Source: Arthrobacter subterraneus (GTDB lineage Bacteria > Actinomycetota > Actinomycetes > Actinomycetales > Micrococcaceae). From it: a stretch of DNA of 64,000 nt. Under the pieces are notes generated by a model. The model ran no database searches, was not told where the DNA came from, and was given only the letters and a program-made list of their open reading frames with translations. The stretch spans positions 124,001 through 188,000 of the forward strand of contig NZ_FNDT01000003.1 of the NCBI RefSeq assembly GCF_900099735.1. The letters are read 5' to 3'. Of the stretch, positions 1 through 64,000 are shown one piece after another (positions within the stretch are counted from its first letter, which is position 1; the number at the start of each line of letters is the position of its first letter). The translations under genes were made by a program, and so were the position numbers.

Positions 1-1083
1 CACATCGAGTGAGGCGATCTCTCCCGCAACCTCGACCTCGATCTGGGTGAGCGAATCATGAGTCAGCGCGGTGAAGATCCGGCCCAGCTTCTCCATCAGC
101 GGGATGCCGGGACGCACATCAGGTGCGATCACACCGCCGGCCACGTTGACGGCGTCGGGCACAAGTTCACCGGCCAGTGCAAGGCGGACAGACTTGGCGA
201 CGGAAATGCCAGCCTTTTCCTGCGCTTCGGCGGTGGATGCTCCGAGGTGGGGGGTCACCACAACGTTGTCCATGTCGAAGAACGGAAGGTCGGTGCTGGG
301 TTCCTTGACGAAGACGTCCACGCCTGCGCCCGCAATCTGCCCTTCCTTCAGCGCAGTGTAGAGCGCTTCCTCATCGACGAGCCCACCACGGGCCACATTC
401 ACCACGTAGGCGCTGCTTTTCATCTTCTGGAAGGCGGCAGCGCCGAGCATGCCGACGGTCTCCGGCGTCTTGGGCATGTGGATGGTGATGAAATCGGATT
501 CGGCGTAGAGCTCGTCGAGCGTGACAAGCTGCACGCCGAGCTGGGCAGCGCGCGCGGAGGTCACGTACGGGTCATAGGCCAGAATGTCGGTGCCGAACCC
601 CTGGAGGCGTGCCGCAACCAGCGCGCCGATCCGGCCCAGGCCGATGATTCCGATCTTCTTCTCGTAGAGTTCGGTACCCGAGTACTTTGAGCGCTTCCAC
701 TCGCCGCCCTTGAGTGCCCCGCTGGCCTGCGGGATGTGACGCGCGAGGCTCAGGATGTGGCCGACCGTCAGCTCGGCAGCGGAAATGATGTTCGAGGTCG
801 GGGCGTTGACAACCATCACGCCGGCCTGCGTGGCCGCCTTGATGTCAACGTTATCCAGGCCTACGCCCGCACGGGCGATGACCTTAAGATTGGGGGCTGC
901 AGCAATAGCCTCAGCGTCCACCTGGGTTGCCGATCGCACGAGGATCGCGTCCACATCCGCGAGGGCTCCCAGCAGTCTGGACCGGTCGGCTCCGTCGGTC
1001 TGACGGATCTCAAAGTCGGGTCCGAGGGCATCCACGGTTGCGGGCGAGAGTTCCTCAGCAAGGAGAACTACTGGTTTTTGCAC
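1..1083 (-). CDS. serA: D-3-phosphoglycerate dehydrogenase, 3' end outside the window
   Basis: Catalyses the first committed step of serine synthesis, 3-phosphoglycerate to 3-phosphohydroxypyruvate with NAD, in the cytoplasm. Reading the minus strand from a GTG at 1083, preceded by AAGGA, gives a product beginning VQKPVVLLAEELSP. About 361 codons are visible, with no stop before the window edge. The family is usually about 530 residues, so the C-terminal ASB and ACT regulatory domains lie outside. A Rossmann motif IIGLGRIG is seen near 640, and the NVARGGLVDE-type catalytic region follows. It lies downstream of ilvC on the same strand, the usual actinobacterial ilvBNC-serA order. The 234-base gap suggests it may have its own promoter. 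Confidence 0.95.
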   Translation of the reverse strand, partial: MQKPVVLLAEELSPATVDALGPDFEIRQTDGADRSRLLGALADVDAILVRSATQVDAEAIAAAPNLKVIARAGVGLDNVDIKAATQAGVMVVNAPTSNIISAAELTVGHILSLARHIPQASGALKGGEWKRSKYSGTELYEKKIGIIGLGRIGALVAARLQGFGTDILAYDPYVTSARAAQLGVQLVTLDELYAESDFITIHMPKTPETVGMLGAAAFQKMKSSAYVVNVARGGLVDEEALYTALKEGQIAGAGVDVFVKEPSTDLPFFDMDNVVVTPHLGASTAEAQEKAGISVAKSVRLALAGELVPDAVNVAGGVIAPDVRPGIPLMEKLGRIFTALTHDSLTQIEVEVAGEIASLDV

Positions 1084-1317
1084 GGGTGATCCTTCGCGAT
1101 GCGTTGGGCAGAGTATCGGTCGAGCGGTTTGGTCGGGTCTCTGCAAGTCTAGTTTGGCCTGCCGGGACGCCCACTTTGTTACCCGTTATCCGGGCACAGG
1201 TGAGACTGGTGCCACAACCTACAGCGGCCGAAGCCACCCCGCCCGCCCGGGCCACCCCGCAAGGGGATGACCAGACTTCAGGGGTGACCTCGGCCGGTGG
1301 GTGAAGGTATGGCGGTG

Positions 1318-2944
<1,627 letters not shown>

Positions 2945-2946
2945 TG

Positions 2947-4842
2947 TTAGTCCTCCTGCTCCCAGTCCGGGGTCATGTTGCGGGCAATCTGGATGAGGTC
3001 GTTGCTGACGCCTGAGGGCACCATCGGCCAGACCATCGAGTCACGGCTGACCACAAAATCGACGACGACGGGGCGGTCGTTGATCTCGAGAGCCTGCTGG
3101 ATTGTGGCATCGATGTCCTCGTCCCGCTCGCACCGCAGCCCGGCGCAGCCGTAGGCGTCGGCCAGCTTGACGAAGTCGGGAACCCGGACCGTGTTGTGGC
3201 CCGTGTTCAGGTCAGTGTTGGAGTAGCGGCCCTCATAGAAGAGCGTCTGCCACTGCCGCACCATCCCGAGGGATGAATTGTTGATCACCGCGACCTTGAT
3301 GGGGATGTTGTTGATGACGCAGGTGGCGAGTTCCTGATTGGTCATCTGGAAGCAGCCGTCGCCGTCGATCGCCCACACCACGCGGTCCGGGTTGCCGACC
3401 TTCGCGCCCATGGCTGCCGGAACGGCGTAACCCATGGTGCCCAGGCCTCCTGAGTTCAGCCAGGCGTGGGGTCGCTCGTACTTGATGAACTGGGCTGCCC
3501 ACATCTGGTGCTGGCCGACGCCGGCGGCGTACACCGCTTCCGGACCTGTCAGTTCACCGATGCGCTGGATGACGTGCTGCGGAGCGGAGAGTCCGTCCTC
3601 GGGCTGGGTGAACCCGATCGGGTAGCTTTCGCGGAGGCGGTTCAGCACGGTCCACCATGCACTGAAATCCGGTGCGCCGTTGGCGGCGAACTGCTCGCTC
3701 AGGGCAGCCGTGAACTCCGGGATGATTTCCTTCACCGACCCGACGATCGGCACGTCAGCGGTGCGGTTCTTGGAGATCTCAGCCGGGTCAATGTCCGCGT
3801 GGATGACCTTGGCCCCGGGTGCAAAGCTCGACAGGACGCCGGTGACCCGGTCATCGAATCGCGCACCCAGTGTGATCAGGAGGTCTGACTGCTGAAGCGC
3901 GGTCACAGCGGAGACCGAACCGTGCATGCCCGGCATACCGACGTGCTGCGGATGCGAGTCCGGGAAGACGCCGCGCGCCATCAGGGTGGTGACCACCGGC
4001 GCGCCGAGGAGCTCGGCCAGTTCCAACAGCTCAGCGGAGGCGTGTGCCTTGATGACTCCGCCGCCCACGTAGAACACCGGACGCTCCGAGGCCATGATGA
4101 GCCGGGCCGCTTCACGTACCTGCTTGGAGTGCCCGCGCACCACCGTGCGGTAGCCAGGAATATCGATTTTCGGCGGCCAGGAGAAGGTCATGGGGCCCAC
4201 CTGGGCGTCCTTGGCGATGTCCACCAGCACAGGCCCGGGCCGTCCCGTGGAGGCAATATGGAACGCCTCGGCCAGGACGCGCGGGATGTCCTGGGACTTG
4301 GTCACAAGGTAGGAATGCTTGGTGATCGGCATGGTGATACCGACGATGTCCGCTTCCTGGAAAGCGTCCGACCCGATGACTGCACTGGAAACCTGACCGG
4401 TGATGGCGACCATGGGCACCGAGTCCATGTGCGCATCGGCAATCGCTGTGACCAGATTGGTGGCGCCGGGTCCGGAAGTCGCGATGCACACACCTGGGCG
4501 GCCGGTCACCATTGCGTATCCCTGAGCTGCATGGCCGGCGCCCTGCTCGTGGCGGACGAGGATGTGCCGGAGCTTGCTCGAGGCCATCAGCGGGTCATAG
4601 GTGGGGAGGATTGCACCCCCCGGAAGACCGAAGATGTCATCCACGCCAAGTTCCTCAAGGGACCGGACGATCGCTTCGGAACCGGTCATCTGGGTGGGTG
4701 GCACCACCCGGTTCGGTCCCAGGACGGGGTTGGGGTGGGCGGCAGAAGCTGCCGCGTCCCTGCCCGACTGGTGGACCGGTGCCGCCGGAGTGGGCTGCTT
4801 GGCTGCCATCAGCGCTGGGCTGATGGGCGATCCCTTGGACAT
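2947..4842 (-). CDS. ilvB: Acetolactate synthase large (catalytic) subunit
   Basis: ThDP-dependent condensation of pyruvate with pyruvate or 2-oxobutyrate, the first step shared by valine, leucine and isoleucine synthesis. 631 residues from the ATG at 4842, chosen because AAGGAAG lies just upstream; an ATG at 4884 lacks such a site. An N-terminal extension of about 60 residues, rich in Ala and Pro, precedes the ThDP-binding Pyr domain ([11 protein letters not shown], with the catalytic Glu in [14 protein letters not shown]). A central FAD-type domain and the C-terminal PP domain ([14 protein letters not shown], then [12 protein letters not shown]) follow. An attenuator and leader peptide precede it. 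Confidence 0.97.
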
Positions 4843-4916
4843 CCTTGAACTTCCTTTGTATCCGGCACAGCGTGTTCGCTGCACAAAATGTTCTGCGCGG
4901 GATTGTTCGGTGGGAA

Positions 4917-4957
4917 CAAAAAAACCCCTCAGCCTGGTGGGCTCTGCGAGGGGTTTG
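4917..4957 (-). terminator. Attenuator terminator hairpin in the ilvB leader
   Basis: On the minus strand a 9-bp stem AAACCCCTC/GAGGGGTTT (arms at 4948-4956 and 4922-4930) has an inner AGCC/GGCT stem and is followed by a run of seven T. It lies between the leader peptide stop and the ilvB start, so it ends or spares the ilv transcript depending on leader translation. A competing 7-bp stem, GCGCGTG with CACGCGC (4994-5000 with 4957-4963), links the end of the leader peptide to the base of the terminator. A 5-bp pairing of 4974-4978 with 4934-4938 could act as antiterminator. Confidence 0.85.
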
Positions 4958-4987
4958 CGCGTGACGTAGACGTACCAGTCGGGGCTT

Positions 4988-5032
4988 TTAGGCCACGCGC
5001 TTGGTAACTAGGACTACGGATACGAGCTGCAT
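4988..5032 (-). CDS. ilv leader peptide (attenuation peptide)
   Basis: A 15-codon open frame, ATG at 5032 to TAA at 4988, encodes [14 protein letters not shown]. Seven of the 14 residues are Val or Leu, five of them Val, and six of those seven fall between residues 3 and 9. It lies 32 bases upstream of a factor-independent terminator that precedes ilvB. This is the standard layout of branched-chain amino acid attenuation: a ribosome stalled for charged Val-tRNA or Leu-tRNA would alter leader folding and allow read-through into ilvBNC. No Ile codon is present, so valine and leucine supply should be the main signal. Translation and function are inferred. Confidence 0.8.
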
Positions 5033-5078
5033 ACCTGTAGTTTTCACTCCCCCGCGAAGAGTGTCAACCGGACCGCGT

Positions 5079-5101
5079 GCTGTCTCATTATATGAGACAG
5101 C
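5079..5101 (-). promoter_or_regulatory. ilvB promoter -10 box inside a perfect 10-bp inverted repeat
   Basis: Arms 5079-5088 (GCTGTCTCAT) and 5092-5101 (ATGAGACAGC) are exact reverse complements around a 3-base centre. On the minus strand the centre forms a consensus TATAAT (5092 to 5087). A start site near 5080 would give about 48 bases before the leader peptide. No good -35 box is seen at 17 bases, so an activator or an extended element may be needed. The overlap with the -10 box suggests an operator, but the binding protein is unknown. Confidence 0.6.
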
Positions 5102-5131
5102 AGTTCCAGTTATTGGACACTAACTGAAGCG

Positions 5132-5160
5132 GACGACGGCGGCTGGGCGCCGCCGTCGTC
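5132..5160 (-). terminator. Terminator-like hairpin after ilvD
   Basis: Perfect 12-bp stem GACGACGGCGGC (5132-5143) and GCCGCCGTCGTC (5149-5160) with a 5-base loop, placed just downstream of the ilvD stop. There is no T-run, so termination efficiency is uncertain. Confidence 0.6.
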
Positions 5161-5182
5161 ATCTGCGGTGATGCGGAAGGAA

Positions 5183-6898
5183 CTACCCGCAGTAGGCACC
5201 CTCAGACGCTGAGTGCACCAGCTTCGCGTACTTCGCCAGGACTCCCCGGGTGTAGCGCGCAGGAAGCGGTTCCCAGCCGATCTTGCGGCGCTCAAGTTCC
5301 TCCGGCTCAACCAGCAGGTCGAAGGTCTTGTTCGGGATGTCCACGCGGATGCGGTCGCCGTCCTGGACAAACGCGATCGGACCGGCGTCCACGGCTTCCG
5401 GAGCGACGTGCCCGATACACAGGCCGGTGGTACCACCGGAGAACCGGCCGTCCGTCAGCAGGAGTACATCCTTGCCGAGGCCGGCGCCCTTGATCGCGCC
5501 GGTGATGGCCAGCATCTCGCGCATGCCGGGCCCCCCCTTGGGTCCCTCATAGCGGATGACGACGACGTCGCCCGCCTTCACTTCGCCGGCGGCGAGCGCC
5601 TGGAGGGCCCCCTGCTCCCGCTCATAGACCCGGGCCGTGCCCTCGAAGACCTCGGCGTCGAAGCCGGCCGACTTCACGACTGCTCCCTCGGGAGCAAGTG
5701 AGCCGCGCAGGATGGTCAGGCCGCCGGTCTTGTGGATCGGGTTGTCCATTGCCCGCAGGATCTTGCCGTCGAGGTCCGGCGGATTGATGGACTCCAGGTT
5801 CTCGGCGAGGGTCTTGCCCGTGACGGTGAGAACGTCGCCATGGAGGAGACCGGCGTCAAGAAGCGCACGCATGATGACGGGCACGCCGCCGATTTTGTCC
5901 ACGTCAGTCATGACATAACGGCCGAAGGGCTTCAGGTCCCCCAGATGCGGGACGCGGTCGCCGATGCGGTTGAAGTCGTCGAGCGTGAGGTCGACGTCGG
6001 CCTCACGCGCAATCGCGAGCAGGTGAAGCACTGCGTTCGTCGAACCGCCGAATGCCATGGTGACGGCGATGGCGTTCTCGAAGGCCTTCTTGGTCATGAT
6101 GTCGCGCGCCGTGATGCCGAGGCGCAGCAGGTTGACCACGGCCTCGCCGGACTTCCGGGCGAACTCATCACGACGCCGGTCAGCTGACGGCGGTGCGGCA
6201 GAGCCGGGCAGGGACATCCCGAGGGCTTCCCCGATGCAGGCCATGGTGTTGGCGGTGTACATGCCGCCGCAGGCGCCCTCACCGGGACAGATTGCACGTT
6301 CGATGCGGTCCAGGTCCCCGCGGGACATCTTTCCCGCTGCGCACGCTCCGACGGCTTCGAAAGCGTCGATGAGCGTGACTTCCTTCTCGGTGCCGTCTTC
6401 CAGTTTCACCCACCCGGGCATGATGGATCCGGCGTACAGGAAGACACTCGCCAGGTCGAGGCGGGCTGCCGCCATCAGCATGCCCGGCAGGGACTTGTCG
6501 CAGCCTGCCAGCAGGACCGAGCCGTCAATGCGCTCGGCTTCCATGACGGTCTCCACCGAGTCGGCGATCACTTCACGGGACACCAGTGAAAAGTGCATGC
6601 CTTCATGGCCCATGGAGATGCCGTCGGAGACCGAAATGGTGCCGAACTGCATCGGAAAACCGCCGGCCGCGTGTACGCCTTCCTTGGCGCCCTGGGCGAG
6701 ACGGTTCAGGGAGAGATTGCAGGGGGTGATCTCATTCCACGAACTGGCGACGCCGATCTGGGGCTTGACGAAATCGTCATCCCCCATCCCCACTGCCCGC
6801 AGCATGCCGCGGGCAGGCGCTCGCTCCATACCGTCTGTGACGGCACGGCTTCTCGGCTTGATGTCTGGTGTTGCTTTGGCTTCGCTATCCACGCTCAT
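5183..6898 (-). CDS. ilvD: Dihydroxy-acid dehydratase
   Basis: Fe-S enzyme that dehydrates 2,3-dihydroxy acids to 2-oxo acids, the third common step of valine and isoleucine synthesis. 571 residues from the ATG at 6898 ([20 protein letters not shown]), a length typical of the IlvD/Edd family; a longer reading from 6982 would add an Arg- and Cys-rich stretch unlike the family. Cluster-ligand regions [10 protein letters not shown] and [13 protein letters not shown] are intact, and the C-terminal catalytic part contains [15 protein letters not shown]. It lies upstream of ilvB on the same strand but is separated by a hairpin and a promoter, so it is probably a separate transcription unit. Confidence 0.96.
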
Positions 6899-7124
6899 GG
6901 GTGAAAGTCTAGGCCCGCCGCAGCAGCGCCCCGTGCGTGTGACCCACCTGTTACAGCAGTCGTGGCGTGTTCGGTGCCTCACACCACCACGTTACGGGCG
7001 GGACAATGGTGGAGGGACTGCCGCCGCCTCTTTCGGGTAGGGTAGTCGGCGCGGACCTGCGGCCGCCTCGGTAGCTGCACACCAACCAGCCTCCCGCGGG
7101 CACATTCCCTACCCAGGCCGGAAC

Positions 7125-7601
7125 ATGACCCCCCAGTTGTCGCACGCTCACCCCGACGAGCCTGGAAGCGACGCCTTGAAAAACATTCTGCGGGGAATTT
7201 TCGATTCGCAGATCCTCAATTACGGCGATTACAACCTGATCTTCGCCTCGAACGAACGCCGGGAGGGCCGGGACGCCGCGGGGGTCCGGGTCAGCAGGCC
7301 CAGGTACTACGTCATCGGCTACCGCTGGCAGCCGGCCGAGATCATGGTGGCTCCCGTCAACGGGCAGACCCTCACAGGCGGCGGAGTACCCGTGGAGCTG
7401 AACATGACCAACCTCTCCCACGCCGTTCATCTCGCGGACGGCGACTACGAGGTGGGCACCAATACGGGCAGAACGTTTCGTTTCGGAGTCCAGCCGGAGG
7501 TGACTTTCAGTCCCGCGCCCGGCAGGGAGCTGCAGCTCGAACAAGCGGATGACTACACCGATTTCAAGCTGTTCATGCAGGCCTTCGTCGCCATGGCCTA
7601 G
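7125..7601 (+). CDS. Conserved-looking hypothetical protein, 158 aa
   Basis: I do not recognise a named domain. The product is soluble, mixed alpha/beta in appearance, with a tyrosine- and aromatic-rich core (RPRYYVIGYRWQPAEIM), no signal peptide and no membrane segment. It ends in a hydrophobic helix FKLFMQAFVAMA. A second long frame runs on the opposite strand (6951-7544), but the plus frame has the more natural amino acid composition. The ribosome binding site before the ATG at 7125 is weak, so the start is uncertain. It is divergent from ilvD and convergent with the 2-hydroxyacid dehydrogenase. Confidence 0.7.
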   Translation: MTPQLSHAHPDEPGSDALKNILRGIFDSQILNYGDYNLIFASNERREGRDAAGVRVSRPRYYVIGYRWQPAEIMVAPVNGQTLTGGGVPVELNMTNLSHAVHLADGDYEVGTNTGRTFRFGVQPEVTFSPAPGRELQLEQADDYTDFKLFMQAFVAMA

Positions 7602-7606
7602 CGCGG

Positions 7607-7707
7607 CCGCTTCCCGGCGGGGCTAGCCGTCGGTGCGTCGGGTCCTAGCCGCGGCCGCTTTCCAGCGGGGCTAACCGCTTCCCGGCGGGGCTAGCCGTCG
7701 GTGCGTC
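7607..7707. repeat. Exact 33-bp direct repeat copying the 3' end of the hydroxyacid dehydrogenase gene
   Basis: Copies at 7607-7639 and 7675-7707 are identical over 33 bases, with a degenerate third copy at about 7655-7673. The second copy spans the last codons and the TAG stop of the minus-strand dehydrogenase (7691-7693). The other copies lie downstream of that stop, just past the end of the convergent hypothetical gene. Each unit contains CCGC-N6-GCGG and, in the two exact copies, the palindrome GCTAGC, which offers a TAG on either strand. Confidence 0.95.
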
Positions 7708-8659
7708 CGTCGCCCCAGGCTCCGCGCACTACCAGATTCTCCGGCTCCCGTCCTTCGGCGAGCGCCTCCAGCTGCCGCCGCAGCAGCCGCACGATACGCG
7801 GCCAGAACGCTCCGGTATTGCCGCCATTGTGAGGGGTGATGATTGCGTTCTTCGCCGTCCAGAGCGGATGGCCGGCAGGGATCGGTTCCGGGTCAAAGAC
7901 GTCGACGGCGGCGTGCAGCCGCCCACTGACCACTTCAGCGGTCAGCGCGTCCGAGTCCACGACCGGGCCCCTTGCCACGTTGATCACCAGCGCACCATCC
8001 GGCAGCGCCGCGAGCACTTCCCTGCCGACCAGCCCGCGTGTGGAGTCCGACAGCGGCGTGATGATGATGAGGACGTCATGACGGGCGGCCAGTTCAACCA
8101 GGTCATCACTGCTGTGCACGTGTCCGCGCTCATCGCTGCGGGCTGTGCTCCCGACCCTGGTGAGCTCCACCTCGAACGCGTCCAGCCGCCTTGCGATTTC
8201 CTCACCGATTCCGCCTACTCCGAGCAGCAGTACCCGGCGGTCCGCAAGCCCCTTGAAGCGTGCGGGCTTCCAGACGCCCTCGCGCTGATTGAGCACTGCC
8301 ACATCGATACCGCGAAGCGATGCGATTGCGAGTCCCACGGCCATCTCGGCGGTGGCAGCGGCATGGACTCCCGCCGCGCTGCACACGGCGACCCCTTCCC
8401 CCGCCATCTGGGGCACTCCTTCGTAGCCGGTTGACTGTGTCTGCACCAGCTTCAGCGACGGTGCTGACTGCAGCGGCTCGGTGAGATCACCCCTGTCCAT
8501 ATACGGCAGCACCGCCATCTCGACGTCCTGAAGATCGGCGCCGTCGGGTGCACTTTTGAAGTCCCACACAGCGAGGGTGATCCCTTCCGGGGCCGGCTGC
8601 AGGGCCTGAAGAAGGTCGTGGTCGGGCACTGTCACGGTTCGGATGGCAGGAGCTGTCAT
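7691..8659 (-). CDS. D-isomer-specific 2-hydroxyacid dehydrogenase family protein
   Basis: NAD(P)-dependent oxidoreductase of 322 residues. Rossmann motif LLLGVGGIGEEIARRL at about residue 143, the catalytic Arg in INVARGPVVDSDAL, the Glu in DVFDPEPIP and the His in ITPHNGGNTGAFW are all in the family order. The substrate cannot be told; homologues act on phosphoglycerate, glyoxylate, hydroxypyruvate or other 2-oxoacids. It is not a second serA because it lacks the C-terminal regulatory domains. It starts at the ATG at 8659. Its 3' end is duplicated downstream of its stop. Confidence 0.9.
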   Translation of the reverse strand: MTAPAIRTVTVPDHDLLQALQPAPEGITLAVWDFKSAPDGADLQDVEMAVLPYMDRGDLTEPLQSAPSLKLVQTQSTGYEGVPQMAGEGVAVCSAAGVHAAATAEMAVGLAIASLRGIDVAVLNQREGVWKPARFKGLADRRVLLLGVGGIGEEIARRLDAFEVELTRVGSTARSDERGHVHSSDDLVELAARHDVLIIITPLSDSTRGLVGREVLAALPDGALVINVARGPVVDSDALTAEVVSGRLHAAVDVFDPEPIPAGHPLWTAKNAIITPHNGGNTGAFWPRIVRLLRRQLEALAEGREPENLVVRGAWGDGRTDG

Positions 8660-8880
8660 GCGATCAGCCTAGCGGGACCCGCGTCCAGGCTTCACACACT
8701 GCTACGCGCGCACTACCAAATGATTCCTTGATACCTCCTACGCCCGCATCATCCACGAGTCAACGCCTATGGACAGCTGTATTCCGTCGTCGTAACGTGT
8801 CGGTCATGCGGACCGCGGGGCACGGAAAGCGGGACGGCGGCAGGGGCTCATCACGAGGGGCGCTGCTTCCTCTCCCTCCG

Positions 8881-10053
8881 GTGTCCGCCGGCCCTCCTGG
8901 GGTGCGGGCCGTCATCCGGCGTCGATATCGCTCAGCCGGTCGGCGCTGCGCGGGTATGGCGGCAATTTTTTGCCTTCTCGCCGGGGTGACCGGTTGCGAA
9001 GGCGGTCCTGAGCCTGCCCCGGTCGTTGAGCAGCCCGATGCCGCCCCATCCGCAACGGACGGGTCCGGTCCGGCCACGCCAACTGCTGCACCGGAACCGT
9101 CCGAACTGCCTGATCCGGCCGTGACGGCAGAAGCGGCGGCAGGCCTCGGAGTCCCGTGGGCGATGGCACTGCTGCCGGACGGAACACTCATCATCACCGA
9201 ACGGGACACCGCCGAGGTGAAGCGTCTCGTCGACGGCCGGGTGGAAGTCATCGGCGTGGTCGAGGATGCGCTGTCTGCAGGCGGCGAGGGCGGGCTGCTC
9301 GGAGTGGCGGTACCGCCCGATTTTTCCGATGTTCCGAGGCTGTATCTCTACTACACAAGTCCCACCGACAACCGTGTAGTGAGCATGTCCTACGACGGGA
9401 ACGGGCTGGGTGAAACAGCAGCGGTGCTGACCGGCATTCCGCGGGCGAACATCCACAATGGAGGGCGCATCAAATTCGGTCCGGATGGGTACCTCTATAT
9501 CGGCACCGGTGATGCATCCAACGCCTCGCTTGCCCAGGATCCCGCAAGCCTCGGCGGAAAGATCCTGCGCGTGACTGCGGACGGCGCACCCGCACCCGGG
9601 AATCCCTTCGATTCCACCGTGTACTCACTGGGGCACCGGAACGTGCAGGGTCTGGCATGGGACTCCGCAGGCCGTCTCTGGGCAAGCGAGTTCGGCCCGG
9701 ACCGGGACGACGAACTGAACCTCATTGTTCCCGGCGGGAACTATGGGTGGCCCCTTGTCACCGGGGCTCCGGGTGAGGAGGAATTCCTTGACGCGCGGGT
9801 TGTCTGGCCATCCACGGCAACGTCTTCTCCCAGTGGGATGGCCATTGTCGGGGACGTCGCCTATATCGGCGGTCTTCGCGGAGAGCGGCTCTGGCGGGTC
9901 CCGCTGGCTGACGGGTCCGCAGGAGAGCCCGCCAGCTTTTTCGACGGCGCCTATGGCCGCCTGCGGGACACCATCGCCGGGGAGGACGGCGGTCTGTTGA
10001 TCGCCACCAATGAGACTGGCGGTTCGCGGATTCTTAGCGTCGAAATGCAGTAG
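8881..10053 (+). CDS. PQQ-dependent glucose/sorbosone dehydrogenase-like lipoprotein
   Basis: Secreted beta-propeller of the soluble glucose/sorbosone dehydrogenase (GSDH, YliI-like) family, probably oxidising an aldose at the outer face of the membrane. An Arg-rich N-region, a hydrophobic stretch and the lipobox LLAGVTGC predict a lipoprotein signal. A Pro/Ala linker follows, and then propeller motifs LGVPWAMALLPDGTLIITER, GLLGVAVPPDF, HNGGRIKFGPDGYLYIGTGD, HRNVQGLAWD and GGNYGWP. The start is uncertain: the frame is open back to 8728, and GTG codons at 8881 and 8902 fit a signal peptide best. No clear ribosome site is visible. PQQ genes are not in this window. Confidence 0.82.
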   Translation: MSAGPPGVRAVIRRRYRSAGRRCAGMAAIFCLLAGVTGCEGGPEPAPVVEQPDAAPSATDGSGPATPTAAPEPSELPDPAVTAEAAAGLGVPWAMALLPDGTLIITERDTAEVKRLVDGRVEVIGVVEDALSAGGEGGLLGVAVPPDFSDVPRLYLYYTSPTDNRVVSMSYDGNGLGETAAVLTGIPRANIHNGGRIKFGPDGYLYIGTGDASNASLAQDPASLGGKILRVTADGAPAPGNPFDSTVYSLGHRNVQGLAWDSAGRLWASEFGPDRDDELNLIVPGGNYGWPLVTGAPGEEEFLDARVVWPSTATSSPSGMAIVGDVAYIGGLRGERLWRVPLADGSAGEPASFFDGAYGRLRDTIAGEDGGLLIATNETGGSRILSVEMQ

Positions 10054-10144
10054 CTCACATGCGGTGCCCCGATTTCAATTTTCCGTCAGACTGCTGGTAG
10101 AGTTTAGTGCTGTTGCGGAAGGCGGTTAGGCCGGATTTCCGCAG

Positions 10145-10217
10145 GCACCTCTAGCTCAACTGGCAGAGCAATTGACTCTTAATCAATGGGTTCCGGGTTC
10201 GAGTCCCGGGGGGTGCA
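10145..10217 (+). tRNA. tRNA-Lys (anticodon CTT)
   Basis: Cloverleaf: acceptor GCACCTC pairs with GGGGTGC, anticodon stem ATTGA/TCAAT holds the loop CTCTTAA with CTT at 10178-10180, and the T arm contains GGTTCGAGTCC. Discriminator base A. The CCA end is not encoded. Confidence 0.96.
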
Positions 10218-10223
10218 CTTCTG

Positions 10224-10272
10224 AAGAAACAACTCCCGTCGGGCACTGGCCCGGCGGGAGTTGTTTCTTTGC
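10224..10272 (+). terminator. Terminator after tRNA-Lys
   Basis: 15-bp perfect outer stem, arms 10224-10238 and 10255-10269, with an inner GGGC/GCCC stem. The 3' arm is T-rich. Placed seven bases after the tRNA. Confidence 0.9.
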
Positions 10273-10545
10273 CCGCCGATTGCTGGTCGGACCTCCGGCG
10301 GCACCCGCTCACTCCGTTGGCGGGATACTTCCAGCTGCCGGAACCGCACCGGTGGTGGAGCCCCGTGGGGGTCCCGTCAGGGCCGTGGAACACCGTAGAG
10401 GCCGCGCAGTCCAGTGGACGCCGTGGAATCGCGTGGGGGCCGTGAGATCAATCCCCATATGATGGCTGAGACTCGAGCCGTAGCTTCGTCGAAGTGTCGA
10501 AGTTCCGGCTCAGACCCACACATTCGACCTGACAGAGAGGCGCCC

Positions 10546-11016
10546 ATGTCTGAACGACTCCAGCCCGGAGACCGCGCACCGGACTTCACACTCACCTCCG
10601 CTGATGGTTCCGCAGTTTCACTTGGTGACTTTGCGGGCGAGAACGTGGTGGTCTACTTCTATCCGGCGGCCGCCACCCCGGGCTGCACCACTCAGGCCTG
10701 CGATTTCCGGGACAGTCTTGCCTCGCTCGCCACTGCCGGGTACCGGGTCATCGGCATCTCGCCTGACGCGGAAACAAAGCTCCGCTCGTTCAGCGACAAG
10801 GAAGCTCTTACCTTCCCGCTGCTTTCCGACCCTGACCACGCAGTGGCTGACGCCTGGGGTGCCTGGGGAGAGAAGAAGAATTACGGCAAAACCTATGAGG
10901 GCCTGATCCGCTCCACGGTGGTGGTGGACGGCGCCGGGCACGTAGCGCTTGCCCAGTACAACGTCAGGGCGACCGGCCACGTAGCGAAACTGCGCCGCGA
11001 TCTGGGGATCAGCTGA
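10546..11016 (+). CDS. bcp: Thioredoxin-dependent peroxiredoxin, Bcp/PrxQ type
   Basis: Reduces hydroperoxides through a peroxidatic cysteine. 156 residues from the ATG at 10546, preceded by GAGAGG. AhpC/TSA fold: GDRAPDFTLTSADG, then PAAATPGCTTQACDFRD with Cys47 as peroxidatic and Cys52 as the likely resolving cysteine (the five-residue spacing of the Bcp/PrxQ class), and a conserved Arg in LIRSTVVVDG. A longer reading back to 10414 exists but lacks family similarity. The 270 bases upstream, after the tRNA-Lys terminator, show only weak GC-rich repetition. Confidence 0.92.
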   Translation: MSERLQPGDRAPDFTLTSADGSAVSLGDFAGENVVVYFYPAAATPGCTTQACDFRDSLASLATAGYRVIGISPDAETKLRSFSDKEALTFPLLSDPDHAVADAWGAWGEKKNYGKTYEGLIRSTVVVDGAGHVALAQYNVRATGHVAKLRRDLGIS

Positions 11017-11113
11017 CCCTCGAAACTCACTGAAGTATTCCAGCGCGGGGGCTTCAGCGACCTGAGTACAATGGAGGGTGCGTCGCACGGCCCAGCCTGC
11101 AGGCGTACCCCAC

Positions 11114-11195
11114 GCGCGAGTGGCGAAATTGGCAGACGCGCTGGATTTAGGTTCCAGTGTCTTCGGACGTGGGGGTTCGAGTCCCCCCTTGCGCA
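11114..11195 (+). tRNA. tRNA-Leu (anticodon TAG)
   Basis: Type II tRNA with a long variable arm (GTCTTCGGAC). Acceptor GCGCGAG pairs with CTTGCGC; anticodon stem CTGGA/TCCAG holds TAG at 11148-11150. CCA follows directly at 11196-11198. Confidence 0.96.
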
Positions 11196-11199
11196 CCAT

Positions 11200-11238
11200 C
11201 AGAATGGCTCCCGGCTCTGGCCGGGAGCCATTCTGTTT
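11200..11238 (+). terminator. Terminator after tRNA-Leu
   Basis: Perfect 14-bp stem, arms 11201-11214 and 11221-11234, extended by a C-G pair. A 6-base loop and a following GTTT are seen. Confidence 0.9.
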
Positions 11239-11395
11239 CAGGCCGTATCGGGTCTGCAGCAATCTTTTTTCAAACTCCACCAATCCACTCCCATTTCCCA
11301 CCCGAACTAACCGTGAGACATCGACACGATGTGTTCGTCCGGTAAAAGACCATCGCGTTCGCCGTGGGGGTCGAATTGTTTGAAGGAGAAATGAA

Positions 11396-12085
11396 ATGGA
11401 ACTTCTGAAGCGCAGGAACCTTTCCGTACTCGGTGTCGCGACTGTCGCCATGTTTGGCCTGGCAGCATGCGGCGGTGGCGAGGAAGCAGCACCGGGTGCA
11501 GCGGAAACCACAGAGTCGACCACCACGGAGTCCTCGGCTCCCGAGATGACCGAAGAGATGACGGACGAGGCCATGGACCCCGCTGCCAATCTCGTCGGCC
11601 CCGGTTGCGAAGGCTACGCCGAGCAGGTTCCCGACGGCGACGGCTCAGTGGCCGGCATGGCCCAGGATCCGGTAGCTGTGGCCGCATCCAACAACCCGCT
11701 CCTGACCCAGCTGACCGCGGCTGTCTCCGGCGAGCTGAACCCAGATGTTGACCTCGTGGACACCCTGAACGGTGACGAGTTCACCGTCTTTGCACCGGTC
11801 GACGAAGCGTTCGGCGCCCTCGATGCCGCAACCGTCGAGGCCCTCCAGACCGACGCCGACCTCCTCACCGGCATCCTCACCTACCACGTGGTTCCCGGCC
11901 AGCTGACCCCTGACGAGGTCGCCGGCACCCACACCACGGTCAATGGAGCCGAGGTAACCGTTGAGGGTGAAGGCGATTCCATCACCGTCGGCGAAGAGAG
12001 CGCTGCTGTGATCTGCGGCGGCGTCCAGACCGCCAACGCCACGGTCTACCTCATCGACTCCATCCTGATGCCTCCGGCCCAGTAA
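11396..12085 (+). CDS. Fasciclin-domain lipoprotein
   Basis: Cell-surface lipoprotein, probably adhesive, of the MPT70/83-like FAS1 type. 229 residues from the ATG at 11396, with GAAGGAGAAATGA upstream. Signal sequence and lipobox FGLAAC (Cys about residue 25), a Thr/Glu-rich acidic linker of about 50 residues, then one FAS1 domain with the H1 motif [16 protein letters not shown], the YH motif [16 protein letters not shown], and [13 protein letters not shown] at the C-terminus. It stands alone, with a strong terminator downstream. The ligand is unknown. Confidence 0.9.
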
Positions 12086-12156
12086 TACGGACCGTTCGGC
12101 CACATCAGGCCAACAGGCTCCTTGATTCGACTCCTCTAATCGGAATCAGGGACACG

Positions 12157-12196
12157 GGCGGGTATCTGCACCCAGGTGCGGATACCCGCCTTTTTT
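12157..12196 (+). terminator. Terminator after the fasciclin gene
   Basis: 10-bp stem GGCGGGTATC (12157-12166) and GATACCCGCC (12181-12190) with an inner GCACC/GGTGC stem, followed by six T: a canonical intrinsic terminator. Confidence 0.95.
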
Positions 12197-12311
12197 CTCG
12201 TTCTCCCACTGCCCGCTCCGGAACCGTCATCAGCGTCCGTCCAGCCTCGTGGCATAGACTGAAACTTCCGTCCGCAGTTCCTGCCTACTCCAGGCGCGCC
12301 CCGAGGAGACC

Positions 12312-14051
12312 ATGCCAGCGAGCCCCACGCACCGCCGTCGTCCGCTGACGGGGCTTGCCCTCCGTACGGTTGCTGCGACAGCTGTCCTTGGGCTCACCGC
12401 GTGCAGTGCGGCCACACCGATGCCCACAGCGACGACGCCGGGGCCCACCACAGCAACCGAATCACCCGTGCCCGTCGGAGATACCACCACCGGTACGTTC
12501 ACCTTTGGGACAGCGGCCAATCCCACCGGTCTTGATCCGGCTCTGGTGGCTGACACCGAGTCATACCGGATCACCCGGCAGATGCTCGAGGGCCTGGTCG
12601 GGATCGACCCGCTCACATCCGAGCCCGCACCGCTCCTCGCGACCTCCTGGGAGGAACGCAATGAGGGCCGGGCCTACGCCTTCCAGCTGCGCGAGGACGT
12701 TCTTTTCCACGACGGCGAGCCTTTCAACGCCGAGGCCGTCTGCGCCAACTTCGAGCGCTGGTACACCATGCCTGCCGACACCAGGGTCCTGGATTCGACC
12801 ATCGCCTTCGAGTCCGTCTTCAACGCCTTCTCCGATTCACCGGAGGAGTCCGTGTATGAATCCTGCCAGCCGCTTGGCGAGCACGAGGTCCTCATCCGGC
12901 TGTCCGGAGTCATGACGTCGTTCATCCCCGCGCTCGCGCTGCCCGCGTTCGGCATGGCGTCTCCGAAGGCCCTCGCGGAGCTCAACGCCAACGAGCTGAC
13001 GGTGGAACGGGACGGCCGGAACCTGTCCGAATTCGCGCTGAGCCCGGTGGGAACCGGTCCGTTCACTTTCGAAACGTGGTCCGACGGCGAAGTGACCCTC
13101 AGCGCGTTCGAGGACTATTGGGGCGTTCCCGGTGAAATCCAGACGGTGACGTTCCGTACCATTCCCCATACCGATGCACGGCTGCGCGCCCTGCTCAGCG
13201 GAGAAATCGACGGCTACGATCTGGTGACGGTGGACAACGCCGCGGAGCTCGCGCGCGAGGGGCAGCAGATCCTGCAACGGGATCCCTACTCGGTCCTCTA
13301 CCTCGGCATGAACCAGGACTTCCCCGGCGTCGACGATGAGCTCTTCCGGCAGGCGGTCGCCCACGCGATCGACAAGCCTGCACTCATCGAGGGGCGCTTC
13401 CTCAACGGAACCAGTCCGGCCAACCAGTTCCTGCCTCCCAAACTGGGGGTAACCAGCGAGGAGGTTGCAGAGTATGAGTACAGCCCCGAGATCGCGCGGG
13501 ACCTCCTGGAGGAGGCCGGATACGACGGCGAACCCCTCCCCTTCCACTATCCGCGCAACGTGGCGCGGCCGTACCTTTCGTCACCGGAGAAGGTATACGC
13601 CGAACTGAGCCGCCAGCTCACAGCAGCCGGTTTCAATATCCAGCCCGTGCCCACCGCATGGTCGGACGGCTACCTCCAAACCGTCCAGCAGGATGACAAC
13701 CGCGCGTTCCACCTTCTTGGATGGAGCGGAAGCTACCAGGATCCGGACAACTTCGCCGGTGCCCTGTTCGGCGGTTACAGCGAGGAATTCGCCTACCGCG
13801 ACAACCAGCTCTTCAGCAAGATCGCCCGCGCTGTCACCCTGCCCAACGGTGACGAGCGCGCGGCCGCCTACCGGGACATCAGCGAGAGCATCTCCGTCGA
13901 CATTCCGGCGGTTCCGCTGGCCTTCCCGATCTCCGCTGCGGTGGTGTCTCCGCGGGTGCTCAGCTACCCCGTAAGCCCCGTCATGCACGAAGTGTTCAAC
14001 CATATTGACCTTGCCGACGTCGAGCAGCCCACCGCCCCTGCCGGAAGCTGA
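12312..14051 (+). CDS. ABC transporter substrate-binding lipoprotein (peptide/opine type)
   Basis: Extracellular solute-binding protein of family 5 (SBP_bac_5, DppA/OppA-like), 579 residues. The ATG at 12312 follows GAGGAGA. An Arg-rich N-region, then the lipobox VLGLTACS (Cys about residue 31). Family motifs: EGLVGIDPLTSEPAPLLATS, FQLREDVLFHDGEPFNAE and the late FHLLGWSGSYQDPDN. No permease or ATPase genes flank it; the next gene is mqo. It either serves permeases encoded elsewhere or acts alone. Substrate (oligopeptide, nickel or other) cannot be read from the sequence. Confidence 0.9.
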   Translation: MPASPTHRRRPLTGLALRTVAATAVLGLTACSAATPMPTATTPGPTTATESPVPVGDTTTGTFTFGTAANPTGLDPALVADTESYRITRQMLEGLVGIDPLTSEPAPLLATSWEERNEGRAYAFQLREDVLFHDGEPFNAEAVCANFERWYTMPADTRVLDSTIAFESVFNAFSDSPEESVYESCQPLGEHEVLIRLSGVMTSFIPALALPAFGMASPKALAELNANELTVERDGRNLSEFALSPVGTGPFTFETWSDGEVTLSAFEDYWGVPGEIQTVTFRTIPHTDARLRALLSGEIDGYDLVTVDNAAELAREGQQILQRDPYSVLYLGMNQDFPGVDDELFRQAVAHAIDKPALIEGRFLNGTSPANQFLPPKLGVTSEEVAEYEYSPEIARDLLEEAGYDGEPLPFHYPRNVARPYLSSPEKVYAELSRQLTAAGFNIQPVPTAWSDGYLQTVQQDDNRAFHLLGWSGSYQDPDNFAGALFGGYSEEFAYRDNQLFSKIARAVTLPNGDERAAAYRDISESISVDIPAVPLAFPISAAVVSPRVLSYPVSPVMHEVFNHIDLADVEQPTAPAGS

Positions 14052-14177
14052 ACCGTCCGCGTGGCGGTTCTCCAGTGGGACCAGAATCACCCCTCCGGCA
14101 AGGTCTTCCAATTTACGGAACGTCTGCCCCAGAGGCTACGCTTCTAGGGCTAGCGCCCTTGCTATTGGAGACCCATC

Positions 14178-15674
14178 GTGACTGCTGACAGCCAGGCGGG
14201 AAAGCCCGCGAACCACACCGACGTCGTTCTAATTGGCGGCGGAATCATGAGCGCCACCCTCGGGGCGTTCCTCAAGCAGCTGCAGCCTGACTGGAGCATC
14301 GCACTCTTCGAGCGCCTGGACCGTGCAGGGCTGGAAAGCTCGGACCCCTGGAACAACGCCGGGACCGGGCATGCCGCACTCTGCGAACTGAACTACTCGC
14401 CGGCGGCCAAGGACGGTTCGGTGGATCCCGCCAAGGCGGTTGCCATCAACGAACAGTTCCAGGTCTCCCGGCAGTTCTGGGCGCACATGGTGTCCAACGG
14501 CCATCTCGGCGATCCGGGCAGCTTCATCAACGCCGTCCCGCACATGAGCTTTGTGTGGGGCGAGGGCAACGTGGAGTACCTGCGGCGCCGCTACGAGGCT
14601 CTTCGCGCGCAGCCGCTCTTCAAGTCGATCGAGTTCGCTACCGACCACTCCTCGATCGCCGGATGGGCGCCGCTGCTGATGAAGGAGCGGCCTGCCTCGC
14701 AGCCTGTCGCCGCGTCGCGGGTCGCTGGAGGCACCGACGTGGACTTCGGTGCACTCACCCGCGGTCTCACAACCTACCTCGGCGAGAACGACGTCGACCT
14801 GCGCTACGGACACGACGTCACCGACCTCTCCAAGACATCCCAGAACCGCTGGGATGTCACCGTCCGCAACCGGGCCACCGGCCAGGAACACACCGTGAAC
14901 ACGCGCTTCGTGTTCATCGGCGCAGGCGGCGGGGCGCTGCATCTGCTCCAGAAGAGCGGCATTCCCGAGGGCCGCGGTTTCGCCGGATTCCCGGTGTCGG
15001 GCCAGTTCCTGCGCTGCACCAACCCGGACACAGTGAGCCAGCACAACGCCAAGGTCTATGGACAGGCTTCAGTGGGTGCCCCTCCCATGTCCGTCCCGCA
15101 CCTGGATACCCGCTACGTCAACGGTGAGCGGTCCCTCCTGTTCGGTCCGTATGCCGGTTTCTCGACCAAGTTCCTGAAGCGCGGCTCGCTGCTGGACCTG
15201 CCGATGACAATCCGTCCGTCCAACCTCCTGCCCATGCTCGCCGTCGGCAAGGACAACATCCCGCTCACCAGATACCTCATCAGCGAGGTGCTCAAGAAGC
15301 GGGAGGCGAAGAATGAATACCTCAACGAGTTTGTCCCGTCAGCTGACGGGAACCGGTGGGAACTGATCACCGCGGGACAGCGTGTACAGGTCATCAAGAA
15401 AGCTCCCGGCAAGGGCGGCGTCCTGCAGTTCGGCACCGAGGTGATCACCTCGGCAGACGGCACGGTCGGGGCCCTGCTGGGAGCCTCCCCGGGAGCGTCG
15501 ACAGCAGCACCGATCATGATCGAGCTGATGCGTCGCTGCTTCCCCGGGCAGATCGCTGCCTGGGAGCCGAAGCTGAAGGAAATGATTCCCGGCTACGGCA
15601 CCAAGCTCAACGAGAATGAGTCCCTTGCCGATGACATCCAGTCAATGACTGACAGGGTACTCGGACTCACATAG
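14178..15674 (+). CDS. mqo: Malate:quinone oxidoreductase
   Basis: Membrane-associated FAD enzyme that oxidises malate to oxaloacetate and passes electrons to quinone, a TCA-cycle step common in actinobacteria. 498 residues, a normal length. GTG start at 14178 after TTGGAG; the N-terminal FAD motif is [20 protein letters not shown]. Family segments [16 protein letters not shown] and [20 protein letters not shown] are clear. It is monocistronic, 126 bases after the binding-protein gene. Confidence 0.96.
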
Positions 15675-15718
15675 ACCGCGGCGCCGCCAGGACTGGCTGC
15701 CCGCAGAAGGCAGAACTG

Positions 15719-18700
15719 ATGTTCCGTTTGGCTCAGCTGTCCCTGGGGAACCGTGCACTGATTGCTCTCATCACCGTCTTCGCGGCGGTGTTCGGTGTCA
15801 TCACCATGGGTTCCCTGAAACAGGAGCTCATCCCGTCGCTGGAGTTCCCGCAGATCACCGTCGTGTCCTCGCTCCCCGGTGCCAGCCCGGAGTATCTGGA
15901 CAAGCAGGTCAGCGAGCCGCTGGAGAGTGCGCTGAGCGGGGTTGAAGGACTGGAGTCGTCCTCCGCAACCTCGCGCAGCGGCGTCTCGACCGTCAGCCTC
16001 ATGTTCGCGTACGGCACGGATCTGGACCGTGCCCGCGGCCAGGTGGACCGCGCCATCTCGACGGTGCGGCCCCTGCTTCCGGAGGACGTTGAACCCCAGT
16101 CGCTGGCCGGCAGCATCAATGACCTGCCTGTCGTCTTCATGGCCGTCTCTTCCGACCAGCCGCTGAGTGAGCTGGGCGAGGAGCTGAGCCGGCTTACCGT
16201 GCCGCGGCTCCAGAAGGTCGAGGGGGTTCGCAGCGCCGAGGTCACCGGCGGCGCCGGGCAGCATATTTCCATCCTGCCCCGAGAGGATGACCTCGTGGCA
16301 GAAGGGCTCGCAACCGGCGACATCATCGACGCCCTGGAAAACAACGGCGAACTGTTTCCGATCGGCACACTGGAAGAAGGCGAACGGTCCCTGACGATCC
16401 AGGCGGGCAGCCCCATCACGTCGCTCGATGACATCCGTGCCCTGCCTATCCTCCCGTCCGATCCCGATCCCGGATCCGGTTCCGGCGGCCCGGTCACTCT
16501 TGGCTCCATCGCCGAGGTGTCCATAGCCGAGGATGACGCCACCTCGGTCACACGCACCAACGGCGTCGAGACGCTGGCCCTCACCGTGACGAAGGTCCCC
16601 TCGGCAGATACGGTGACGCTTTCCAACGCGGTCACGGCCCTCCTTCCCGAGCTTGAGGCCGAGTTGGGGAACGGCGCGGCCATTACAGTCATTTTTGACC
16701 AGGCGCCGTTCATCGAGCGTTCCATTGCCGACCTCACCACTGAGGGCCTGCTGGGACTGGGATTCGCCGTCGTCGTCATTCTGGTGTTCCTCCTCTCCGC
16801 CCGCTCCACCCTGGTGACGGCGGTGTCCATACCGCTGTCGCTGCTGATCACGTTCATCGGGCTGTGGGCAACCGGCTACTCCCTCAACATCCTGACGCTG
16901 GGTGCGCTCACCATTGCGATCGGCCGCGTGGTGGACGATTCCATCGTGGTCATCGAGAACATCAAGCGGCACCTCAGTTACGGGGAAGACAAACGCTCCG
17001 CAATCCTGACCGCCATCCGCGAGGTCGCCGGTGCGATCACCGCCTCCACCCTCACGACGGTGGCTGTCTTCGCTCCGATCGCCTTTGTCGGGGACCTCGC
17101 CGGCGAGCTGTTCCGTCCGTTTGCCCTGACGGTCACCATCGCGCTGCTCGCGTCGCTGGCCGTTTCGCTGACCATCGTCCCGGTGCTGGCGTACTGGTTC
17201 CTCCCCCGGACGATTCCTGCGGCCGACCCCTCGGACCCGGCAACCGGTGCCGCCGGTGCCGCAGGTGCCGCCGGTGCCGCCGGTGCCGCAGGTGCCGCCG
17301 GTGCCGCCGGTGCCGCCGGTGCCGCCGGTGCCGCCGGGCAGCGCTACCTGGCGGAGGAGAAGGAGCAGCGGTCCTGGCTGCAGCGCGGGTACCTTCCCAT
17401 CCTTCGCGTGACCCAGCACCATCCGGTCTGGACCGTCGTGGCGGGAGTCCTGGTGCTGGCGGGCACGGTGGCGCTGGTGCCGTTCATGCAGACGAATCTG
17501 TTGGGCAACACCGGGCAGAACAGTTTCAGCATCAGCCAACGCCAGCAGCCCGGCTCAAGCCTGGAGAACACTGTTGCCGAAGCGGAACGGGTGGAAGCGG
17601 TCCTCGCCCGTTTCGAGGACATCCACGACGTCCAGGTGACTGTCGGTAACGCATCGGGTGCACTTGGAGCGCGTTTCTCCGCCGGCGCCGCCACGGCACA
17701 GTTCACGGTGACCACCGAGGAAGACGCCGACCAGCAGGAGCTGCAGAACGAGGTCCGCGCGGCGCTCAATCAACTTGAGGAGGCAGGAGAGATCTCCCTG
17801 TCCACTCAGCAGGGCGGGTTCGGCACGTCGAGCACCGTGGATATTAACATCACCGCTCCGGAGCCGGACATCCTCGCCGAAGCAACTGACGCCGTCGTCG
17901 CTGCCCTGCAGGGTGTCCCCGGCGCTCGGGATGTCACATCCAATCTGGCCGCGGCGCAGCCGCAGGTCCAGGTGAGCGTGGACCGTGCCGCCGCCGTGCG
18001 CGCGGGCCTGAGCGAGGGGCAGATCGGCGCGCTGCTGGGAGGAAACGTCAGCGCCATTCCCGGCGGCACCGTGCGGCTTGAAGCCACCGACTACCCCATC
18101 CTGATCGGTGAAGGAACCGAAATCTCCAGCCTGGAGCAGCTGCGGGATCTTTCGCTGCCCACCCCGGCAGGGCCGGTTCCGCTCACGGATGTCGCGACCG
18201 TGGAGGAGGTGCAGGTTCCCCTGACGATCACAAGCTCCAACGGCGAGCGGACCGCGCAGGTCTCGATCACGCCGTCGGGCGACAATCTTGGCGCCCTGAC
18301 CGCCGCGGTCACGGAACGGCTGGACGGCGTAAGCCTGCCCGCCGGTGCAACCGCCACGCTCGGGGGCGCTGCCGAACAGCAGGCCGACTCCTTCGGGCAG
18401 CTGTTTCTTGCCCTCTGGGCGGCGGTTGCGATTGTGTACGTCATCATGGTGGCAACGTTCAAGAGCCTGATCCAGCCGCTGATCCTCCTGGTCTCGGTGC
18501 CGTTTGCCGCGACCGGCGCGATCGCACTGCTGGTGATCACCGGGATTCCGCTGGGGCTGCCGTCACTGATCGGGATGCTCATGCTGGTGGGGATTGTGGT
18601 GACCAACGCGATCGTCCTGATTGACCTGATCAACCAGTACCGGCAACCCCGGAACGGTTCGCCCGGGCTCAGCGTCGCGGAGGCAATTACACGCGGCGCC

Positions 18701-18967
18701 CGGCAACGCCTCCGTCCCATTCTCATGACGGCGCTGGCGACGGTCTTCGCGCTCACGCCGATGGCCTTGGGGCTGACCGGAGAAGGCGGGTTCATCTCCC
18801 AGCCGCTTGCCGTCGTCGTTATCGGCGGTCTTGTTTCCTCCACACTGCTGACGCTGGTGCTGGTTCCGGTACTGTACCGGCTGGTCGAGGGACGGCGGGA
18901 GAAGCGCAATGAGGCACCGGAAACGTGGGAACAAATCCCCGAGGAGGTTGGTTACGGAGTACAGTAG
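15719..18967 (+). CDS. RND-family efflux permease (HAE1/SwrC-like)
   Basis: Proton-driven exporter of about 12 membrane segments, 1082 residues, of the AcrB-like class also found in Gram-positive bacteria (SwrC). N-terminal MFRLAQLSLGNRALIALITVF is TM1. The proton-relay region in TM4 reads GRVVDDSIVVIENI, with both Asp present. Two large extracellular porter regions and the second half (LLILVSVPFAATGAIALL) follow. A run of ten Gly-Ala-Ala units (residues 510-539) sits in the cytoplasmic linker between TM6 and TM7. No adaptor or outer-membrane gene accompanies it, as expected for a monoderm. Substrate unknown. Confidence 0.93.
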   Translation: MFRLAQLSLGNRALIALITVFAAVFGVITMGSLKQELIPSLEFPQITVVSSLPGASPEYLDKQVSEPLESALSGVEGLESSSATSRSGVSTVSLMFAYGTDLDRARGQVDRAISTVRPLLPEDVEPQSLAGSINDLPVVFMAVSSDQPLSELGEELSRLTVPRLQKVEGVRSAEVTGGAGQHISILPREDDLVAEGLATGDIIDALENNGELFPIGTLEEGERSLTIQAGSPITSLDDIRALPILPSDPDPGSGSGGPVTLGSIAEVSIAEDDATSVTRTNGVETLALTVTKVPSADTVTLSNAVTALLPELEAELGNGAAITVIFDQAPFIERSIADLTTEGLLGLGFAVVVILVFLLSARSTLVTAVSIPLSLLITFIGLWATGYSLNILTLGALTIAIGRVVDDSIVVIENIKRHLSYGEDKRSAILTAIREVAGAITASTLTTVAVFAPIAFVGDLAGELFRPFALTVTIALLASLAVSLTIVPVLAYWFLPRTIPAADPSDPATGAAGAAGAAGAAGAAGAAGAAGAAGAAGAAGQRYLAEEKEQRSWLQRGYLPILRVTQHHPVWTVVAGVLVLAGTVALVPFMQTNLLGNTGQNSFSISQRQQPGSSLENTVAEAERVEAVLARFEDIHDVQVTVGNASGALGARFSAGAATAQFTVTTEEDADQQELQNEVRAALNQLEEAGEISLSTQQGGFGTSSTVDINITAPEPDILAEATDAVVAALQGVPGARDVTSNLAAAQPQVQVSVDRAAAVRAGLSEGQIGALLGGNVSAIPGGTVRLEATDYPILIGEGTEISSLEQLRDLSLPTPAGPVPLTDVATVEEVQVPLTITSSNGERTAQVSITPSGDNLGALTAAVTERLDGVSLPAGATATLGGAAEQQADSFGQLFLALWAAVAIVYVIMVATFKSLIQPLILLVSVPFAATGAIALLVITGIPLGLPSLIGMLMLVGIVVTNAIVLIDLINQYRQPRNGSPGLSVAEAITRGARQRLRPILMTALATVFALTPMALGLTGEGGFISQPLAVVVIGGLVSSTLLTLVLVPVLYRLVEGRREKRNEAPETWEQIPEEVGYGVQ
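17246..17335 (+). repeat. Ten in-frame 9-bp repeats encoding (Gly-Ala-Ala)10
   Basis: Ten perfect-length units of GGTGCCGCC or GGTGCCGCA (units 2 and 5 end in GCA) inside the RND permease gene. A 9-base period keeps the frame whatever the copy number, so the tract can change length without breaking the protein. It lies in the predicted cytoplasmic loop between the two halves of the permease. Confidence 0.97.
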
Positions 18968-19002
18968 ATGCAAATGCATGTACTTCTAGGAGGAGGAATC
19001 CC

Positions 19003-20085
19003 ATGCAGATCGGTATCTTCAGCGTCGGCGACGTAACTGTTGACCCCACCACCGGCACAGCACCCACGGAACACGAACGCATCAAGGCCATGGTGACCAT
19101 CGCCAAGCACGCCGAGGACGTCGGAATGGATGTCTTCGCAACAGGCGAGCACCACAACCGCCCGTTTGTGCCCAGCTCCCCGACCACCATGCTGGGATAC
19201 GTTGCGGCGCAGACCTCCCGCATCATCCTCTCCACTTCGACGACGCTGATCACCACCAATGACCCCGTCAAGATCGCAGAAGACTACGCGATGCTGCAGC
19301 ATCTCGCCGACGGCCGTGTGGACCTGATCCTGGGGCGCGGGAACACGGCGCCTGTCTATCCCTGGTTCGGCAAGAACCCGCAGGACAGCGTTGACCTCAC
19401 TGTGGAGAACTACCACCTGCTGCGCCGGCTCTGGGACGAGGACGTGGTCACCTGGGAAGGCAAGCACCGCACTCCCCTGAACAACTTCACCTCCACGCCG
19501 CGACCGCTCGACGGCGTTGCACCATTTGTCTGGCACGGTTCCATCCGCACTCCACAGGTCGCGGAAATCGCCGCCTACTACGGGGACGGATACTTCGCCA
19601 ACAACATCTTCTGGCCCAAGGAGCACTACCAGCAGCTCATTTCGCTCTACCGTGAACGGTATGCGCACTACGGCCACGGGACGTCTGAGCAGGCCATCGT
19701 CGGGCTGGGAGGCCAGTTCTTCATCCGCCCCAACTCACAGGACGCCGTCAACGAGTTCCGTCCCTACTTCGACAACGCGCCGGTCTACGGTCACGGTCCG
19801 TCGCTGGAGGACTTCACCTCGCAGACCCCGCTGACGGTGGGCAGCCCGCAGGAGCTGATCGACAAGACGCTGACTTTCCGTGAGTTCTTCGGCGATTATC
19901 AGCGTCAGCTCTTCCTGGTGGACCACGCAGGCCTTCCCCTGAAGACGGTGCTGGAACAGCTGGACCTGTTCGGATCCGACGTCCTGCCGACCCTGCGCAA
20001 GGAGTTCGCCGAGCGCACTCCCGCTTCAGTGCCTGCTCCCCCGACGTTCGAGAACCGGAAGGCTGCGGTGTCCGCCAATGCCTGA
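19003..20085 (+). CDS. LLM-class flavin-dependent monooxygenase
   Basis: Luciferase-like, FMNH2-dependent oxidoreductase of 360 residues. The ATG at 19003 follows a strong AGGAGGAGGAA; a longer reading would overlap the RND gene. TIM-barrel family features: MQIGIFSVGDVTVDPTTGTA, FATGEHHNRPFVPSSPTTML, then ILGRGNTAPVYPWFGKNPQD. It resembles the small actinobacterial group exemplified by CE1758. It overlaps the marR gene by 8 bases, so the two are probably co-transcribed and the MarR protein may sense the substrate. The substrate is not evident. Confidence 0.88.
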   Translation: MQIGIFSVGDVTVDPTTGTAPTEHERIKAMVTIAKHAEDVGMDVFATGEHHNRPFVPSSPTTMLGYVAAQTSRIILSTSTTLITTNDPVKIAEDYAMLQHLADGRVDLILGRGNTAPVYPWFGKNPQDSVDLTVENYHLLRRLWDEDVVTWEGKHRTPLNNFTSTPRPLDGVAPFVWHGSIRTPQVAEIAAYYGDGYFANNIFWPKEHYQQLISLYRERYAHYGHGTSEQAIVGLGGQFFIRPNSQDAVNEFRPYFDNAPVYGHGPSLEDFTSQTPLTVGSPQELIDKTLTFREFFGDYQRQLFLVDHAGLPLKTVLEQLDLFGSDVLPTLRKEFAERTPASVPAPPTFENRKAAVSANA

Positions 20086-20557
20086 GTCTCCAGCCACGCC
20101 GCTGCGTCTCACCGCCGATGCCTGGGAGTCTCTCTTCCGGGCGCAGGTGGCGGTGATGCGCAGGCTGCGCCGGGACCCCTCCTTCGCGGCGCTTGCGATC
20201 GGCGAGTACGACGTCCTCTTCAACCTCAGCCGCTGTCCCACCGGCTGGACCCGGTTGAATGAACTGAACAGCCACCTGTTGATCAGCCAGCCGAGCCTGA
20301 GCCGTATGGCGGAACGCCTGGAGCACAAAGGGCTGATTCAACGCAGGCAGGCTCCCGATGACCAGCGCGGCGTCCTTCTCGCTTTGACCGACGAAGGGCG
20401 CCGCCTGCAGCGCGAAATCGGTTCGGCTCACGTCCGCAGCATCCACGCCCTGCTGGGCCCGCTCCTGAACGAGGAAGAAATGGAGCAGCTGCTTGCCCTG
20501 ACCTCGAAAATCAGGGCTGGTCTGGAGGACGACGGCGGTACTCACCCCTCGATGTAG
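20078..20557 (+). CDS. MarR-family transcriptional regulator
   Basis: DNA-binding repressor-type protein of 159 residues. Winged-helix region LSRCPTGWTRLNELNSHLLI, then SQPSLSRMAERLEHKGLIQR as the recognition helix, and the wing DDQRGVLLALTDEGRRL, the typical MarR signature. The ATG at 20078 overlaps the end of the monooxygenase gene. The likely targets are its own operon and perhaps the RND permease upstream; this is inference from position. It ends 78 bases before the convergent transglutaminase gene, in a repeat-rich junction. Confidence 0.92.
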   Translation: MPESPATPLRLTADAWESLFRAQVAVMRRLRRDPSFAALAIGEYDVLFNLSRCPTGWTRLNELNSHLLISQPSLSRMAERLEHKGLIQRRQAPDDQRGVLLALTDEGRRLQREIGSAHVRSIHALLGPLLNEEEMEQLLALTSKIRAGLEDDGGTHPSM

Positions 20558-20563
20558 CTGTCC

Positions 20564-20664
20564 CTCCGCCGGACGCTAGCCGAGCTGGACCGGTGAGGTG
20601 CCGTCTCTCCTCCTACTGGCCGCTCCGCCAGACGCTAGCCGAGCTGCACCGGTGAGGTGCCGTC
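20564..20664. repeat. 42-bp direct repeat copying the 3' end of the transglutaminase gene
   Basis: Copies at 20564-20605 and 20623-20664 match at 40 of 42 positions, period 59. The second copy holds the final nine codons, the TAG and 12 further bases of the minus-strand transglutaminase gene. The first lies downstream of that stop, directly after the convergent marR gene. Confidence 0.95.
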
Positions 20665-21438
20665 GTCGTCGTGCAGGATATCTGCGGTGGCGGTGACCTT
20701 GATCGTGTCCAGGGTGAGGCTACCGCCGACCGTGGAAAGGAACGCCGTGTCCGAGGCGTCACGCCCGGTGGCGATGCGCAGCAGGTTGGTCCGCGGAGCC
20801 AGGCCGGTTGCGTCCACGACATGCCAGGCGCCGTCCACCCACGCCTCCACTACTGCATGGAAATCCATCGGCGTCAGGCCCGGCGCATACACCGACACCA
20901 GGCGTGCCGGGACGTCCTTGGCGCGCAGCAGCGAAATGACCAGGTGGGCATAGTCCCGGCAGACGCCCCGGCGGGCCAGCAGCGTGTCCGTGGCGCCGTC
21001 GGTATGGCGGGAAGATCCGGACACATAACTGATGTTTCCGCTCACCCATTCGCGGACGGCCTGCAGCAACTCTGTACCCTGCAGGCTGCCGAACAGCCCG
21101 TACGAGGTCGGCAGCAGCCTGTCCGATTCGCAGTACCGGCTGGGGCGCACGTACCGGATGAGATCAGCCTCGGTTCGCTCGGCTGCGGTGGCTGTCCCTG
21201 AGACCTCGGCTCGGTAGTTCAGCTCAAGCGTGGCCGGTTCCTCCAGCGTCAGCGTATGGAGAAGCCCGCCGTGCAGGTCCTCGACTACTGCCGGTTCCAC
21301 CGCCTCGCCATTCGCTGTGATCTCCAGCGTTTCAGCAAGCGCCGTATACCCGTCATTGCGCGCAACCGCCACCGAGAAAGCCATTGACGTACCGGCTCGT
21401 GTGCGGGCGGTCAGCTGAGCCGTCACTGTTCGATTCAT
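20635..21438 (-). CDS. Transglutaminase-like cysteine protease family protein
   Basis: 267 residues from the ATG at 21438, with GGAG upstream. The C-terminal transglutaminase-core domain has the Cys-His-Asp triad in order: RRGVCRDYAHLVISLLRA (Cys), DFHAVVEAWVDG (His) and WHVVDATGL (Asp). An N-terminal beta-rich domain precedes it, as in bacterial transglutaminase-like proteins. No signal peptide is seen. The activity could be proteolytic or transamidating; the substrate is unknown. It is divergent from the SDR gene, with 92 bases for both promoters. Confidence 0.88.
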   Translation of the reverse strand: MNRTVTAQLTARTRAGTSMAFSVAVARNDGYTALAETLEITANGEAVEPAVVEDLHGGLLHTLTLEEPATLELNYRAEVSGTATAAERTEADLIRYVRPSRYCESDRLLPTSYGLFGSLQGTELLQAVREWVSGNISYVSGSSRHTDGATDTLLARRGVCRDYAHLVISLLRAKDVPARLVSVYAPGLTPMDFHAVVEAWVDGAWHVVDATGLAPRTNLLRIATGRDASDTAFLSTVGGSLTLDTIKVTATADILHDDDGTSPVQLG

Positions 21439-21530
21439 TCGGCGAAGCTCCTGGCGGATCTCGATGAGGGATGGGGTGTGCCGGTCTGAAACACTGGCTG
21501 TAACACGGTACGACGAGAAAGGCACACCCT

Positions 21531-22457
21531 GTGAATCGCTCCATGCCTGAAAGCTCCGGCGACCCTCGTCTGGACGGCAAGACCGCCGTCGTGACCGGCG
21601 CAAACAGCGGCCTCGGGCTGCAGACCGCCATCGGCCTGGCCCGCCGCGGGGCGTCGGTGGTACTCGCCTGCCGCAGCGAGGAACGGGGCGCAATAGCCCT
21701 GCAGCGTGCTCGTGAAGCTTCGGGAAGTGCCTCGCTCACGCTGCGCCTCCTCGATCTGGCGGACCTCGGATCGGTGAGGTCCTTCTCTCGTGAGTGGAAC
21801 GGTCCCCTGGACATCCTCGTCAACAACGCAGGGGTGATGGCCACACCGCTGAGGCGAACGGCAGACGGCTTTGAGCAGCAGTTCGGAATCAACCACCTCG
21901 GCCACTTTGCGCTGACCGGGCTGCTGCTGGATGCGCTGCGCCGGTCGCCGGGGGCGAGGGTGGTCACAGTCTCGTCGCTGGCGCATCGACGCGGGCGGAT
22001 CGACTTCGACGATCTCAATGCGCATTCCCGCTACCGTCCATGGCGCGCGTATAACCAGAGCAAGCTGGCGAACCTGCTGTTCACCATGGAACTCGACCGC
22101 CGCGTCCGTGCAGCCGGTTGGCCGTTGATCGCCGCGGCAGCCCACCCGGGACTCTCGACGACAAACCTCACAGCCGGCATGCGCGGCGCAGCGGTCCTTG
22201 ACCTGATGGGCGGATTCTTCCGTGTCATGGGGCAGTCGGATGTCGACGGCGCCGCACCGGTCCTGCTCGCCGCGACCGGAGCGCAGGTGCACGGCGGCGA
22301 CTACTACGGTCCGAATGGGCCTGGTGAAACGCGGGGGAAACCGGTTCTCGTTGCGCCGGCCCCGTCAGTCCTGGACGAGTACGTTGCAGCGAAGCTGTGG
22401 TCGGTGAGCGAAGAGCTCACCGGGGTGACCTACGCAGGATTGCCTGCCACTACGTAG
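21531..22457 (+). CDS. Short-chain dehydrogenase/reductase (retinol-dehydrogenase-like)
   Basis: NAD(P)H-dependent oxidoreductase of 308 residues. Coenzyme motif VVTGANSGLGLQTAIGLARR (TGxxxGxG), NNAGVM, the catalytic Ser in VTVSSLAHRRGR and the YxxxK motif YNQSKLANLLF. The length and the INHLGHFALTGLLLDAL segment fit the protochlorophyllide-reductase/WWOX-like subgroup rather than classical 250-residue SDRs. The GTG at 21531 follows GAGAAAGG; an ATG at 21543 is an alternative. Substrate unknown. Confidence 0.88.
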   Translation: MNRSMPESSGDPRLDGKTAVVTGANSGLGLQTAIGLARRGASVVLACRSEERGAIALQRAREASGSASLTLRLLDLADLGSVRSFSREWNGPLDILVNNAGVMATPLRRTADGFEQQFGINHLGHFALTGLLLDALRRSPGARVVTVSSLAHRRGRIDFDDLNAHSRYRPWRAYNQSKLANLLFTMELDRRVRAAGWPLIAAAAHPGLSTTNLTAGMRGAAVLDLMGGFFRVMGQSDVDGAAPVLLAATGAQVHGGDYYGPNGPGETRGKPVLVAPAPSVLDEYVAAKLWSVSEELTGVTYAGLPATT

Positions 22458-22510
22458 CTATCGAACTGGTGTTCGGGAAAAATGTCGGTGGTGGGTGATG
22501 GACTTGGGTC

Positions 22511-23929
22511 ATGAGGTTTTCGGAGCAGCAGTTCGGATCCGGCGCCGGTGCGCCGGCAGCTGATGTTGCCGACGAGGGTGCGCGTCTCGGCCTGACCTCA
22601 GTGTGGGAGGGCTCTGCCGATCCAGCAGCGTCTGGTCCGCGTGGGCGGGTGCAGCTTCCGCCGGTGGATTCCTTCGATCTGCCCCATGCCGTGGAGGCAC
22701 TTGCTCTGGTGTCCGAGCTTCAATCCTGGGCTGAGGCGCAGAAAGCCAAGCTGGTGAACCGGATCCGGGAACACTACCGGCTCAAATCCCTCTACCGGAA
22801 CGACGACGCCGCTGTCGCCGAGGAGGAATCCTCCTTATGGGCGGCAGAAGAGATCGGTGCGGTCCTTCGCCTGCCGGCCCGCACGGCGCGAACGCTCGTG
22901 GAGCAGAGCGAACGCCTCATCCATGCCTATCCGCGGACCTTCCTCGGTCTCGAGTCCGGCAGGCTGTCGTGGCGGCATGCCACCACGGTGGTGGAGGAAT
23001 GCGTCGGTGTTCCCGCAGACTCGGTAGCCCAGTTCGAACAGGAACTTGTCGAAACAGCCGAGCGGTCCACCGTCCCCAAGCTCACCCGCCACGCCCGCGG
23101 CCTCCGCGAACTGCTCCACTCCGACGCCGCGCCCATCCGCACAACTCGTGCCACCGCAGACCGCCGGGTACTCCTCGAACCCGCCCCCGACGGCATGGCC
23201 TGGCTCAGCGCCTATCTACCGGCCGAACAAGCCTGCGGAATCTACAACAGGCTCGACGCCGGAGCCCGCGGCCTTCAGACACCGGATGAACCCCGCACCC
23301 TCACCCAACTCCGCGCCGACGTACTCACCGACCTCCTCACCCACACCTGCGCCGGGAACATCGACACCGGAACCGGATACCGCGGCATCAACGCCACCGT
23401 CCACCTCACCGTCCCCGCACTCACCCTCCTCAACCAACTCCCCGGTGCCGAAGATGCCCCACTCAGCGACACATCTCCCGAAGCTCGCGGCTATCCTCCC
23501 GCGCAGGGGCCCCGCAGCTACCCGGTCCTGGAGGGCTACGGGCCCATCGACCCCGACACCGCAGCCCGCCTCGCCGCCCATGCACCCTCATTCACCCGGA
23601 TCCTCACCCACCCCCACACCGGAGCAGCACTCTCGATCGGCCGGGCCACCTACCGGCCACCGAAACACCTCCAGGACTGGGTCCGCATCCGCGACAAAAC
23701 CTGCCGACACCCCGGCTGCAACCGGGCAGCGGTCGCCACCGAAATCGACCACACCATCCCCTGGCACCACGGCGGACGCACCAACCACGACAACCTCGCC
23801 TGCCTCTGCGCCAAACACCACCGGCTCAAAACCATCGGGCTCTGGGACTACATGCAACCCGAACCCGGCACCATCACCGCCACCTCACCAGCCGGAAAAA
23901 CCTACACCACCCAACCCCCACCCTTCTAA
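22511..23929 (+). CDS. DUF222 domain protein with C-terminal HNH nuclease motif
   Basis: 472 residues. The N-terminal and middle parts are the alpha-helical DUF222 (13E12-repeat) domain. The C-terminus has the HNH motif CRHPGCNRAAVATEIDHTIP, then WHHGGRTNHDNLACLCAKHH, with paired cysteines that should bind zinc. Such proteins are multicopy in actinobacterial genomes and their role is unclear. From about 23050 to the end the plus strand becomes strongly C-rich and G-poor, unlike neighbouring genes, which suggests a separate history. A CCACCCTT/AAGGGTGG hairpin (23918-23945) spans the stop. Confidence 0.9.
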   Translation: MRFSEQQFGSGAGAPAADVADEGARLGLTSVWEGSADPAASGPRGRVQLPPVDSFDLPHAVEALALVSELQSWAEAQKAKLVNRIREHYRLKSLYRNDDAAVAEEESSLWAAEEIGAVLRLPARTARTLVEQSERLIHAYPRTFLGLESGRLSWRHATTVVEECVGVPADSVAQFEQELVETAERSTVPKLTRHARGLRELLHSDAAPIRTTRATADRRVLLEPAPDGMAWLSAYLPAEQACGIYNRLDAGARGLQTPDEPRTLTQLRADVLTDLLTHTCAGNIDTGTGYRGINATVHLTVPALTLLNQLPGAEDAPLSDTSPEARGYPPAQGPRSYPVLEGYGPIDPDTAARLAAHAPSFTRILTHPHTGAALSIGRATYRPPKHLQDWVRIRDKTCRHPGCNRAAVATEIDHTIPWHHGGRTNHDNLACLCAKHHRLKTIGLWDYMQPEPGTITATSPAGKTYTTQPPPF

Positions 23930-24214
23930 GACGAAGGAAGGGTGGACGGTGGGAGAAATCCCCCAGCCGATCCGTCCCACCCGAACACTAAGTGGAGGGT
24001 CGGCCGGAGAGCAGCGCACTCAGAGGTGGGACTGGACGGGGGCACACACCGAGGCGGCGGCTGACGGGTACGCACGCGAGCGCGAGCTGATGGACATGCC
24101 ACGGCCTCGGCCTGAAGGACACTTCCACGAGCGAGCTGACCGGTACGCACGCCAGCGCGTACCTGATGGACACGCCATGGGCTCGACTGGAGCGTGACGC
24201 GAACGCGGGTGCAG
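23930..24214. other. Convergent intergenic region with a degenerate direct repeat
   Basis: 285 bases between the DUF222/HNH gene and the convergent lipoprotein gene. A degenerate 50-base direct repeat is present at about 24060-24109 and 24135-24185 (period 75). It shares GGTACGCACG, CTGATGGACA and other blocks. An open frame crosses it, but its Arg/Ala-rich repetitive translation does not look like a gene. Confidence 0.7.
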
Positions 24215-24997
24215 CTAGCTGGCCACTTGAAGGGACATGATCATCCGCCGGATCGCGTCGAAATCCTTCTGACTGAACCGCTTCTGGGCCTCGGCAATGG
24301 TCGCGAAAGACTGCGTTCGCGAACCGACCTGCGTTGGGTCCAGCGCCCGAAGCTGGACCGCGTCACCGAACGAGTACAGTCCGATGTGATCCGGCCCCTG
24401 AACTGTGTTGTAGAGCACGCACGCCGCTCCGTCCGCTCCACCGACTACGTCGGTAATCCCGTACGAGCTGAAGAACCTGAACCCCTGAATGACCCGAACC
24501 ACGAAGCGGGGCTCAATGGATCCTTCGGCTTCTGCCGTGGAAGGGACATCAACCGGCTCGCTGCTGAGCACGACGTAGGGGCTTGCGCCATCCGCAGCAC
24601 ACTCTTCCGCCGGCGGTGTGATGCGCGTGTGGAGCTGGGCCAGGGTGGCACCGTCAGCGTTCGAGACGTCAAAGTGCAGACCGCCCTCCTCGAACCCCTC
24701 CCCCGGATCTTCGATCGCCTCCACCGTCCAGCTATCGGGCACCTCGAAACTGACAAGCCGCTGCTCATCGGTGAACGCGGTCCAGCCGTCACCGGGCGCT
24801 GGCCGCTCCGGCAGCATGGGAAGCGCCACCGGGGTCGGATTCGCAGTTGCGGATGCTGAGCTCTCTGGGGCTGCGCTCACCGAGGAGGTAGCCGGCGGGC
24901 GGTCACCGATGACAAAGCCGTCACACCCGGTGAGTGCCACGCCCACCGTCAGAAACATGACGGCACCGAGCAGACTGGACCTCACAGGTCGCGTCAT
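24215..24997 (-). CDS. Putative lipoprotein of unknown function
   Basis: 260 residues from the ATG at 24997, preceded by GAAAGGATTGATC. Signal peptide MTRPVRSSLLGAVMFLTVGV with lipobox ALTGC (Cys about residue 24), then a Ser/Ala/Pro-rich linker and a globular domain beginning DGWTAFTDEQRLVSFEVPDS. I see no catalytic motif. The domain resembles actinobacterial surface proteins without known function. It is monocistronic and divergent from the alpha/beta hydrolase gene. Confidence 0.8.
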   Translation of the reverse strand: MTRPVRSSLLGAVMFLTVGVALTGCDGFVIGDRPPATSSVSAAPESSASATANPTPVALPMLPERPAPGDGWTAFTDEQRLVSFEVPDSWTVEAIEDPGEGFEEGGLHFDVSNADGATLAQLHTRITPPAEECAADGASPYVVLSSEPVDVPSTAEAEGSIEPRFVVRVIQGFRFFSSYGITDVVGGADGAACVLYNTVQGPDHIGLYSFGDAVQLRALDPTQVGSRTQSFATIAEAQKRFSQKDFDAIRRMIMSLQVAS

Positions 24998-25089
24998 GAT
25001 CAATCCTTTCGGGTTACTCACGTCCACTCTATGCAGTGAAGCAGCTCACGGGGAGGCATCCGCAGCGGGCGCGGCGCAGAATCACTTCC

Positions 25090-25986
25090 ATGAAGCGTTT
25101 CGTTCAAACCTCCCTGGGTACAGTCGCGGTGCGCGTGCACCCGGGCACTGAGGACCGGACCACCGGGCGGGGCTCGCCCCCGTGGGTGTTTCTCCATGGC
25201 GCCTCGGGTTCCTGGCGTACCTTCCGCGAGCTGACTCTCAACCGGGCGATTCCCGTGGAGTACGACAGCGTCTTTCTTGATCTCCCGGGCTGGGGCGATT
25301 CTCCCGGTCAGGTGCCCTTCACGGTCGATCAGCAGAGCACTGCCGTCGTGGAAGCTCTGACAGCGCTGAACTACCGGTCCTGGTGCCTCTTCGGGCATTC
25401 CATGGGAGCGGTACTTGCTCTGGACATTGCAGCGTCACGCCCCGAAGAAACGCACGCCGTCGTCGCTCTTTCTCCAACCGCGCTGACCGCGGGCGCGGCT
25501 CTGAACCGACCGCTTCGCTACCCGGCGATGGCTCCGCTTGTCGGCATGCACGCACTGATGTTCGTGTTGCGCGCTCTCGGACGAACAGCCCCTGGGCTGC
25601 TGCGTATCGCTGAGCGGACAGGGCTTCTTCGCCTTGTCCTGGGCCCGTTCTTCGTCCGTCCGCGCATGCTGCAGCGTCGTGTCTTCGTGGACTTGGCTGT
25701 CGACGCTCGTCCGGCCTCGTTCATTGCTGCAGCAAACGCGCTGAAAAAGTACGACGCCGGTATCTGGCAGCAGATCGCGGCGCCGACAGTCCTCGCTCGA
25801 GGCAGCCGGGACATCTTCACCCCGGCTGCGGAACTGCATGCGCTTGCAACGCTTATCTCCACTGCTCAAAGCGTGGTTCTGGCCGGAACCGGGCATTTCG
25901 CACACGTAGAAGATCCGGTCGGTACCTGGCAGACGCTGCTGACGGCCCTACAGTCGACTCCGGATTCCCTGCACCTTCCGGACTGA
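25090..25986 (+). CDS. Alpha/beta hydrolase
   Basis: 298 residues from the ATG at 25090. Oxyanion region VFLHGASGSWRTFREL, nucleophile elbow LFGHSMGAVLAL (Ser in GHSMG), Asp probably in ARGSRDIFTPAAEL and His in GTGHFAHVEDP, so the triad is complete. A hydrophobic cap segment lies between the nucleophile and the acid. Esterase, haloperoxidase-like or lipase activity is possible; the sequence alone does not decide. The last six codons and the stop lie in the first unit of a three-copy repeat, so its C-terminal tail may have been changed by the duplication. Confidence 0.88.
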   Translation: MKRFVQTSLGTVAVRVHPGTEDRTTGRGSPPWVFLHGASGSWRTFRELTLNRAIPVEYDSVFLDLPGWGDSPGQVPFTVDQQSTAVVEALTALNYRSWCLFGHSMGAVLALDIAASRPEETHAVVALSPTALTAGAALNRPLRYPAMAPLVGMHALMFVLRALGRTAPGLLRIAERTGLLRLVLGPFFVRPRMLQRRVFVDLAVDARPASFIAAANALKKYDAGIWQQIAAPTVLARGSRDIFTPAAELHALATLISTAQSVVLAGTGHFAHVEDPVGTWQTLLTALQSTPDSLHLPD

Positions 25987-26155
25987 CGAGACGACCGCCC
26001 GCCCGGCAAGCGAGGTGACAGCCCTACGCGCGGCCGCCCAAACCCTGCACCTTCCGGACTGACGAGACGACCGCCCGCCCGGCGAGGTGACGACCCTACG
26101 CGCGGCCGCCCAAACCCTGCACCTTCCGGACTGACGAGACGACCGCCCGCCCGGC
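25967..26155. repeat. Three-copy direct repeat across the ends of two convergent genes
   Basis: An identical 41-base core occurs at 25967-26007, 26043-26083 and 26115-26155. The spacers (35 and 31 bases) are also nearly alike, giving a tandem array with periods of 76 and 72. The first copy contains the TGA of the alpha/beta hydrolase; the spacer after the second copy contains the TAG of the cysteine desulfurase gene, and the third copy encodes part of its C-terminal tail. Confidence 0.97.
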
Positions 26156-27244
26156 AAGCGCTATCTCGGCGTCGCTCGTTGACGCGGTCCAGGACAGCCG
26201 CAATGCTGTCTGGGCGACGTCAGGTTCCACTCCGAGCGCCTGCAGCACCGCTGACGGTTCGCTGGAGCCCGCAGCACAGGCGGATCCGCTCGATGACACC
26301 ACGCCGGCACGTTCCAGCTCCAGCAGAATCGCTTCCCCGTTTGCACCGGGAAAGCAAAACGACGCCACATTCGGCAGCCGTTGCTCCGGATGACCGGTAA
26401 GAAAGGATCCTTCCAGGCCGTCGAGCACAGTGCCGATCAGATGGTTGCGACGCGCAAGCGAAGCAGAATAATGGTCGAGACGTTCCTGCTGGGCAAGCCG
26501 CAATGCGGTTGCCAGGGCCACCGCCCCGGCGACGTTCTCCGTTCCCGACCGGCGCCCCCGCTCCTGGCCGCCGCCATGGATCAGCGGCTCCAACGGAATT
26601 CTCGACCGGACAAAAAGGACGCCACAGCCCTTCGGCGCCCCCAGTTTGTGGCCGGAAATGCTCATCGCGTCTACTCCGAGTTCCGCCGTATCGAGCCGCA
26701 GCCATCCTGCTGCCTGCACCGCATCCGTGTGGAAGGGAATCCTGCGTTCACGGCACACGGCTGACAAGGCGGCAATGGGCTGGACAGTGCCGACCTCATT
26801 GTTGGCGTACATGATGGTGCATAGCGTGGTGTCGTCGTCGAGTGCGGCGCGGAGCGTCTTTTCCTCCACCAGCCCCTCAGCGGTCACGGGAAGCAGCGAG
26901 ATCCGGAAGCCATGCAGCCGTTTCAGGTAGTCAAGCGTTTCAAGAACCGCGGGATGCTCGATCGACGATGCGACAATGTGCTTCCCTCGCGGCCGTGCCA
27001 GCGCAATGCCCTTGATCGCGAGGTTGTCTGCCTCGGTGCCTCCCGAGGTGAAGAGAACGTCTGCCGGTTTGCAGTTCAGCTCCGCGGCAACAAGTCTGCG
27101 CGCGTAATCGAGCGCACGGGCTGCAGATTCACCGACCGTGTGGTGGCTGGACGGGTTTCCGTAATCGGTGGTGAGCAGCGGCCACATGGCTTCAAGCACT
27201 TCCCTGCGAACAGGAGTGGTGGCCGCAGCGTCGAGATAAATCAC
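26096..27244 (-). CDS. NifS/IscS-like cysteine desulfurase of the NAD operon
   Basis: PLP enzyme of 382 residues that takes sulfur from cysteine. It begins with GTG at 27244, overlapping the nadC stop by 4 bases (GTGA). Motifs: YLDAAATTPVRREVLEAM, the PLP lysine in SISGHKLGAPKG, and the active-site cysteine loop in SSGSACAAGS. In other bacteria a NifS-like enzyme beside nadABC supplies sulfur for the 4Fe-4S cluster of quinolinate synthase, and the operon position supports that role here. The last 20 or so residues (LAGRAVVSSVRKVQ onward) come from the repeat array and may be non-essential. Confidence 0.92.
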   Translation of the reverse strand: MIYLDAAATTPVRREVLEAMWPLLTTDYGNPSSHHTVGESAARALDYARRLVAAELNCKPADVLFTSGGTEADNLAIKGIALARPRGKHIVASSIEHPAVLETLDYLKRLHGFRISLLPVTAEGLVEEKTLRAALDDDTTLCTIMYANNEVGTVQPIAALSAVCRERRIPFHTDAVQAAGWLRLDTAELGVDAMSISGHKLGAPKGCGVLFVRSRIPLEPLIHGGGQERGRRSGTENVAGAVALATALRLAQQERLDHYSASLARRNHLIGTVLDGLEGSFLTGHPEQRLPNVASFCFPGANGEAILLELERAGVVSSSGSACAAGSSEPSAVLQALGVEPDVAQTALRLSWTASTSDAEIALAGRAVVSSVRKVQGLGGRA

Positions 27245-28170
27245 CGCCCGTCCTCCCAGGTGCCGGAACCGGCAGGAGCCGCCGTATCCGGCACAGAGGT
27301 TTCGATGCGGAGGTCCAGACCGAGGTCCAGTGCCCGCACGCTATGGGTCAGTGCTCCCGAGGAAATGATGTCGACTCCGGTGCGCGCTATTGCACCGATG
27401 GTTTCCAACCGCACATTGCCGCTTGCCTCCACCAGTGCACGGCCCGCGATTTGGGTGACGCCGGTCGCCAGATCCTCAAGGCTGAAGTTGTCGAGCATGA
27501 TCGTGTCCACTCCGGCCGCCAACACCGGCTCAATCTGGTCCAACCGATCGACCTCCACCTCGAAATGAACGGTATGCGGGAGTGACCGGCGCGCCGCCCG
27601 AAGCGCATCGGTCAGATCGATCGTCCCACCCCGGGTCAGGACGGCCAGATGGTTGTCCTTGGCCATCACAGCGTCCGAGAGGCTGAAGCGGTGATTGAAA
27701 CCTCCGCCGCAGCGCACCGCATGCCGCTCGAGAATGCGCAGTCCCGGTGTGGTCTTCCGGGTGTCCACCACACGGGCACCCGTTCCGGCGACCTCCGCGA
27801 CAAAACGCGCGGTGAGCGTGGCAATCCCGCTCAGCCGTTGCGCAAGATTCAGAGCTACCCGCTCTGCCGTCAGTACGGAACGCGCCGGCCCGGACACCAC
27901 AGCAAGAACACTGCCGGCGTCGAACGCCTCACCGTCCCTGACCTCGAAGGAAACCTCGATCCGCGGGTCGGTGAGACGCATAGCGGATTCAAGCACCTGT
28001 TCACCGCAGAAGATACCCGGTTCACGCGCAATGACGGCCGCATCGGCCTGGGCCTCGGCGGGAATGAGCGTTTGGGAGGTGACGTCTCCCCACGGAGCAT
28101 CTTCGGCAAGTGCTGCGGAAACAATACGGTCGACGTCGGACCCAGCCGGCCTCGCAGACACACGCGTCAT
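27241..28170 (-). CDS. nadC: Nicotinate-nucleotide pyrophosphorylase (carboxylating)
   Basis: Quinolinate phosphoribosyltransferase: quinolinate plus PRPP gives nicotinate mononucleotide. 309 residues from the ATG at 28170, whose first bases overlap the nadB stop (ATGA). Family motifs: EDAPWGDVTSQTL, NLAQRLSGIATLTARFV, DTRKTTPGLRILERHAVRCG (the substrate-binding Arg/Lys segment) and MLDNFSLEDL. A reading from 28347 would run far into nadB and is not needed. Confidence 0.96.
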   Translation of the reverse strand: MTRVSARPAGSDVDRIVSAALAEDAPWGDVTSQTLIPAEAQADAAVIAREPGIFCGEQVLESAMRLTDPRIEVSFEVRDGEAFDAGSVLAVVSGPARSVLTAERVALNLAQRLSGIATLTARFVAEVAGTGARVVDTRKTTPGLRILERHAVRCGGGFNHRFSLSDAVMAKDNHLAVLTRGGTIDLTDALRAARRSLPHTVHFEVEVDRLDQIEPVLAAGVDTIMLDNFSLEDLATGVTQIAGRALVEASGNVRLETIGAIARTGVDIISSGALTHSVRALDLGLDLRIETSVPDTAAPAGSGTWEDGR

Positions 28171-29732
28171 GACGCACTCCTGAAGATGATGGGGCTGCCG
28201 ACCGTAGCGGAAGCGCCAGGATAGTCGGCACGATAGTGGGCTCCCCGCGACTCTGTCCGCACAAGGGCCGCCGACGCGATAAGACGTGAACAGAGCAACA
28301 GATTGGCGGTCTCTCGAGCCGCGAGCCCGGACCCGGTTGAATGCCACTGGGCCAACTGCTTGGAAGCCACGCGAAGCCCGGCGTCCTCACGGACAATGGA
28401 GACGTGCTCGGACATCACCCGACGCAGAGCGTCACGGTCAGCCTCGTCCACCCCCGGCGGCAACGCCAGCGCCTCAGCCCGGACGGTCGGCCAGGCCAAA
28501 GCAGGGGTGACAATCGCGCCCGCCGCCCGCGCGCCGAACACCAGCCCTTCGAGCAGCGAGTTCGATGCCAGCCGGTTGGCCCCATGAACCCCGGTCCGCG
28601 CAGCCTCACCGACGGCATACAGTCCGGGCAGGGACGTACGCCCGAAGGTATCCGTCACCACTCCACCCATCCAGTAGTGCGCCGCCGGGACAACCGGCAG
28701 GAGGTCGTGTGCCCACTCGAACCCGGACTGCCGGGTCACCGCCGACAGGGAGGGAAAGCGACGGGTGAGGAATTCCGTTCCGAACATGGTCGCGTCAAGG
28801 AAGACCTCCGCCTCGCCGGTGCGCGCGAGGTGCAGTGCAATGCTTCGGGAGACCACGTCGCGGGGCGCGAGCTCACCGTCCGGGTGGTACTCATCCATGA
28901 ATCGCTTGCCCGTGCCGTCGCGCAGCACAGCTCCTTCGCCACGGACGGCCTCCGAGATGAGCGGATGCCCGGAAACGTTGAGGGCGGTGGGATGGAACTG
29001 GAAGAACTCAAGATCGGCCACGGCTGCACCGGCGCGAAACGCTGCAGCAACGCCGTCGCCGGTGGCAACTGACGGATTGGTGCTGTGCTGGAAAATTCCT
29101 CCCGCACCGCCGGATGCAAGCACGACGGCGTCGGCTGCCACCGTCTCCTGCCGACCGTTCCAAAGGACGACGACGCCGGTCACCTGCCCCTCGACCACCA
29201 CCAGGTCACTGGCGAAGGCATACTCGTGCAGAGTGATGCCCGGGTCTCGTCTGGCGGCCCGAATCAGCGGCGCGGCGATTCCCGCTCCGGTAGCGTCACC
29301 CCCGATGTGCAGGATTCGCGACGCTGCATGCGCGGCTTCCCGTCCGAGGGCCAGTGCGCCGCCGGGAGTGCGGTCGAAAAGCGCTCCCAGGGTCACCAGA
29401 CGCTCGATCGCTTCCCCCGCTTCGGAGCAGAGCACCCGCACCGCAGCTTCGTCACAATGGCCGGCTCCCGCTGCGAGGGTGTCCGCGACGTGAAGCTCTG
29501 TACTGTCACCACCCGGAACCGCACCGGAGTCCGCAGCGCCGTCGGGACGATCGAAGCCGGTGAAGCCCTCACTGCCCTGCAGCACGGCGGCAATACCGCC
29601 CTGGGCGTACCAGGTATTAGTGTCGGCAAGAGCGCCCTTGGCAAGAACCGTAACCTGCACATCCGACCTCCGGCGCAGCTCCAGCGCTGTGAACAGCCCC
29701 GCGATGCCGCTGCCGATTACCAGGACATGCAT
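28167..29732 (-). CDS. nadB: L-aspartate oxidase
   Basis: FAD enzyme that oxidises L-aspartate to iminoaspartate, which NadA condenses into quinolinate. 521 residues. The ATG at 29732 overlaps the nadA stop by one base (TGATG). FAD-binding N-terminus VLVIGSGIAGLFTALELR; FHPTALNVSGHPLISEAVRG and GAVLRDGTGKRFMDEYH form the active-site region; the capping segment TSLPGLYAVGEAARTGVHG is typical. Product and cofactor are as known for the family. Confidence 0.96.
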   Translation of the reverse strand: MHVLVIGSGIAGLFTALELRRRSDVQVTVLAKGALADTNTWYAQGGIAAVLQGSEGFTGFDRPDGAADSGAVPGGDSTELHVADTLAAGAGHCDEAAVRVLCSEAGEAIERLVTLGALFDRTPGGALALGREAAHAASRILHIGGDATGAGIAAPLIRAARRDPGITLHEYAFASDLVVVEGQVTGVVVLWNGRQETVAADAVVLASGGAGGIFQHSTNPSVATGDGVAAAFRAGAAVADLEFFQFHPTALNVSGHPLISEAVRGEGAVLRDGTGKRFMDEYHPDGELAPRDVVSRSIALHLARTGEAEVFLDATMFGTEFLTRRFPSLSAVTRQSGFEWAHDLLPVVPAAHYWMGGVVTDTFGRTSLPGLYAVGEAARTGVHGANRLASNSLLEGLVFGARAAGAIVTPALAWPTVRAEALALPPGVDEADRDALRRVMSEHVSIVREDAGLRVASKQLAQWHSTGSGLAARETANLLLCSRLIASAALVRTESRGAHYRADYPGASATVGSPIIFRSAS

Positions 29733-31033
29733 CACGGCCTGGCCGCCAGCATCCGCTCAAGTGCCACCCGGGCGTGGTTCGCCACGTCGGTCTCCACCAC
29801 GATCCGGTTGCGCACTTCACCGGCGACGAGGCCCTCGAGCACCCAGGCCAGATACCCCGGGTGGATCCGGTACATCGTGGAGCATGGGCAGATCACCGGG
29901 TCGAGGCAAAAGATGGTGTGCTCGGGGAACTCGGCCGCAAGCCTGTTCACCATGTTGATCTCCGTGCCCACCGCGAAGGTTGTCCCCGGTGCTGCCGCTG
30001 CGATGGCCTTGCGGATGTAGTCGGTCGAACCCGCCTCATCCGCAGCGTCCACCACGGGCATCGGGCATTCCGGGTGAACAATGACCCGGACGCCGGGAAA
30101 CTCAGCCCGGGCCTTTTCGATCTGATTGACGGTGAAACGCTTGTGCACGGAGCAGAAGCCGTGCCAAAGAATCACCCGTGAGTCCAGCAGCTCCTGCTCG
30201 GTATTGCCGCCGAGCACCTTGTGCGGATTCCACATGGGCATCTCGGTGAGGGGCACACCCATGGCCTTGGCTGTGTTGCGGCCCAGATGCTGGTCCGGGA
30301 AGAAGAGCACCCGCTGACCTCGCTCGAACGCCCACTCAAGCACCGTGGCAGCATTCGATGAGGTGCAGACGATCCCGCCGTTACGCCCGCAGAATGCCTT
30401 GAGCGCAGCCGAGGAATTCATGTAGGTGACCGGGATCACCGGAAGCCGTCCGCCGTCGTCGGGCTCTGTTCCGAAAAGCTCCTCCAGCTGCTCCCAGCAG
30501 TCTTCCACCGAGTCGGCGTCCGCCATATCCGCCATCGAACACCCCGCAGCGAGATTCGGCAGGATGACGTTCTGCTCCGGCCTGGACAGGATGTCAGCGG
30601 TTTCAGCCATGAAGTGCACGCCGCAGAACACAATGGCGTCGGCATCCGGACGGGTGAGCGCCGCATTGGCTAGCTGGAACGAATCACCCACGAAGTCCGC
30701 ATGCTTGACCACCTCGTCACGCTGATAAAAATGACCGAGAATCACCAGCCGGTCCCCAAGCGTTTCCTTGGCGGCCAGGATGCGGGCCTCCAGCTCCTCG
30801 TCGCCGGCGAGCCGGTACTCCTCCGGCAGCTCGCCCTGGCGCGGCGTGGAAGCCGGAGCAACATCCTGCATGGAAGCTCCGGGGCCGTAATCAGGGGCGG
30901 CGTCGGGTCCGGCAGGAAGATCGAACTCCCAGGGCCCCCGGGCGAGGTCCGGGCTGCAGGTACCGCCCCGGACAACAGAGCGCTCCGCGTCCTCGCGGGT
31001 GATGAGCTGGATGGCGGTATTAATGCTCGTCAT
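29732..31033 (-). CDS. nadA: Quinolinate synthase A
   Basis: 4Fe-4S enzyme that joins iminoaspartate and dihydroxyacetone phosphate to make quinolinate. 433 residues from the ATG at 31033. It is the longer actinobacterial type, with an N-terminal extension of about 90 residues. Cluster cysteines are expected in VFCGVHFMAETADIL, GIVCTSSNAATVLEW and the C-terminal CLDPVICPCSTMYRIHP. Also seen are FPDQHLGRNTAKAMG and VHPECPMPVVDAADEAGSTD. It is the first biosynthetic gene of the operon, 63 bases after nrtR. Confidence 0.96.
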   Translation of the reverse strand: MTSINTAIQLITREDAERSVVRGGTCSPDLARGPWEFDLPAGPDAAPDYGPGASMQDVAPASTPRQGELPEEYRLAGDEELEARILAAKETLGDRLVILGHFYQRDEVVKHADFVGDSFQLANAALTRPDADAIVFCGVHFMAETADILSRPEQNVILPNLAAGCSMADMADADSVEDCWEQLEELFGTEPDDGGRLPVIPVTYMNSSAALKAFCGRNGGIVCTSSNAATVLEWAFERGQRVLFFPDQHLGRNTAKAMGVPLTEMPMWNPHKVLGGNTEQELLDSRVILWHGFCSVHKRFTVNQIEKARAEFPGVRVIVHPECPMPVVDAADEAGSTDYIRKAIAAAAPGTTFAVGTEINMVNRLAAEFPEHTIFCLDPVICPCSTMYRIHPGYLAWVLEGLVAGEVRNRIVVETDVANHARVALERMLAARP

Positions 31034-31096
31034 GGGATTCTCCCTGGTTGAAGCGGGCTGGAAGCCGATGGGTAGTGGGCGGGATACGGAACGGAA

Positions 31097-31819
31097 TCAT
31101 GGTGCACGCACGGCTTGCGACTGCCGGGTGCTGCCGTCCGGCACCGGCCCGGCGTAGCGGTACAGCCGTGGCGGGCGGTGGCGGGTACCGGTGAGGTACT
31201 CGTCCGTGGCTTCGATGTGGGGCGTTGCACGGAGCTGCCGGCGGAAATTCGCGGGGTCAAGTTGCTTGTCCAGCACGGCTTCATAGACTTCACGGACCTG
31301 GGCGAGGGTAAAGCGCTCACCCAGCAGGTGATACGCGATGGAGCCGTACTCCATCTTGTTGCGCAGCCTCCAGAGCGCATACTCCACGATGTCGTTGTGG
31401 TCGAAGGCGAGCCGCTCAAGCCGATCCGCACGGAACCACCGAACATTCTCGGACTCACGGGTCAGCTCCGCCTCATCGGGCTGCACGAGCGCCCAGTAGA
31501 CGATCGAAACCAGACGCTGGCCGACCGAACGGTGCAGCCCTCCGAAGGCGTAGAGCTGCTCGAGGTAACGCGGCGCCAGTCCCGTGGTCTCAAGAAGGTT
31601 GCGAGACGCCGCGTCCTGCAGCGACTCGGAGGGAGCCAGGGGCCCGCCGGGGAGCGCCCATTGGCCGAGGTATGGCTGGCGGATACGCCGCACCAGCGGA
31701 AGCCAAAGCGTCGGGCGTCCCGAAGCCTCGCTGGGACGCAGACCGAAAATCACTGTAGAAATCGCCAACGACGGCGGCTCCTGGCTGCGCTCGCTGACGT
31801 TTGCTGACGTGGGACTCAC
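31097..31819 (-). CDS. NrtR-type Nudix transcriptional regulator of NAD synthesis
   Basis: 240 residues with an N-terminal Nudix domain and a C-terminal winged helix (MEYGSIAYHLLGERFTLAQV, then DPANFRRQL), the NrtR architecture. In known NrtR repressors the Nudix domain binds ADP-ribose and relieves repression. The Nudix box here reads GGPLAPSESLQDAASRNLLE followed by TTGL. The central Arg-Glu becomes Arg-Asn and the Glu-Glu pair becomes Glu-Thr, so hydrolysis is probably lost and only sensing kept. It is the first gene of the nrtR-nadA-nadB-nadC-nifS run, which it probably controls. A dyad upstream is the candidate operator. Confidence 0.88.
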   Translation of the reverse strand: MSPTSANVSERSQEPPSLAISTVIFGLRPSEASGRPTLWLPLVRRIRQPYLGQWALPGGPLAPSESLQDAASRNLLETTGLAPRYLEQLYAFGGLHRSVGQRLVSIVYWALVQPDEAELTRESENVRWFRADRLERLAFDHNDIVEYALWRLRNKMEYGSIAYHLLGERFTLAQVREVYEAVLDKQLDPANFRRQLRATPHIEATDEYLTGTRHRPPRLYRYAGPVPDGSTRQSQAVRAP

Positions 31820-31884
31820 CCTGACACCCCCCTTCCGCAGATCCGTGTGGTGCCATCCTGGCGCCCTACCGAGGACTTAGAGTC

Positions 31885-31906
31885 GTTATGACTATAACTA
31901 ATTCTA
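31885..31906 (-). promoter_or_regulatory. nrtR-nadABC promoter with candidate NrtR operator
   Basis: The dyad GTTAT-GACT-ATAAC (31885-31898) lies at the probable start site of the nrtR operon. On the minus strand TAGAAT (31906 to 31901) serves as a -10 box and TTGCGC, 19 bases upstream, as a weak -35. A repressor bound at the dyad would cover the start site. Assignment to NrtR is by position, not by a matched consensus. Confidence 0.55.
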
Positions 31907-32172
31907 GCGTGCCCCTCCTGCCGGAGCGCAATTTGCCGGGTGCATGACGCCCGGTACACCATGATCCTGAGTGTTAAGTGGGAATTTCCGGGCCCGATTT
32001 GCACCCCGGGGGAAGCGGTGACTAAAGTCACACGCGTTGGCCACTGCTGGCCGGGCGGCGAAGACCTGTTCAATGGAGCACAGTTCTTCGCCGCATTTTC
32101 TTTTCCCGGCCCTGTGCCTTCAGGGCGCTAGAGTTCAGGAAAGCGCCGCAGCGAGGAAAACCGGGAGGAACC
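31907..32172 (+). other. Gene-free region with structured, terminator-ended segment
   Basis: Between the nrtR promoter and the hydrolase gene lie a perfect dyad GTGACT-AA-AGTCAC (32018-32031), a GGCCA-CTGC-TGGCC hairpin (about 32039-32052) and a 9-bp stem GCGGCGAAG (32055-32063) with CTTCGCCGC (32086-32094) followed by ATTTTCTTTT. This is a good intrinsic terminator on the plus strand with no gene ahead of it. A possible promoter, TTGCCG-16-TACACC, lies near 31932-31959. It could be a small RNA of about 135 bases or an attenuated leader of the hydrolase gene. TAGAGT near 32131 is a possible second promoter closer to the gene. Confidence 0.45.
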
Positions 32173-32973
32173 ATGGGACGTCACAGCGATCATCTGGTCG
32201 AGGGAACAGACCCAAGAATCCATGTAGCCGTCCATGAACCTGCGTCTCCATCAACCCTGCGGCCCATTCTGCTCCTGCACGGCTTCGCGTCCTCCGCCAA
32301 ACTCAATTGGGAAGATTCCGGCTGGGTACGCGCCCTGACTGATGCCGGGCGGAAGGTCGTCACCCTGGACCTTCCCGGCCATGGAGCAAGCGCCGCTCCC
32401 GAAGAGATGGACGCCTACTCCCCCAGCCGTATCCGTGCCGACATCCTGCAGATCCTGCTCGATGAACACGTCCGTCCGCTGGCCGACGGCCGGCCGGAGA
32501 CGGGTGTCGACATCATCGGCTACTCCCTCGGGTCACGGCTGGCCTGGGAGTTCGGCGCAACCCAACCTGAACTCGTACACCGGATGGTGCTCGGCGGACC
32601 GGGAAGCGGCGATCCCCTTGCGGCATTCGACCTTGCGGCCGCCCAGCGTTTCCTCGCCGATGGGACCCCCATCGCGGATGAGTCAACCGCCAACCTGCTC
32701 CGGATGGCACAGCTTGTTCCCACCAATGACGTCTTTGCGTTGCTCACCATGGTGGAAGCGATCAAACGGGAGCCGTTTGTCCCGGCGGACGCGGTGCCGC
32801 ACATGCCGCTTCTCCTGGTGGCCGGGGAGGAAGATGAACGTGCGCGGACACTGCCGGAACTTGCAGGACTGAGCGGGAATGCCGAGGTGCTCTGGCTGCC
32901 CGGCCGCACTCACTCGAACGCCGTGACCGCCCGAGCTTTCAAGAACGCAGCGATCGAATTCCTCGCTGCGTAA
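32173..32973 (+). CDS. Alpha/beta hydrolase
   Basis: 266 residues from the ATG at 32173, with GGAGGAACC upstream. Motifs: LLLHGFASSAKLNWEDSGWV (oxyanion), LDLPGHGASAAPE, nucleophile elbow DIIGYSLGSRLAWE (Ser in GYSLG), VAGEEDERARTL (acid region) and His in GRTHSNAVTARAF. The triad is complete. Soluble, no signal peptide. It has no close similarity I can name to an enzyme of known substrate. It stands alone between the structured intergenic region and the protein kinase gene. Confidence 0.87.
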   Translation: MGRHSDHLVEGTDPRIHVAVHEPASPSTLRPILLLHGFASSAKLNWEDSGWVRALTDAGRKVVTLDLPGHGASAAPEEMDAYSPSRIRADILQILLDEHVRPLADGRPETGVDIIGYSLGSRLAWEFGATQPELVHRMVLGGPGSGDPLAAFDLAAAQRFLADGTPIADESTANLLRMAQLVPTNDVFALLTMVEAIKREPFVPADAVPHMPLLLVAGEEDERARTLPELAGLSGNAEVLWLPGRTHSNAVTARAFKNAAIEFLAA

Positions 32974-33034
32974 CAATTGCCGAACTTTTGATCGCCGGCG
33001 TAGTGGGGTGTCTTCCGCAGTGCCTCACACAAGG

Positions 33035-33069
33035 TAGAATGGTTGAGGTGATCAGCATGCTTATCACCT
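33035..33069 (+). promoter_or_regulatory. Kinase promoter and 5'-UTR hairpin
   Basis: TAGAAT (33035-33040) is a good -10 box. Immediately after it, 7-bp arms AGGTGAT (33046-33052) and ATCACCT (33063-33069) form an inverted repeat that would lie at the very start of the kinase mRNA, or act as an operator. Confidence 0.45.
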
Positions 33070-33110
33070 GCTCCTCACCCTCATAACTTCTTTCTCCCCG
33101 GAGGTCTCGC

Positions 33111-34073
33111 GTGGATGAACTCCTGGCCGAGCGGTACCAACCCATTGAGTTGATCGGTACCGGCGGCGCAGCATCGGTGTTTCGGGCACTGGACCGAAAC
33201 CTCGGCCGGGACGTGGCAATCAAGGTCTTCAACCCCACCACCTCCGATGATGATGACTACCGCCGCCAGCATACGGAAACGATGCTGTTGTCCACCCTGA
33301 ACCATCCGGGACTGGTAACGCTGCACGATGCCGGCCTCCAGAATGACGGCAACGGCAAGACCACCAGCTTTCTGGTGATGGAACTGGTGGACGGCCTTGA
33401 TTTGCGCAAGCTCCTCAAGTCCGGGCCGCTGCCCTCCGAACATGTGGCCCAGCTCGGCGCCGACCTGGCGGACGCCCTGGCATACATCCACTCGCAGGGC
33501 GTCATTCACCGCGATGTGAAGCCGGCGAACATCCTGATGTACCACTCCGGCGAGCAGGACACCCGGCTGTATCCCAAGCTCACCGATTTCGGCATTGCCC
33601 GCATGGTTGAAGCGACGCACTCCACAGCACACGGCGCCACCATCGGCACCGCCAACTACCTGAGCCCCGAGCAGGCCGAGGGGACGCGCGTCGAGCCCAG
33701 CTCCGATATCTACTCGCTTGGGCTGGTACTCCTCGAATGCCTGACCGGCGAGAAGGCATTTCCCGGTCCTGTTGTCGAGGCCGCCGTGGCCAGGTTGCTA
33801 CGGGACCCCGAGGTGCCCGAATCCCTCGGCGCCGACTGGGTCAGCCTCCTCACCCGCATGACGGCCAGGGACCCGCAGGCCCGCCCGGACGCACATGAGG
33901 TGGCTCTTGCGCTCCGAGTGGGAAGCGACAAGGACGACGACGGCGCGGTAACCCTCAACCTGCCCACCCCGGACGATGCCCAGGCGGACACTCCTGACGT
34001 GAGCACCGGAGGGGTCACGACCGGAAACGTCCACATCCCCGCACCGCCGTCGCGGGCACCGTCCCTGGGCTAG
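33111..34073 (+). CDS. Serine/threonine protein kinase (Hanks type), soluble
   Basis: 320 residues. GTG start at 33111 after CCGGAGGT. Complete kinase domain: Gly-rich loop LIGTGGAASVFRALD, VAIKVF lysine, catalytic loop HRDVKPANIL, TDFGIARM, and NYLSPEQAEG in the activation segment, ending near residue 270. A Thr- and Pro-rich tail of about 50 residues follows. There is no membrane segment or PASTA domain, so it is not a PknB-type cell-wall sensor; it should be cytosolic. Targets unknown. The gene end lies in a 16-base triplication. Confidence 0.93.
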   Translation: MDELLAERYQPIELIGTGGAASVFRALDRNLGRDVAIKVFNPTTSDDDDYRRQHTETMLLSTLNHPGLVTLHDAGLQNDGNGKTTSFLVMELVDGLDLRKLLKSGPLPSEHVAQLGADLADALAYIHSQGVIHRDVKPANILMYHSGEQDTRLYPKLTDFGIARMVEATHSTAHGATIGTANYLSPEQAEGTRVEPSSDIYSLGLVLLECLTGEKAFPGPVVEAAVARLLRDPEVPESLGADWVSLLTRMTARDPQARPDAHEVALALRVGSDKDDDGAVTLNLPTPDDAQADTPDVSTGGVTTGNVHIPAPPSRAPSLG

Positions 34074-34114
34074 CTTCGGATCGGGCTAGCTCCGGATCGG
34101 GCTAGCTCCGGAAT
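34067..34114. repeat. 16-bp unit repeated three times across the kinase stop codon
   Basis: Units at 34067-34082, 34083-34098 and 34099-34114 are variants of GGGCTAGCTCCGGATC. The first holds the final Gly codon and the TAG of the kinase gene. A 14-base block, TCCCTGGGCTAGCT, seen at 34062-34075 recurs at 34212-34225 over the stop of the convergent small gene, so both genes stop inside the palindrome GCTAGC. Confidence 0.95.
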
Positions 34115-34163
34115 GCCTGAGCCCGGCGGAAACCTGGTTCGGGCAATTGCGGCCCTTAACCCA

Positions 34164-34191
34164 GAGTCCGGGGCGCCTCGGCCCCGGACTC
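34164..34191. terminator. Bidirectional hairpin between kinase and convergent small gene
   Basis: Perfect 11-bp stem, arms 34164-34174 and 34181-34191, with a 6-base loop. There is no T-run on either side. Its position between convergent genes suits a shared terminator. Confidence 0.6.
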
Positions 34192-34219
34192 ATCCGTCTG
34201 CACTCGTTCTTTCCCTGGG

Positions 34220-34384
34220 CTAGCTCTCCTCGTCGGGGTCTTCCTCGGGTTCGAAACTGCTCGGTTCTTCAGTGGCGGTGGCCCCCACACCGTCATCCGT
34301 ATTGGGGATCGATCCCTCCGGCTCCGTCTTGGAGGAGTCCTTCCCCTGCGCGTGCTGTTCCTGGTCGCGTGAATCACTTGTCAT
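34220..34384 (-). CDS. Small acidic protein, 54 aa
   Basis: ATG at 34384 with GGAGG six bases upstream. The product is rich in Glu, Asp, Ser, Thr and Gly with no hydrophobic core (MTSDSRDQEQHAQGKDSSKT, ending EEDPDEES), so it is probably disordered. The good ribosome site and orderly stop in a GCTAGC palindrome favour a real gene. No function can be assigned. It converges on the kinase gene. Confidence 0.6.
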   Translation of the reverse strand: MTSDSRDQEQHAQGKDSSKTEPEGSIPNTDDGVGATATEEPSSFEPEEDPDEES

Positions 34385-34593
34385 GATGACCTCCATCGTT
34401 TGGACCGGCGTTACAGTTCCGATCCTAGGGTTCGGCGGCGGCGGGCGAAAGATCCCAGTGAGCGGCTCCAGCCTCGCGGAGAGCATGAAAGAGCAGACCA
34501 GAGACGTATCCGCGCCCGGTTGCCGCTGGAATTGAACGGTACTCAGGCAATTGCGGGTCGCTTCAGGAATTCGAGTCACCGGGGAATCGCCGG

Positions 34594-35472
34594 TTACTTC
34601 AGGAACTTCGAGGTACGGCGGTCTGCAAGCTGCTTACCGCCGGTCTGGCACGTCGGACAATACTGCAGCGCGGAATCCGCGAACGAGACCTCGCGCACCG
34701 TATCACCACATACAGGACAGGGCTCGCCGGCTCTGCCGTGGACCTTCATTTCACGCCGCTTGGAGTCTTTCAACTCCTTCGCGGGCTTGCCGGCCGCCGC
34801 GGCAATAGCTGCCTCCAGGACCGAATGCATCGCAGTGTGGAGCCGGATCAGCTGCTCATCATCGAGTGTGGACGCAAGCGCAAACGGAGACAGCCGGGCA
34901 GCGTGCAGGATTTCGTCACTGTAGGCGTTGCCGATACCCGCAATGAACGACTGGTCCCGCAGTATCCCCTTCACCTGGCTGCGGTGTCCCTGCAGCATCG
35001 CGATGAATTGGTCCTGGTCCACAGTGAGCGCTTCGGGGCCCAGCCTGCTCATCCCCGGCACCTCGGAAACCTCGCGCACAAGATAAACCGCCGCCGACTT
35101 CCTGGTGCCCGCCTCAGTGAGGTCGAACCCGTAGCCGGCCGGTTCCGTGCACCTCAGCCGGAGCGCGATCGGGCTCTTCCCTGGCCGGAGAAGGGTGTCC
35201 GGCATCGAGTCGGACCACCGCAGCCACCCGGCCCGGGCAAGATGCAGAACGAGATGAAGGTCCTCCAGGCTCAGAATAAGGAATTTTCCGCGTCTGCCCA
35301 CCTCCGTGAACGCCATCCCGGAGAGGGCGGAAAGCGGCACCCCTGCCGTCTTCAGGACGGCAAAGGAGCCAAGCTGAACGTCGCGGACCCGGGCAGGCGG
35401 TGCACCGTCGTCGGGCATCAGTTTGCCCGCAAGGAACTGTGCGAGCCCCTGCACCTCAGGCATCTCCGGCAT
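34594..35472 (-). CDS. Fpg/Nei-family DNA glycosylase
   Basis: Base-excision repair glycosylase/lyase of 292 residues. The ATG at 35472 gives MPEMPEVQGLAQFLAG, with the catalytic Pro2 and Glu3 at the true N-terminus once Met is removed. GRRGKFLIL holds the conserved Lys. The H2TH region is SFIAGIGNAYSDEILHAARL. The C-terminal zinc finger CPVC...CPTC is intact. Whether it acts on 8-oxoguanine (Fpg) or oxidised pyrimidines (Nei) cannot be decided. It is divergent from the TetR gene, with 166 bases between. Confidence 0.9.
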   Translation of the reverse strand: MPEMPEVQGLAQFLAGKLMPDDGAPPARVRDVQLGSFAVLKTAGVPLSALSGMAFTEVGRRGKFLILSLEDLHLVLHLARAGWLRWSDSMPDTLLRPGKSPIALRLRCTEPAGYGFDLTEAGTRKSAAVYLVREVSEVPGMSRLGPEALTVDQDQFIAMLQGHRSQVKGILRDQSFIAGIGNAYSDEILHAARLSPFALASTLDDEQLIRLHTAMHSVLEAAIAAAAGKPAKELKDSKRREMKVHGRAGEPCPVCGDTVREVSFADSALQYCPTCQTGGKQLADRRTSKFLK

Positions 35473-35638
35473 GGCACCACGGTAGCAGCGGCAAGGGCGT
35501 CCGGGACGGCATTCGTAAATGGCAGTCGGGATGCTGTGCAGCGGGTGCAGCACCTGCCTCTGGTCTTCCATTACCGTGGAGGTGGGCGCAGCCGGGCGGA
35601 CGCTGGCCCGTATCGGGGAGGAAGCAGGCTACAGACGC

Positions 35639-36310
35639 ATGGTCAGTGCAACAGGATCATCCCGGCGCTCCGCCGGCAGGCCACTGAACCGGGTTCTGTC
35701 CCAGGAAGCGATCACCCGGGCGGCGCTGGGGCTGATCGAATCCGGCGGGTACGAGGGGCTCACCATGTCCTCCCTCGCCCGTGCTCTGAAGGTAGCGCCG
35801 TCGTCGTTGTATAACCATGTGGAATCCAAGGGCGACGTGCTCATCCTTATCCAGGACCACGTCATGAAGCAGGTGGATGTGTCCGGATTCGGGACCGAGC
35901 CCTGGGAGCCGGCGGTTCGACGGTTCGCCTGGTCCTACCGGGATGTGTTCACGCGCCATACTCCCCTCATTCCGGTGATCGCTGTCTTGCCGGTAAGCGG
36001 AGCGCCACAGACTCTGGCGGTATATGAGGCCGTCACCCGCGGATTTGAGGAGGCAGGGTGGCCTGAACCGCTGATAGTTCCGGCGATTATTGCGCTGGAG
36101 TCGTTCATCTTCGGCTCTGCATTCGATGCCACGGCACCTGAGAGCATCTTCGACTCGGGACAACTGGCAGGAAGCTATCCGCGCTTCACCGCTGCAGTGG
36201 CGGCTCAGAGAGCGGCAGCGGGCAAACCGCAGGCCGACGTAGCATTCGGGCTGGGGCTCGATTCCCTCCTCCTCGGGCTTAAGGCCCGGATGGAAGACGC
36301 CCGCAGTTAG
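35639..36310 (+). CDS. TetR/AcrR-family transcriptional regulator
   Basis: 223 residues from the ATG at 35639; an open frame extends to 35519, but the extra residues look non-coding. Helix-turn-helix region ALGLIESGGYEGLTMSSLAR, then ALKVAPSSLYNHVESKGDVL, at about residues 22-60. A helical ligand-binding domain follows. It faces the MHS-type transporter gene across a convergent junction, and a TetR-like dyad lies in that transporter's promoter, so it is the likely local regulator. Confidence 0.9.
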   Translation: MVSATGSSRRSAGRPLNRVLSQEAITRAALGLIESGGYEGLTMSSLARALKVAPSSLYNHVESKGDVLILIQDHVMKQVDVSGFGTEPWEPAVRRFAWSYRDVFTRHTPLIPVIAVLPVSGAPQTLAVYEAVTRGFEEAGWPEPLIVPAIIALESFIFGSAFDATAPESIFDSGQLAGSYPRFTAAVAAQRAAAGKPQADVAFGLGLDSLLLGLKARMEDARS

Positions 36311-36372
36311 TTGTATCGGCTGGGCCTCTCACCTCGGCTCACCGACTGCACACAAGAAAGAAACTGCACACA

Positions 36373-36423
36373 AGAAAGACCGGCTCGCGGGGCTGGGGGA
36401 ACCCAAGGCGAACCGGTCTTTCT
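36373..36423 (+). terminator. Terminator after the TetR gene
   Basis: 11-bp stem AGAAAGACCGG (36373-36383) and CCGGTCTTTCT (36413-36423) with a long GC-rich loop; the 3' arm ends in a T-rich stretch. Confidence 0.8.
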
Positions 36424-36618
36424 CGATACCGGACCCGTCAGTCCGGGGGCGGGCCCCTCGTACAAGGCCCGTCTTGCAGTTCAGTGTAGGTTCGGCTTCC
36501 GTCCGCATGCCATGGGGAGAACTACCCATGGCACTATCCATATCCCTGTGCCGCGCTATCCCTGTGCCGCGCTCCGGGGTTGCCGCCGCGCCGTCACCCA
36601 CGAGTCCTGACAGCACAA

Positions 36619-36671
36619 AGGCCGCCCCACCTGCGCTCCGTGACGATTCGGGAGAGAAGGTGGAGCGGCCT
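36619..36671 (-). terminator. Terminator after the MHS-type transporter gene
   Basis: 14-bp stem with one mismatch, arms 36619-36632 and 36658-36671, just 7 bases beyond the transporter stop. Confidence 0.75.
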
Positions 36672-36678
36672 CGGGCGG

Positions 36679-38016
36679 CTACTTCGCCTGGCTGTGGCTT
36701 TCATTTACGCGCAGGGGCACGCCACGGGTCTCTTTGACCAGGGTGACACCGACGAAGGAAACGACGCACAGGCCCATGATGTAGAAGCCGATGGACAGCG
36801 AGGAACCGGTACTGCTCAACAGCGCTTCCGCAATCAGCGGCGCGAAGGCACCGCCGAGGATGGCGCCGAGCGCGTACCCGATCCCGATGCCGGAGTACCG
36901 CACATTGGCCGGGAACATCTCGGCATACATCGCCGACATCGGTCCATAGGACAGCCCGAGGCCGATGGTCAGGACGAACAGTGCCACTCCGTACGCGAAG
37001 ATGTTCCGGGTGTCGATCATCAGGAACAGCGGGATCATCCAGACAAAGACGAGGGCATAACCGATCTGGAAGGTCCGTACGCGGCCAATGCGGTCAGAAA
37101 GAATTCCGCCGTACATGGTGAAGATGAGCCAACCGAACGAGGCAAGCAGGGTAGCAAACAGGACGGGGCCGCCCGGCATGCCGAGCGTGCGCTGGGCGTA
37201 GGCAGAGAAGAATGCGATCAGGAGATAGCCGGCCGCGTTGTTCGCGATGAAGATCGCGGCAGTCAGTATGACCTGCTTGCTGCTGTGCTTGAAGAGCTCC
37301 TTGAGCGGAACCGACGACTCGAGCTTGCGCTCGGTCATCTCCTTGAAGACCGGGCTTTCTGCCACGGCCTTGCGGATGAAGTACCCGACGACGATCAGCA
37401 CAACGGAGAGGAGGAACGGAACACGCCATCCCCAGGTCAGGAACGCTTCCTCGGACATGGACGAACGCAACAGGAAGAGCACCAGCGTTGCGATGATCAT
37501 GCCGACGGGAACACCGATCTGCGGATACGCTCCCCAGAATCCGCGCTTGTTCACGGGTGCATGCTCAACCGCCATGAGAGCCGCACCGCCCCACTCACCA
37601 CCGGCAGAGAAACCCTGCAGGATGCGCAGCACCATCAGAAGAATCGGGGCCGCAACACCGATCTGCTCGTAGCTGGGCAGGAGACCGATCAGCGCAGTGG
37701 CCGAACCCATCAGGACGAGAGTGAACACGAGCATGGCCTTGCGCCCGATGCGGTCACCAAGGTGTCCTGCCACTACTGCGCCGAGCGGCCGGAAGAAGAA
37801 GCTGATGCCGATGGTGGCCCAGGCCACCAGCTGGGCCAGCCCCGGGCTTTCGTCATTGAGCGGCGCAAAGTAGAGCTGGGCGAAGACGAGGCCTGCGGCC
37901 TGCGCGAAGATGAAGAAGTCGTACCACTCGATAGTGGTACCAACCATGGTTCCGGCGACGACCTTGCGGTCTTCCCGGGACATACGCTGCCGTGGGGCAG
38001 CCGTTGAAGACGTCAT
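36679..38016 (-). CDS. MFS transporter, metabolite:H+ symporter family
   Basis: Twelve-segment membrane transporter of 445 residues. The N-terminus (VVAGTMVGTTIEWYDFFIFA) and the loop GHLGDRIGRKAMLVFTLVLM are hallmarks of the metabolite:H+ symporter (ShiA/ProP/KgtP-like) family that imports organic acids or osmolytes. ATG at 38016 with GGAG upstream. RMGVPLRVNE-like C-terminal tail, no extra domain. The promoter contains a dyad and the neighbouring convergent gene is a TetR regulator. Exact substrate unknown. Confidence 0.9.
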   Translation of the reverse strand: MTSSTAAPRQRMSREDRKVVAGTMVGTTIEWYDFFIFAQAAGLVFAQLYFAPLNDESPGLAQLVAWATIGISFFFRPLGAVVAGHLGDRIGRKAMLVFTLVLMGSATALIGLLPSYEQIGVAAPILLMVLRILQGFSAGGEWGGAALMAVEHAPVNKRGFWGAYPQIGVPVGMIIATLVLFLLRSSMSEEAFLTWGWRVPFLLSVVLIVVGYFIRKAVAESPVFKEMTERKLESSVPLKELFKHSSKQVILTAAIFIANNAAGYLLIAFFSAYAQRTLGMPGGPVLFATLLASFGWLIFTMYGGILSDRIGRVRTFQIGYALVFVWMIPLFLMIDTRNIFAYGVALFVLTIGLGLSYGPMSAMYAEMFPANVRYSGIGIGYALGAILGGAFAPLIAEALLSSTGSSLSIGFYIMGLCVVSFVGVTLVKETRGVPLRVNESHSQAK

Positions 38017-38047
38017 TGTTACTCCAGGTGGACGGACGAGATTACTG

Positions 38048-38061
38048 ACAGAACGTTCGGT
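38048..38061 (-). promoter_or_regulatory. Candidate TetR operator upstream of the MHS-type transporter
   Basis: Dyad ACaGAACGTTCgGT centred on GAACGTTC, 32 bases upstream of the transporter ATG. The form (NGAACGTTCN core with outer AC/GT) is typical of TetR-family operators. Binding by the neighbouring TetR is inference. Confidence 0.5.
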
Positions 38062-38184
38062 AACTATGTTTTAGATCATACTCGAAGCAGGGCACCCAGC
38101 GCACCGTGTTTCATTTCGAACCCCTAACGGCGATTTCAGCCCATTTCGGCCGCGCGATCGAGGAAAAACTGCCCCGCGTACCCC

Positions 38185-39504
38185 TCAGCGGCGTCGCAGC
38201 ACGGCAGTCGACACGAAGCCCAGCAGCAGCAGCACGACGGCGGCAGCAACCGGAACCATCAGGGCGTTTTGCACGCCGGCCTCCGCCAGTGTCCCTGCAA
38301 GCGAGGCCCCCAGTGCCGTGCCCGCCACAATCCCGCTGGCGAGCAGGGTCATCACGGTGCCGACCAGATGTTGGGGGGCAACCAGCGAGCCGACACTGAA
38401 GATTGTCACCATGGTTGGTCCAACCGGTAGGCCGAGAATCAGCAACGCCGCCAGCATGAGCGGGATGTCGGATGCGAAAAGCGGCAGGCACGCCGCAGCG
38501 CTCATGGCCGCTGCTGAGACAACCCAGCGCAGCGGATGGCGGAAGCCCTGCGGCCAGTACGCAACGGACAGGGCTGTCAGCGCGGAGCTGACGCCCATCA
38601 CCGCATAGAGCAGTCCCGCGGCCGTTTCCACGCCGAAGCCGCCGGCAAAGGCGATCAGAGCGGTCTGGGTGGAGCCGAAGAACGTCCCCATCATGACCAT
38701 TCCGAGTACCGGCAACGAGATGAGAAACGCGGTGCGCCGCATCCCGCGGACTGCTGCGCCGGAGGGGACTCCGGTCCGTGGTCGCCGCCGCAGTGGTATC
38801 ACCGAGCGCTCGGTGGGGTGGACGGCGAAGCCCGATACGAACGTGATGGTCAGCAGCGCCGCAAGCGCGAGCGGCAGCCACGGCGCGATCAGGCTTGCCA
38901 GGAGCCCGACCAGCGCAGGGCCAAGAACGAAGGTCAACTCGTCAGCCGTGCTCTCATAGGACAGCGCGGTGTCAAGGTCCGCCGGGCGCTTGTTCCGCGT
39001 CAGCGCCATCCAGCGGACCCGCGCCAGGGGACCGATCTGCGGACAGGTTGCTCCCATGAGGAAGGCAGCCGCCAGGGTGGGCAGAAGTCCCGCTCCGGTG
39101 CCGGCCAGGCCGCTGACCATGAGCAGTGCAACGATGGCCATGGTGTTCAGGAGCGCCGCGAGCAGGAGGACCGGACGCTGGCCGTACCGGTCTGCAAGGA
39201 AGCCGAGCACCGGTGCGCCAAGCGCGGAACCGATACCGACGGCGCCGGCAGCGAAACCGCCGGAGGCGTAGGAATTGGTGGCGGCAGTGACCAGGGTGAG
39301 CGCTCCGACTGTGAGCATCGCCAGAGGCAGCCGCGCTACGAAGCCCAGGGGAAGAAAGCCTGCTCCGGCGATTTCAGGAAGGCGGCCGAAACGCCCACGG
39401 TTGCTCAGCGGCTCCGGGCTCCCGGGAATGGACTTGGGATCCGGAGGGGTTGTCGAAGAAACGTCGCAAGGAAGGGTGCTGTATTCAGAGGATGATGTTG
39501 CCAT
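38185..39504 (-). CDS. MFS transporter (drug-exporter-like)
   Basis: 439 residues, 12 predicted membrane segments. The first half includes FLADRYGQRPVLLLAALLNT, the MFS motif A loop. The N-terminal 45 residues are hydrophilic. It is not closely related to the neighbouring MHS-type transporter. Start is the ATG at 39504. Drug or sugar efflux is possible, with no substrate evidence in the sequence. The arrangement of segments resembles predicted arabinose/multidrug exporters. Confidence 0.87.
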   Translation of the reverse strand: MATSSSEYSTLPCDVSSTTPPDPKSIPGSPEPLSNRGRFGRLPEIAGAGFLPLGFVARLPLAMLTVGALTLVTAATNSYASGGFAAGAVGIGSALGAPVLGFLADRYGQRPVLLLAALLNTMAIVALLMVSGLAGTGAGLLPTLAAAFLMGATCPQIGPLARVRWMALTRNKRPADLDTALSYESTADELTFVLGPALVGLLASLIAPWLPLALAALLTITFVSGFAVHPTERSVIPLRRRPRTGVPSGAAVRGMRRTAFLISLPVLGMVMMGTFFGSTQTALIAFAGGFGVETAAGLLYAVMGVSSALTALSVAYWPQGFRHPLRWVVSAAAMSAAACLPLFASDIPLMLAALLILGLPVGPTMVTIFSVGSLVAPQHLVGTVMTLLASGIVAGTALGASLAGTLAEAGVQNALMVPVAAAVVLLLLGFVSTAVLRRR

Positions 39505-39576
39505 GTGCTTTCCGGGTACATCGAAGCGCGCATCGTCCCTCCTCCCGATGCGCCCAACCCGGTAACAGCTGCGATT

Positions 39577-42500
39577 TTACACTCGTTCAAGCTGATTCAC
39601 GAAGCGCACCGACGAGCCCGTCCGGCCCTTGGAGACGTGCAGTTGCGCCGGTATTCGCTGCTTCAACTCGGCGACGTGGCTGACCAGCCCCACCACACGG
39701 CCCCCGTCCCGAAGATTCTCAAGCGCATCCATCACCTGTTCAAGAGACTGCTCATCGAGGCTGCCGAAGCCTTCGTCAACAAAGAGCGTCTCGATGTCCA
39801 GTCCGCCCGACTCCTGCTGCACCACGTCGGCCAGTCCAAGAGCGAGTGCGAGGGACGCCATGAACGACTCGCCTCCGGAAAGTGTTGCGGTGTCACGGCG
39901 CATGCCCGTCCAGCTGTCGATGACATTCAAACCAAGCCCGGATTTCCGGTTACCCGACCGGGAGTCGCTGTGGACCAGGGAGTACCTGCCGTCCGACATG
40001 TGCTGCAGCCGTTCGGTGGCCGCCTCGGCCACCTGTTCCAGCCGGGCAGCGAGGACATAAGTGGCAAGGCTCATCCGGTACAGGTTCTCACCGTTGCCCC
40101 GGACGGTGTCAGCGACAGACCTGGCAAGCCGGTATGCCTGCCGCAACGGCACCAGCCTGTCGTCAAGCGCGGCTACCCGGTCTGCATAGGAACCCATCTG
40201 CACCACCGACTGTTCCAGTAGCCCCACCTCGAGCACCGCCCGCTCGAGCTGCACCCTTACACTCTCCTCGGCCCGGGCAGCAGCGGCGATTTCGTCTTCT
40301 TCGGGAATTGGTTCGCCGTTCTTTTCCGAAGCGGCTGCCGCAACATTCTCTGGACGTTCCAGGTCCCGTTCTATGCGGTGGGCAGCGTGCTCGGCCTCCC
40401 GGATGCGCTGCTCCATCGCCTCCACCCGGCTGTCATCCAGCAGGGCCTGCCGAACAGTGTCCGGCGAAGCGAACTCGGTTGCTGCCAGCTGCAATGTCAG
40501 CGCGTGTTCAGCTTTCTCCAGACGCGCCGCTGCCTGTTGCCACGCGGACAGGGCAGCGCAGACCGCGCCGACGCGTTGTGCGGTCCCTTCGAGTTGTGCC
40601 ACTTTCTCCGCGACTGTGGCGTACCTGCCGCGCACCGACTCCAGCCGGGCAAGCAGTGCCGTGTGCTGCTCCTCCAAGGCGGAGAGCAGCGAAGAGAACT
40701 CTGCCTCGCTTCGGACGGCTTCGGCCTGCTGCTCACGCACACCGGCGAGCGCCGCCTCTGCCGTTGCTTTCCTGGCGAGGAGTTCCGCCGAGGCGCGGAC
40801 CGCCGCCTCTGCCTCTCCGCGTTCCTCCTCCAGGGAGGCGAGCGCGGCGCGCACCGTCCCGGCCGGCGTATCCCCGCTTCGGGCGCGCAACCCTGCGGCC
40901 TGAAGCGCTGCAGCGTCCCGCACCGCGGTGGTATCCCGGAAACTGCGCTCTGCTTCATCCTGGTGCGCACGGGCGGACTCCTCATCCTCCCGGGTCACCA
41001 ACCCCTGCGTTCCGGCGGTTGCCGGCGCAGGGTGCTCCTGGCTTCCGCACACCGGACAGGGCTCCCCCGGGCTCAGCCGCGCTGCAAGCTCGGCAGCAGT
41101 CTGCTCAAGGCGTAACTGAAGTTTCTGCAACCAGTCTTCCTTGGCCGCCAGAAACAGCGCACGCTGGGAATCCTGGCGCTCATCCAGCTCCCGCAGTGAC
41201 CGCTCCGCCCGGTCTGCCTGCGCAAGCAGGTCCAACTGTGCGGCTGTCTCGGCACATGCTGATGCCAGCTCCGCCGCACGGGCGCCCGCCGCTTCCGTTG
41301 TCTCGATCCGTGCTGAGAGGTCGCTCAGCTCCTCCTCGAGCCGCTGCTGCCGGGTGCTGTACCGATCCAGCTCTGCGGTCTTCACCTCACTGCGCTGCAC
41401 AGTGATCCTGATCCGGTCTTCCAGACGGACAAGATCTTGCTCCGTCGGCAGAGCCGCACGCGCCTCTGCGAGCCGTTCGCGGAGGGCCTCGTGTGCACTG
41501 TCGAAAGCGTCTCCTGACACCTCGACGTCCAACGTGAGAAGGTCAGGGATCTCCTGCCGGGCGGCAGGATCGGCCTGCAGCTGGCCGTTCAGTGAATGCA
41601 TCTTATCCCGGGTGCTGCGCGCCTGATCCGCTGCCTCGTCACGCGTCTGGAGAGGACCCTGCAGGATCTGCGCGCGCCTGTGATTCTCAAGCAGTTCCCG
41701 CAGTGCACCCGCCTCAGCGAGGGCGATCTGATTTTCCGCAACCTCTGCCGCCAGCCGGCGGAAGGCCAGACGGTCCCGCCGTTCGGTTTCCAGCCGGGAC
41801 CGCCGCTTCGCAGCGTTGTCCCGGACAGCCGTCAGCTCCCTGGCGCGGTTCCGCCCTGCCACGACGGCGTTTGTCAGCCGGTCCTGGAGAGCGGCAAGAG
41901 CAGACGCCGGATCAGCCTCAGCCTCGCCGGGCGCTGATCCGTCTCCAGTGCCTCGCGCACCACCGGACTGGTCGGTGGAGCCGGGCCGGTCAGTGGGGGC
42001 GGACTGGTCGGTGGAGCCGGGCCGGTCAGTGGAGCCGGGTTTTTCAGTGTTGCCCGTCGGACCAGCCGCACTTGCGTGCTCGTCGGAACTGCGCAGCGGA
42101 CCAGCGGACAGGGGATTTTCCGACAGCGGACCACCGGACAGGGGATCGTCCGACAGGCCATGACGCTCCACCTCTTCAACGGCCCGGGAAAGGAGGTCCT
42201 CCAGCTCACTCTCAACCTCCTGTGCGCGCGTGGAAGCGTGAGCGGCACGCTCCGCGAGCAGCTGCTCGACGGCGGAGAAACGGTCGGTCGCAAAGAGCCG
42301 CTGCAGGAGCTCACCACGGGCGGCGGCGTCTGACCGGAGAAAAGCCGCAAACTCTCCCTGGGGCAGCATGACCACCCTGGTGAACTGTTCCCGGTTCATG
42401 CCGAGCAGAGCCTGCAGTTCCGCTCCCGCTTCATCGTTCCGGGTGGAACGGGTGACCCACTCCCCCGCCACCCGTTCCCGAAGCATGGTTTTCGCTTGCT

Positions 42501-42831
42501 CGGTGGTGGTTCCGGAACCACGCCGGGACGGCCGGTTCCAGGAAGGATTCCGTGTGACCTCCAGGCGCCGGGAGCCGGCTGAAAACTCGCACACCACCTC
42601 CGGCGCAAGCCCCACAGGTGCATGGTCGCTGCGCAACCGTCTGGCGTTCTGGCGGGCGCCGGGTACTGAACCGTACAGCGCGTAGCAGATGGCATCAAGC
42701 ACACTGGATTTCCCTGCTCCGGTGGGTCCGTTCAGCAGGAACAGGCCCTGTTCCGCCAGGGCATCAAAGTCAATGTGCTGGCGCTCAGCGAACGGGCCGA
42801 AAGCCTGTATCTCCAGCCGATGTATTCTCAT
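39577..42831 (-). CDS. sbcC: Exonuclease subunit SbcC (Rad50-like SMC ATPase)
   Basis: ATPase subunit of SbcCD, which trims DNA hairpins and protein-blocked ends. 1084 residues. N-terminal Walker A GPTGAGKSSVLDAI (residues 35-48), two long coiled coils, zinc hook GEPCPVCGSQEHP near residue 590, and the C-terminal ABC signature LSGGESFMASLALALGLADV with Walker B ETLFVDEGFGSLDEQ. Residues 221-315 form an unusual Pro/Ser/Gly/Thr-rich insert built of tandem repeats in the first coiled-coil arm. The ATG overlaps the sbcD stop by four bases. Confidence 0.95.
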   Translation of the reverse strand: MRIHRLEIQAFGPFAERQHIDFDALAEQGLFLLNGPTGAGKSSVLDAICYALYGSVPGARQNARRLRSDHAPVGLAPEVVCEFSAGSRRLEVTRNPSWNRPSRRGSGTTTEQAKTMLRERVAGEWVTRSTRNDEAGAELQALLGMNREQFTRVVMLPQGEFAAFLRSDAAARGELLQRLFATDRFSAVEQLLAERAAHASTRAQEVESELEDLLSRAVEEVERHGLSDDPLSGGPLSENPLSAGPLRSSDEHASAAGPTGNTEKPGSTDRPGSTDQSAPTDRPGSTDQSGGARGTGDGSAPGEAEADPASALAALQDRLTNAVVAGRNRARELTAVRDNAAKRRSRLETERRDRLAFRRLAAEVAENQIALAEAGALRELLENHRRAQILQGPLQTRDEAADQARSTRDKMHSLNGQLQADPAARQEIPDLLTLDVEVSGDAFDSAHEALRERLAEARAALPTEQDLVRLEDRIRITVQRSEVKTAELDRYSTRQQRLEEELSDLSARIETTEAAGARAAELASACAETAAQLDLLAQADRAERSLRELDERQDSQRALFLAAKEDWLQKLQLRLEQTAAELAARLSPGEPCPVCGSQEHPAPATAGTQGLVTREDEESARAHQDEAERSFRDTTAVRDAAALQAAGLRARSGDTPAGTVRAALASLEEERGEAEAAVRASAELLARKATAEAALAGVREQQAEAVRSEAEFSSLLSALEEQHTALLARLESVRGRYATVAEKVAQLEGTAQRVGAVCAALSAWQQAAARLEKAEHALTLQLAATEFASPDTVRQALLDDSRVEAMEQRIREAEHAAHRIERDLERPENVAAAASEKNGEPIPEEDEIAAAARAEESVRVQLERAVLEVGLLEQSVVQMGSYADRVAALDDRLVPLRQAYRLARSVADTVRGNGENLYRMSLATYVLAARLEQVAEAATERLQHMSDGRYSLVHSDSRSGNRKSGLGLNVIDSWTGMRRDTATLSGGESFMASLALALGLADVVQQESGGLDIETLFVDEGFGSLDEQSLEQVMDALENLRDGGRVVGLVSHVAELKQRIPAQLHVSKGRTGSSVRFVNQLERV
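41964..42153 (-). repeat. Two in-frame tandem repeats inside sbcC
   Basis: An exact 33-base direct repeat (41964-41996 and 42000-42032, period 36) encodes tandem TDRPGSTDQS-type units. A 30-base tandem (42094-42123 and 42124-42153, 27 of 30 matching) encodes SDDPLSGGPL/SENPLSAGPL. Both periods are multiples of three. Confidence 0.95.
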
Positions 42832-44000
42832 ACGCCGCTCTCTGCAGCCCGCAGCGCATCAATGGTTTCCGCAAAGAGCGCCGCTTCCTCTGCGTTGGCC
42901 TTGCGCTGACGTACGTGCTCCAGAAATCCACAGCAGATGGCGGTGTCATCAGCCGCCTGCGCAATCCGTTCGCTGTACGTCCGTTCCTCCCCGGCATTCC
43001 GCGACGCGGGCTCAAACGCGAGCACCAGGGTACCGGGGAAACGGGCACGCAGGCGTTCCATCGCGTGCTGCGGGCGCTCGCTGTCGGTCAACGTCACCTG
43101 GCACCACGAATTCTCGGCCTCGACGTGCTCTGGAGAAGCCAGAAGCTCTTCTATGGGCCCCCGCAGCACCGCAAGATTCCGCGGCGGCGCCCACTGCACC
43201 GGGCGAATCTCATCCACACCACCGGCACCGACATCAATGAGCCAGGCGCCCTTGGACTGACGTGCCTCGGAGAATGAGTAAGCCAGGGGAGAACCCGAAT
43301 AACGTATACGTTCCTGCAACTGCTGCCGGCCGTGCAGGTGGCCGAGCGCCACGTAGTCGAAACCCTCGAAGAGGTCCAGCGGTACCACTCCCAGGCCTCC
43401 CATGCTGAGCTCCCGCTCGCTGTCAGAACTGACCCCACCGCCGGCGAAAGTATGCGCCATGACCACGGAATACAGCGTGCGTGACGGGTCCAGTCCGCGA
43501 CGCCGACTAACGTCAGCCCGCACCCGGTCCAGCGCCGCCGAGGTCACCGCCGTGTGCGTTGCCGCTTCGCTTCCCAGCTTTTCGGCGACCATGCGCGGCT
43601 CCAGATACGGGAGGCCGTAGACGGCGACCTCGGCAGTGTCACCCACCGGAAACACCGCTGGGCGCCCGATGTCTTCCAGCCGCGTGCGGAGGTGCACTCC
43701 GCCACGTTCGATCAGTCGGCCACCGAAACCCAGCCGCACCGCTGAATCATGATTTCCGCTGCTGACCACCACGCTGGCTCCGGCGACGGTGAGCCGCTCA
43801 AGCGCCTCGTCGAAGAGCTCGACGACGTCAACTGCCGGCAGTGCGCGATCGTAGACATCCCCGGCAATGAGAACCACATCAACGTTCTCCTCACGGACTG
43901 TCTTTTCCAGTTGGTCGAGGAAAAGCTGCTGCGCCTCAAGCATTCCGACGCCGTGGAACGAGCGGCCCAGATGCCAGTCCGATGTGTGCAGTAACCTCAT
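42828..44000 (-). CDS. sbcD: Exonuclease subunit SbcD (Mre11-like phosphoesterase)
   Basis: Nuclease subunit of SbcCD, 390 residues. Calcineurin-like phosphoesterase motifs in order: LLHTSDWHLGRSFHGVG, VVLIAGDVYDRALP, VVVSSGNHDSAVRLG, VVMAHTFAGGG and YVALGHLHGRQQL, so the two-metal site is intact. Starts at the ATG at 44000 and is translationally coupled to sbcC. Confidence 0.96.
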   Translation of the reverse strand: MRLLHTSDWHLGRSFHGVGMLEAQQLFLDQLEKTVREENVDVVLIAGDVYDRALPAVDVVELFDEALERLTVAGASVVVSSGNHDSAVRLGFGGRLIERGGVHLRTRLEDIGRPAVFPVGDTAEVAVYGLPYLEPRMVAEKLGSEAATHTAVTSAALDRVRADVSRRRGLDPSRTLYSVVMAHTFAGGGVSSDSERELSMGGLGVVPLDLFEGFDYVALGHLHGRQQLQERIRYSGSPLAYSFSEARQSKGAWLIDVGAGGVDEIRPVQWAPPRNLAVLRGPIEELLASPEHVEAENSWCQVTLTDSERPQHAMERLRARFPGTLVLAFEPASRNAGEERTYSERIAQAADDTAICCGFLEHVRQRKANAEEAALFAETIDALRAAESGV

Positions 44001-44129
44001 GATTCCAAGCTACCGGCCACCTCCGACAGTTTCGGACGGCAACGCCGGACGTACTCGCGAAGGGGTGCCGAACGCGACCGATTGGCGGCGCAGTCCCGGC
44101 TGCCCAACCTCACTGCCTACACTGGCCCA

Positions 44130-45077
44130 GTGACACTTTCCAACAGTTCTCCCGGTGCAGTCCGCAGCAGAATCAACGGTTCCCTCCTTGGAGGTGCCCT
44201 CATGGAGGCCGCTGCGGGCTCGCCCGAAGAATTCCATTTCGGCGACGCCGCCCACCTGGCCCTCTATACGGTCGACGGCCTGACCGAGGCACTCGAGTGG
44301 GCCAATGACGGCGTTGCCGCCGATGAGGCTGCCTGCCTCTGGCTTGCCTACCTCCGCTGGCTCCGCATCCAGGGTGAGGCACCGCCGTCGTCCGCTCCCT
44401 CCCCGCCCGCCCGCTGGCTTGACCGGCAGGATGTCCCGCACCGCCGCAGCCAACCGGACACTGCCACGGTCCGTGCACTCGCCAGCGGCGAGATGGGCAG
44501 CAGGCAGCGGCCGCTCGAACGGGACGACGACGGTCCCGGCGCCCTGCAGCGCTCAGCCCCCTTCGGACTGGTTGCCAACGTACCGCCCGAGTGGATCGAG
44601 AAGCTGGCACTGGACGCCGCAGCCATCACGCACGGCAACCCGCTGGCACAGATCCCCGCTGCCGTCCTTGCCCGGCTGATACACGGGATCACTTTCAAAG
44701 AGCAATCCCTGGAGGACGGAATCTCCGCCGCGGCACAGCATGCGGCAGCGCTGGGATCGACAGACCTGTCCGCGTTACTTCAGTCCCCTGACACTGCCCA
44801 GCAGGAACGCGCTGACGCAGCGGGTGTCCTGGGTGAGGCCGTCGGGCTGGTCCTCTCCACGGCAAACGACGACGGCGCAGCCTCCTTCCGTGCACTCCTG
44901 ACTGCAGGAGGAAAGCTGGAGGGGCCGGCGGCATCGGTTGTCGGCTCGGTTGCCGGTTCGATCGCCGGTGCACTGCACGGAGACCACTCACTGCCTCCGG
45001 ATGCCCGACAGCGGTTGGCGGGAGCGGACATCGTCGAAGAAGTGGCGGCCGGGTTCGCCTCGGCAATGGGGGTCTAG
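44130..45077 (+). CDS. ADP-ribosylglycohydrolase-like protein, probably catalytically inactive
   Basis: 315 residues from GTG at 44130 (a -10-like TACACT at 44118-44123 suggests a leaderless start; the frame stays open to 44082). The fold signature is visible at both ends: RSRINGSLLGGALMEAAAGS, where active enzymes have a GDALG-type motif, and SVVGSVAGSIAGALHG, the C-terminal glycine-rich helix. The metal ligands appear to be missing. The usual TDDT segment reads YTVDGL, and the GGDxDT segment reads GGKLEG. It may bind ADP-ribose without cleaving it. It ends 7 bases from the convergent exonuclease gene. Confidence 0.75.
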   Translation: MTLSNSSPGAVRSRINGSLLGGALMEAAAGSPEEFHFGDAAHLALYTVDGLTEALEWANDGVAADEAACLWLAYLRWLRIQGEAPPSSAPSPPARWLDRQDVPHRRSQPDTATVRALASGEMGSRQRPLERDDDGPGALQRSAPFGLVANVPPEWIEKLALDAAAITHGNPLAQIPAAVLARLIHGITFKEQSLEDGISAAAQHAAALGSTDLSALLQSPDTAQQERADAAGVLGEAVGLVLSTANDDGAASFRALLTAGGKLEGPAASVVGSVAGSIAGALHGDHSLPPDARQRLAGADIVEEVAAGFASAMGV

Positions 45078-45084
45078 GGATCTG

Positions 45085-46074
45085 CTACTGGCTGGCGACG
45101 GGCCAGCGCCCGCCGGTCATCTGCAGGAACTCGGCCTCGGAGAGCACCTCGATATTCTGGCCGCGGCTGTGCAGTTCCAGAACACGCCGGGCCTTCCCTG
45201 TCACGCGACCGCTGCGGAGATCGGCCGCTACAAACCCGTCGCCGACCACCAGTACCGTGGTTTTCCTGGTCACAGTGCTCGCCGGCTGCGCGCCCAGCAC
45301 CGCTGCCCGCTGTTTCGCCTGTGGCCGCGGGATCCCTAGGTCACCGGTGAAGACCACTGTCTGTCCGTAGAGCGGATGGGTGGGGTCCGCGGCCGGATTG
45401 GGATCCGGGTTCAGCCCCTCGTCCGGCCAGCCCGCCCAGCCGACGGCCGGCCCGCGTTCCAGCGCCGTCCGCGTAGCCTTGGACAGTTCTGAAATCCCTG
45501 GTTGATAGGCGTCCAGGCGGGACAACCGGAGACGGTGGCCGGTGACCAGTTCCTGAAGAGTCGATGCCTTTGCACGGCGTGCGATATCCAGCAGGATACC
45601 GGCGCACGCCCGAGCGTCCTCGACGGCGTCATGGTGGTTGACGAGCGGCACGCCGGCTGCCTCCGCGACGTAGGGCAGTGAGTAGGAAACAAGGAAGTAG
45701 CTGCGGCGGGACAGCAGCACAGTGCAGGCGTAGTCGTAGCCCGGCCCGGCCTGGTTGGAGACCTCAAGTGCGGAGCGGATGACACCCAGGTCAAAGGCCG
45801 CGTTGTGAGCCACCAGAACATCGTTCCCGATGAAGGCGCCGATCTCAGGGAAAAGTTCGCCGAACCGCGGCTGATGCGCCACCATGTCCGCGGTGATCCC
45901 ATGAATGGCAACGTTGCGCGAATCGAAGTGGTCGTGCCCGGCGGGTGGCCGCATGAGCCAGTTCGCTTCGGCTACGATCCGGCCGTCACGGACCTTGGTG
46001 AGCCCTACGGCACAGGGCGAACCCCGAAACCCATTGGCAGTCTCGAAGTCGATTGCCGTGAACTCAATTCCCAC
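45085..46074 (-). CDS. DEDDh 3'-5' exonuclease with C-terminal BRCT domain
   Basis: 329 residues from GTG at 46074. The N-terminal DnaQ-like exonuclease shows Exo I FTAIDFETANG, Exo II VAHNAAFDLGVIRSAL and Exo III HHDAVEDARACAGILL. The C-terminal BRCT domain (GQTVVFTGDLGIPRPQAKQR, then TTVLVVGD) runs from about residue 245. Such epsilon-subunit-like proteins are common in actinobacteria and are thought to act in DNA repair or proofreading; the partner is not known. Confidence 0.9.
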   Translation of the reverse strand: MGIEFTAIDFETANGFRGSPCAVGLTKVRDGRIVAEANWLMRPPAGHDHFDSRNVAIHGITADMVAHQPRFGELFPEIGAFIGNDVLVAHNAAFDLGVIRSALEVSNQAGPGYDYACTVLLSRRSYFLVSYSLPYVAEAAGVPLVNHHDAVEDARACAGILLDIARRAKASTLQELVTGHRLRLSRLDAYQPGISELSKATRTALERGPAVGWAGWPDEGLNPDPNPAADPTHPLYGQTVVFTGDLGIPRPQAKQRAAVLGAQPASTVTRKTTVLVVGDGFVAADLRSGRVTGKARRVLELHSRGQNIEVLSEAEFLQMTGGRWPVASQ

Positions 46075-46195
46075 CCGTTCACGGTATCCGGTGGACGGGC
46101 GTACCCCTGTGAGGCTTGCCCGTGTGGCGCGGAAACCGGAAGGGACACCGACCGAGTTGACCGGCCTGAGATCAGCCGGCTGGAAGGCCGCAGCC

Positions 46196-46867
46196 TCAGG
46201 AAGCTTCGCGCTTGCGCCGAACTTTTCGCACCTTGCTCACAATCAGGAATGCCATCACCAGTACGACGGCGACAATCACCAGTTTCTGGAAGATGTCCGC
46301 ATACTGCTCCACCAGATGCCAGTTCTCCCCCAGGTAGAAGCCTGCAAGCACGAAGATGGAATTCCAGATGAGACTGCCGGCGAGCGTCAGCCCCAAAAAC
46401 GTCCAGACCGGCATTCGTTCGATGCCTGCAGGAATAGACACCAGGCTCCGGAAGATGGGCACCATGCGCCCGAAGAACACGGCCTTGTAGCCGTGGCGGT
46501 TGAACCACGCTTCGACGCTGTCCACATCTTCCAGGTCCACCAGAGGAACTTTGGACACCAGGCGCCGCATCCGGTCCCGCCCGAGCAGCACCCCGAGCAT
46601 ATAGAGGAGATAAGCGCCCACCACGGACCCGGCGGTGGTCCAGAACAGTGCTTCAAAGAGGGTGAAGTCTCCCCGGCTGGCCGTGAATCCTGCCAGTGGA
46701 AGGATCACCTCACTCGGCAGGGGCGGGAAGAGATTCTCGAGAGCGATCGCAAGGCCTGCGCCTGGAGCTCCGATCGTTTCCATCAGGGTCACAGCCCAGT
46801 CAGCGACCCCTCCGAGGGTGGGTTCATTACCGGTCTGCAGGGGCAGGTAGCTCACATCTCTTCTCAT
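46196..46867 (-). CDS. DedA/VTT-family membrane protein
   Basis: 223 residues with four to five membrane segments. The DedA signature is clear: LENLFPPLPSEVILPLAGF, a re-entrant loop with G-rich segments, then FFGRMVPIFRSLVSIPAGIE (the conserved Arg and Pro of the second loop). Ends in a basic tail VSKVRKVRRKREAS. Family members are lipid scramblase/flippase-like or needed for membrane homeostasis. ATG at 46867; the upstream region contains a 40-base direct repeat. Confidence 0.9.
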   Translation of the reverse strand: MRRDVSYLPLQTGNEPTLGGVADWAVTLMETIGAPGAGLAIALENLFPPLPSEVILPLAGFTASRGDFTLFEALFWTTAGSVVGAYLLYMLGVLLGRDRMRRLVSKVPLVDLEDVDSVEAWFNRHGYKAVFFGRMVPIFRSLVSIPAGIERMPVWTFLGLTLAGSLIWNSIFVLAGFYLGENWHLVEQYADIFQKLVIVAVVLVMAFLIVSKVRKVRRKREAS

Positions 46868-46890
46868 AACCTGGTTAAGTCTGCCCTATC

Positions 46891-46981
46891 AGCCGGAGCA
46901 CTCGGACAGCGGGTACGCCCGTGACGAACCGCTGCCGTGTCGGCCGGCGCGCTCGGACAGCGGGTACGCCCGGGATGAACC
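46891..46981. repeat. 40-bp imperfect direct repeat upstream of the DedA gene
   Basis: Copies at 46891-46930 and 46942-46981, period 51; an internal 21-base block (CTCGGACAGCGGGTACGCCCG) is exact at 46901-46921 and 46952-46972. Unlike most other repeats in the window it lies between co-directional genes, 65 bases beyond the rdgB stop, and is not a copy of a gene end. Confidence 0.9.
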
Positions 46982-47045
46982 CCCATGGCAGTCTGGGACG
47001 CAAGTCCCCGGCCGGCACTTAAAGCAACCTGCTGACCGGGTACAT

Positions 47046-47673
47046 TCACCGCAACACTTGGAGAATGGCGGGCAGCAGTTCCGCGAACGCCCTGGCCCGG
47101 TGGCTGACGGCGTTTTTCTCCTCCGGCGCCAGTTCGGCACAGCTGCGGTCCATGCCGTCAGGCTGGAGCACCGGGTCATAACCAAAACCGTTGTTGCCGC
47201 GCGGCTCACTAAGCAGTGTTCCCCTCAGCGCACCATGCCGCACAACTGCGTCCCCGCCCGGAACGGCGAGCGCAGCCGCACACACAAACTGCGCCGCACG
47301 CCGGTCCACCGGAATGTCCGCAAGCTGGTTCAGCAACAGCTGAAGGTTGGCTGAGTCATCGCCGTGCCGGCCTGCCCAGCGGGCAGAGAAGATGCCCGGT
47401 GCGCCGCCGAGTACATCGACGGCAAGCCCGGAATCATCTGCGACGGCGGGAATGCCGGTCGCCTCAGCGACCGCGCGCGCTTTCAGCAGGGCATTCTCCT
47501 CAAAGGTGACGCCGCTTTCGACCACGTCAGGAGCACCTGCTGCAGCGGCGTCGATCACCTGGGTGTCGACGTCGAGCCCTGGCACCCGGTCCCGCAGGAG
47601 CGCACGGAATTCGCGCAGCTTTCCCGCGTTCCGGGTGGCAAGGACCAGCCGGGCGGGCTGCTCGGCGGAGGGT

Positions 47674-47681
<8 letters not shown>
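47046..47681 (-). CDS. rdgB: dITP/XTP pyrophosphatase
   Basis: Removes non-canonical purine triphosphates (dITP, XTP) by hydrolysis to monophosphates. 211 residues from GTG at 47681, which has GGGGGAGG upstream and overlaps the rph stop by eight bases; a longer frame would run into rph. HAM1 motifs: [59 protein letters not shown] and GFGYDPVLQ. The last enzyme in the murI-(MBL)-rph-rdgB run. Confidence 0.95.
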
Positions 47682-48471
<790 letters not shown>

Positions 48472-48519
48472 GGCTCCAGTCTGCCACGAGCCTGTTCCAC
48501 AGGCGCGATCCGGCGATGT

Positions 48520-48650
48520 CAGCGGAACGGTGAAACTGCACCCTCACACCTGGTACGAAACCCCGGCAACCGCCACAGCGACGTCAGCGAAACGGTGAAA
48601 ACGGCACCCTCACACCTGGTACGAAACCCCGGCAACCGCCACAGCGACGT
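48520..48650. repeat. Tandem 65/66-bp duplication of the 3' end of the MBL-fold gene
   Basis: Unit 1 at 48520-48584 and unit 2 at 48585-48650 abut directly; 46 bases are identical (48539-48584 and 48605-48650). Unit 2 contains the last 12 to 13 codons and the TGA of the minus-strand MBL gene; unit 1 is a downstream copy carrying the same codons and stop. This is the clearest gene-tail duplication in the window. Confidence 0.97.
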
Positions 48651-49401
48651 CCCCCGAATAGCTGCTGCGCGCCTCTTCCATGGCCAGAACCGCATCATTC
48701 CAGACCGGAAGGTGCGTAAGCAGCAGTCTCCGTGACGCAGCGGCTGAGGCTACGTCACCTGCCCTTTTGCCCGTCAGGTGGACGCCGTGGATCCCGTCAT
48801 CCCTGCCCTCGTGGAAGGCAGCTTCGCACAGGAAGATGCCGGAACCGGAAGCGGCCTCGATGAGCCCCTCACACGCGTCCGTATCTCCCGAATAGGTCAG
48901 CACCCTCTTCCCGCCCGGAGCTTCGGGGTCATCGGCTTCGACCCGGAGGGCGTAGGCCTCCTCCACCGGGTGCAGGACGGGATAGGGGGTGATGGTGAAC
49001 GGTCCGATCCGCACGGGGGTACGGGGCGACCAGGCGCGGAAGTCGAAGTCCTCATGCATACCCGGCTCGAGCTCCAGACCGTAGGCGGTTGCCATCCGGT
49101 CTGCTGTGCCGGCCGGACCCCAGACGGGGATCCGAGGCCTGTTCCAGCCCGCCGGATCCCAGTGCACCGCTACATGAAGGCCGCACAGGTCCATGCAGTG
49201 GTCGGGATGGAGGTGGGTCAGCAGGACTGCGTCGATGTCCCGCAGGTCCATGTAACGCTGCAACGCGCCGAGAGATCCGTTGCCAAGGTCAAGGAGGATG
49301 CGCCAGGTCCTGCCGTCCTCCTGCACCGTCACGAGGTAACAGGAAGCCGGCGAGTGCGGCCCGGGGAACGAACCGCTGCACCCCACGATGGTGAGCTTCA
49401 T
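48610..49401 (-). CDS. MBL-fold metallo-hydrolase, Rv1339-like (possible cyclic-nucleotide phosphodiesterase)
   Basis: 263 residues, beta-lactamase fold. Metal motif [13 protein letters not shown] (HxHxDH) is intact; later ligands are [11 protein letters not shown] and [12 protein letters not shown]. Position between murI and rph is the same as Rv1339 in Mycobacterium tuberculosis, which has been reported to hydrolyse cAMP. Same order, same strand and overlap with murI by four bases (ATGA) argue for orthology. The cAMP role here is inference. Its 3' end is tandemly duplicated downstream. Confidence 0.88.
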
Positions 49402-50354
49402 GAACGGCGGTCTCCGCCGATTCCCGCGTCAGCCCGCGCGGCGGCGATCATCTCAGGCGTGATGCGGGACATGGATCCGGTTGGATACTGGGCCGACACA
49501 TGGTCCACCTGTTCCACGCTCAGGACTTCGGGGCCGAGGAAGCGCCGGGCCAGCTCTTCGAACCGGGCAGCGTTTCCCGTTGCGACAAAATGGTGCCGCG
49601 GCTGGCCCGGCTCCTTGCGCAGCAGATCGTGGGACACGAGGGCGCGGTAGACGTCCTTGGCCGTTTCCTCCGCACTCGAAACCAGGGTCACCGAATCGCC
49701 CATGACGTAGGAGATCACTCCAGTCAGCAGCGGGTAGTGCGTGCAGCCGAGAACCAGGGTGTCGACGTCGGCCTCCTGCAGCGGGCGAAGGTACCGGGCA
49801 GCGGTTTCCAATACCTCCTGGCCGGCGGTCACACCCGCCTCCACGTAATCGACGAACGCCGGACAGGCGGCGGAGAAGATCTCCAGATGCGGGGCGGCAG
49901 CGAAGGTGTCCTCGTAGGCTCTTGACCCCACGGTGGCGCTGGTTCCGATCACGCCCACCCGACCCGACCGGGTCGAGGCGACGGCGCGCCGGACTGCGGG
50001 CTGGATGACCTCGATGACCGGGATACCGTAGCGGGCCGTGTAGCGCTCCCTCGCATCACGGAGCACTGCCGCCGATGCCGAGTTACAGGCGATGACCAGA
50101 AGCTTGACGCCGGAATCCACCAGTTCATCCATCACGCCGAGCGCGTAGGCCCGAACCTGGGCGATAGGCAGGGGGCCGTACGGGGCGTGCGCGGTGTCTC
50201 CCACGTACAGCACCGATTCATGGGGCAACTGGTCGATGACCGCCCGGGCGACGGTAAGGCCACCGACGCCTGAGTCGAAGATGCCTATGGGTGCTTCAGT
50301 GGACCTCAAGGCGGCCAGCTCGGCAGCCGCAGAGTCGGCGGAGTCAGAACTCAT
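49398..50354 (-). CDS. murI: Glutamate racemase
   Basis: Interconverts L- and D-glutamate to feed peptidoglycan. 318 residues from the ATG at 50354. The catalytic cysteine motifs are present: [32 protein letters not shown] (Cys) and [14 protein letters not shown] (Cys). Terminal overlap with the MBL gene indicates translational coupling. An N-terminal extension of about 20 residues rich in Ala and Ser is present. Confidence 0.96.
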
Positions 50355-50457
50355 GATCCTTTGAGGATAGGACCCGGCGCTGCCGTTGGCTAAGCGGAAG
50401 CACGTGTCCTTAATCACAGCACCGCTCCAGCGAACCGCGCGGGGCTGCCTCCGGGAC

Positions 50458-51024
50458 CTATTCCTGAACCTCGACAGAAGCCAGCAGCGCCTGCATCAGG
50501 CCTTCCTGTACCCAGGTGACGAAGTTGTAGACGAGCGCGAGATAGGACTCAAGATCCTCAGCGTCCTCGAGGTCCGAGATCCCGTGCAGCCTGGCTGCGT
50601 CTTCATCCGTCTTGATTTCCAGCCGGTCCGCCAGCACCAGGCGCACATCGTTGAGCGCACGGGCCAGTACCTGGGCCTGATCGGGGTTCAACAGGACCTG
50701 CGGATGCTCGAGGAGCAGCGCCGCCGCGCGCAGGGCGCTGACTTTTTCCTCCCGCAGGGAGCGTTCGGTGAGCCGGCGGAATTCCAGCGCACCGTCGTCG
50801 TCGTTCCTGACCGCGTCCGGCAGCAATCGGATCACCGCGCTGTCCTCCGGTCTGGTGGCTTCCTGATCCAGGCCCACGAGGGCCGCCAACGGGTCCTCGT
50901 TTTCCCGCTTCTCAGGCTCGAGCAGCTGGACCACGTCGGCGAACAGCCGCCGCAGCAGCCTCAGCTCGCCCTGCTCGAACTCACCGGCGATACCCCGACG
51001 TGTTTTCCGGAATGCCCTGGCCAC
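50458..51024 (-). CDS. DUF2017 family protein
   Basis: 188 residues from GTG at 51024. All-alpha, Glu- and Leu-rich. [20 protein letters not shown] at the N-terminus, and [20 protein letters not shown] near the C-terminus, are typical of DUF2017, found next to clpS throughout actinobacteria. Function unknown; the constant ClpS linkage suggests a role with ClpCP proteolysis, but this is inference. Confidence 0.9.
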
Positions 51025-51033
51025 TGCCGCCCC

Positions 51034-51339
51034 CTACGCGTCCGCTGTCTGGAAAGTAGCCCACAGGCCGTAAGAGTGCATCGCCATGGTGTCCTTCTCC
51101 GCCTGCTCCCGCGATCCGGTGGAGACAACCGATCTGCCCTGCTCGTGAACCTCCAGCATGAGGGTGCGGGCCTTCGCCTCGCTGTAACCGAAATAGGTCT
51201 GGAACACGTAGGTCACGTAACTCATCAGGTTCACCGGGTCATTCCACACAATGACCACCCACGGAACATCGGTCATAGTCAGCGAGTCCTCTTGCGTTTC
51301 CTCAGCCTGACGGGTTTCGGGAACAACGCCAACACTCAT
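51034..51339 (-). CDS. clpS: ATP-dependent Clp protease adaptor ClpS
   Basis: Adaptor delivering N-degron substrates to the ClpC/ClpA unfoldase. 101 residues from the ATG at 51339. Core motif [20 protein letters not shown], then [20 protein letters not shown]; the ND residues that contact the N-degron are present. A 20-residue acidic N-terminal tail precedes the core. It is followed after 9 bases by DUF2017 and is divergent from pncB. Confidence 0.95.
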
Positions 51340-51411
51340 GGTTCCCATTGTAGGTTGGCGGGCGGCGCCTTCCGTGCCGGAACGGCGGTACTCACACGGT
51401 GGCCACGGGGC

Positions 51412-51417
51412 TAGAGT
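51412..51417 (+). promoter_or_regulatory. pncB -10 box; leaderless start
   Basis: TAGAGT with six bases to the GTG start of pncB, placing transcription start at the first codon. A similar TAGAGT precedes the hydrolase at 32173. No -35 consensus is seen. Confidence 0.5.
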
Positions 51418-51423
51418 TTTCAT

Positions 51424-52755
51424 GTGAGCCCACACAGAACCTGGCAGCACCCCAATTCCGCCCTTTACACGGACCACTACGAGTTGACCATGCTGCAGGC
51501 GTCCCTGCATTCGGGAGCCGCACACCGCAGGTCGGTCTTCGAAGTATTCACCCGGCGCCTGCCCGAAGGGCGCCGGTACGGCATTGTGGCGGGCACCGGG
51601 CGGCTGCTTGAGGGCCTGAAGCACTTCCGCTTCGGGCAGGCGCAGCTGGACGCACTGTCCGCCGCCGGTGTGGTTGACGACTCCACGCTCGGCTGGCTTG
51701 CCGACTTCCGCTTCAGCGGGAACATGTGGGGCTACGCCGAGGGCGACGCCTACTTCCCCTCCTCCCCCATCCTGATAGTGGAGGGAACGTTCGCCGAAGC
51801 CTGCATCCTGGAGACCTACCTGCTCTCCGTCCTGAACCATGACAGCGCCATCGCCTCCGCCGCGTCACGCATGACAGGTGCCGCGGGTGCCCGCCCCTGC
51901 ATCGAGATGGGTTCGCGCCGCACACAGGAGGAGTCCGCGGTGGCAGCAGCCCGCGCTGCGATCATCGGCGGTTTCGCCAGCACCTCGAACCTTGAGGCCG
52001 GACGCCGCTACGGCCTGCGGACCGTCGGCACGGCAGCGCACTCCTTCACCCTGCTCCATGACTCCGAGCCCGAGGCGTTCGCAGCCCAGGTGGCAGCACT
52101 CGGGAAAGGGACTTCCCTGCTGGTGGATACCTACGACGTCGAGCAGGGCGTGCGTAATGCCGTGGCAGCCGGAGGTCCGGATCTCGGCGCGGTGCGGCTC
52201 GACTCCGGCGACCTCATCGAGCAGGCCCGGTGGGTGCGGCAGCTCCTGGATGATCTGGGCAACCACCAGACGCGCATTGTGGTCACTTCCGACCTTGATG
52301 AGTTCGCCATCGGCCTGCTTGCCGCGGCACCGGTGGACTCCTACGGTGTCGGCACGTCACTCGTGACCGGGTCCGGGGCGCCCACCGCCGGAATGGTCTA
52401 CAAGCTGGTCAGCCGCACGGACGACGACGGCACCTTTGTTTCGGTGGCAAAGGCGGCCAAGAACAAGGTCTCCGTGGGCGGCCGCAAGTATGCGCTGCGG
52501 CGCCTCGACGACTCCGGGACCGCTGTGGCCGAGGTGATCGGGATCGGGAGCAATCCGCACGACGACGGCAACGACCGCCCGCTGCTGCAGCAGTTTGTGC
52601 ACGACGGCGAGGTGCTCCCCGGCTGGACCGGACCGGAGGGCGTCCAGCGCGCCGTCGAGCGCCACCGGGACACCATGGCGGAGCTGCCCGGATCCGTCAT
52701 GCGGTTGCAGCGCGGGGAGCCGGCCATCCCCACCGAGTACGAGGAGTCCGCATGA
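51424..52755 (+). CDS. pncB: Nicotinate phosphoribosyltransferase
   Basis: NAD salvage: nicotinate plus PRPP to nicotinate mononucleotide. 443 residues. GTG at 51424 gives [20 protein letters not shown], and [10 protein letters not shown] is a family motif. Also [40 protein letters not shown] and [20 protein letters not shown]. The gene overlaps pncA by four bases (ATGA), a natural pair because PncA makes nicotinate. Confidence 0.95.
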
Positions 52756-53375
52756 CACGCGCACTGATCATCGTCGACGTCCAGAATGATTTCTGTGAGG
52801 GAGGCTCGCTCGCGGTCGAAGGCGGTGCCGGGGTTGCCCAGTCGATCAGCGACTACATCGACGCCCAGGGCGACCACTATGACTACATCGTCGCCACCCA
52901 GGACTGGCACATCGATCCGGGCTCGCACTTTTCCGACCAGCCCGACTACGTTGACTCCTGGCCGGTGCACTGCGTTGCGGAGCAGCCCGGCGCCCAGTTC
53001 CATCCCGACCTCGACACCGAAACGGTGGATGCCGTGTTCCGGAAGGGACAGTACGAGGCGGCGTACTCAGGTTTCGAGGGTGTCCTGGCTCCGGAGGACC
53101 AGGTACCGACCGGGGAACAACGACCGGCAATCGGTGTGTCCACCACTGCCGATGACGCCGTCTCGCTCGATGACTGGCTCCGGGACCACGAGGTCGATGA
53201 GGTGGCCATTGCCGGCCTGGCGGCCGATTACTGCGTACGGGCTACCGCACTGGATGCAGTGGTGGCCGGATACGCCGTCCGCCTGCTGGTGGACTACACC
53301 CGGCCCGTTCACCCCGAGCGCCTCGGCGACGTGCTCGCCGAACTTGAAGACGCCGGGGTCGAACTCATCGACTGA
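52752..53375 (+). CDS. pncA: Nicotinamidase (isochorismatase family)
   Basis: Deamidates nicotinamide to nicotinate. 207 residues. The metal and catalytic residues are seen: Asp in ALIIVDVQNDFCEGG, the DWH metal motif in TQDWHIDPGSHF, the Lys in VFRKGQYEAAYSGFEG and the catalytic Cys in AGLAADYCVRATALDAV. Feeds PncB. The tail of the convergent helicase gene downstream is duplicated. Confidence 0.94.
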   Translation: MTRALIIVDVQNDFCEGGSLAVEGGAGVAQSISDYIDAQGDHYDYIVATQDWHIDPGSHFSDQPDYVDSWPVHCVAEQPGAQFHPDLDTETVDAVFRKGQYEAAYSGFEGVLAPEDQVPTGEQRPAIGVSTTADDAVSLDDWLRDHEVDEVAIAGLAADYCVRATALDAVVAGYAVRLLVDYTRPVHPERLGDVLAELEDAGVELID

Positions 53376-53423
53376 CGGACAGCTGGTGCGGAAGCCGCAG
53401 ACTCCCCCGGATGCGGGTGCGCT

Positions 53424-53477
53424 GGATCCGGTGAATCACGTGCGCCCGATGGATCCGGTGAATCACGTGCGCCCGAT
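53424..53477. repeat. Perfect 27-bp tandem duplication of the helicase gene end
   Basis: Units 53424-53450 and 53451-53477 are identical. The second contains the final four codons and TGA (53463-53465) of the minus-strand helicase gene; the first is a copy downstream of that stop. Confidence 0.97.
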
Positions 53478-55241
53478 GAACCAGTCCTGAAGCTTCTTCA
53501 GCCGCCGCTGGAGCTGTTCCTCGTTGGCCTGCGCCACAGCCGGTCCACCGCATGCCTTGCGCAGTTCAGTGTGGATCACTCCGTGGGGCATGCCTGAACG
53601 CGCAGACCACGCCGACACGTTCTTTGCCAGTTGGCCGCGCAATTCGGTCAGCTGCCGGTGGTCGACCACCTGGGGCGCCGCCGGTTCGGAGGCTGCGGCG
53701 GGCCTGCGCCGCCGGGACTGCTGTTCCTGCTGCCTTTGCCGGAGCAGCACTCCCACCTGGTCTGCATCGAGCAGGCCCGGAATGCCGAGGAAGTCCAGCT
53801 CCTCTTCGCTGCCCATCTCACCGCCGGTGCCGAACTCGCCGCCATCGAACAGTACGCGGTCAAACGATGCCTGCGACTCGAGCGCCTCGAACTTCTGCTT
53901 CGTCAGCTCATCGGACGCCTTCTCCGCACGGTTTGCGGCCTCCATCAGCGCCTCTTCGGGCGCAAAGCCGTCCTCGTTGTTGTCCGGACGGTCAAGCGCG
54001 TGGTCGCGTTCCAGCTCCAGCTGGTTGGCCAGCGCCATGAGGTTCGGCACGGAGGGCAGGAAGACCGACGCCGTCTCCCCCCGCCGTCGCGCACGGACAA
54101 AGCGTCCCACGGCCTGTGCGAAGAAGAGCGGCGTGGCCGTGGAGGTCGCGTACACACCCACTGCCAGACGTGGGACGTCCACACCCTCTGACACCATCCG
54201 GACGGCCACCATCCAGCGGGTTTCGCTTGCCGAAAACTCCTCGATCTTCCCGGAGGCCTTCGCATCATCAGACAGGATGACCGTCGGCGACTCCCCGGTG
54301 ATCTTCTTCAGCCGCCCAGCGTACGCGCGGGCGTCGTCGTGGTCGGTCGCGATGACCAGGCCGCCGGCGTCCGGGACAGTTCGCCGGACCTCGGTGAGGC
54401 GGCGGTCCGCGGCGGCCAGCACCGCGGGGATCCACTCGCCGTTCGGATTCAGGGCAGTACGCCAGGCCTGCGCGGTGATGTCCTTGGTGACAGCTGCCTC
54501 GCCGAGTGAGGCCGCCATTTCTTCCCCGGCGCTGGTCCGCCACCGCATCTGACCGGAATACGCCATGAAAATCACCGGCCGGACCACATGGTCGCGGAGC
54601 GCATCGCCATAGCCGTAGGTGTAGTCGGACCGCGAACGGCGGATACCGTCCGCGTCCTCGGCATACTCCACGAACGGGATCGCAGCGGTATCCGAGCGGA
54701 ACGGTGTTCCGGTCAACGCCAACCTGCGGATGGCCGGTTCAAACGCCTCACGGATCCCGTCACCCCACGAGAGCGCGTCACCGCCGTGATGGATTTCATC
54801 GAGGATGACCAGCGTCTTTGCGCCTTCAGTCTTGGCCCGGTGCAGCATGGGCTTGCTGGCAACCTGGGCATAGGTCACTGCGACGCCGATGAAGCCCTCG
54901 CCGTGCCGTCCGTCGGCATTGCGGAAATTCGGGTCGATCGACAGACCTACCCGGGCTGCAGCGTCCGACCACTGCCGCTTCAGGTGATCCGTGGGAGCGA
55001 CGACGACAATGCGGTTGACAATCCGCCGTTCCACCAGCTCCGTGGCCACCCGCAGGGCGAAGGTGGTCTTGCCCGCGCCCGGCGTTGCGACGGCCAGGAA
55101 ATCCCGGGGGGAGTCGGCAAAGTACTTGGCGAGTGCTTCTTCCTGCCACTGCCGAAGCTTGGGAGCGGTGCCCCACGCTGCGCGTTCCGGGTACGCGGGA
55201 GGGAGAGCCGGGCCGGCACCGAACAGTGCGTGGGTACTCAC
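53463..55241 (-). CDS. DEAD/DEAH-box superfamily 2 helicase
   Basis: 592 residues from GTG at 55241, which overlaps the MFS stop by four bases (GTGA). Motif I TPGAGKTTFALRVATELV, motif II as DEIHHGGDAL, motif III LTGTPFR, and motifs V and VI as SEGVDVPRLAVGVYA and QAVGRFVRARRRG. The resolvase-type SF2 fold (like UvrB/ComF-type helicases) covers residues 1-400; the C-terminal 190 residues are helical with basic stretches. It is probably DNA-directed and housekeeping; a defence role is not indicated by neighbours. Confidence 0.9.
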   Translation of the reverse strand: MSTHALFGAGPALPPAYPERAAWGTAPKLRQWQEEALAKYFADSPRDFLAVATPGAGKTTFALRVATELVERRIVNRIVVVAPTDHLKRQWSDAAARVGLSIDPNFRNADGRHGEGFIGVAVTYAQVASKPMLHRAKTEGAKTLVILDEIHHGGDALSWGDGIREAFEPAIRRLALTGTPFRSDTAAIPFVEYAEDADGIRRSRSDYTYGYGDALRDHVVRPVIFMAYSGQMRWRTSAGEEMAASLGEAAVTKDITAQAWRTALNPNGEWIPAVLAAADRRLTEVRRTVPDAGGLVIATDHDDARAYAGRLKKITGESPTVILSDDAKASGKIEEFSASETRWMVAVRMVSEGVDVPRLAVGVYATSTATPLFFAQAVGRFVRARRRGETASVFLPSVPNLMALANQLELERDHALDRPDNNEDGFAPEEALMEAANRAEKASDELTKQKFEALESQASFDRVLFDGGEFGTGGEMGSEEELDFLGIPGLLDADQVGVLLRQRQQEQQSRRRRPAAASEPAAPQVVDHRQLTELRGQLAKNVSAWSARSGMPHGVIHTELRKACGGPAVAQANEEQLQRRLKKLQDWFIGRT

Positions 55242-56689
55242 TCTTGGAACGGCACCTTTCGTGTCTCGGATGTTGCCGGAAGCGGGTCCCGGTCGCCCCG
55301 GGTGGCCCTCAACCCGGCCACTATACCGACAACGGCAAAGACGCACAGAGCCAGCCAGATTGCAACAAAGACCGGCACCTGACCCGGCGCTTCCGGGTCC
55401 CGCAGCAGGGCGAACAGCCCTCCTGCTCCAGCGGTTCCGATCACCCCGCCCAGCTGGTCCGAGAGCTGCAGCGCCGCCGAATTCCGTCCCTGCTCATGAG
55501 GTGGAGACAGCTTCAGCACAAGTACAGACGTGCTCGACAGCGTCAGACCCATGGCGAAGCCCGCCGCACTCCACACCACGACGAGGACCCAGAAGGGAAC
55601 CTGGGCGGCCGCTGCGAGCGCCAGTCCTCCGATGCACAGCGACAGCAGCGAAGCCCCGATGACAAGCAGCCACTGACGCCGGAAGCTCACCCGCGCCTGG
55701 ACAAAGGAGCCCGCGCTCCAGCCGATGGCCGCGGCACTCAGGGCAAGGCCCGCCGTCGAGGCACTGAGACCGCGGGCTGACACCAGCATCAGCGGAACAA
55801 ATGCCTCCGCGCCGAAAAAGGTCACGGTCAGCAGTCCGCGCGTGGCAATGACGCTGGGAAGCCCGGGCGCCAGCCGCACCGTGCCGGCGGGCAGGAGCCG
55901 TGGAAACGCTACGGCAGCTGCGGCCGTTCCGGCCACGCCCAGCACCACAAGGAGCCAGGCCGGAACGGGATCCGCGAAGCCGTCGGCGGCAATCCTGGTG
56001 AGGGCGAACTGGGCAGCGAACACGCCAGCGGCCAGCAGCAGACCCATCGCCACGCGGCCCCGGGCCGCGCTGTCCAGCGGGCCCCCCTGCCGGGGCACCG
56101 CCAGCTGTGCGGTACGCGGCCAGACCAGCAGGAATGCTGCGACAACGACCGGCGCCACACCCAGGAAAACCCAGCGCCAGCTTGCCTGCTCTGCGAGCAC
56201 CCCGGAGATATACGGCCCGATCAGCGAAGGCACTACCCACGCTGCCGCAAGCCAGCCGAACACTACCGGCTGCATTCGCTGCGGATAGGCCCTGGCGATG
56301 ATTACATAGACGGCAACGATCATGAACCCGCCGCCGAGGCCGGAGACTGCACGTCCGGAGGTCATGATCCAGAAGGCCGGTGCAGTCCCGGATATGGCGA
56401 GCCCGGCCACCATGAGTCCCAGCCCGGATGCGAGCGCCGGACGTGGGCCACGCCGGTCGGACCAGATTCCGCCCAGGACGCTGCCGAGCAGGGAAGCGGT
56501 CAGATACATGGAGAAGGCCAACCCGTAGCTGGATACGCCGTCCAGTTCCGCCGCAACGGCGGGCATTGCGGTCACCACGGCCATCGCCTCGAAGGCCGCA
56601 CAGGTGATGATCGCGATGACTCCGATTGTCAGGGGCCGCAGTGATGCGGACATCGCCCCGCCGCTCGGCACCGCCTCGGGTTGGAACAT
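55238..56689 (-). CDS. MFS transporter
   Basis: 483 residues from the ATG at 56689, with GGAAGGAAACC upstream. About 14 hydrophobic segments; motif A as GGIWSDRRGPRPALASGLGL and motif C-like GRAVSGLGGGFMIVAVYVII, as in drug:H+ antiporters of the DHA2/QacA type. It is translationally coupled to the helicase gene downstream, an unexplained pairing. Substrate unknown. Confidence 0.9.
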   Translation of the reverse strand: MFQPEAVPSGGAMSASLRPLTIGVIAIITCAAFEAMAVVTAMPAVAAELDGVSSYGLAFSMYLTASLLGSVLGGIWSDRRGPRPALASGLGLMVAGLAISGTAPAFWIMTSGRAVSGLGGGFMIVAVYVIIARAYPQRMQPVVFGWLAAAWVVPSLIGPYISGVLAEQASWRWVFLGVAPVVVAAFLLVWPRTAQLAVPRQGGPLDSAARGRVAMGLLLAAGVFAAQFALTRIAADGFADPVPAWLLVVLGVAGTAAAAVAFPRLLPAGTVRLAPGLPSVIATRGLLTVTFFGAEAFVPLMLVSARGLSASTAGLALSAAAIGWSAGSFVQARVSFRRQWLLVIGASLLSLCIGGLALAAAAQVPFWVLVVVWSAAGFAMGLTLSSTSVLVLKLSPPHEQGRNSAALQLSDQLGGVIGTAGAGGLFALLRDPEAPGQVPVFVAIWLALCVFAVVGIVAGLRATRGDRDPLPATSETRKVPFQE

Positions 56690-56707
56690 GGTTTCCTTCC
56701 AGGCACA

Positions 56708-56744
56708 GACAAGCCCGCCGGGCAGGCGGCCCGGCGGACTTGTC
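56708..56744 (-). terminator. Hairpin between DUF3039 and the MFS gene
   Basis: 16-bp stem with one mismatch, arms 56708-56723 and 56729-56744, 5-base loop. Lies 9 bases beyond the DUF3039 stop and just upstream of the MFS start. Confidence 0.7.
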
Positions 56745-56752
56745 ATCAGGTG

Positions 56753-57049
56753 CTAGGAGTCTTCCCCTGAGCGCATTGAGCTGTAGATTTCCTTGCAGGT
56801 GGGGCATACCGGAAACTTCTCCGGGTCCCTGCCGGGGGTCCACACCTTGCCGCACAGGGCAATGACGGGCTCTCCGGACAGCGCCGACTCCATGATCTTC
56901 TCTTTACGGACGTAGTGGGCGAACCGCTCCCGGTCCCCGGGTTCCACTTCCTCGCGCAGTTCTTCGCGCTCGATGGTGGCCGTGGAGGTTCCGGAGTCGC
57001 CCGGCGCTCCGTGGGGGCTGTCGTCAAAGGGATCTGCTGGCGTACTCAT
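56753..57049 (-). CDS. DUF3039 family protein
   Basis: 98 residues from the ATG at 57049. An acidic N-terminus, then the conserved core FAHYVRKEKIMESALSGEPV, then IALCGKVWTPGRDPEKFPVC and PTCKEIY; the Cys-X2-Cys pair and one more Cys suggest zinc binding. Widespread in actinobacteria without known function. It lies between the ABC permease gene and the MFS gene, same strand. Confidence 0.9.
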   Translation of the reverse strand: MSTPADPFDDSPHGAPGDSGTSTATIEREELREEVEPGDRERFAHYVRKEKIMESALSGEPVIALCGKVWTPGRDPEKFPVCPTCKEIYSSMRSGEDS

Positions 57050-57089
57050 GGCTCCATCCTACTGCCGATGCTCCGCGCACAGGCGGGAC

Positions 57090-58661
57090 TCATTTGTTGA
57101 CAGCCACTGCCTCCAGCAGTTCGGGCCCCCGCTTGTCGTACCACGCCCCGCCGATCCGGATCCCGCCGTAAAAAACAGCAGTCCCGACCACCACTCCCGC
57201 GCAGAGTGTCAACCAACCGAATACCGTGCTCCCGGTGGCAAGGTAGGCGATTGCCAGTCCGACCTCCGGCGCGAGGAGGACCATCAGGACTACCCAACCG
57301 ATGCCCTGGATGGCAAGCATGGAGAAACCGGTTCCGGGGGGTGTCTTGAATGGGCTCTCCCCCGGTAGCGGGACGTTGTAGGTGTAGCGCGCTGACACGA
57401 CGCTGGCAAAGCCGGTGCCCGTCAGTAGGGTCCCGACGGCCAGCCCGAGCATCATGGGCAGATCGGCCAGTGACCCGCTCAGCCAGAGCGGAGCAATGGT
57501 GAAGACGAGCACCACGGGAACCGCAAAGACGAGGAGCGCCGCTGCCCTGCCCGCGCGGTCGGCCCGGCCGCTTACGCCGGCCGACAGGTGCATCCAGAAC
57601 GCGGTGTTGTCGTAGGAGATATCTGCTGAGATCGACCAGGCAAGCAGGAACGCAGTGACCGGGCCGAGGTAGTTCAGCAGGAAAAACCCTCCGGAATCGC
57701 CGCTGATGAACCACAGCAGGATCGGCAGCAGGGGCACAACGAGGATTGACGCTGCGTACCTCGGGTCACGGACCCAGTAGGTTAGCGCGCGGGCGGCGAC
57801 TGCACCGGCGGGTGTGGCCGGCACACGTGCAAACAGTCCCACGTTGCCGCCCGGCTTGCGGCTCACTGCGTTATACGGCGGGGTGACAAGGGCATGGCTG
57901 AGGCTGGCATGCCACAGGTACGTCACTCCGGCGATTGCGCCGAGACCGATACCAAGACGCGCCAGCGCCGTGAGCCCGTCGCCGGCAGCGAGATCGGCCG
58001 GTATTGCAACAAAAACTCCGAGCGGCGTCCACGCCAGGATGTTCGCCAGTTCTCCGGCGAATTCAGGGGAATTCCGGAAGCCTGCGGTAACGCCCGCGAA
58101 AATGGGCCCGAGAAGGACGAGCGGAATGATTGCCACCATTGAGCTGACATCCCTGAACCGGCGGAAAGATGCAAGGGCCGTGCCAGCCGTCGTCACCAGG
58201 CGGGAACCCGCTACGCAGAGCAGGACGGCGCAAACGGCGCAGATCGCCGCCGCGAGCGCGGCAATCGGGTAACGGATCCATGTCAGAGTCAGGGCAAGGA
58301 AGGCAATCAGCGTGACGGCACCGGGGATGCCGATCACCCCGCTGAGGGTCAGCCCTGTCATGAGTTGTCGCAGGGGAATCGTGAAGGTGACAAAGCGGGC
58401 CGGATCCAGAGTCATATCGACGCCGGAGGCAACCAGCGGGATGACCACCCACCCAAGCACGGCAGCCGAGCCGCCCAGTACCACCACAGTGCGCATCAGT
58501 TCCAGGTCGAGGGCTCCGAGCGCTATCAGGCCGGCAACGATCATTCCGAGCAGGCCGAGGCCGTACAACGCACCAAGGATGACTCCGACAAGCTGCCAGG
58601 TACTGCGGCGCAGGGAATTGCGCAGTAACAGGAGCTTGAGCTTCAGGAGGTGCGCAACCAT
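57090..58661 (-). CDS. ABC transporter permease (ABC-2-like exporter)
   Basis: 523 residues from the ATG at 58661, overlapping the ATPase gene by 19 bases. Twelve or so hydrophobic segments; MVAHLLKLKLLLLRNSLRRS at the N-terminus is the coupling helix region of this exporter class. Works with the ATPase just upstream. The substrate is not evident; similar pairs in actinobacteria are annotated only as ABC-2-type exporters. Confidence 0.87.
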   Translation of the reverse strand: MVAHLLKLKLLLLRNSLRRSTWQLVGVILGALYGLGLLGMIVAGLIALGALDLELMRTVVVLGGSAAVLGWVVIPLVASGVDMTLDPARFVTFTIPLRQLMTGLTLSGVIGIPGAVTLIAFLALTLTWIRYPIAALAAAICAVCAVLLCVAGSRLVTTAGTALASFRRFRDVSSMVAIIPLVLLGPIFAGVTAGFRNSPEFAGELANILAWTPLGVFVAIPADLAAGDGLTALARLGIGLGAIAGVTYLWHASLSHALVTPPYNAVSRKPGGNVGLFARVPATPAGAVAARALTYWVRDPRYAASILVVPLLPILLWFISGDSGGFFLLNYLGPVTAFLLAWSISADISYDNTAFWMHLSAGVSGRADRAGRAAALLVFAVPVVLVFTIAPLWLSGSLADLPMMLGLAVGTLLTGTGFASVVSARYTYNVPLPGESPFKTPPGTGFSMLAIQGIGWVVLMVLLAPEVGLAIAYLATGSTVFGWLTLCAGVVVGTAVFYGGIRIGGAWYDKRGPELLEAVAVNK

Positions 58662-59476
58662 GCCAGTCCCGCCCCTGGATTCCTGCCGCCGACAAGCTCG
58701 ACGAAGCGGTCCTCGAGGGTCGCATCGCCGCGCACATCGTCGACCGTACCGGCCGCCAGAACCGTTCCGGCGGCGATAACCGCGACGTGATCGCACATTC
58801 GTTGGACGAGATCCATGACGTGGCTCGACACGATCACCGTCCCGCCACCACTGGCATAGGTGGCAAGGATGTCCCGGATGTTGGCTGCCGATACCGGATC
58901 CACTGATTCGAACGGCTCGTCCAGCACCAACAGCCGCGGCGCATGCACAAGGGCCGAGGCCAGGGCAATCTTCTTCGTCATGCCCGCCGAGTAGTCAACA
59001 ACGAGCGTTCCGGCGTCCTCGACGAGGTCCAGCGCCTCCAGCAGGTCCGACACCCTCACCGCAACCTCCTCCCGGTCCATCCCGCGGAGGAGGCCCGCAT
59101 AGGTCACCAGTTGCTCTCCGGTCAATCTGTCGAACAGCCTGACGCCATCCGGCAGGATCCCCATCAGCTTCTTGGCCTCCAGCGGCGCCCGCCACACGTC
59201 TACTCCATGCACCCATATCTGGCCGTAATCCGGACGCAGCAGTCCGGTTGCCATGGAGAGCGTGGTTGTTTTGCCGGCGCCGTTCGGCCCGACCAGCCCG
59301 TAGAAGGACCCCGTCGGAACATCAAGATCGATGCCGTTGACCGCGATCCTGTCGCCGAAGCGCTTTGCCAAGCCGCGCAGGGCCAGCGCCGGCCGCACTC
59401 CCGGAGCCTGCGAGCCGCCGGACCGGCCGGACGGTTCCGGCGCAGGCGGCATGGAGGGCAAGGGCTGGGAAGTCAT
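58643..59476 (-). CDS. ABC transporter ATP-binding protein
   Basis: 277 residues. Walker A GLVGPNGAGKTTTLSMATGL, signature YSAGMTKKIALASALVHA (SAGM in place of SGGQ, as in CcmA/NatA-like exporter ATPases), Walker B RLLVLDEPFESVDP. The first 30 residues are Pro/Gly-rich linker. ATG at 59476. Forms an exporter with the following permease. Confidence 0.93.
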   Translation of the reverse strand: MTSQPLPSMPPAPEPSGRSGGSQAPGVRPALALRGLAKRFGDRIAVNGIDLDVPTGSFYGLVGPNGAGKTTTLSMATGLLRPDYGQIWVHGVDVWRAPLEAKKLMGILPDGVRLFDRLTGEQLVTYAGLLRGMDREEVAVRVSDLLEALDLVEDAGTLVVDYSAGMTKKIALASALVHAPRLLVLDEPFESVDPVSAANIRDILATYASGGGTVIVSSHVMDLVQRMCDHVAVIAAGTVLAAGTVDDVRGDATLEDRFVELVGGRNPGAGLAWLRTS

Positions 59477-59524
59477 GGGTCCACGCTAACAACGGCGCAC
59501 GTGCGCCTTCGTCATCCGAAAGGA

Positions 59525-60619
59525 CTAAAAACCGCCCGCACGCTGGTACTGGGGTGCCCACGGCAGATCGGCGCCGAGCTTGTCGGCCGCCCTCGCCCAC
59601 CAGTGGGGATCCCGCAGCGCGGCACGCGCGATCAGCACCGCGTCCGCTTCACCGTTCCGGATCACCCCGTCCGCAACCCCCGGATCATTGATCAGGCCGA
59701 CAGCGCCGGTGGGTACCCCGCTGTGCCTTCGGACCTGTTCGGCAAGGTGCACCTGGTACCCGGGCTCGGCGGGTATGACTGCATCAGGAACAGCTCCGCC
59801 TGAGGAAACGTCGACAAAGTCCACACCGCGCTCGGCCGCTGCTGCGGCCAGACGCCCCGAACTGGCGCCGTCGAGGCCTCCGTCTACCCAGTCCGTCCCG
59901 GAAATTCTCAGCAGCAGCGGCATGGAGTCCGGAAGGACTTCCCGGACTGCGTCGATCACAGCCAGGGTGAGCCGGAACCGGTTTTCCTCCGATCCACCCC
60001 AGCGATCCGTGCGGGAGTTCACGAGAGGACTGAGGAACTGGTGCAGCAGGTACCCGTGAGCCGCGTGTATTTCGACCGTGTCGAAGCCTGCCTGGACTGC
60101 CCGGGCCGCAGCGGACCGGAAATCCTCGATCGTGGCGAGGATTTCGTGTTCCGTCATGGCCCGGGGCGGAGCATAGCTGCCGAACGGCTCGCCGGTAGGT
60201 CCCACCGTCTGCCAACCGCCGTCGCCGGCCGCAACAGAGCCGCGCCTGCCGCTGAAGGGCCACCAGGCGGACCCTTTGCGCCCGGCGTGCGCGAGCTGGA
60301 CGCCGATCTTCGCGTCCACCGCGCCGTGCCGGTGCACAAAATCGGTGATACGCCGCCATGCCGCCGTATGTTCATCGGTGTAGAGCCCGGTGTCGCGGGG
60401 ACTGATCATTCCGGCGGCGTTCACGGCGGTGGCCTCGGTGATGATGAGCGCTGCGCCGCCTGCGGCGAACTGGCCCAGGTGCATCAGGTGCCAGTCATGG
60501 GGAACCCCCGGCGCATGCACAGCGTCCGCGGAATACTGGCACATTGCCGCCACCCACCCACGGTGCGCCAGGGTCAGGCTGCGCAGCGTAAGTGGGGAAA
60601 ACAGGCCCGTGTCAGCCAT
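59525..60619 (-). CDS. NADH:flavin oxidoreductase (Old Yellow Enzyme family)
   Basis: FMN-dependent ene-reductase-type TIM barrel of 364 residues, YqjM-like. Substrate-binding His pair and loop EIHAAHGYLLHQFLSPLVNS, then RTDRWGGSEENRFRLTLAVI, and YQVHLAEQVRRHSGVPTGAV near the FMN site. ATG at 60619, which overlaps the stop of the thioredoxin-like gene by one base. Substrate (enone or nitro compound) unknown. Confidence 0.92.
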   Translation of the reverse strand: MADTGLFSPLTLRSLTLAHRGWVAAMCQYSADAVHAPGVPHDWHLMHLGQFAAGGAALIITEATAVNAAGMISPRDTGLYTDEHTAAWRRITDFVHRHGAVDAKIGVQLAHAGRKGSAWWPFSGRRGSVAAGDGGWQTVGPTGEPFGSYAPPRAMTEHEILATIEDFRSAAARAVQAGFDTVEIHAAHGYLLHQFLSPLVNSRTDRWGGSEENRFRLTLAVIDAVREVLPDSMPLLLRISGTDWVDGGLDGASSGRLAAAAAERGVDFVDVSSGGAVPDAVIPAEPGYQVHLAEQVRRHSGVPTGAVGLINDPGVADGVIRNGEADAVLIARAALRDPHWWARAADKLGADLPWAPQYQRAGGF

Positions 60620-61617
60620 CAGAACAGGGCCCTCGCCAGCGCGCTGCGCGCCTTGTTCACTCTGGGATCGGTAGGGCCGATGATGTCGAACAGCTCCAGG
60701 AGCCGCACCCGTGCCGCTTCCCGCTCCTCACCCACAGCACGCGCGATGAACGTGGTGAGCCGCGCGAAAGCATCCTCCACGTGTCCTCCCGACAGGTCGA
60801 GGTCTGCCACCGCCAACTGTGCGTCCAGGGAGTCCGGCGACTCTGCGGCGGCAGTGCGCACGGCCGTTGCGTCAGCGTCCTGCAGCCGCTGCATGAGCTG
60901 CACCTGCGCCAGCCCGGCTTTCGCGTCCGCGTCGGCGGGCTGTTCGGCCAGCGCTTTGCGGTAAGCCGCGGCTGCAGCCTCATAATTGCCCGCCTCGATT
61001 GCGTCGAACGCCTCCTGGTGCAGCGGCGGAAGCGGTGCTTCAGCCGGCTCACCCGCGGTGTCCGGCTCACCGGCAGGAGCGTCGTTCAGGGAGCCGCTCA
61101 CGCCGTTGGCCTGGGCGACCTTCAGAAGCTCATCGACATAGGTCCTGATCTGGGGTTCTGCGAGCACTCCCTCGAACAGGGGTACCGGCTGTCCTTTCAA
61201 CACCCCGACGACGGTGGGCACGCCCTGTGCCTGGAACGCCTGGGCGATCCCGGGTTGGGTCTCGAAATCCACGCGCGCGAGCAGGATCCGGCCGGCCTGT
61301 TCCACCGCGATTGCCTCGAGCACGGACAGAACCTGTGCCGACTGGTCGCTCCAGGAAGCACCGAGCGCAACGATCACGGGCACCTGCGCCGACAGCTGGA
61401 CCAGCTGCGGGAAGACCTGCTCGGTGACGTCGACAATATAAGGACTGCTGCCGGGGGCGGCAGCCGCGGGCGCCGGGTTCGCTGCACCCGGTCCGCCCTG
61501 GGCACCGGCCGGCGCGTTGGCTGATTGCGCCCGGGACTTCAGCGCGGACAGGTCGACAGCGCCGCGCAGGTTCATCGACGACGGCGCGGGGCCGCCCGGA
61601 GTGTTGGGAGTGCTCAT
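60619..61617 (-). CDS. YbbN-like thioredoxin-fold/TPR protein without redox cysteines
   Basis: 332 residues from the ATG at 61617, with GGTGAAAG upstream. N-terminal thioredoxin fold (PVIVALGASWSDQSAQVLSV) followed by TPR-like repeats (AGNYEAAAAAYRKALAEQPA, DADAKAGLAQVQLMQRLQ). The CxxC site of thioredoxin is replaced by SDQS, so it should not be a disulfide enzyme; YbbN/CnoX members act as holdases with DnaK/GroEL. A Gly/Pro/Ala-rich N-terminal 50 residues precedes the domain. Probably co-transcribed with the flavoprotein gene. Confidence 0.88.
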   Translation of the reverse strand: MSTPNTPGGPAPSSMNLRGAVDLSALKSRAQSANAPAGAQGGPGAANPAPAAAAPGSSPYIVDVTEQVFPQLVQLSAQVPVIVALGASWSDQSAQVLSVLEAIAVEQAGRILLARVDFETQPGIAQAFQAQGVPTVVGVLKGQPVPLFEGVLAEPQIRTYVDELLKVAQANGVSGSLNDAPAGEPDTAGEPAEAPLPPLHQEAFDAIEAGNYEAAAAAYRKALAEQPADADAKAGLAQVQLMQRLQDADATAVRTAAAESPDSLDAQLAVADLDLSGGHVEDAFARLTTFIARAVGEEREAARVRLLELFDIIGPTDPRVNKARSALARALF

Positions 61618-61681
61618 GCTTTCACCTTATTACTGAAGCCGACATCAATGGACAACTCGAATCCGTCCGGGATTCTCCGGG

Positions 61682-63373
61682 TCAGCGCAGTTCTGCAGAG
61701 AGCAGCTGCTGCGCAGCGCCGATCACGGTGATCTTCTGATCGCTGCCGGCCGCCGGAACGTACATCATGACCGCCTCGCCGTAGCGCACATCAATACCTT
61801 CCTCCGTGGACTCCTCACCCGTGAGGGTCTCGTAGACCGTGCCTTCCAGCGCGATCGAATCGCCGGGTCCTTCGGGAACGCTGCTGTAGGTGTGGTCGAG
61901 GTATCCGAACACCATCGCTCCCCCGTCCCCGGTGGAGATCGCCCTTGTGTGCTCGGGCACGGGCTTGTGGGTGAAGGTGATGTCTGCGGAGTCATTTCCT
62001 GCATCGGCCACCACATCGGACTGGAAGGAAGTGATCGCGTCCGCGAAGGAGTTGGGCTCGAAGGTTGCCGCGTTGCGCCCCTCCGGCTTGGTCAGGTAAT
62101 CCGCGATGGCGGCGACCGCGTCCTCGGGAGAGGCAACAAGCTCCTCACCGCCGTCGACGGGCAACATCTGCAGCCCCTCCGGCGTCCCGGCCGTGGGGAA
62201 GGTGGTTCCCGGCAGCATCTGGATCGACGAAGTAAGCCTGTAGTTCGACCGGGGATCATCCTGTACCAGTACCAGCGCCTGCGGGACCGGATTGGACTCT
62301 CCCTGGGTGAGCGCGACGACGGTGCGCGGCCACTCACTGCCGGTGGGGATCATGCTGGTGAGGACGGGATCCGCTGCCACAGGGGTGGGCGCTGCCACCT
62401 CGTCGGCCTGTGACCGGACTGAATAGTTGGCGGTTCGCAGCGAAGCGGCCGCACCGGCAACGCGGGACTCAAGCAGTGTTGCGTCGGCCGCGGCGTCGGC
62501 CTCCGCCACCGTGGTGGCCACGGATGCCAGAATCCGCTCAAGCTGGGTTTCCAAAATCACGGGGTGCTGTTCCGCAGATTCCGCTTCAGCCGATCCGGAA
62601 GGCGCTGCGGGTTCGGTCCCGGTGGCGTGGCCGGCCGCGGTTCCGGAAAGCCCGAGCGCGACGGTGAGTCCGAGGGCAGCCAACGGCCGCACCGGGTGGG
62701 CCGTGAAGCTGCTTCCCCGGGGGCCGCGGCGTCCCTCGTTCCGGGCACGGGCACGGGTGCCCGCGGCAGCCGGGTCGCGGCTGGGCCTGCGCGGCTTCGT
62801 GAAGCCAAGGGCCACACCGAGAACCAGCAGGAGTGCTCCGACGATGATCAGCGGGACGGCCCAGGGAGTGGCTGTGTCATTGGGGCTGGTGATGGAAACT
62901 GCAGTCGGCGCGGGAGTTTCACCGTCCGCGGCGATGAGGATCGACCACTCGCCCTCCCCCGGGTCCAGCCAGCGGTGGGTCAATGAACCGTCAGCGGTTT
63001 CCTCGCTGGTCCAGAGATCGGCACCGCTCGGATTTGGAACGGTCTCCTCGCCCTCGGTGAACTCGGTGGCCAGCTCTTCCTCGCCGATACCGGTGACGGT
63101 CAGGTGCGCGGCATCCGCCACCCAGGCGTCGACGTCGGACGCCCGCCCGACCGCGAGAGTAAAGGTACCCTCGGACTGCACGCTGATGTCGATGTCCTCA
63201 GCGTCCCCCTCCTTGGCGCCGGCATCTATGACCGTCACCGGGCCGCTCTGCGCATCGGCGGGGACCGAAACCGTCACCGTTTCCGGCGGTGCCCACCAGG
63301 TGAGCTGGCCGATGCCCAGCAGTACCAGCAGCGCGCCGATCGCCATGACGGGAACAGCAAGAGGAAAGCGCAC
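61682..63373 (-). CDS. Conserved-looking membrane protein of unknown function
   Basis: 563 residues. The N-terminal hydrophobic segment MRFPLAVPVMAIGALLVLLG anchors or exports it. A beta-rich extracellular domain (residues 30-170) and a second membrane segment (AVPLIIVGALLLVLGVALGF, about 175-195) follow. A basic Arg-rich stretch, a third hydrophobic stretch (PLAALGLTVALGLSGTAAG), and a C-terminal extracellular domain with a putative binding fold follow. No catalytic motif recognised. The ATG is at 63373; it is divergent from the AI-2E-like gene. Confidence 0.8.
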   Translation of the reverse strand: MRFPLAVPVMAIGALLVLLGIGQLTWWAPPETVTVSVPADAQSGPVTVIDAGAKEGDAEDIDISVQSEGTFTLAVGRASDVDAWVADAAHLTVTGIGEEELATEFTEGEETVPNPSGADLWTSEETADGSLTHRWLDPGEGEWSILIAADGETPAPTAVSITSPNDTATPWAVPLIIVGALLLVLGVALGFTKPRRPSRDPAAAGTRARARNEGRRGPRGSSFTAHPVRPLAALGLTVALGLSGTAAGHATGTEPAAPSGSAEAESAEQHPVILETQLERILASVATTVAEADAAADATLLESRVAGAAASLRTANYSVRSQADEVAAPTPVAADPVLTSMIPTGSEWPRTVVALTQGESNPVPQALVLVQDDPRSNYRLTSSIQMLPGTTFPTAGTPEGLQMLPVDGGEELVASPEDAVAAIADYLTKPEGRNAATFEPNSFADAITSFQSDVVADAGNDSADITFTHKPVPEHTRAISTGDGGAMVFGYLDHTYSSVPEGPGDSIALEGTVYETLTGEESTEEGIDVRYGEAVMMYVPAAGSDQKITVIGAAQQLLSAELR

Positions 63374-63604
63374 TCGAGAAACCTAACGTTGAAATGGGTG
63401 GGCCCGGGTGAGCCGGGCTGGCGGGACTAGATCCCATCGTAACGAAGATGTCTCAACGGAACCTGAGCGTCAACGCCACCGCACTTCCCAATGGCCCGGA
63501 CACCGCCGGCGACTCCCGCGCAGCGCGTTCCGGTCCTGTTAGTGTTTCGCTAGTTGAGCAACCGGTGTTGACCGTGCCGACACGCAAACGAAAGCGGACC
63601 ATAC

Positions 63605-64000
63605 GTGAGTGAACGCGAAGACGTGCCGATCAGCGAGCCCCTGCCCCGCCCGGCGTCGTCAGTGAACCAGACGCCGGAAGAACCCGGCGCAGAGGAGCCG
63701 GCACCCCGAGTGGAACCGGCCCCCCGAGTGGAGCCGCGCCGTCGGGGACTGGGGCCGGCCATGACCCGGCTGCGTTCCATGGTGCCGGTTGCTCAGCCCC
63801 GGCCGCGCTTCGAGTTCCCGCCGGAGCGCGCCGGCAGGGTTCCCGTGGACGAGTCGGTAAGCATCGGCGATGACCGGCTCAAGTTCGGTGGTGCGCAGCC
63901 CCGCTCCATGCGCCAGCACCCGATCCACTTCGGGTTCATGGCCAGCGTCGGGGTGGGACTGGCACTGCTTGCGTATTTCATGATCACCAACGTCGGTCAA
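63605..64000 (+). CDS. Probable AI-2E-family permease, 5' part only
   Basis: Open from the GTG at 63605 to the window edge, 132 codons. The first 100 residues are hydrophilic, Pro/Glu/Arg-rich, with the tandem PAPRVEPAPRVE. The first membrane segment begins near residue 113 (HPIHFGFMASVGVGLALLAY, then FMITNVGQ), which matches the start of actinobacterial AI-2E (PerM/TqsA-like) family transporters. Only TM1 is visible, so the family call rests on this segment. ATG codons further in are unlikely because the hydrophilic lead is typical. Confidence 0.6.
   Translation, partial: MSEREDVPISEPLPRPASSVNQTPEEPGAEEPAPRVEPAPRVEPRRRGLGPAMTRLRSMVPVAQPRPRFEFPPERAGRVPVDESVSIGDDRLKFGGAQPRSMRQHPIHFGFMASVGVGLALLAYFMITNVGQ

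Follow-up and report, generated by a model that had tools for sequence, protein, structure and literature searches.

Short, apparently lineage-specific tandem duplications at convergent gene junctions in Arthrobacter subterraneus

Intergenic VNTR or minisatellite loci of bacteria consist of tandem units at single loci, and the MIRU of mycobacteria are one dispersed family of tandem units that lie between genes and may take in a gene's end. De novo tandem repeats were also reported in penA, where, as outlined in PMC4169377, short duplications arise by replication slippage or template switching. Among the papers listed by our literature search, judged by titles and the openings of abstracts, none appears to describe a bias of tandem duplications to convergent junctions, and absence from print is not claimed. 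Here, we compare with these systems the direct repeats in a 64,000-nucleotide stretch of the Arthrobacter subterraneus genome (the window).

An independent, simple gene caller recovered all eight convergent junctions listed in the initial annotation at the same coordinates. Our self-matches and shuffles bore out that seven of them carry direct repeats, with 45077/45085 as the sole exception (Table 1). Scores at the seven ranged from 17 to 41, compared with maxima of 11–14 among 500 dinucleotide shuffles per junction, and at every one of them 0/500 shuffles reached the observed score. The coordinates likewise agree with the earlier statement that a gene's own 3′ end is copied at five of these seven junctions as well as at the co-directional junction 48450/48610 (the 48520 locus). 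A second co-directional gap with a repeat, 46856–47045 (lag 51), was absent from that list. The lags of 16–76 bp and the unit sequences match the reported unit lengths of 16–76 bases with unlike sequence at each locus. TRF reported arrays at seven of the nine repeat-bearing junctions (20557/20635 and 23929/24215 were missed), with only about two to three copies each, and in six of the nine cases the matched part is shorter than the lag. As head-to-tail copies of local sequence that score above shuffles, the repeats at the window junctions classify as short tandem duplications.

Table 1. Position and structure of the repeats at convergent and co-directional junctions of the window.
Junction	Position	Feature	Evidence
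Convergent 7601/7691	7607–7639 / 7675–7707	33-base perfect repeat, lag 68	self-match, shuffles
Convergent 7601/7691	7602–7625 / 7650–7673	second repeat, lag 48	self-match
Convergent 20557/20635	20564–20664	42-base repeat, 2 mismatches, lag 59	self-match, shuffles
Convergent 23929/24215	24060–24159	25-base repeat, 2 mismatches, lag 75, confined to gap	self-match, shuffles
Convergent 25986/26096	25967–26160	2.6 copies, 72–76 bp unit with 3′ ends of both genes	TRF, comparison with relatives
Convergent 34073/34220	34067–34112	~2.9 copies of 16-bp unit	TRF, self-match, shuffles
Convergent 36310/36679, first array	36345–36379	18-bp unit, 1.9 copies, confined to gap	TRF
Convergent 36310/36679, second array	36541–36573	16-bp unit, 2.1 copies, confined to gap	TRF
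Convergent 45077/45085	45078–45084	7-bp gap, repeat-free; gap of 8–29 bp in 5 relatives	
Co-directional 46856–47045 (gap)	46892–46981	39-base repeat, 4 mismatches, lag 51, confined to gap	TRF, shuffles
Co-directional 48450/48610 (both genes −)	48533–48585 / 48599–48651 (span 48513–48651)	53-base repeat, lag 66	TRF, shuffles
Convergent 53375/53463	53423–53478	27-bp unit, 2.1 copies	TRF, self-match, shuffles

Whole-genome searches with three window stretches matched each stretch to its own locus only, and the units are unlike one another across junctions, in line with the earlier view that they do not form a REP or ERIC family. A dispersed repeat family (REP, ERIC or MIRU type) or an assembly artefact is almost certainly not the explanation. 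Nothing was found in favour of a family, which these results contradict for the three stretches searched, and although the draft assembly comes in 64 contigs, several copies carry substitutions relative to each other and comparable events occur in other genomes.

The last copy at 7601/7691 includes the final 17 nt of the right-hand (7691) gene, the right copy at 20557/20635 the last 30 nt of a transglutaminase-like gene (20635), the unit at 53375/53463 the last 16 nt of a helicase-like gene (53463), and one copy at 48450/48610 the last 42 nt of the upstream gene. The 16-bp unit at 34067 begins within the last 7 nt of a protein-kinase gene (34073); moreover, 14 nt at 34062–34075 recur at 34212–34225, at the end of the opposite gene (34220). 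The copies at 25986/26096 hold the last 20 nt of the 25986 gene and 46–60 nt of the end of the 26096 gene.

In our comparison with relatives (one genome per species, including the ~80% identical G037), the window's repeats were missing wherever both genes are adjacent, which was the case for six of the seven convergent and both co-directional cases; no adjacent orthologous pair was found in relatives for 23929/24215. At such junctions the gaps of the relatives were mostly shorter, measuring 1–23 bp in four relatives with both neighbours adjacent versus 89 bp here at the 7601 junction, and 21–74 bp versus 87 bp at the 53375 junction. As far as they can be compared, the window repeats thus appear to be tandem duplications specific to this lineage. 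At 25986/26096, a gap of +109 stands against an overlap of −39 or −47 in relatives, with the two genes overlapping by 39 bases in two of them. The extra copies of 76 and 72 bp give exactly the present gap (−39 + 76 + 72 = 109). The overlap seen in G037 aligns with the rightmost copy, in which the overlapping arrangement of the relatives is preserved. This exact arithmetic applies to 25986/26096 only, the other gaps being too diverged. Relatives carry different duplications of their own: a 20-bp unit with the last codons and stop at the 7601 junction of G012, a 20-bp unit at the 20557 junction of G037, and a separate duplication (lag 55) at a junction of G013 just beyond the window. The median length gain of the window over G037 was +69 for 6 convergent, 0 for 28 co-directional and −2 for 7 divergent gaps. 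A general length gain across the window was therefore rejected, as the co-directional and divergent gaps show no median difference from G037 and the convergent gaps do.

Beyond the window, we counted ungapped self-matches (+1/−3, lag up to 200) with our own simple gene caller, leaving out gaps above 1000 bp and gaps with N runs. Of 80 named loci, the pool comprised 78, the other two being duplicates of G012 and G036. Ten loci in it bear titles that name Microbacteriaceae, Microbacterium, Schumannella or unrelated taxa, and related loci share ancestry and are non-independent. When repeats are counted by gap type and normalised by length, as the initial annotation had proposed, densities across this and other genomes, most of which are relatives, are unequal and highest in convergent gaps: 0.87 per kb in convergent, 0.25 in co-directional and 0.08 in divergent gaps. 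With the window left out, repeats of score at least 13 were found at 39/534 convergent, 43/2221 co-directional and 8/464 divergent junctions, and, at the same cut-off, where the ancestral gap was at least 30 bp, at 34/302 convergent (11.3%) versus 42/1153 co-directional (3.6%) junctions. The bias to convergent gaps is genuine and general, and it is milder than 7/8. Outside the window, 11/183 convergent junctions carry a repeat in the 38% of this genome that was sampled (Fisher 1.5e-7 against the window), so the high frequency noted earlier holds inside the window and is not a genome rate. A clear convergent bias was absent from two control replicons outside Actinobacteria, with 2/27, 9/192 and 2/26 convergent, co-directional and divergent junctions in one and 0/31, 1/176 and 4/35 in the other.

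We consider it probable that these are short lineage-specific duplications, formed presumably by slippage or template switching, which survive because an extra copy at the 3′ end of a gene is nearly harmless. Each duplication would be copied from the sequence at its own locus, one of these two replication errors being the most likely route. A unit straddling a convergent junction would leave the end of the left gene intact in the first copy and that of the right gene in the last copy, so that by geometry both gene ends should stay intact whatever the length or frame of the unit, and promoters, leaders and ribosome-binding sites would stay untouched. A co-directional junction would offer one tolerant side and a divergent junction none, and the copies would afterwards decay by mutation. 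Consistent with tolerance at 3′ ends, gene-end-spanning repeats (score at least 16) were found at 18/3317 3′ ends versus 3/3197 5′ ends, and co-directional gaps hold 0.35 repeats per kb in the stop-near versus 0.15 in the start-near half (score at least 14).

Alternatively, head-on transcription could cause breakage or template switching at convergent junctions, so that more duplications are formed there. The initial annotation had taken the convergent bias to favour this reading or that of spare stop or termination signals. However, stop-spanning repeats (score at least 16) are about equally frequent per stop: 3/248 convergent versus 9/642 co-directional ends at gaps of at least 100 bp, and 6/618 versus 10/1174 at gaps of at least 30 bp, all small numbers. 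These similar rates, together with the rarity of such repeats at starts, favour 3′-end tolerance over head-on transcription, which we regard as unlikely, while giving it some weight. The window excess sits in convergent gaps (7/8 versus 2/35 co-directional and 0/9 divergent), as does the length gain over G037, and the convergent excess, per junction and per bp, lies above a simple two-ends model. Per junction it is threefold and exceeds the prediction from two tolerant ends; density near stops is 0.85–1.46 per kb in convergent gaps, versus 0.32–0.33 in the first 80 bp from the stop in co-directional gaps (score at least 14). Nor is lower constraint of convergent gaps established by the identity of aligned columns. 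In favour of tolerance, convergent gaps have the lowest identity of all gap zones in four of five genome pairs when gap columns are counted, with 3–6 convergent gaps in each pair; however, this genome, whose own duplications lower convergent identity, belongs to two of those four pairs. By aligned columns, convergent gaps are more conserved than co-directional stop-near halves in two of three pairs of relatives (0.882/0.832, 0.820/0.794 and 0.798/0.804). Length changes of at least 15 bp between relatives affect 0.44–0.75 of divergent and 0.57–0.89 of convergent gaps; divergent gaps are nonetheless poor in repeats. Since convergent junctions exceed the co-directional rate more than twofold, a hotspot deserves mention. 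Convergent junctions in these actinobacteria might be mutational hotspots that push abutting or overlapping genes apart, as from −39 to +109 at 25986/26096, with a tract of ~46 kb hit at nearly every convergent junction; we think this rather doubtful.

That selection retained the copies because they supply reserve stop codons or additional transcription terminators is very unlikely. A stop does lie inside five of the seven convergent repeats and one co-directional repeat. However, the copied stops lie at lags of 68, 59, 76 (left gene)/72 (right gene), 16, 27 and 66, four of the seven not multiples of three, and the reading as spare stops is weak because these four are out of frame. As to terminators, 3 of 20 unit foldings fell below z −2 (25967 and 34067 on the − strand, 36541 on the + strand), whereas 17 stayed within z −2 of shuffles and terminator-like sites occurred at chance level (11 versus 9.7 expected in 20000–37000). 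Furthermore, the copies are not common to relatives, which argues against selection for them.

Canonical MutS repair does not reach duplications of 16–76 bp either, and of the two control replicons outside Actinobacteria, whose hosts carry MutS, one has a similar overall density of intergenic repeats; NucS was rejected as the cause. The earlier suggestion that the repeats reflect NucS in place of MutS stands as far as NucS is present in this genome and MutS_V had no match there, and fails in that the blindness of NucS to indels, as presented in PMC8228993, concerns short indels.

The concentration of duplications within the window is real, and uniform tolerance does not predict the contrast between the window and the rest of the genome. 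A single regional event, such as error-prone break-induced replication over ~46 kb producing many duplications at once, of which mainly those at gene ends survived, would account for that contrast. Sampled blocks without the window show no clear clustering (p 0.20; score at least 13), and copy divergence in the window is homogeneous (10/297; chi 11.5 on 8 df). Divergence outside is the same and equally homogeneous (41/1056; chi 28.9 on 35 df), so that the window does not stand out by age and a different age of its repeats was rejected; other window gaps show no clear excess (co-directional 2/35 versus 22/838 outside, divergent 0/9 versus 3/179). The finding was also reported for its pattern, which favours an extreme. 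We hold such an event to be highly improbable. An origin–terminus gradient was rejected as well, stretches C25 and C38 being similarly distant from dnaA in G037 coordinates; C35, near the terminus in the same coordinates, had no repeat of score at least 18, the cut-off of this survey, in 180 kb. The motif CTAG, also rejected, occurs 7 times in 13660 bp of outside convergent gaps versus 5 times in ~1170 bp of the window's, four of the five inside copied units.

Overall, our analysis measures how the frequency of small duplications falls from one gap type to the next, offers a simple geometric reason for this gradient, and gives a clear case, 25986/26096, in which a tandem duplication dissolved the overlap of two convergent genes. 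If the convergent excess beyond two tolerant ends is true, the orientation of genes would contribute to genome instability on a small scale. The window repeats resemble the tandem duplications described for penA in PMC4169377 in being local, unit-specific, head-to-tail and copied from their own neighbourhood, and differ from that case, as outlined there, in lying at gene 3′ ends of a natural genome without laboratory selection. Like intergenic VNTR or minisatellite loci, they are tandem units of 16–76 bp at single loci, but they have few copies and often a match shorter than the lag. With MIRU they share the tandem arrangement of intergenic units that may take in a gene's end; unlike that one dispersed family, the window units are mutually unrelated.

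Our own coding-potential gene caller, made for this analysis, placed the eight convergent junctions of the window at coordinates identical to those of the initial annotation. A scan for ungapped local self-matches within each gap and its flanks (+1/-3, score at least 13) likewise returned direct repeats at seven of the eight, along with 2/35 co-directional and 0/9 divergent junctions. At each of the seven convergent and two co-directional junctions with repeats, the observed score lay above those of all 500 dinucleotide shuffles, and Tandem Repeats Finder reported arrays at seven of these nine junctions. The initial annotation had also described repeat units copying gene 3′ ends, which we observed at five convergent junctions and one co-directional junction. 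Its view that the units are not a REP or ERIC family is supported for the three stretches searched against the whole genome, and unit sequences are unlike one another from junction to junction. The setting is ordinary chromosome with housekeeping-type genes, and the genome is Arthrobacter-like: judged from the NadB-like protein, its closest named relatives belong to Arthrobacter sp.

Junctions and other features of the window (junctions named by the two facing gene ends; TRF, Tandem Repeats Finder)
Position	Feature	Observation
7601/7691	Convergent junction	Gene 3′ end inside a repeat copy; gap 89 bp here, 1-23 bp in relatives
20557/20635	Convergent junction	Gene 3′ end inside a repeat copy; absent from TRF output
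23929/24215	Convergent junction	Absent from TRF output; relatives offer no adjacent gene pair for comparison
25986/26096	Convergent junction	3′ ends of both genes inside repeat copies
34073/34220	Convergent junction	Gene 3′ end inside a repeat copy
45077/45085	Convergent junction	No direct repeat in self-match scan of gap and flanks
53375/53463	Convergent junction	Gene 3′ end inside a repeat copy
48450/48610	Co-directional junction	Gene 3′ end inside a repeat copy
7600-7700; 25967-26042; 48533-48600	Stretches searched genome-wide	Own locus is the sole match
25952-25966	First copy at 25986/26096 (left gene's tail)	Block of ~15 nt deviates from other copies, flanks identical or nearly so; silent copies closer to relatives' C-terminus than the gene itself (by eye)
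34062-34075; 34212-34225	Ends of both genes of 34073/34220	Identical 14 bases, direct orientation; possibly a non-tandem copy
17244-17337	Coding tandem repeat	9-bp unit x10.4
41964-42039; 42094-42157	Coding tandem repeats	36-bp and 30-bp units
36368-36482 (- strand)	Candidate small RNA, ~110 nt	Within convergent gap 36311-36678

Comparison with relatives revealed that the repeats of the window are absent wherever both neighbouring genes adjoin, which covers six of the seven convergent junctions with repeats and both co-directional ones. The overlap of the two genes at 25986/26096 is 39 bases in relatives G037 (~80% DNA identity to this genome) and G012, and 47 bases in G013. The array has lags of 76 and 72, and -39+76+72 gives the gap of 109 seen here; its rightmost copy can be aligned with the G037 overlap, including a vestigial stop of the left gene. 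The relatives carry their own, different duplications: 20 bp including the last codons and stop at the 7601 junction in G012, a 20-bp unit at the 20557 junction in G037, and a lag-55 repeat at the junction immediately right of the window in G013.

In the sampled part of this genome outside the window (1,461,953 bases, 38%), repeats occurred at 11/183 convergent, 22/838 co-directional and 3/179 divergent junctions. Pooling this part with 78 named loci, G037 samples and orthologous regions from five relatives (9/65 convergent junctions in the latter) gave 39/534, 43/2221 and 8/464, respectively. The corresponding densities of 0.87, 0.25 and 0.08 per kb support the proposed convergent bias after normalisation by gap length. 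Among gaps of 50-400 bp, the counts were 29/217, 39/950 and 6/399 (Fisher, convergent vs co-directional p 2.4e-6, vs divergent p 3.6e-9). The seven-of-eight frequency, however, fails as a genome-wide rate (p 1.5e-7 against 11/183, a value to be read allowing for selection of an extreme, since this local excess prompted the original report). Clustering of repeats across genome blocks without the window was not clear (p 0.20). Contig C35 (1-180000) of this genome contains no local repeat of score at least 18, coding or not, unlike contigs C38 and C30.

The initial annotation read a genuine feature correctly, and its most likely cause is an ordinary one: short tandem duplications that the 3′ ends of genes tolerate. 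Outside the window, repeats of score at least 16 with one copy across a gene end were found at 7/1076 convergent and 11/2241 co-directional 3′ ends, and at 3/2241 co-directional and 0/956 divergent 5′ ends. Within co-directional gaps, 30 repeat centres lay in the stop-near half vs 13 in the start-near half, which comprise nearly equal bp. Head-on transcription was proposed as an alternative; at 3′ ends with gaps of at least 100 bp, stop-spanning repeats numbered 3/248 convergent vs 9/642 co-directional, suggesting from these small numbers that a stop facing a stop is affected no more than one facing free space. After a duplication across a convergent junction, the first copy would still provide the end of the left gene and the last copy that of the right gene, with neither promoter nor leader touched; a frequency falling from convergent to co-directional to divergent junctions would thus be expected. 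For ancestral gaps of at least 30 bp, 11.3%, 3.6% and 1.8% of these junctions, respectively, carried repeats. The convergent rate exceeds twice the co-directional one and near-stop repeat density is ~3x higher in convergent gaps, both of which count against tolerance as the whole account. This leaves either tighter constraint on the stop-near parts of co-directional gaps or an additional effect of head-on transcription. Among relatives, identity including gap columns, a rough measure by which coding flanks also align poorly, ranged from 0.43 to 0.75 for convergent gaps and from 0.55 to 0.76 for the stop-near halves of co-directional gaps, but by aligned columns only convergent gaps were more conserved in two of three pairs; with 3-6 convergent gaps per pair, this comparison does not decide between the two. 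Selection of the copies as spare stop or termination signals is weakened by 4/7 copied stops being out of frame, by 17/20 unit foldings not below z -2, and by the window's copies not being common to relatives. The interest lies in the measured gradient by gap type, the resolved overlap at 25986/26096 and a local excess beyond the tolerance explanation.

Besides a -10-like TAnACT, the candidate small RNA shows two GC-rich hairpins and a further one that resembles a terminator; three of its 34 predicted pairs are changed on both sides among six sequences. Its covariance model matched 8/38 genus genomes, six of them model sources (new: G031, G018), and 2/149 sampled family genomes, both within the genus; no Rfam family matched at gathering score. 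Genome G029 has 18 DnaA-domain matches in near-identical groups, presumably IstB-like ATPases of insertion sequences.

Tolerated slippage had been linked to NucS. Profile searches of the genome matched NucS_C at C38:190557 (148.5 bits) and again on contig C56 (44.4 bits), and gave no MutS_V match. The review PMC8228993 describes NucS as unable to correct indels, and the fold increases in total indels listed in its table are 1 and 0 for nucS mutants vs 286 and 44 for canonical mutants; the indels of that table are short, unlike the 16-76 bp slips here. Outside the window this genome has 36 repeats at 1200 junctions (0.29 per kb intergenic), and S. meliloti pSymB has 5 at 242 (~0.14); C. metallidurans, which we take to be MutS-bearing, has 13 at 245 (~0.40), with convergent bias not clear in either control. 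Since slips of 16-76 bp also lie beyond canonical mismatch repair and intergenic repeats reach a comparable density in C. metallidurans, NucS is no good reason for the repeats.
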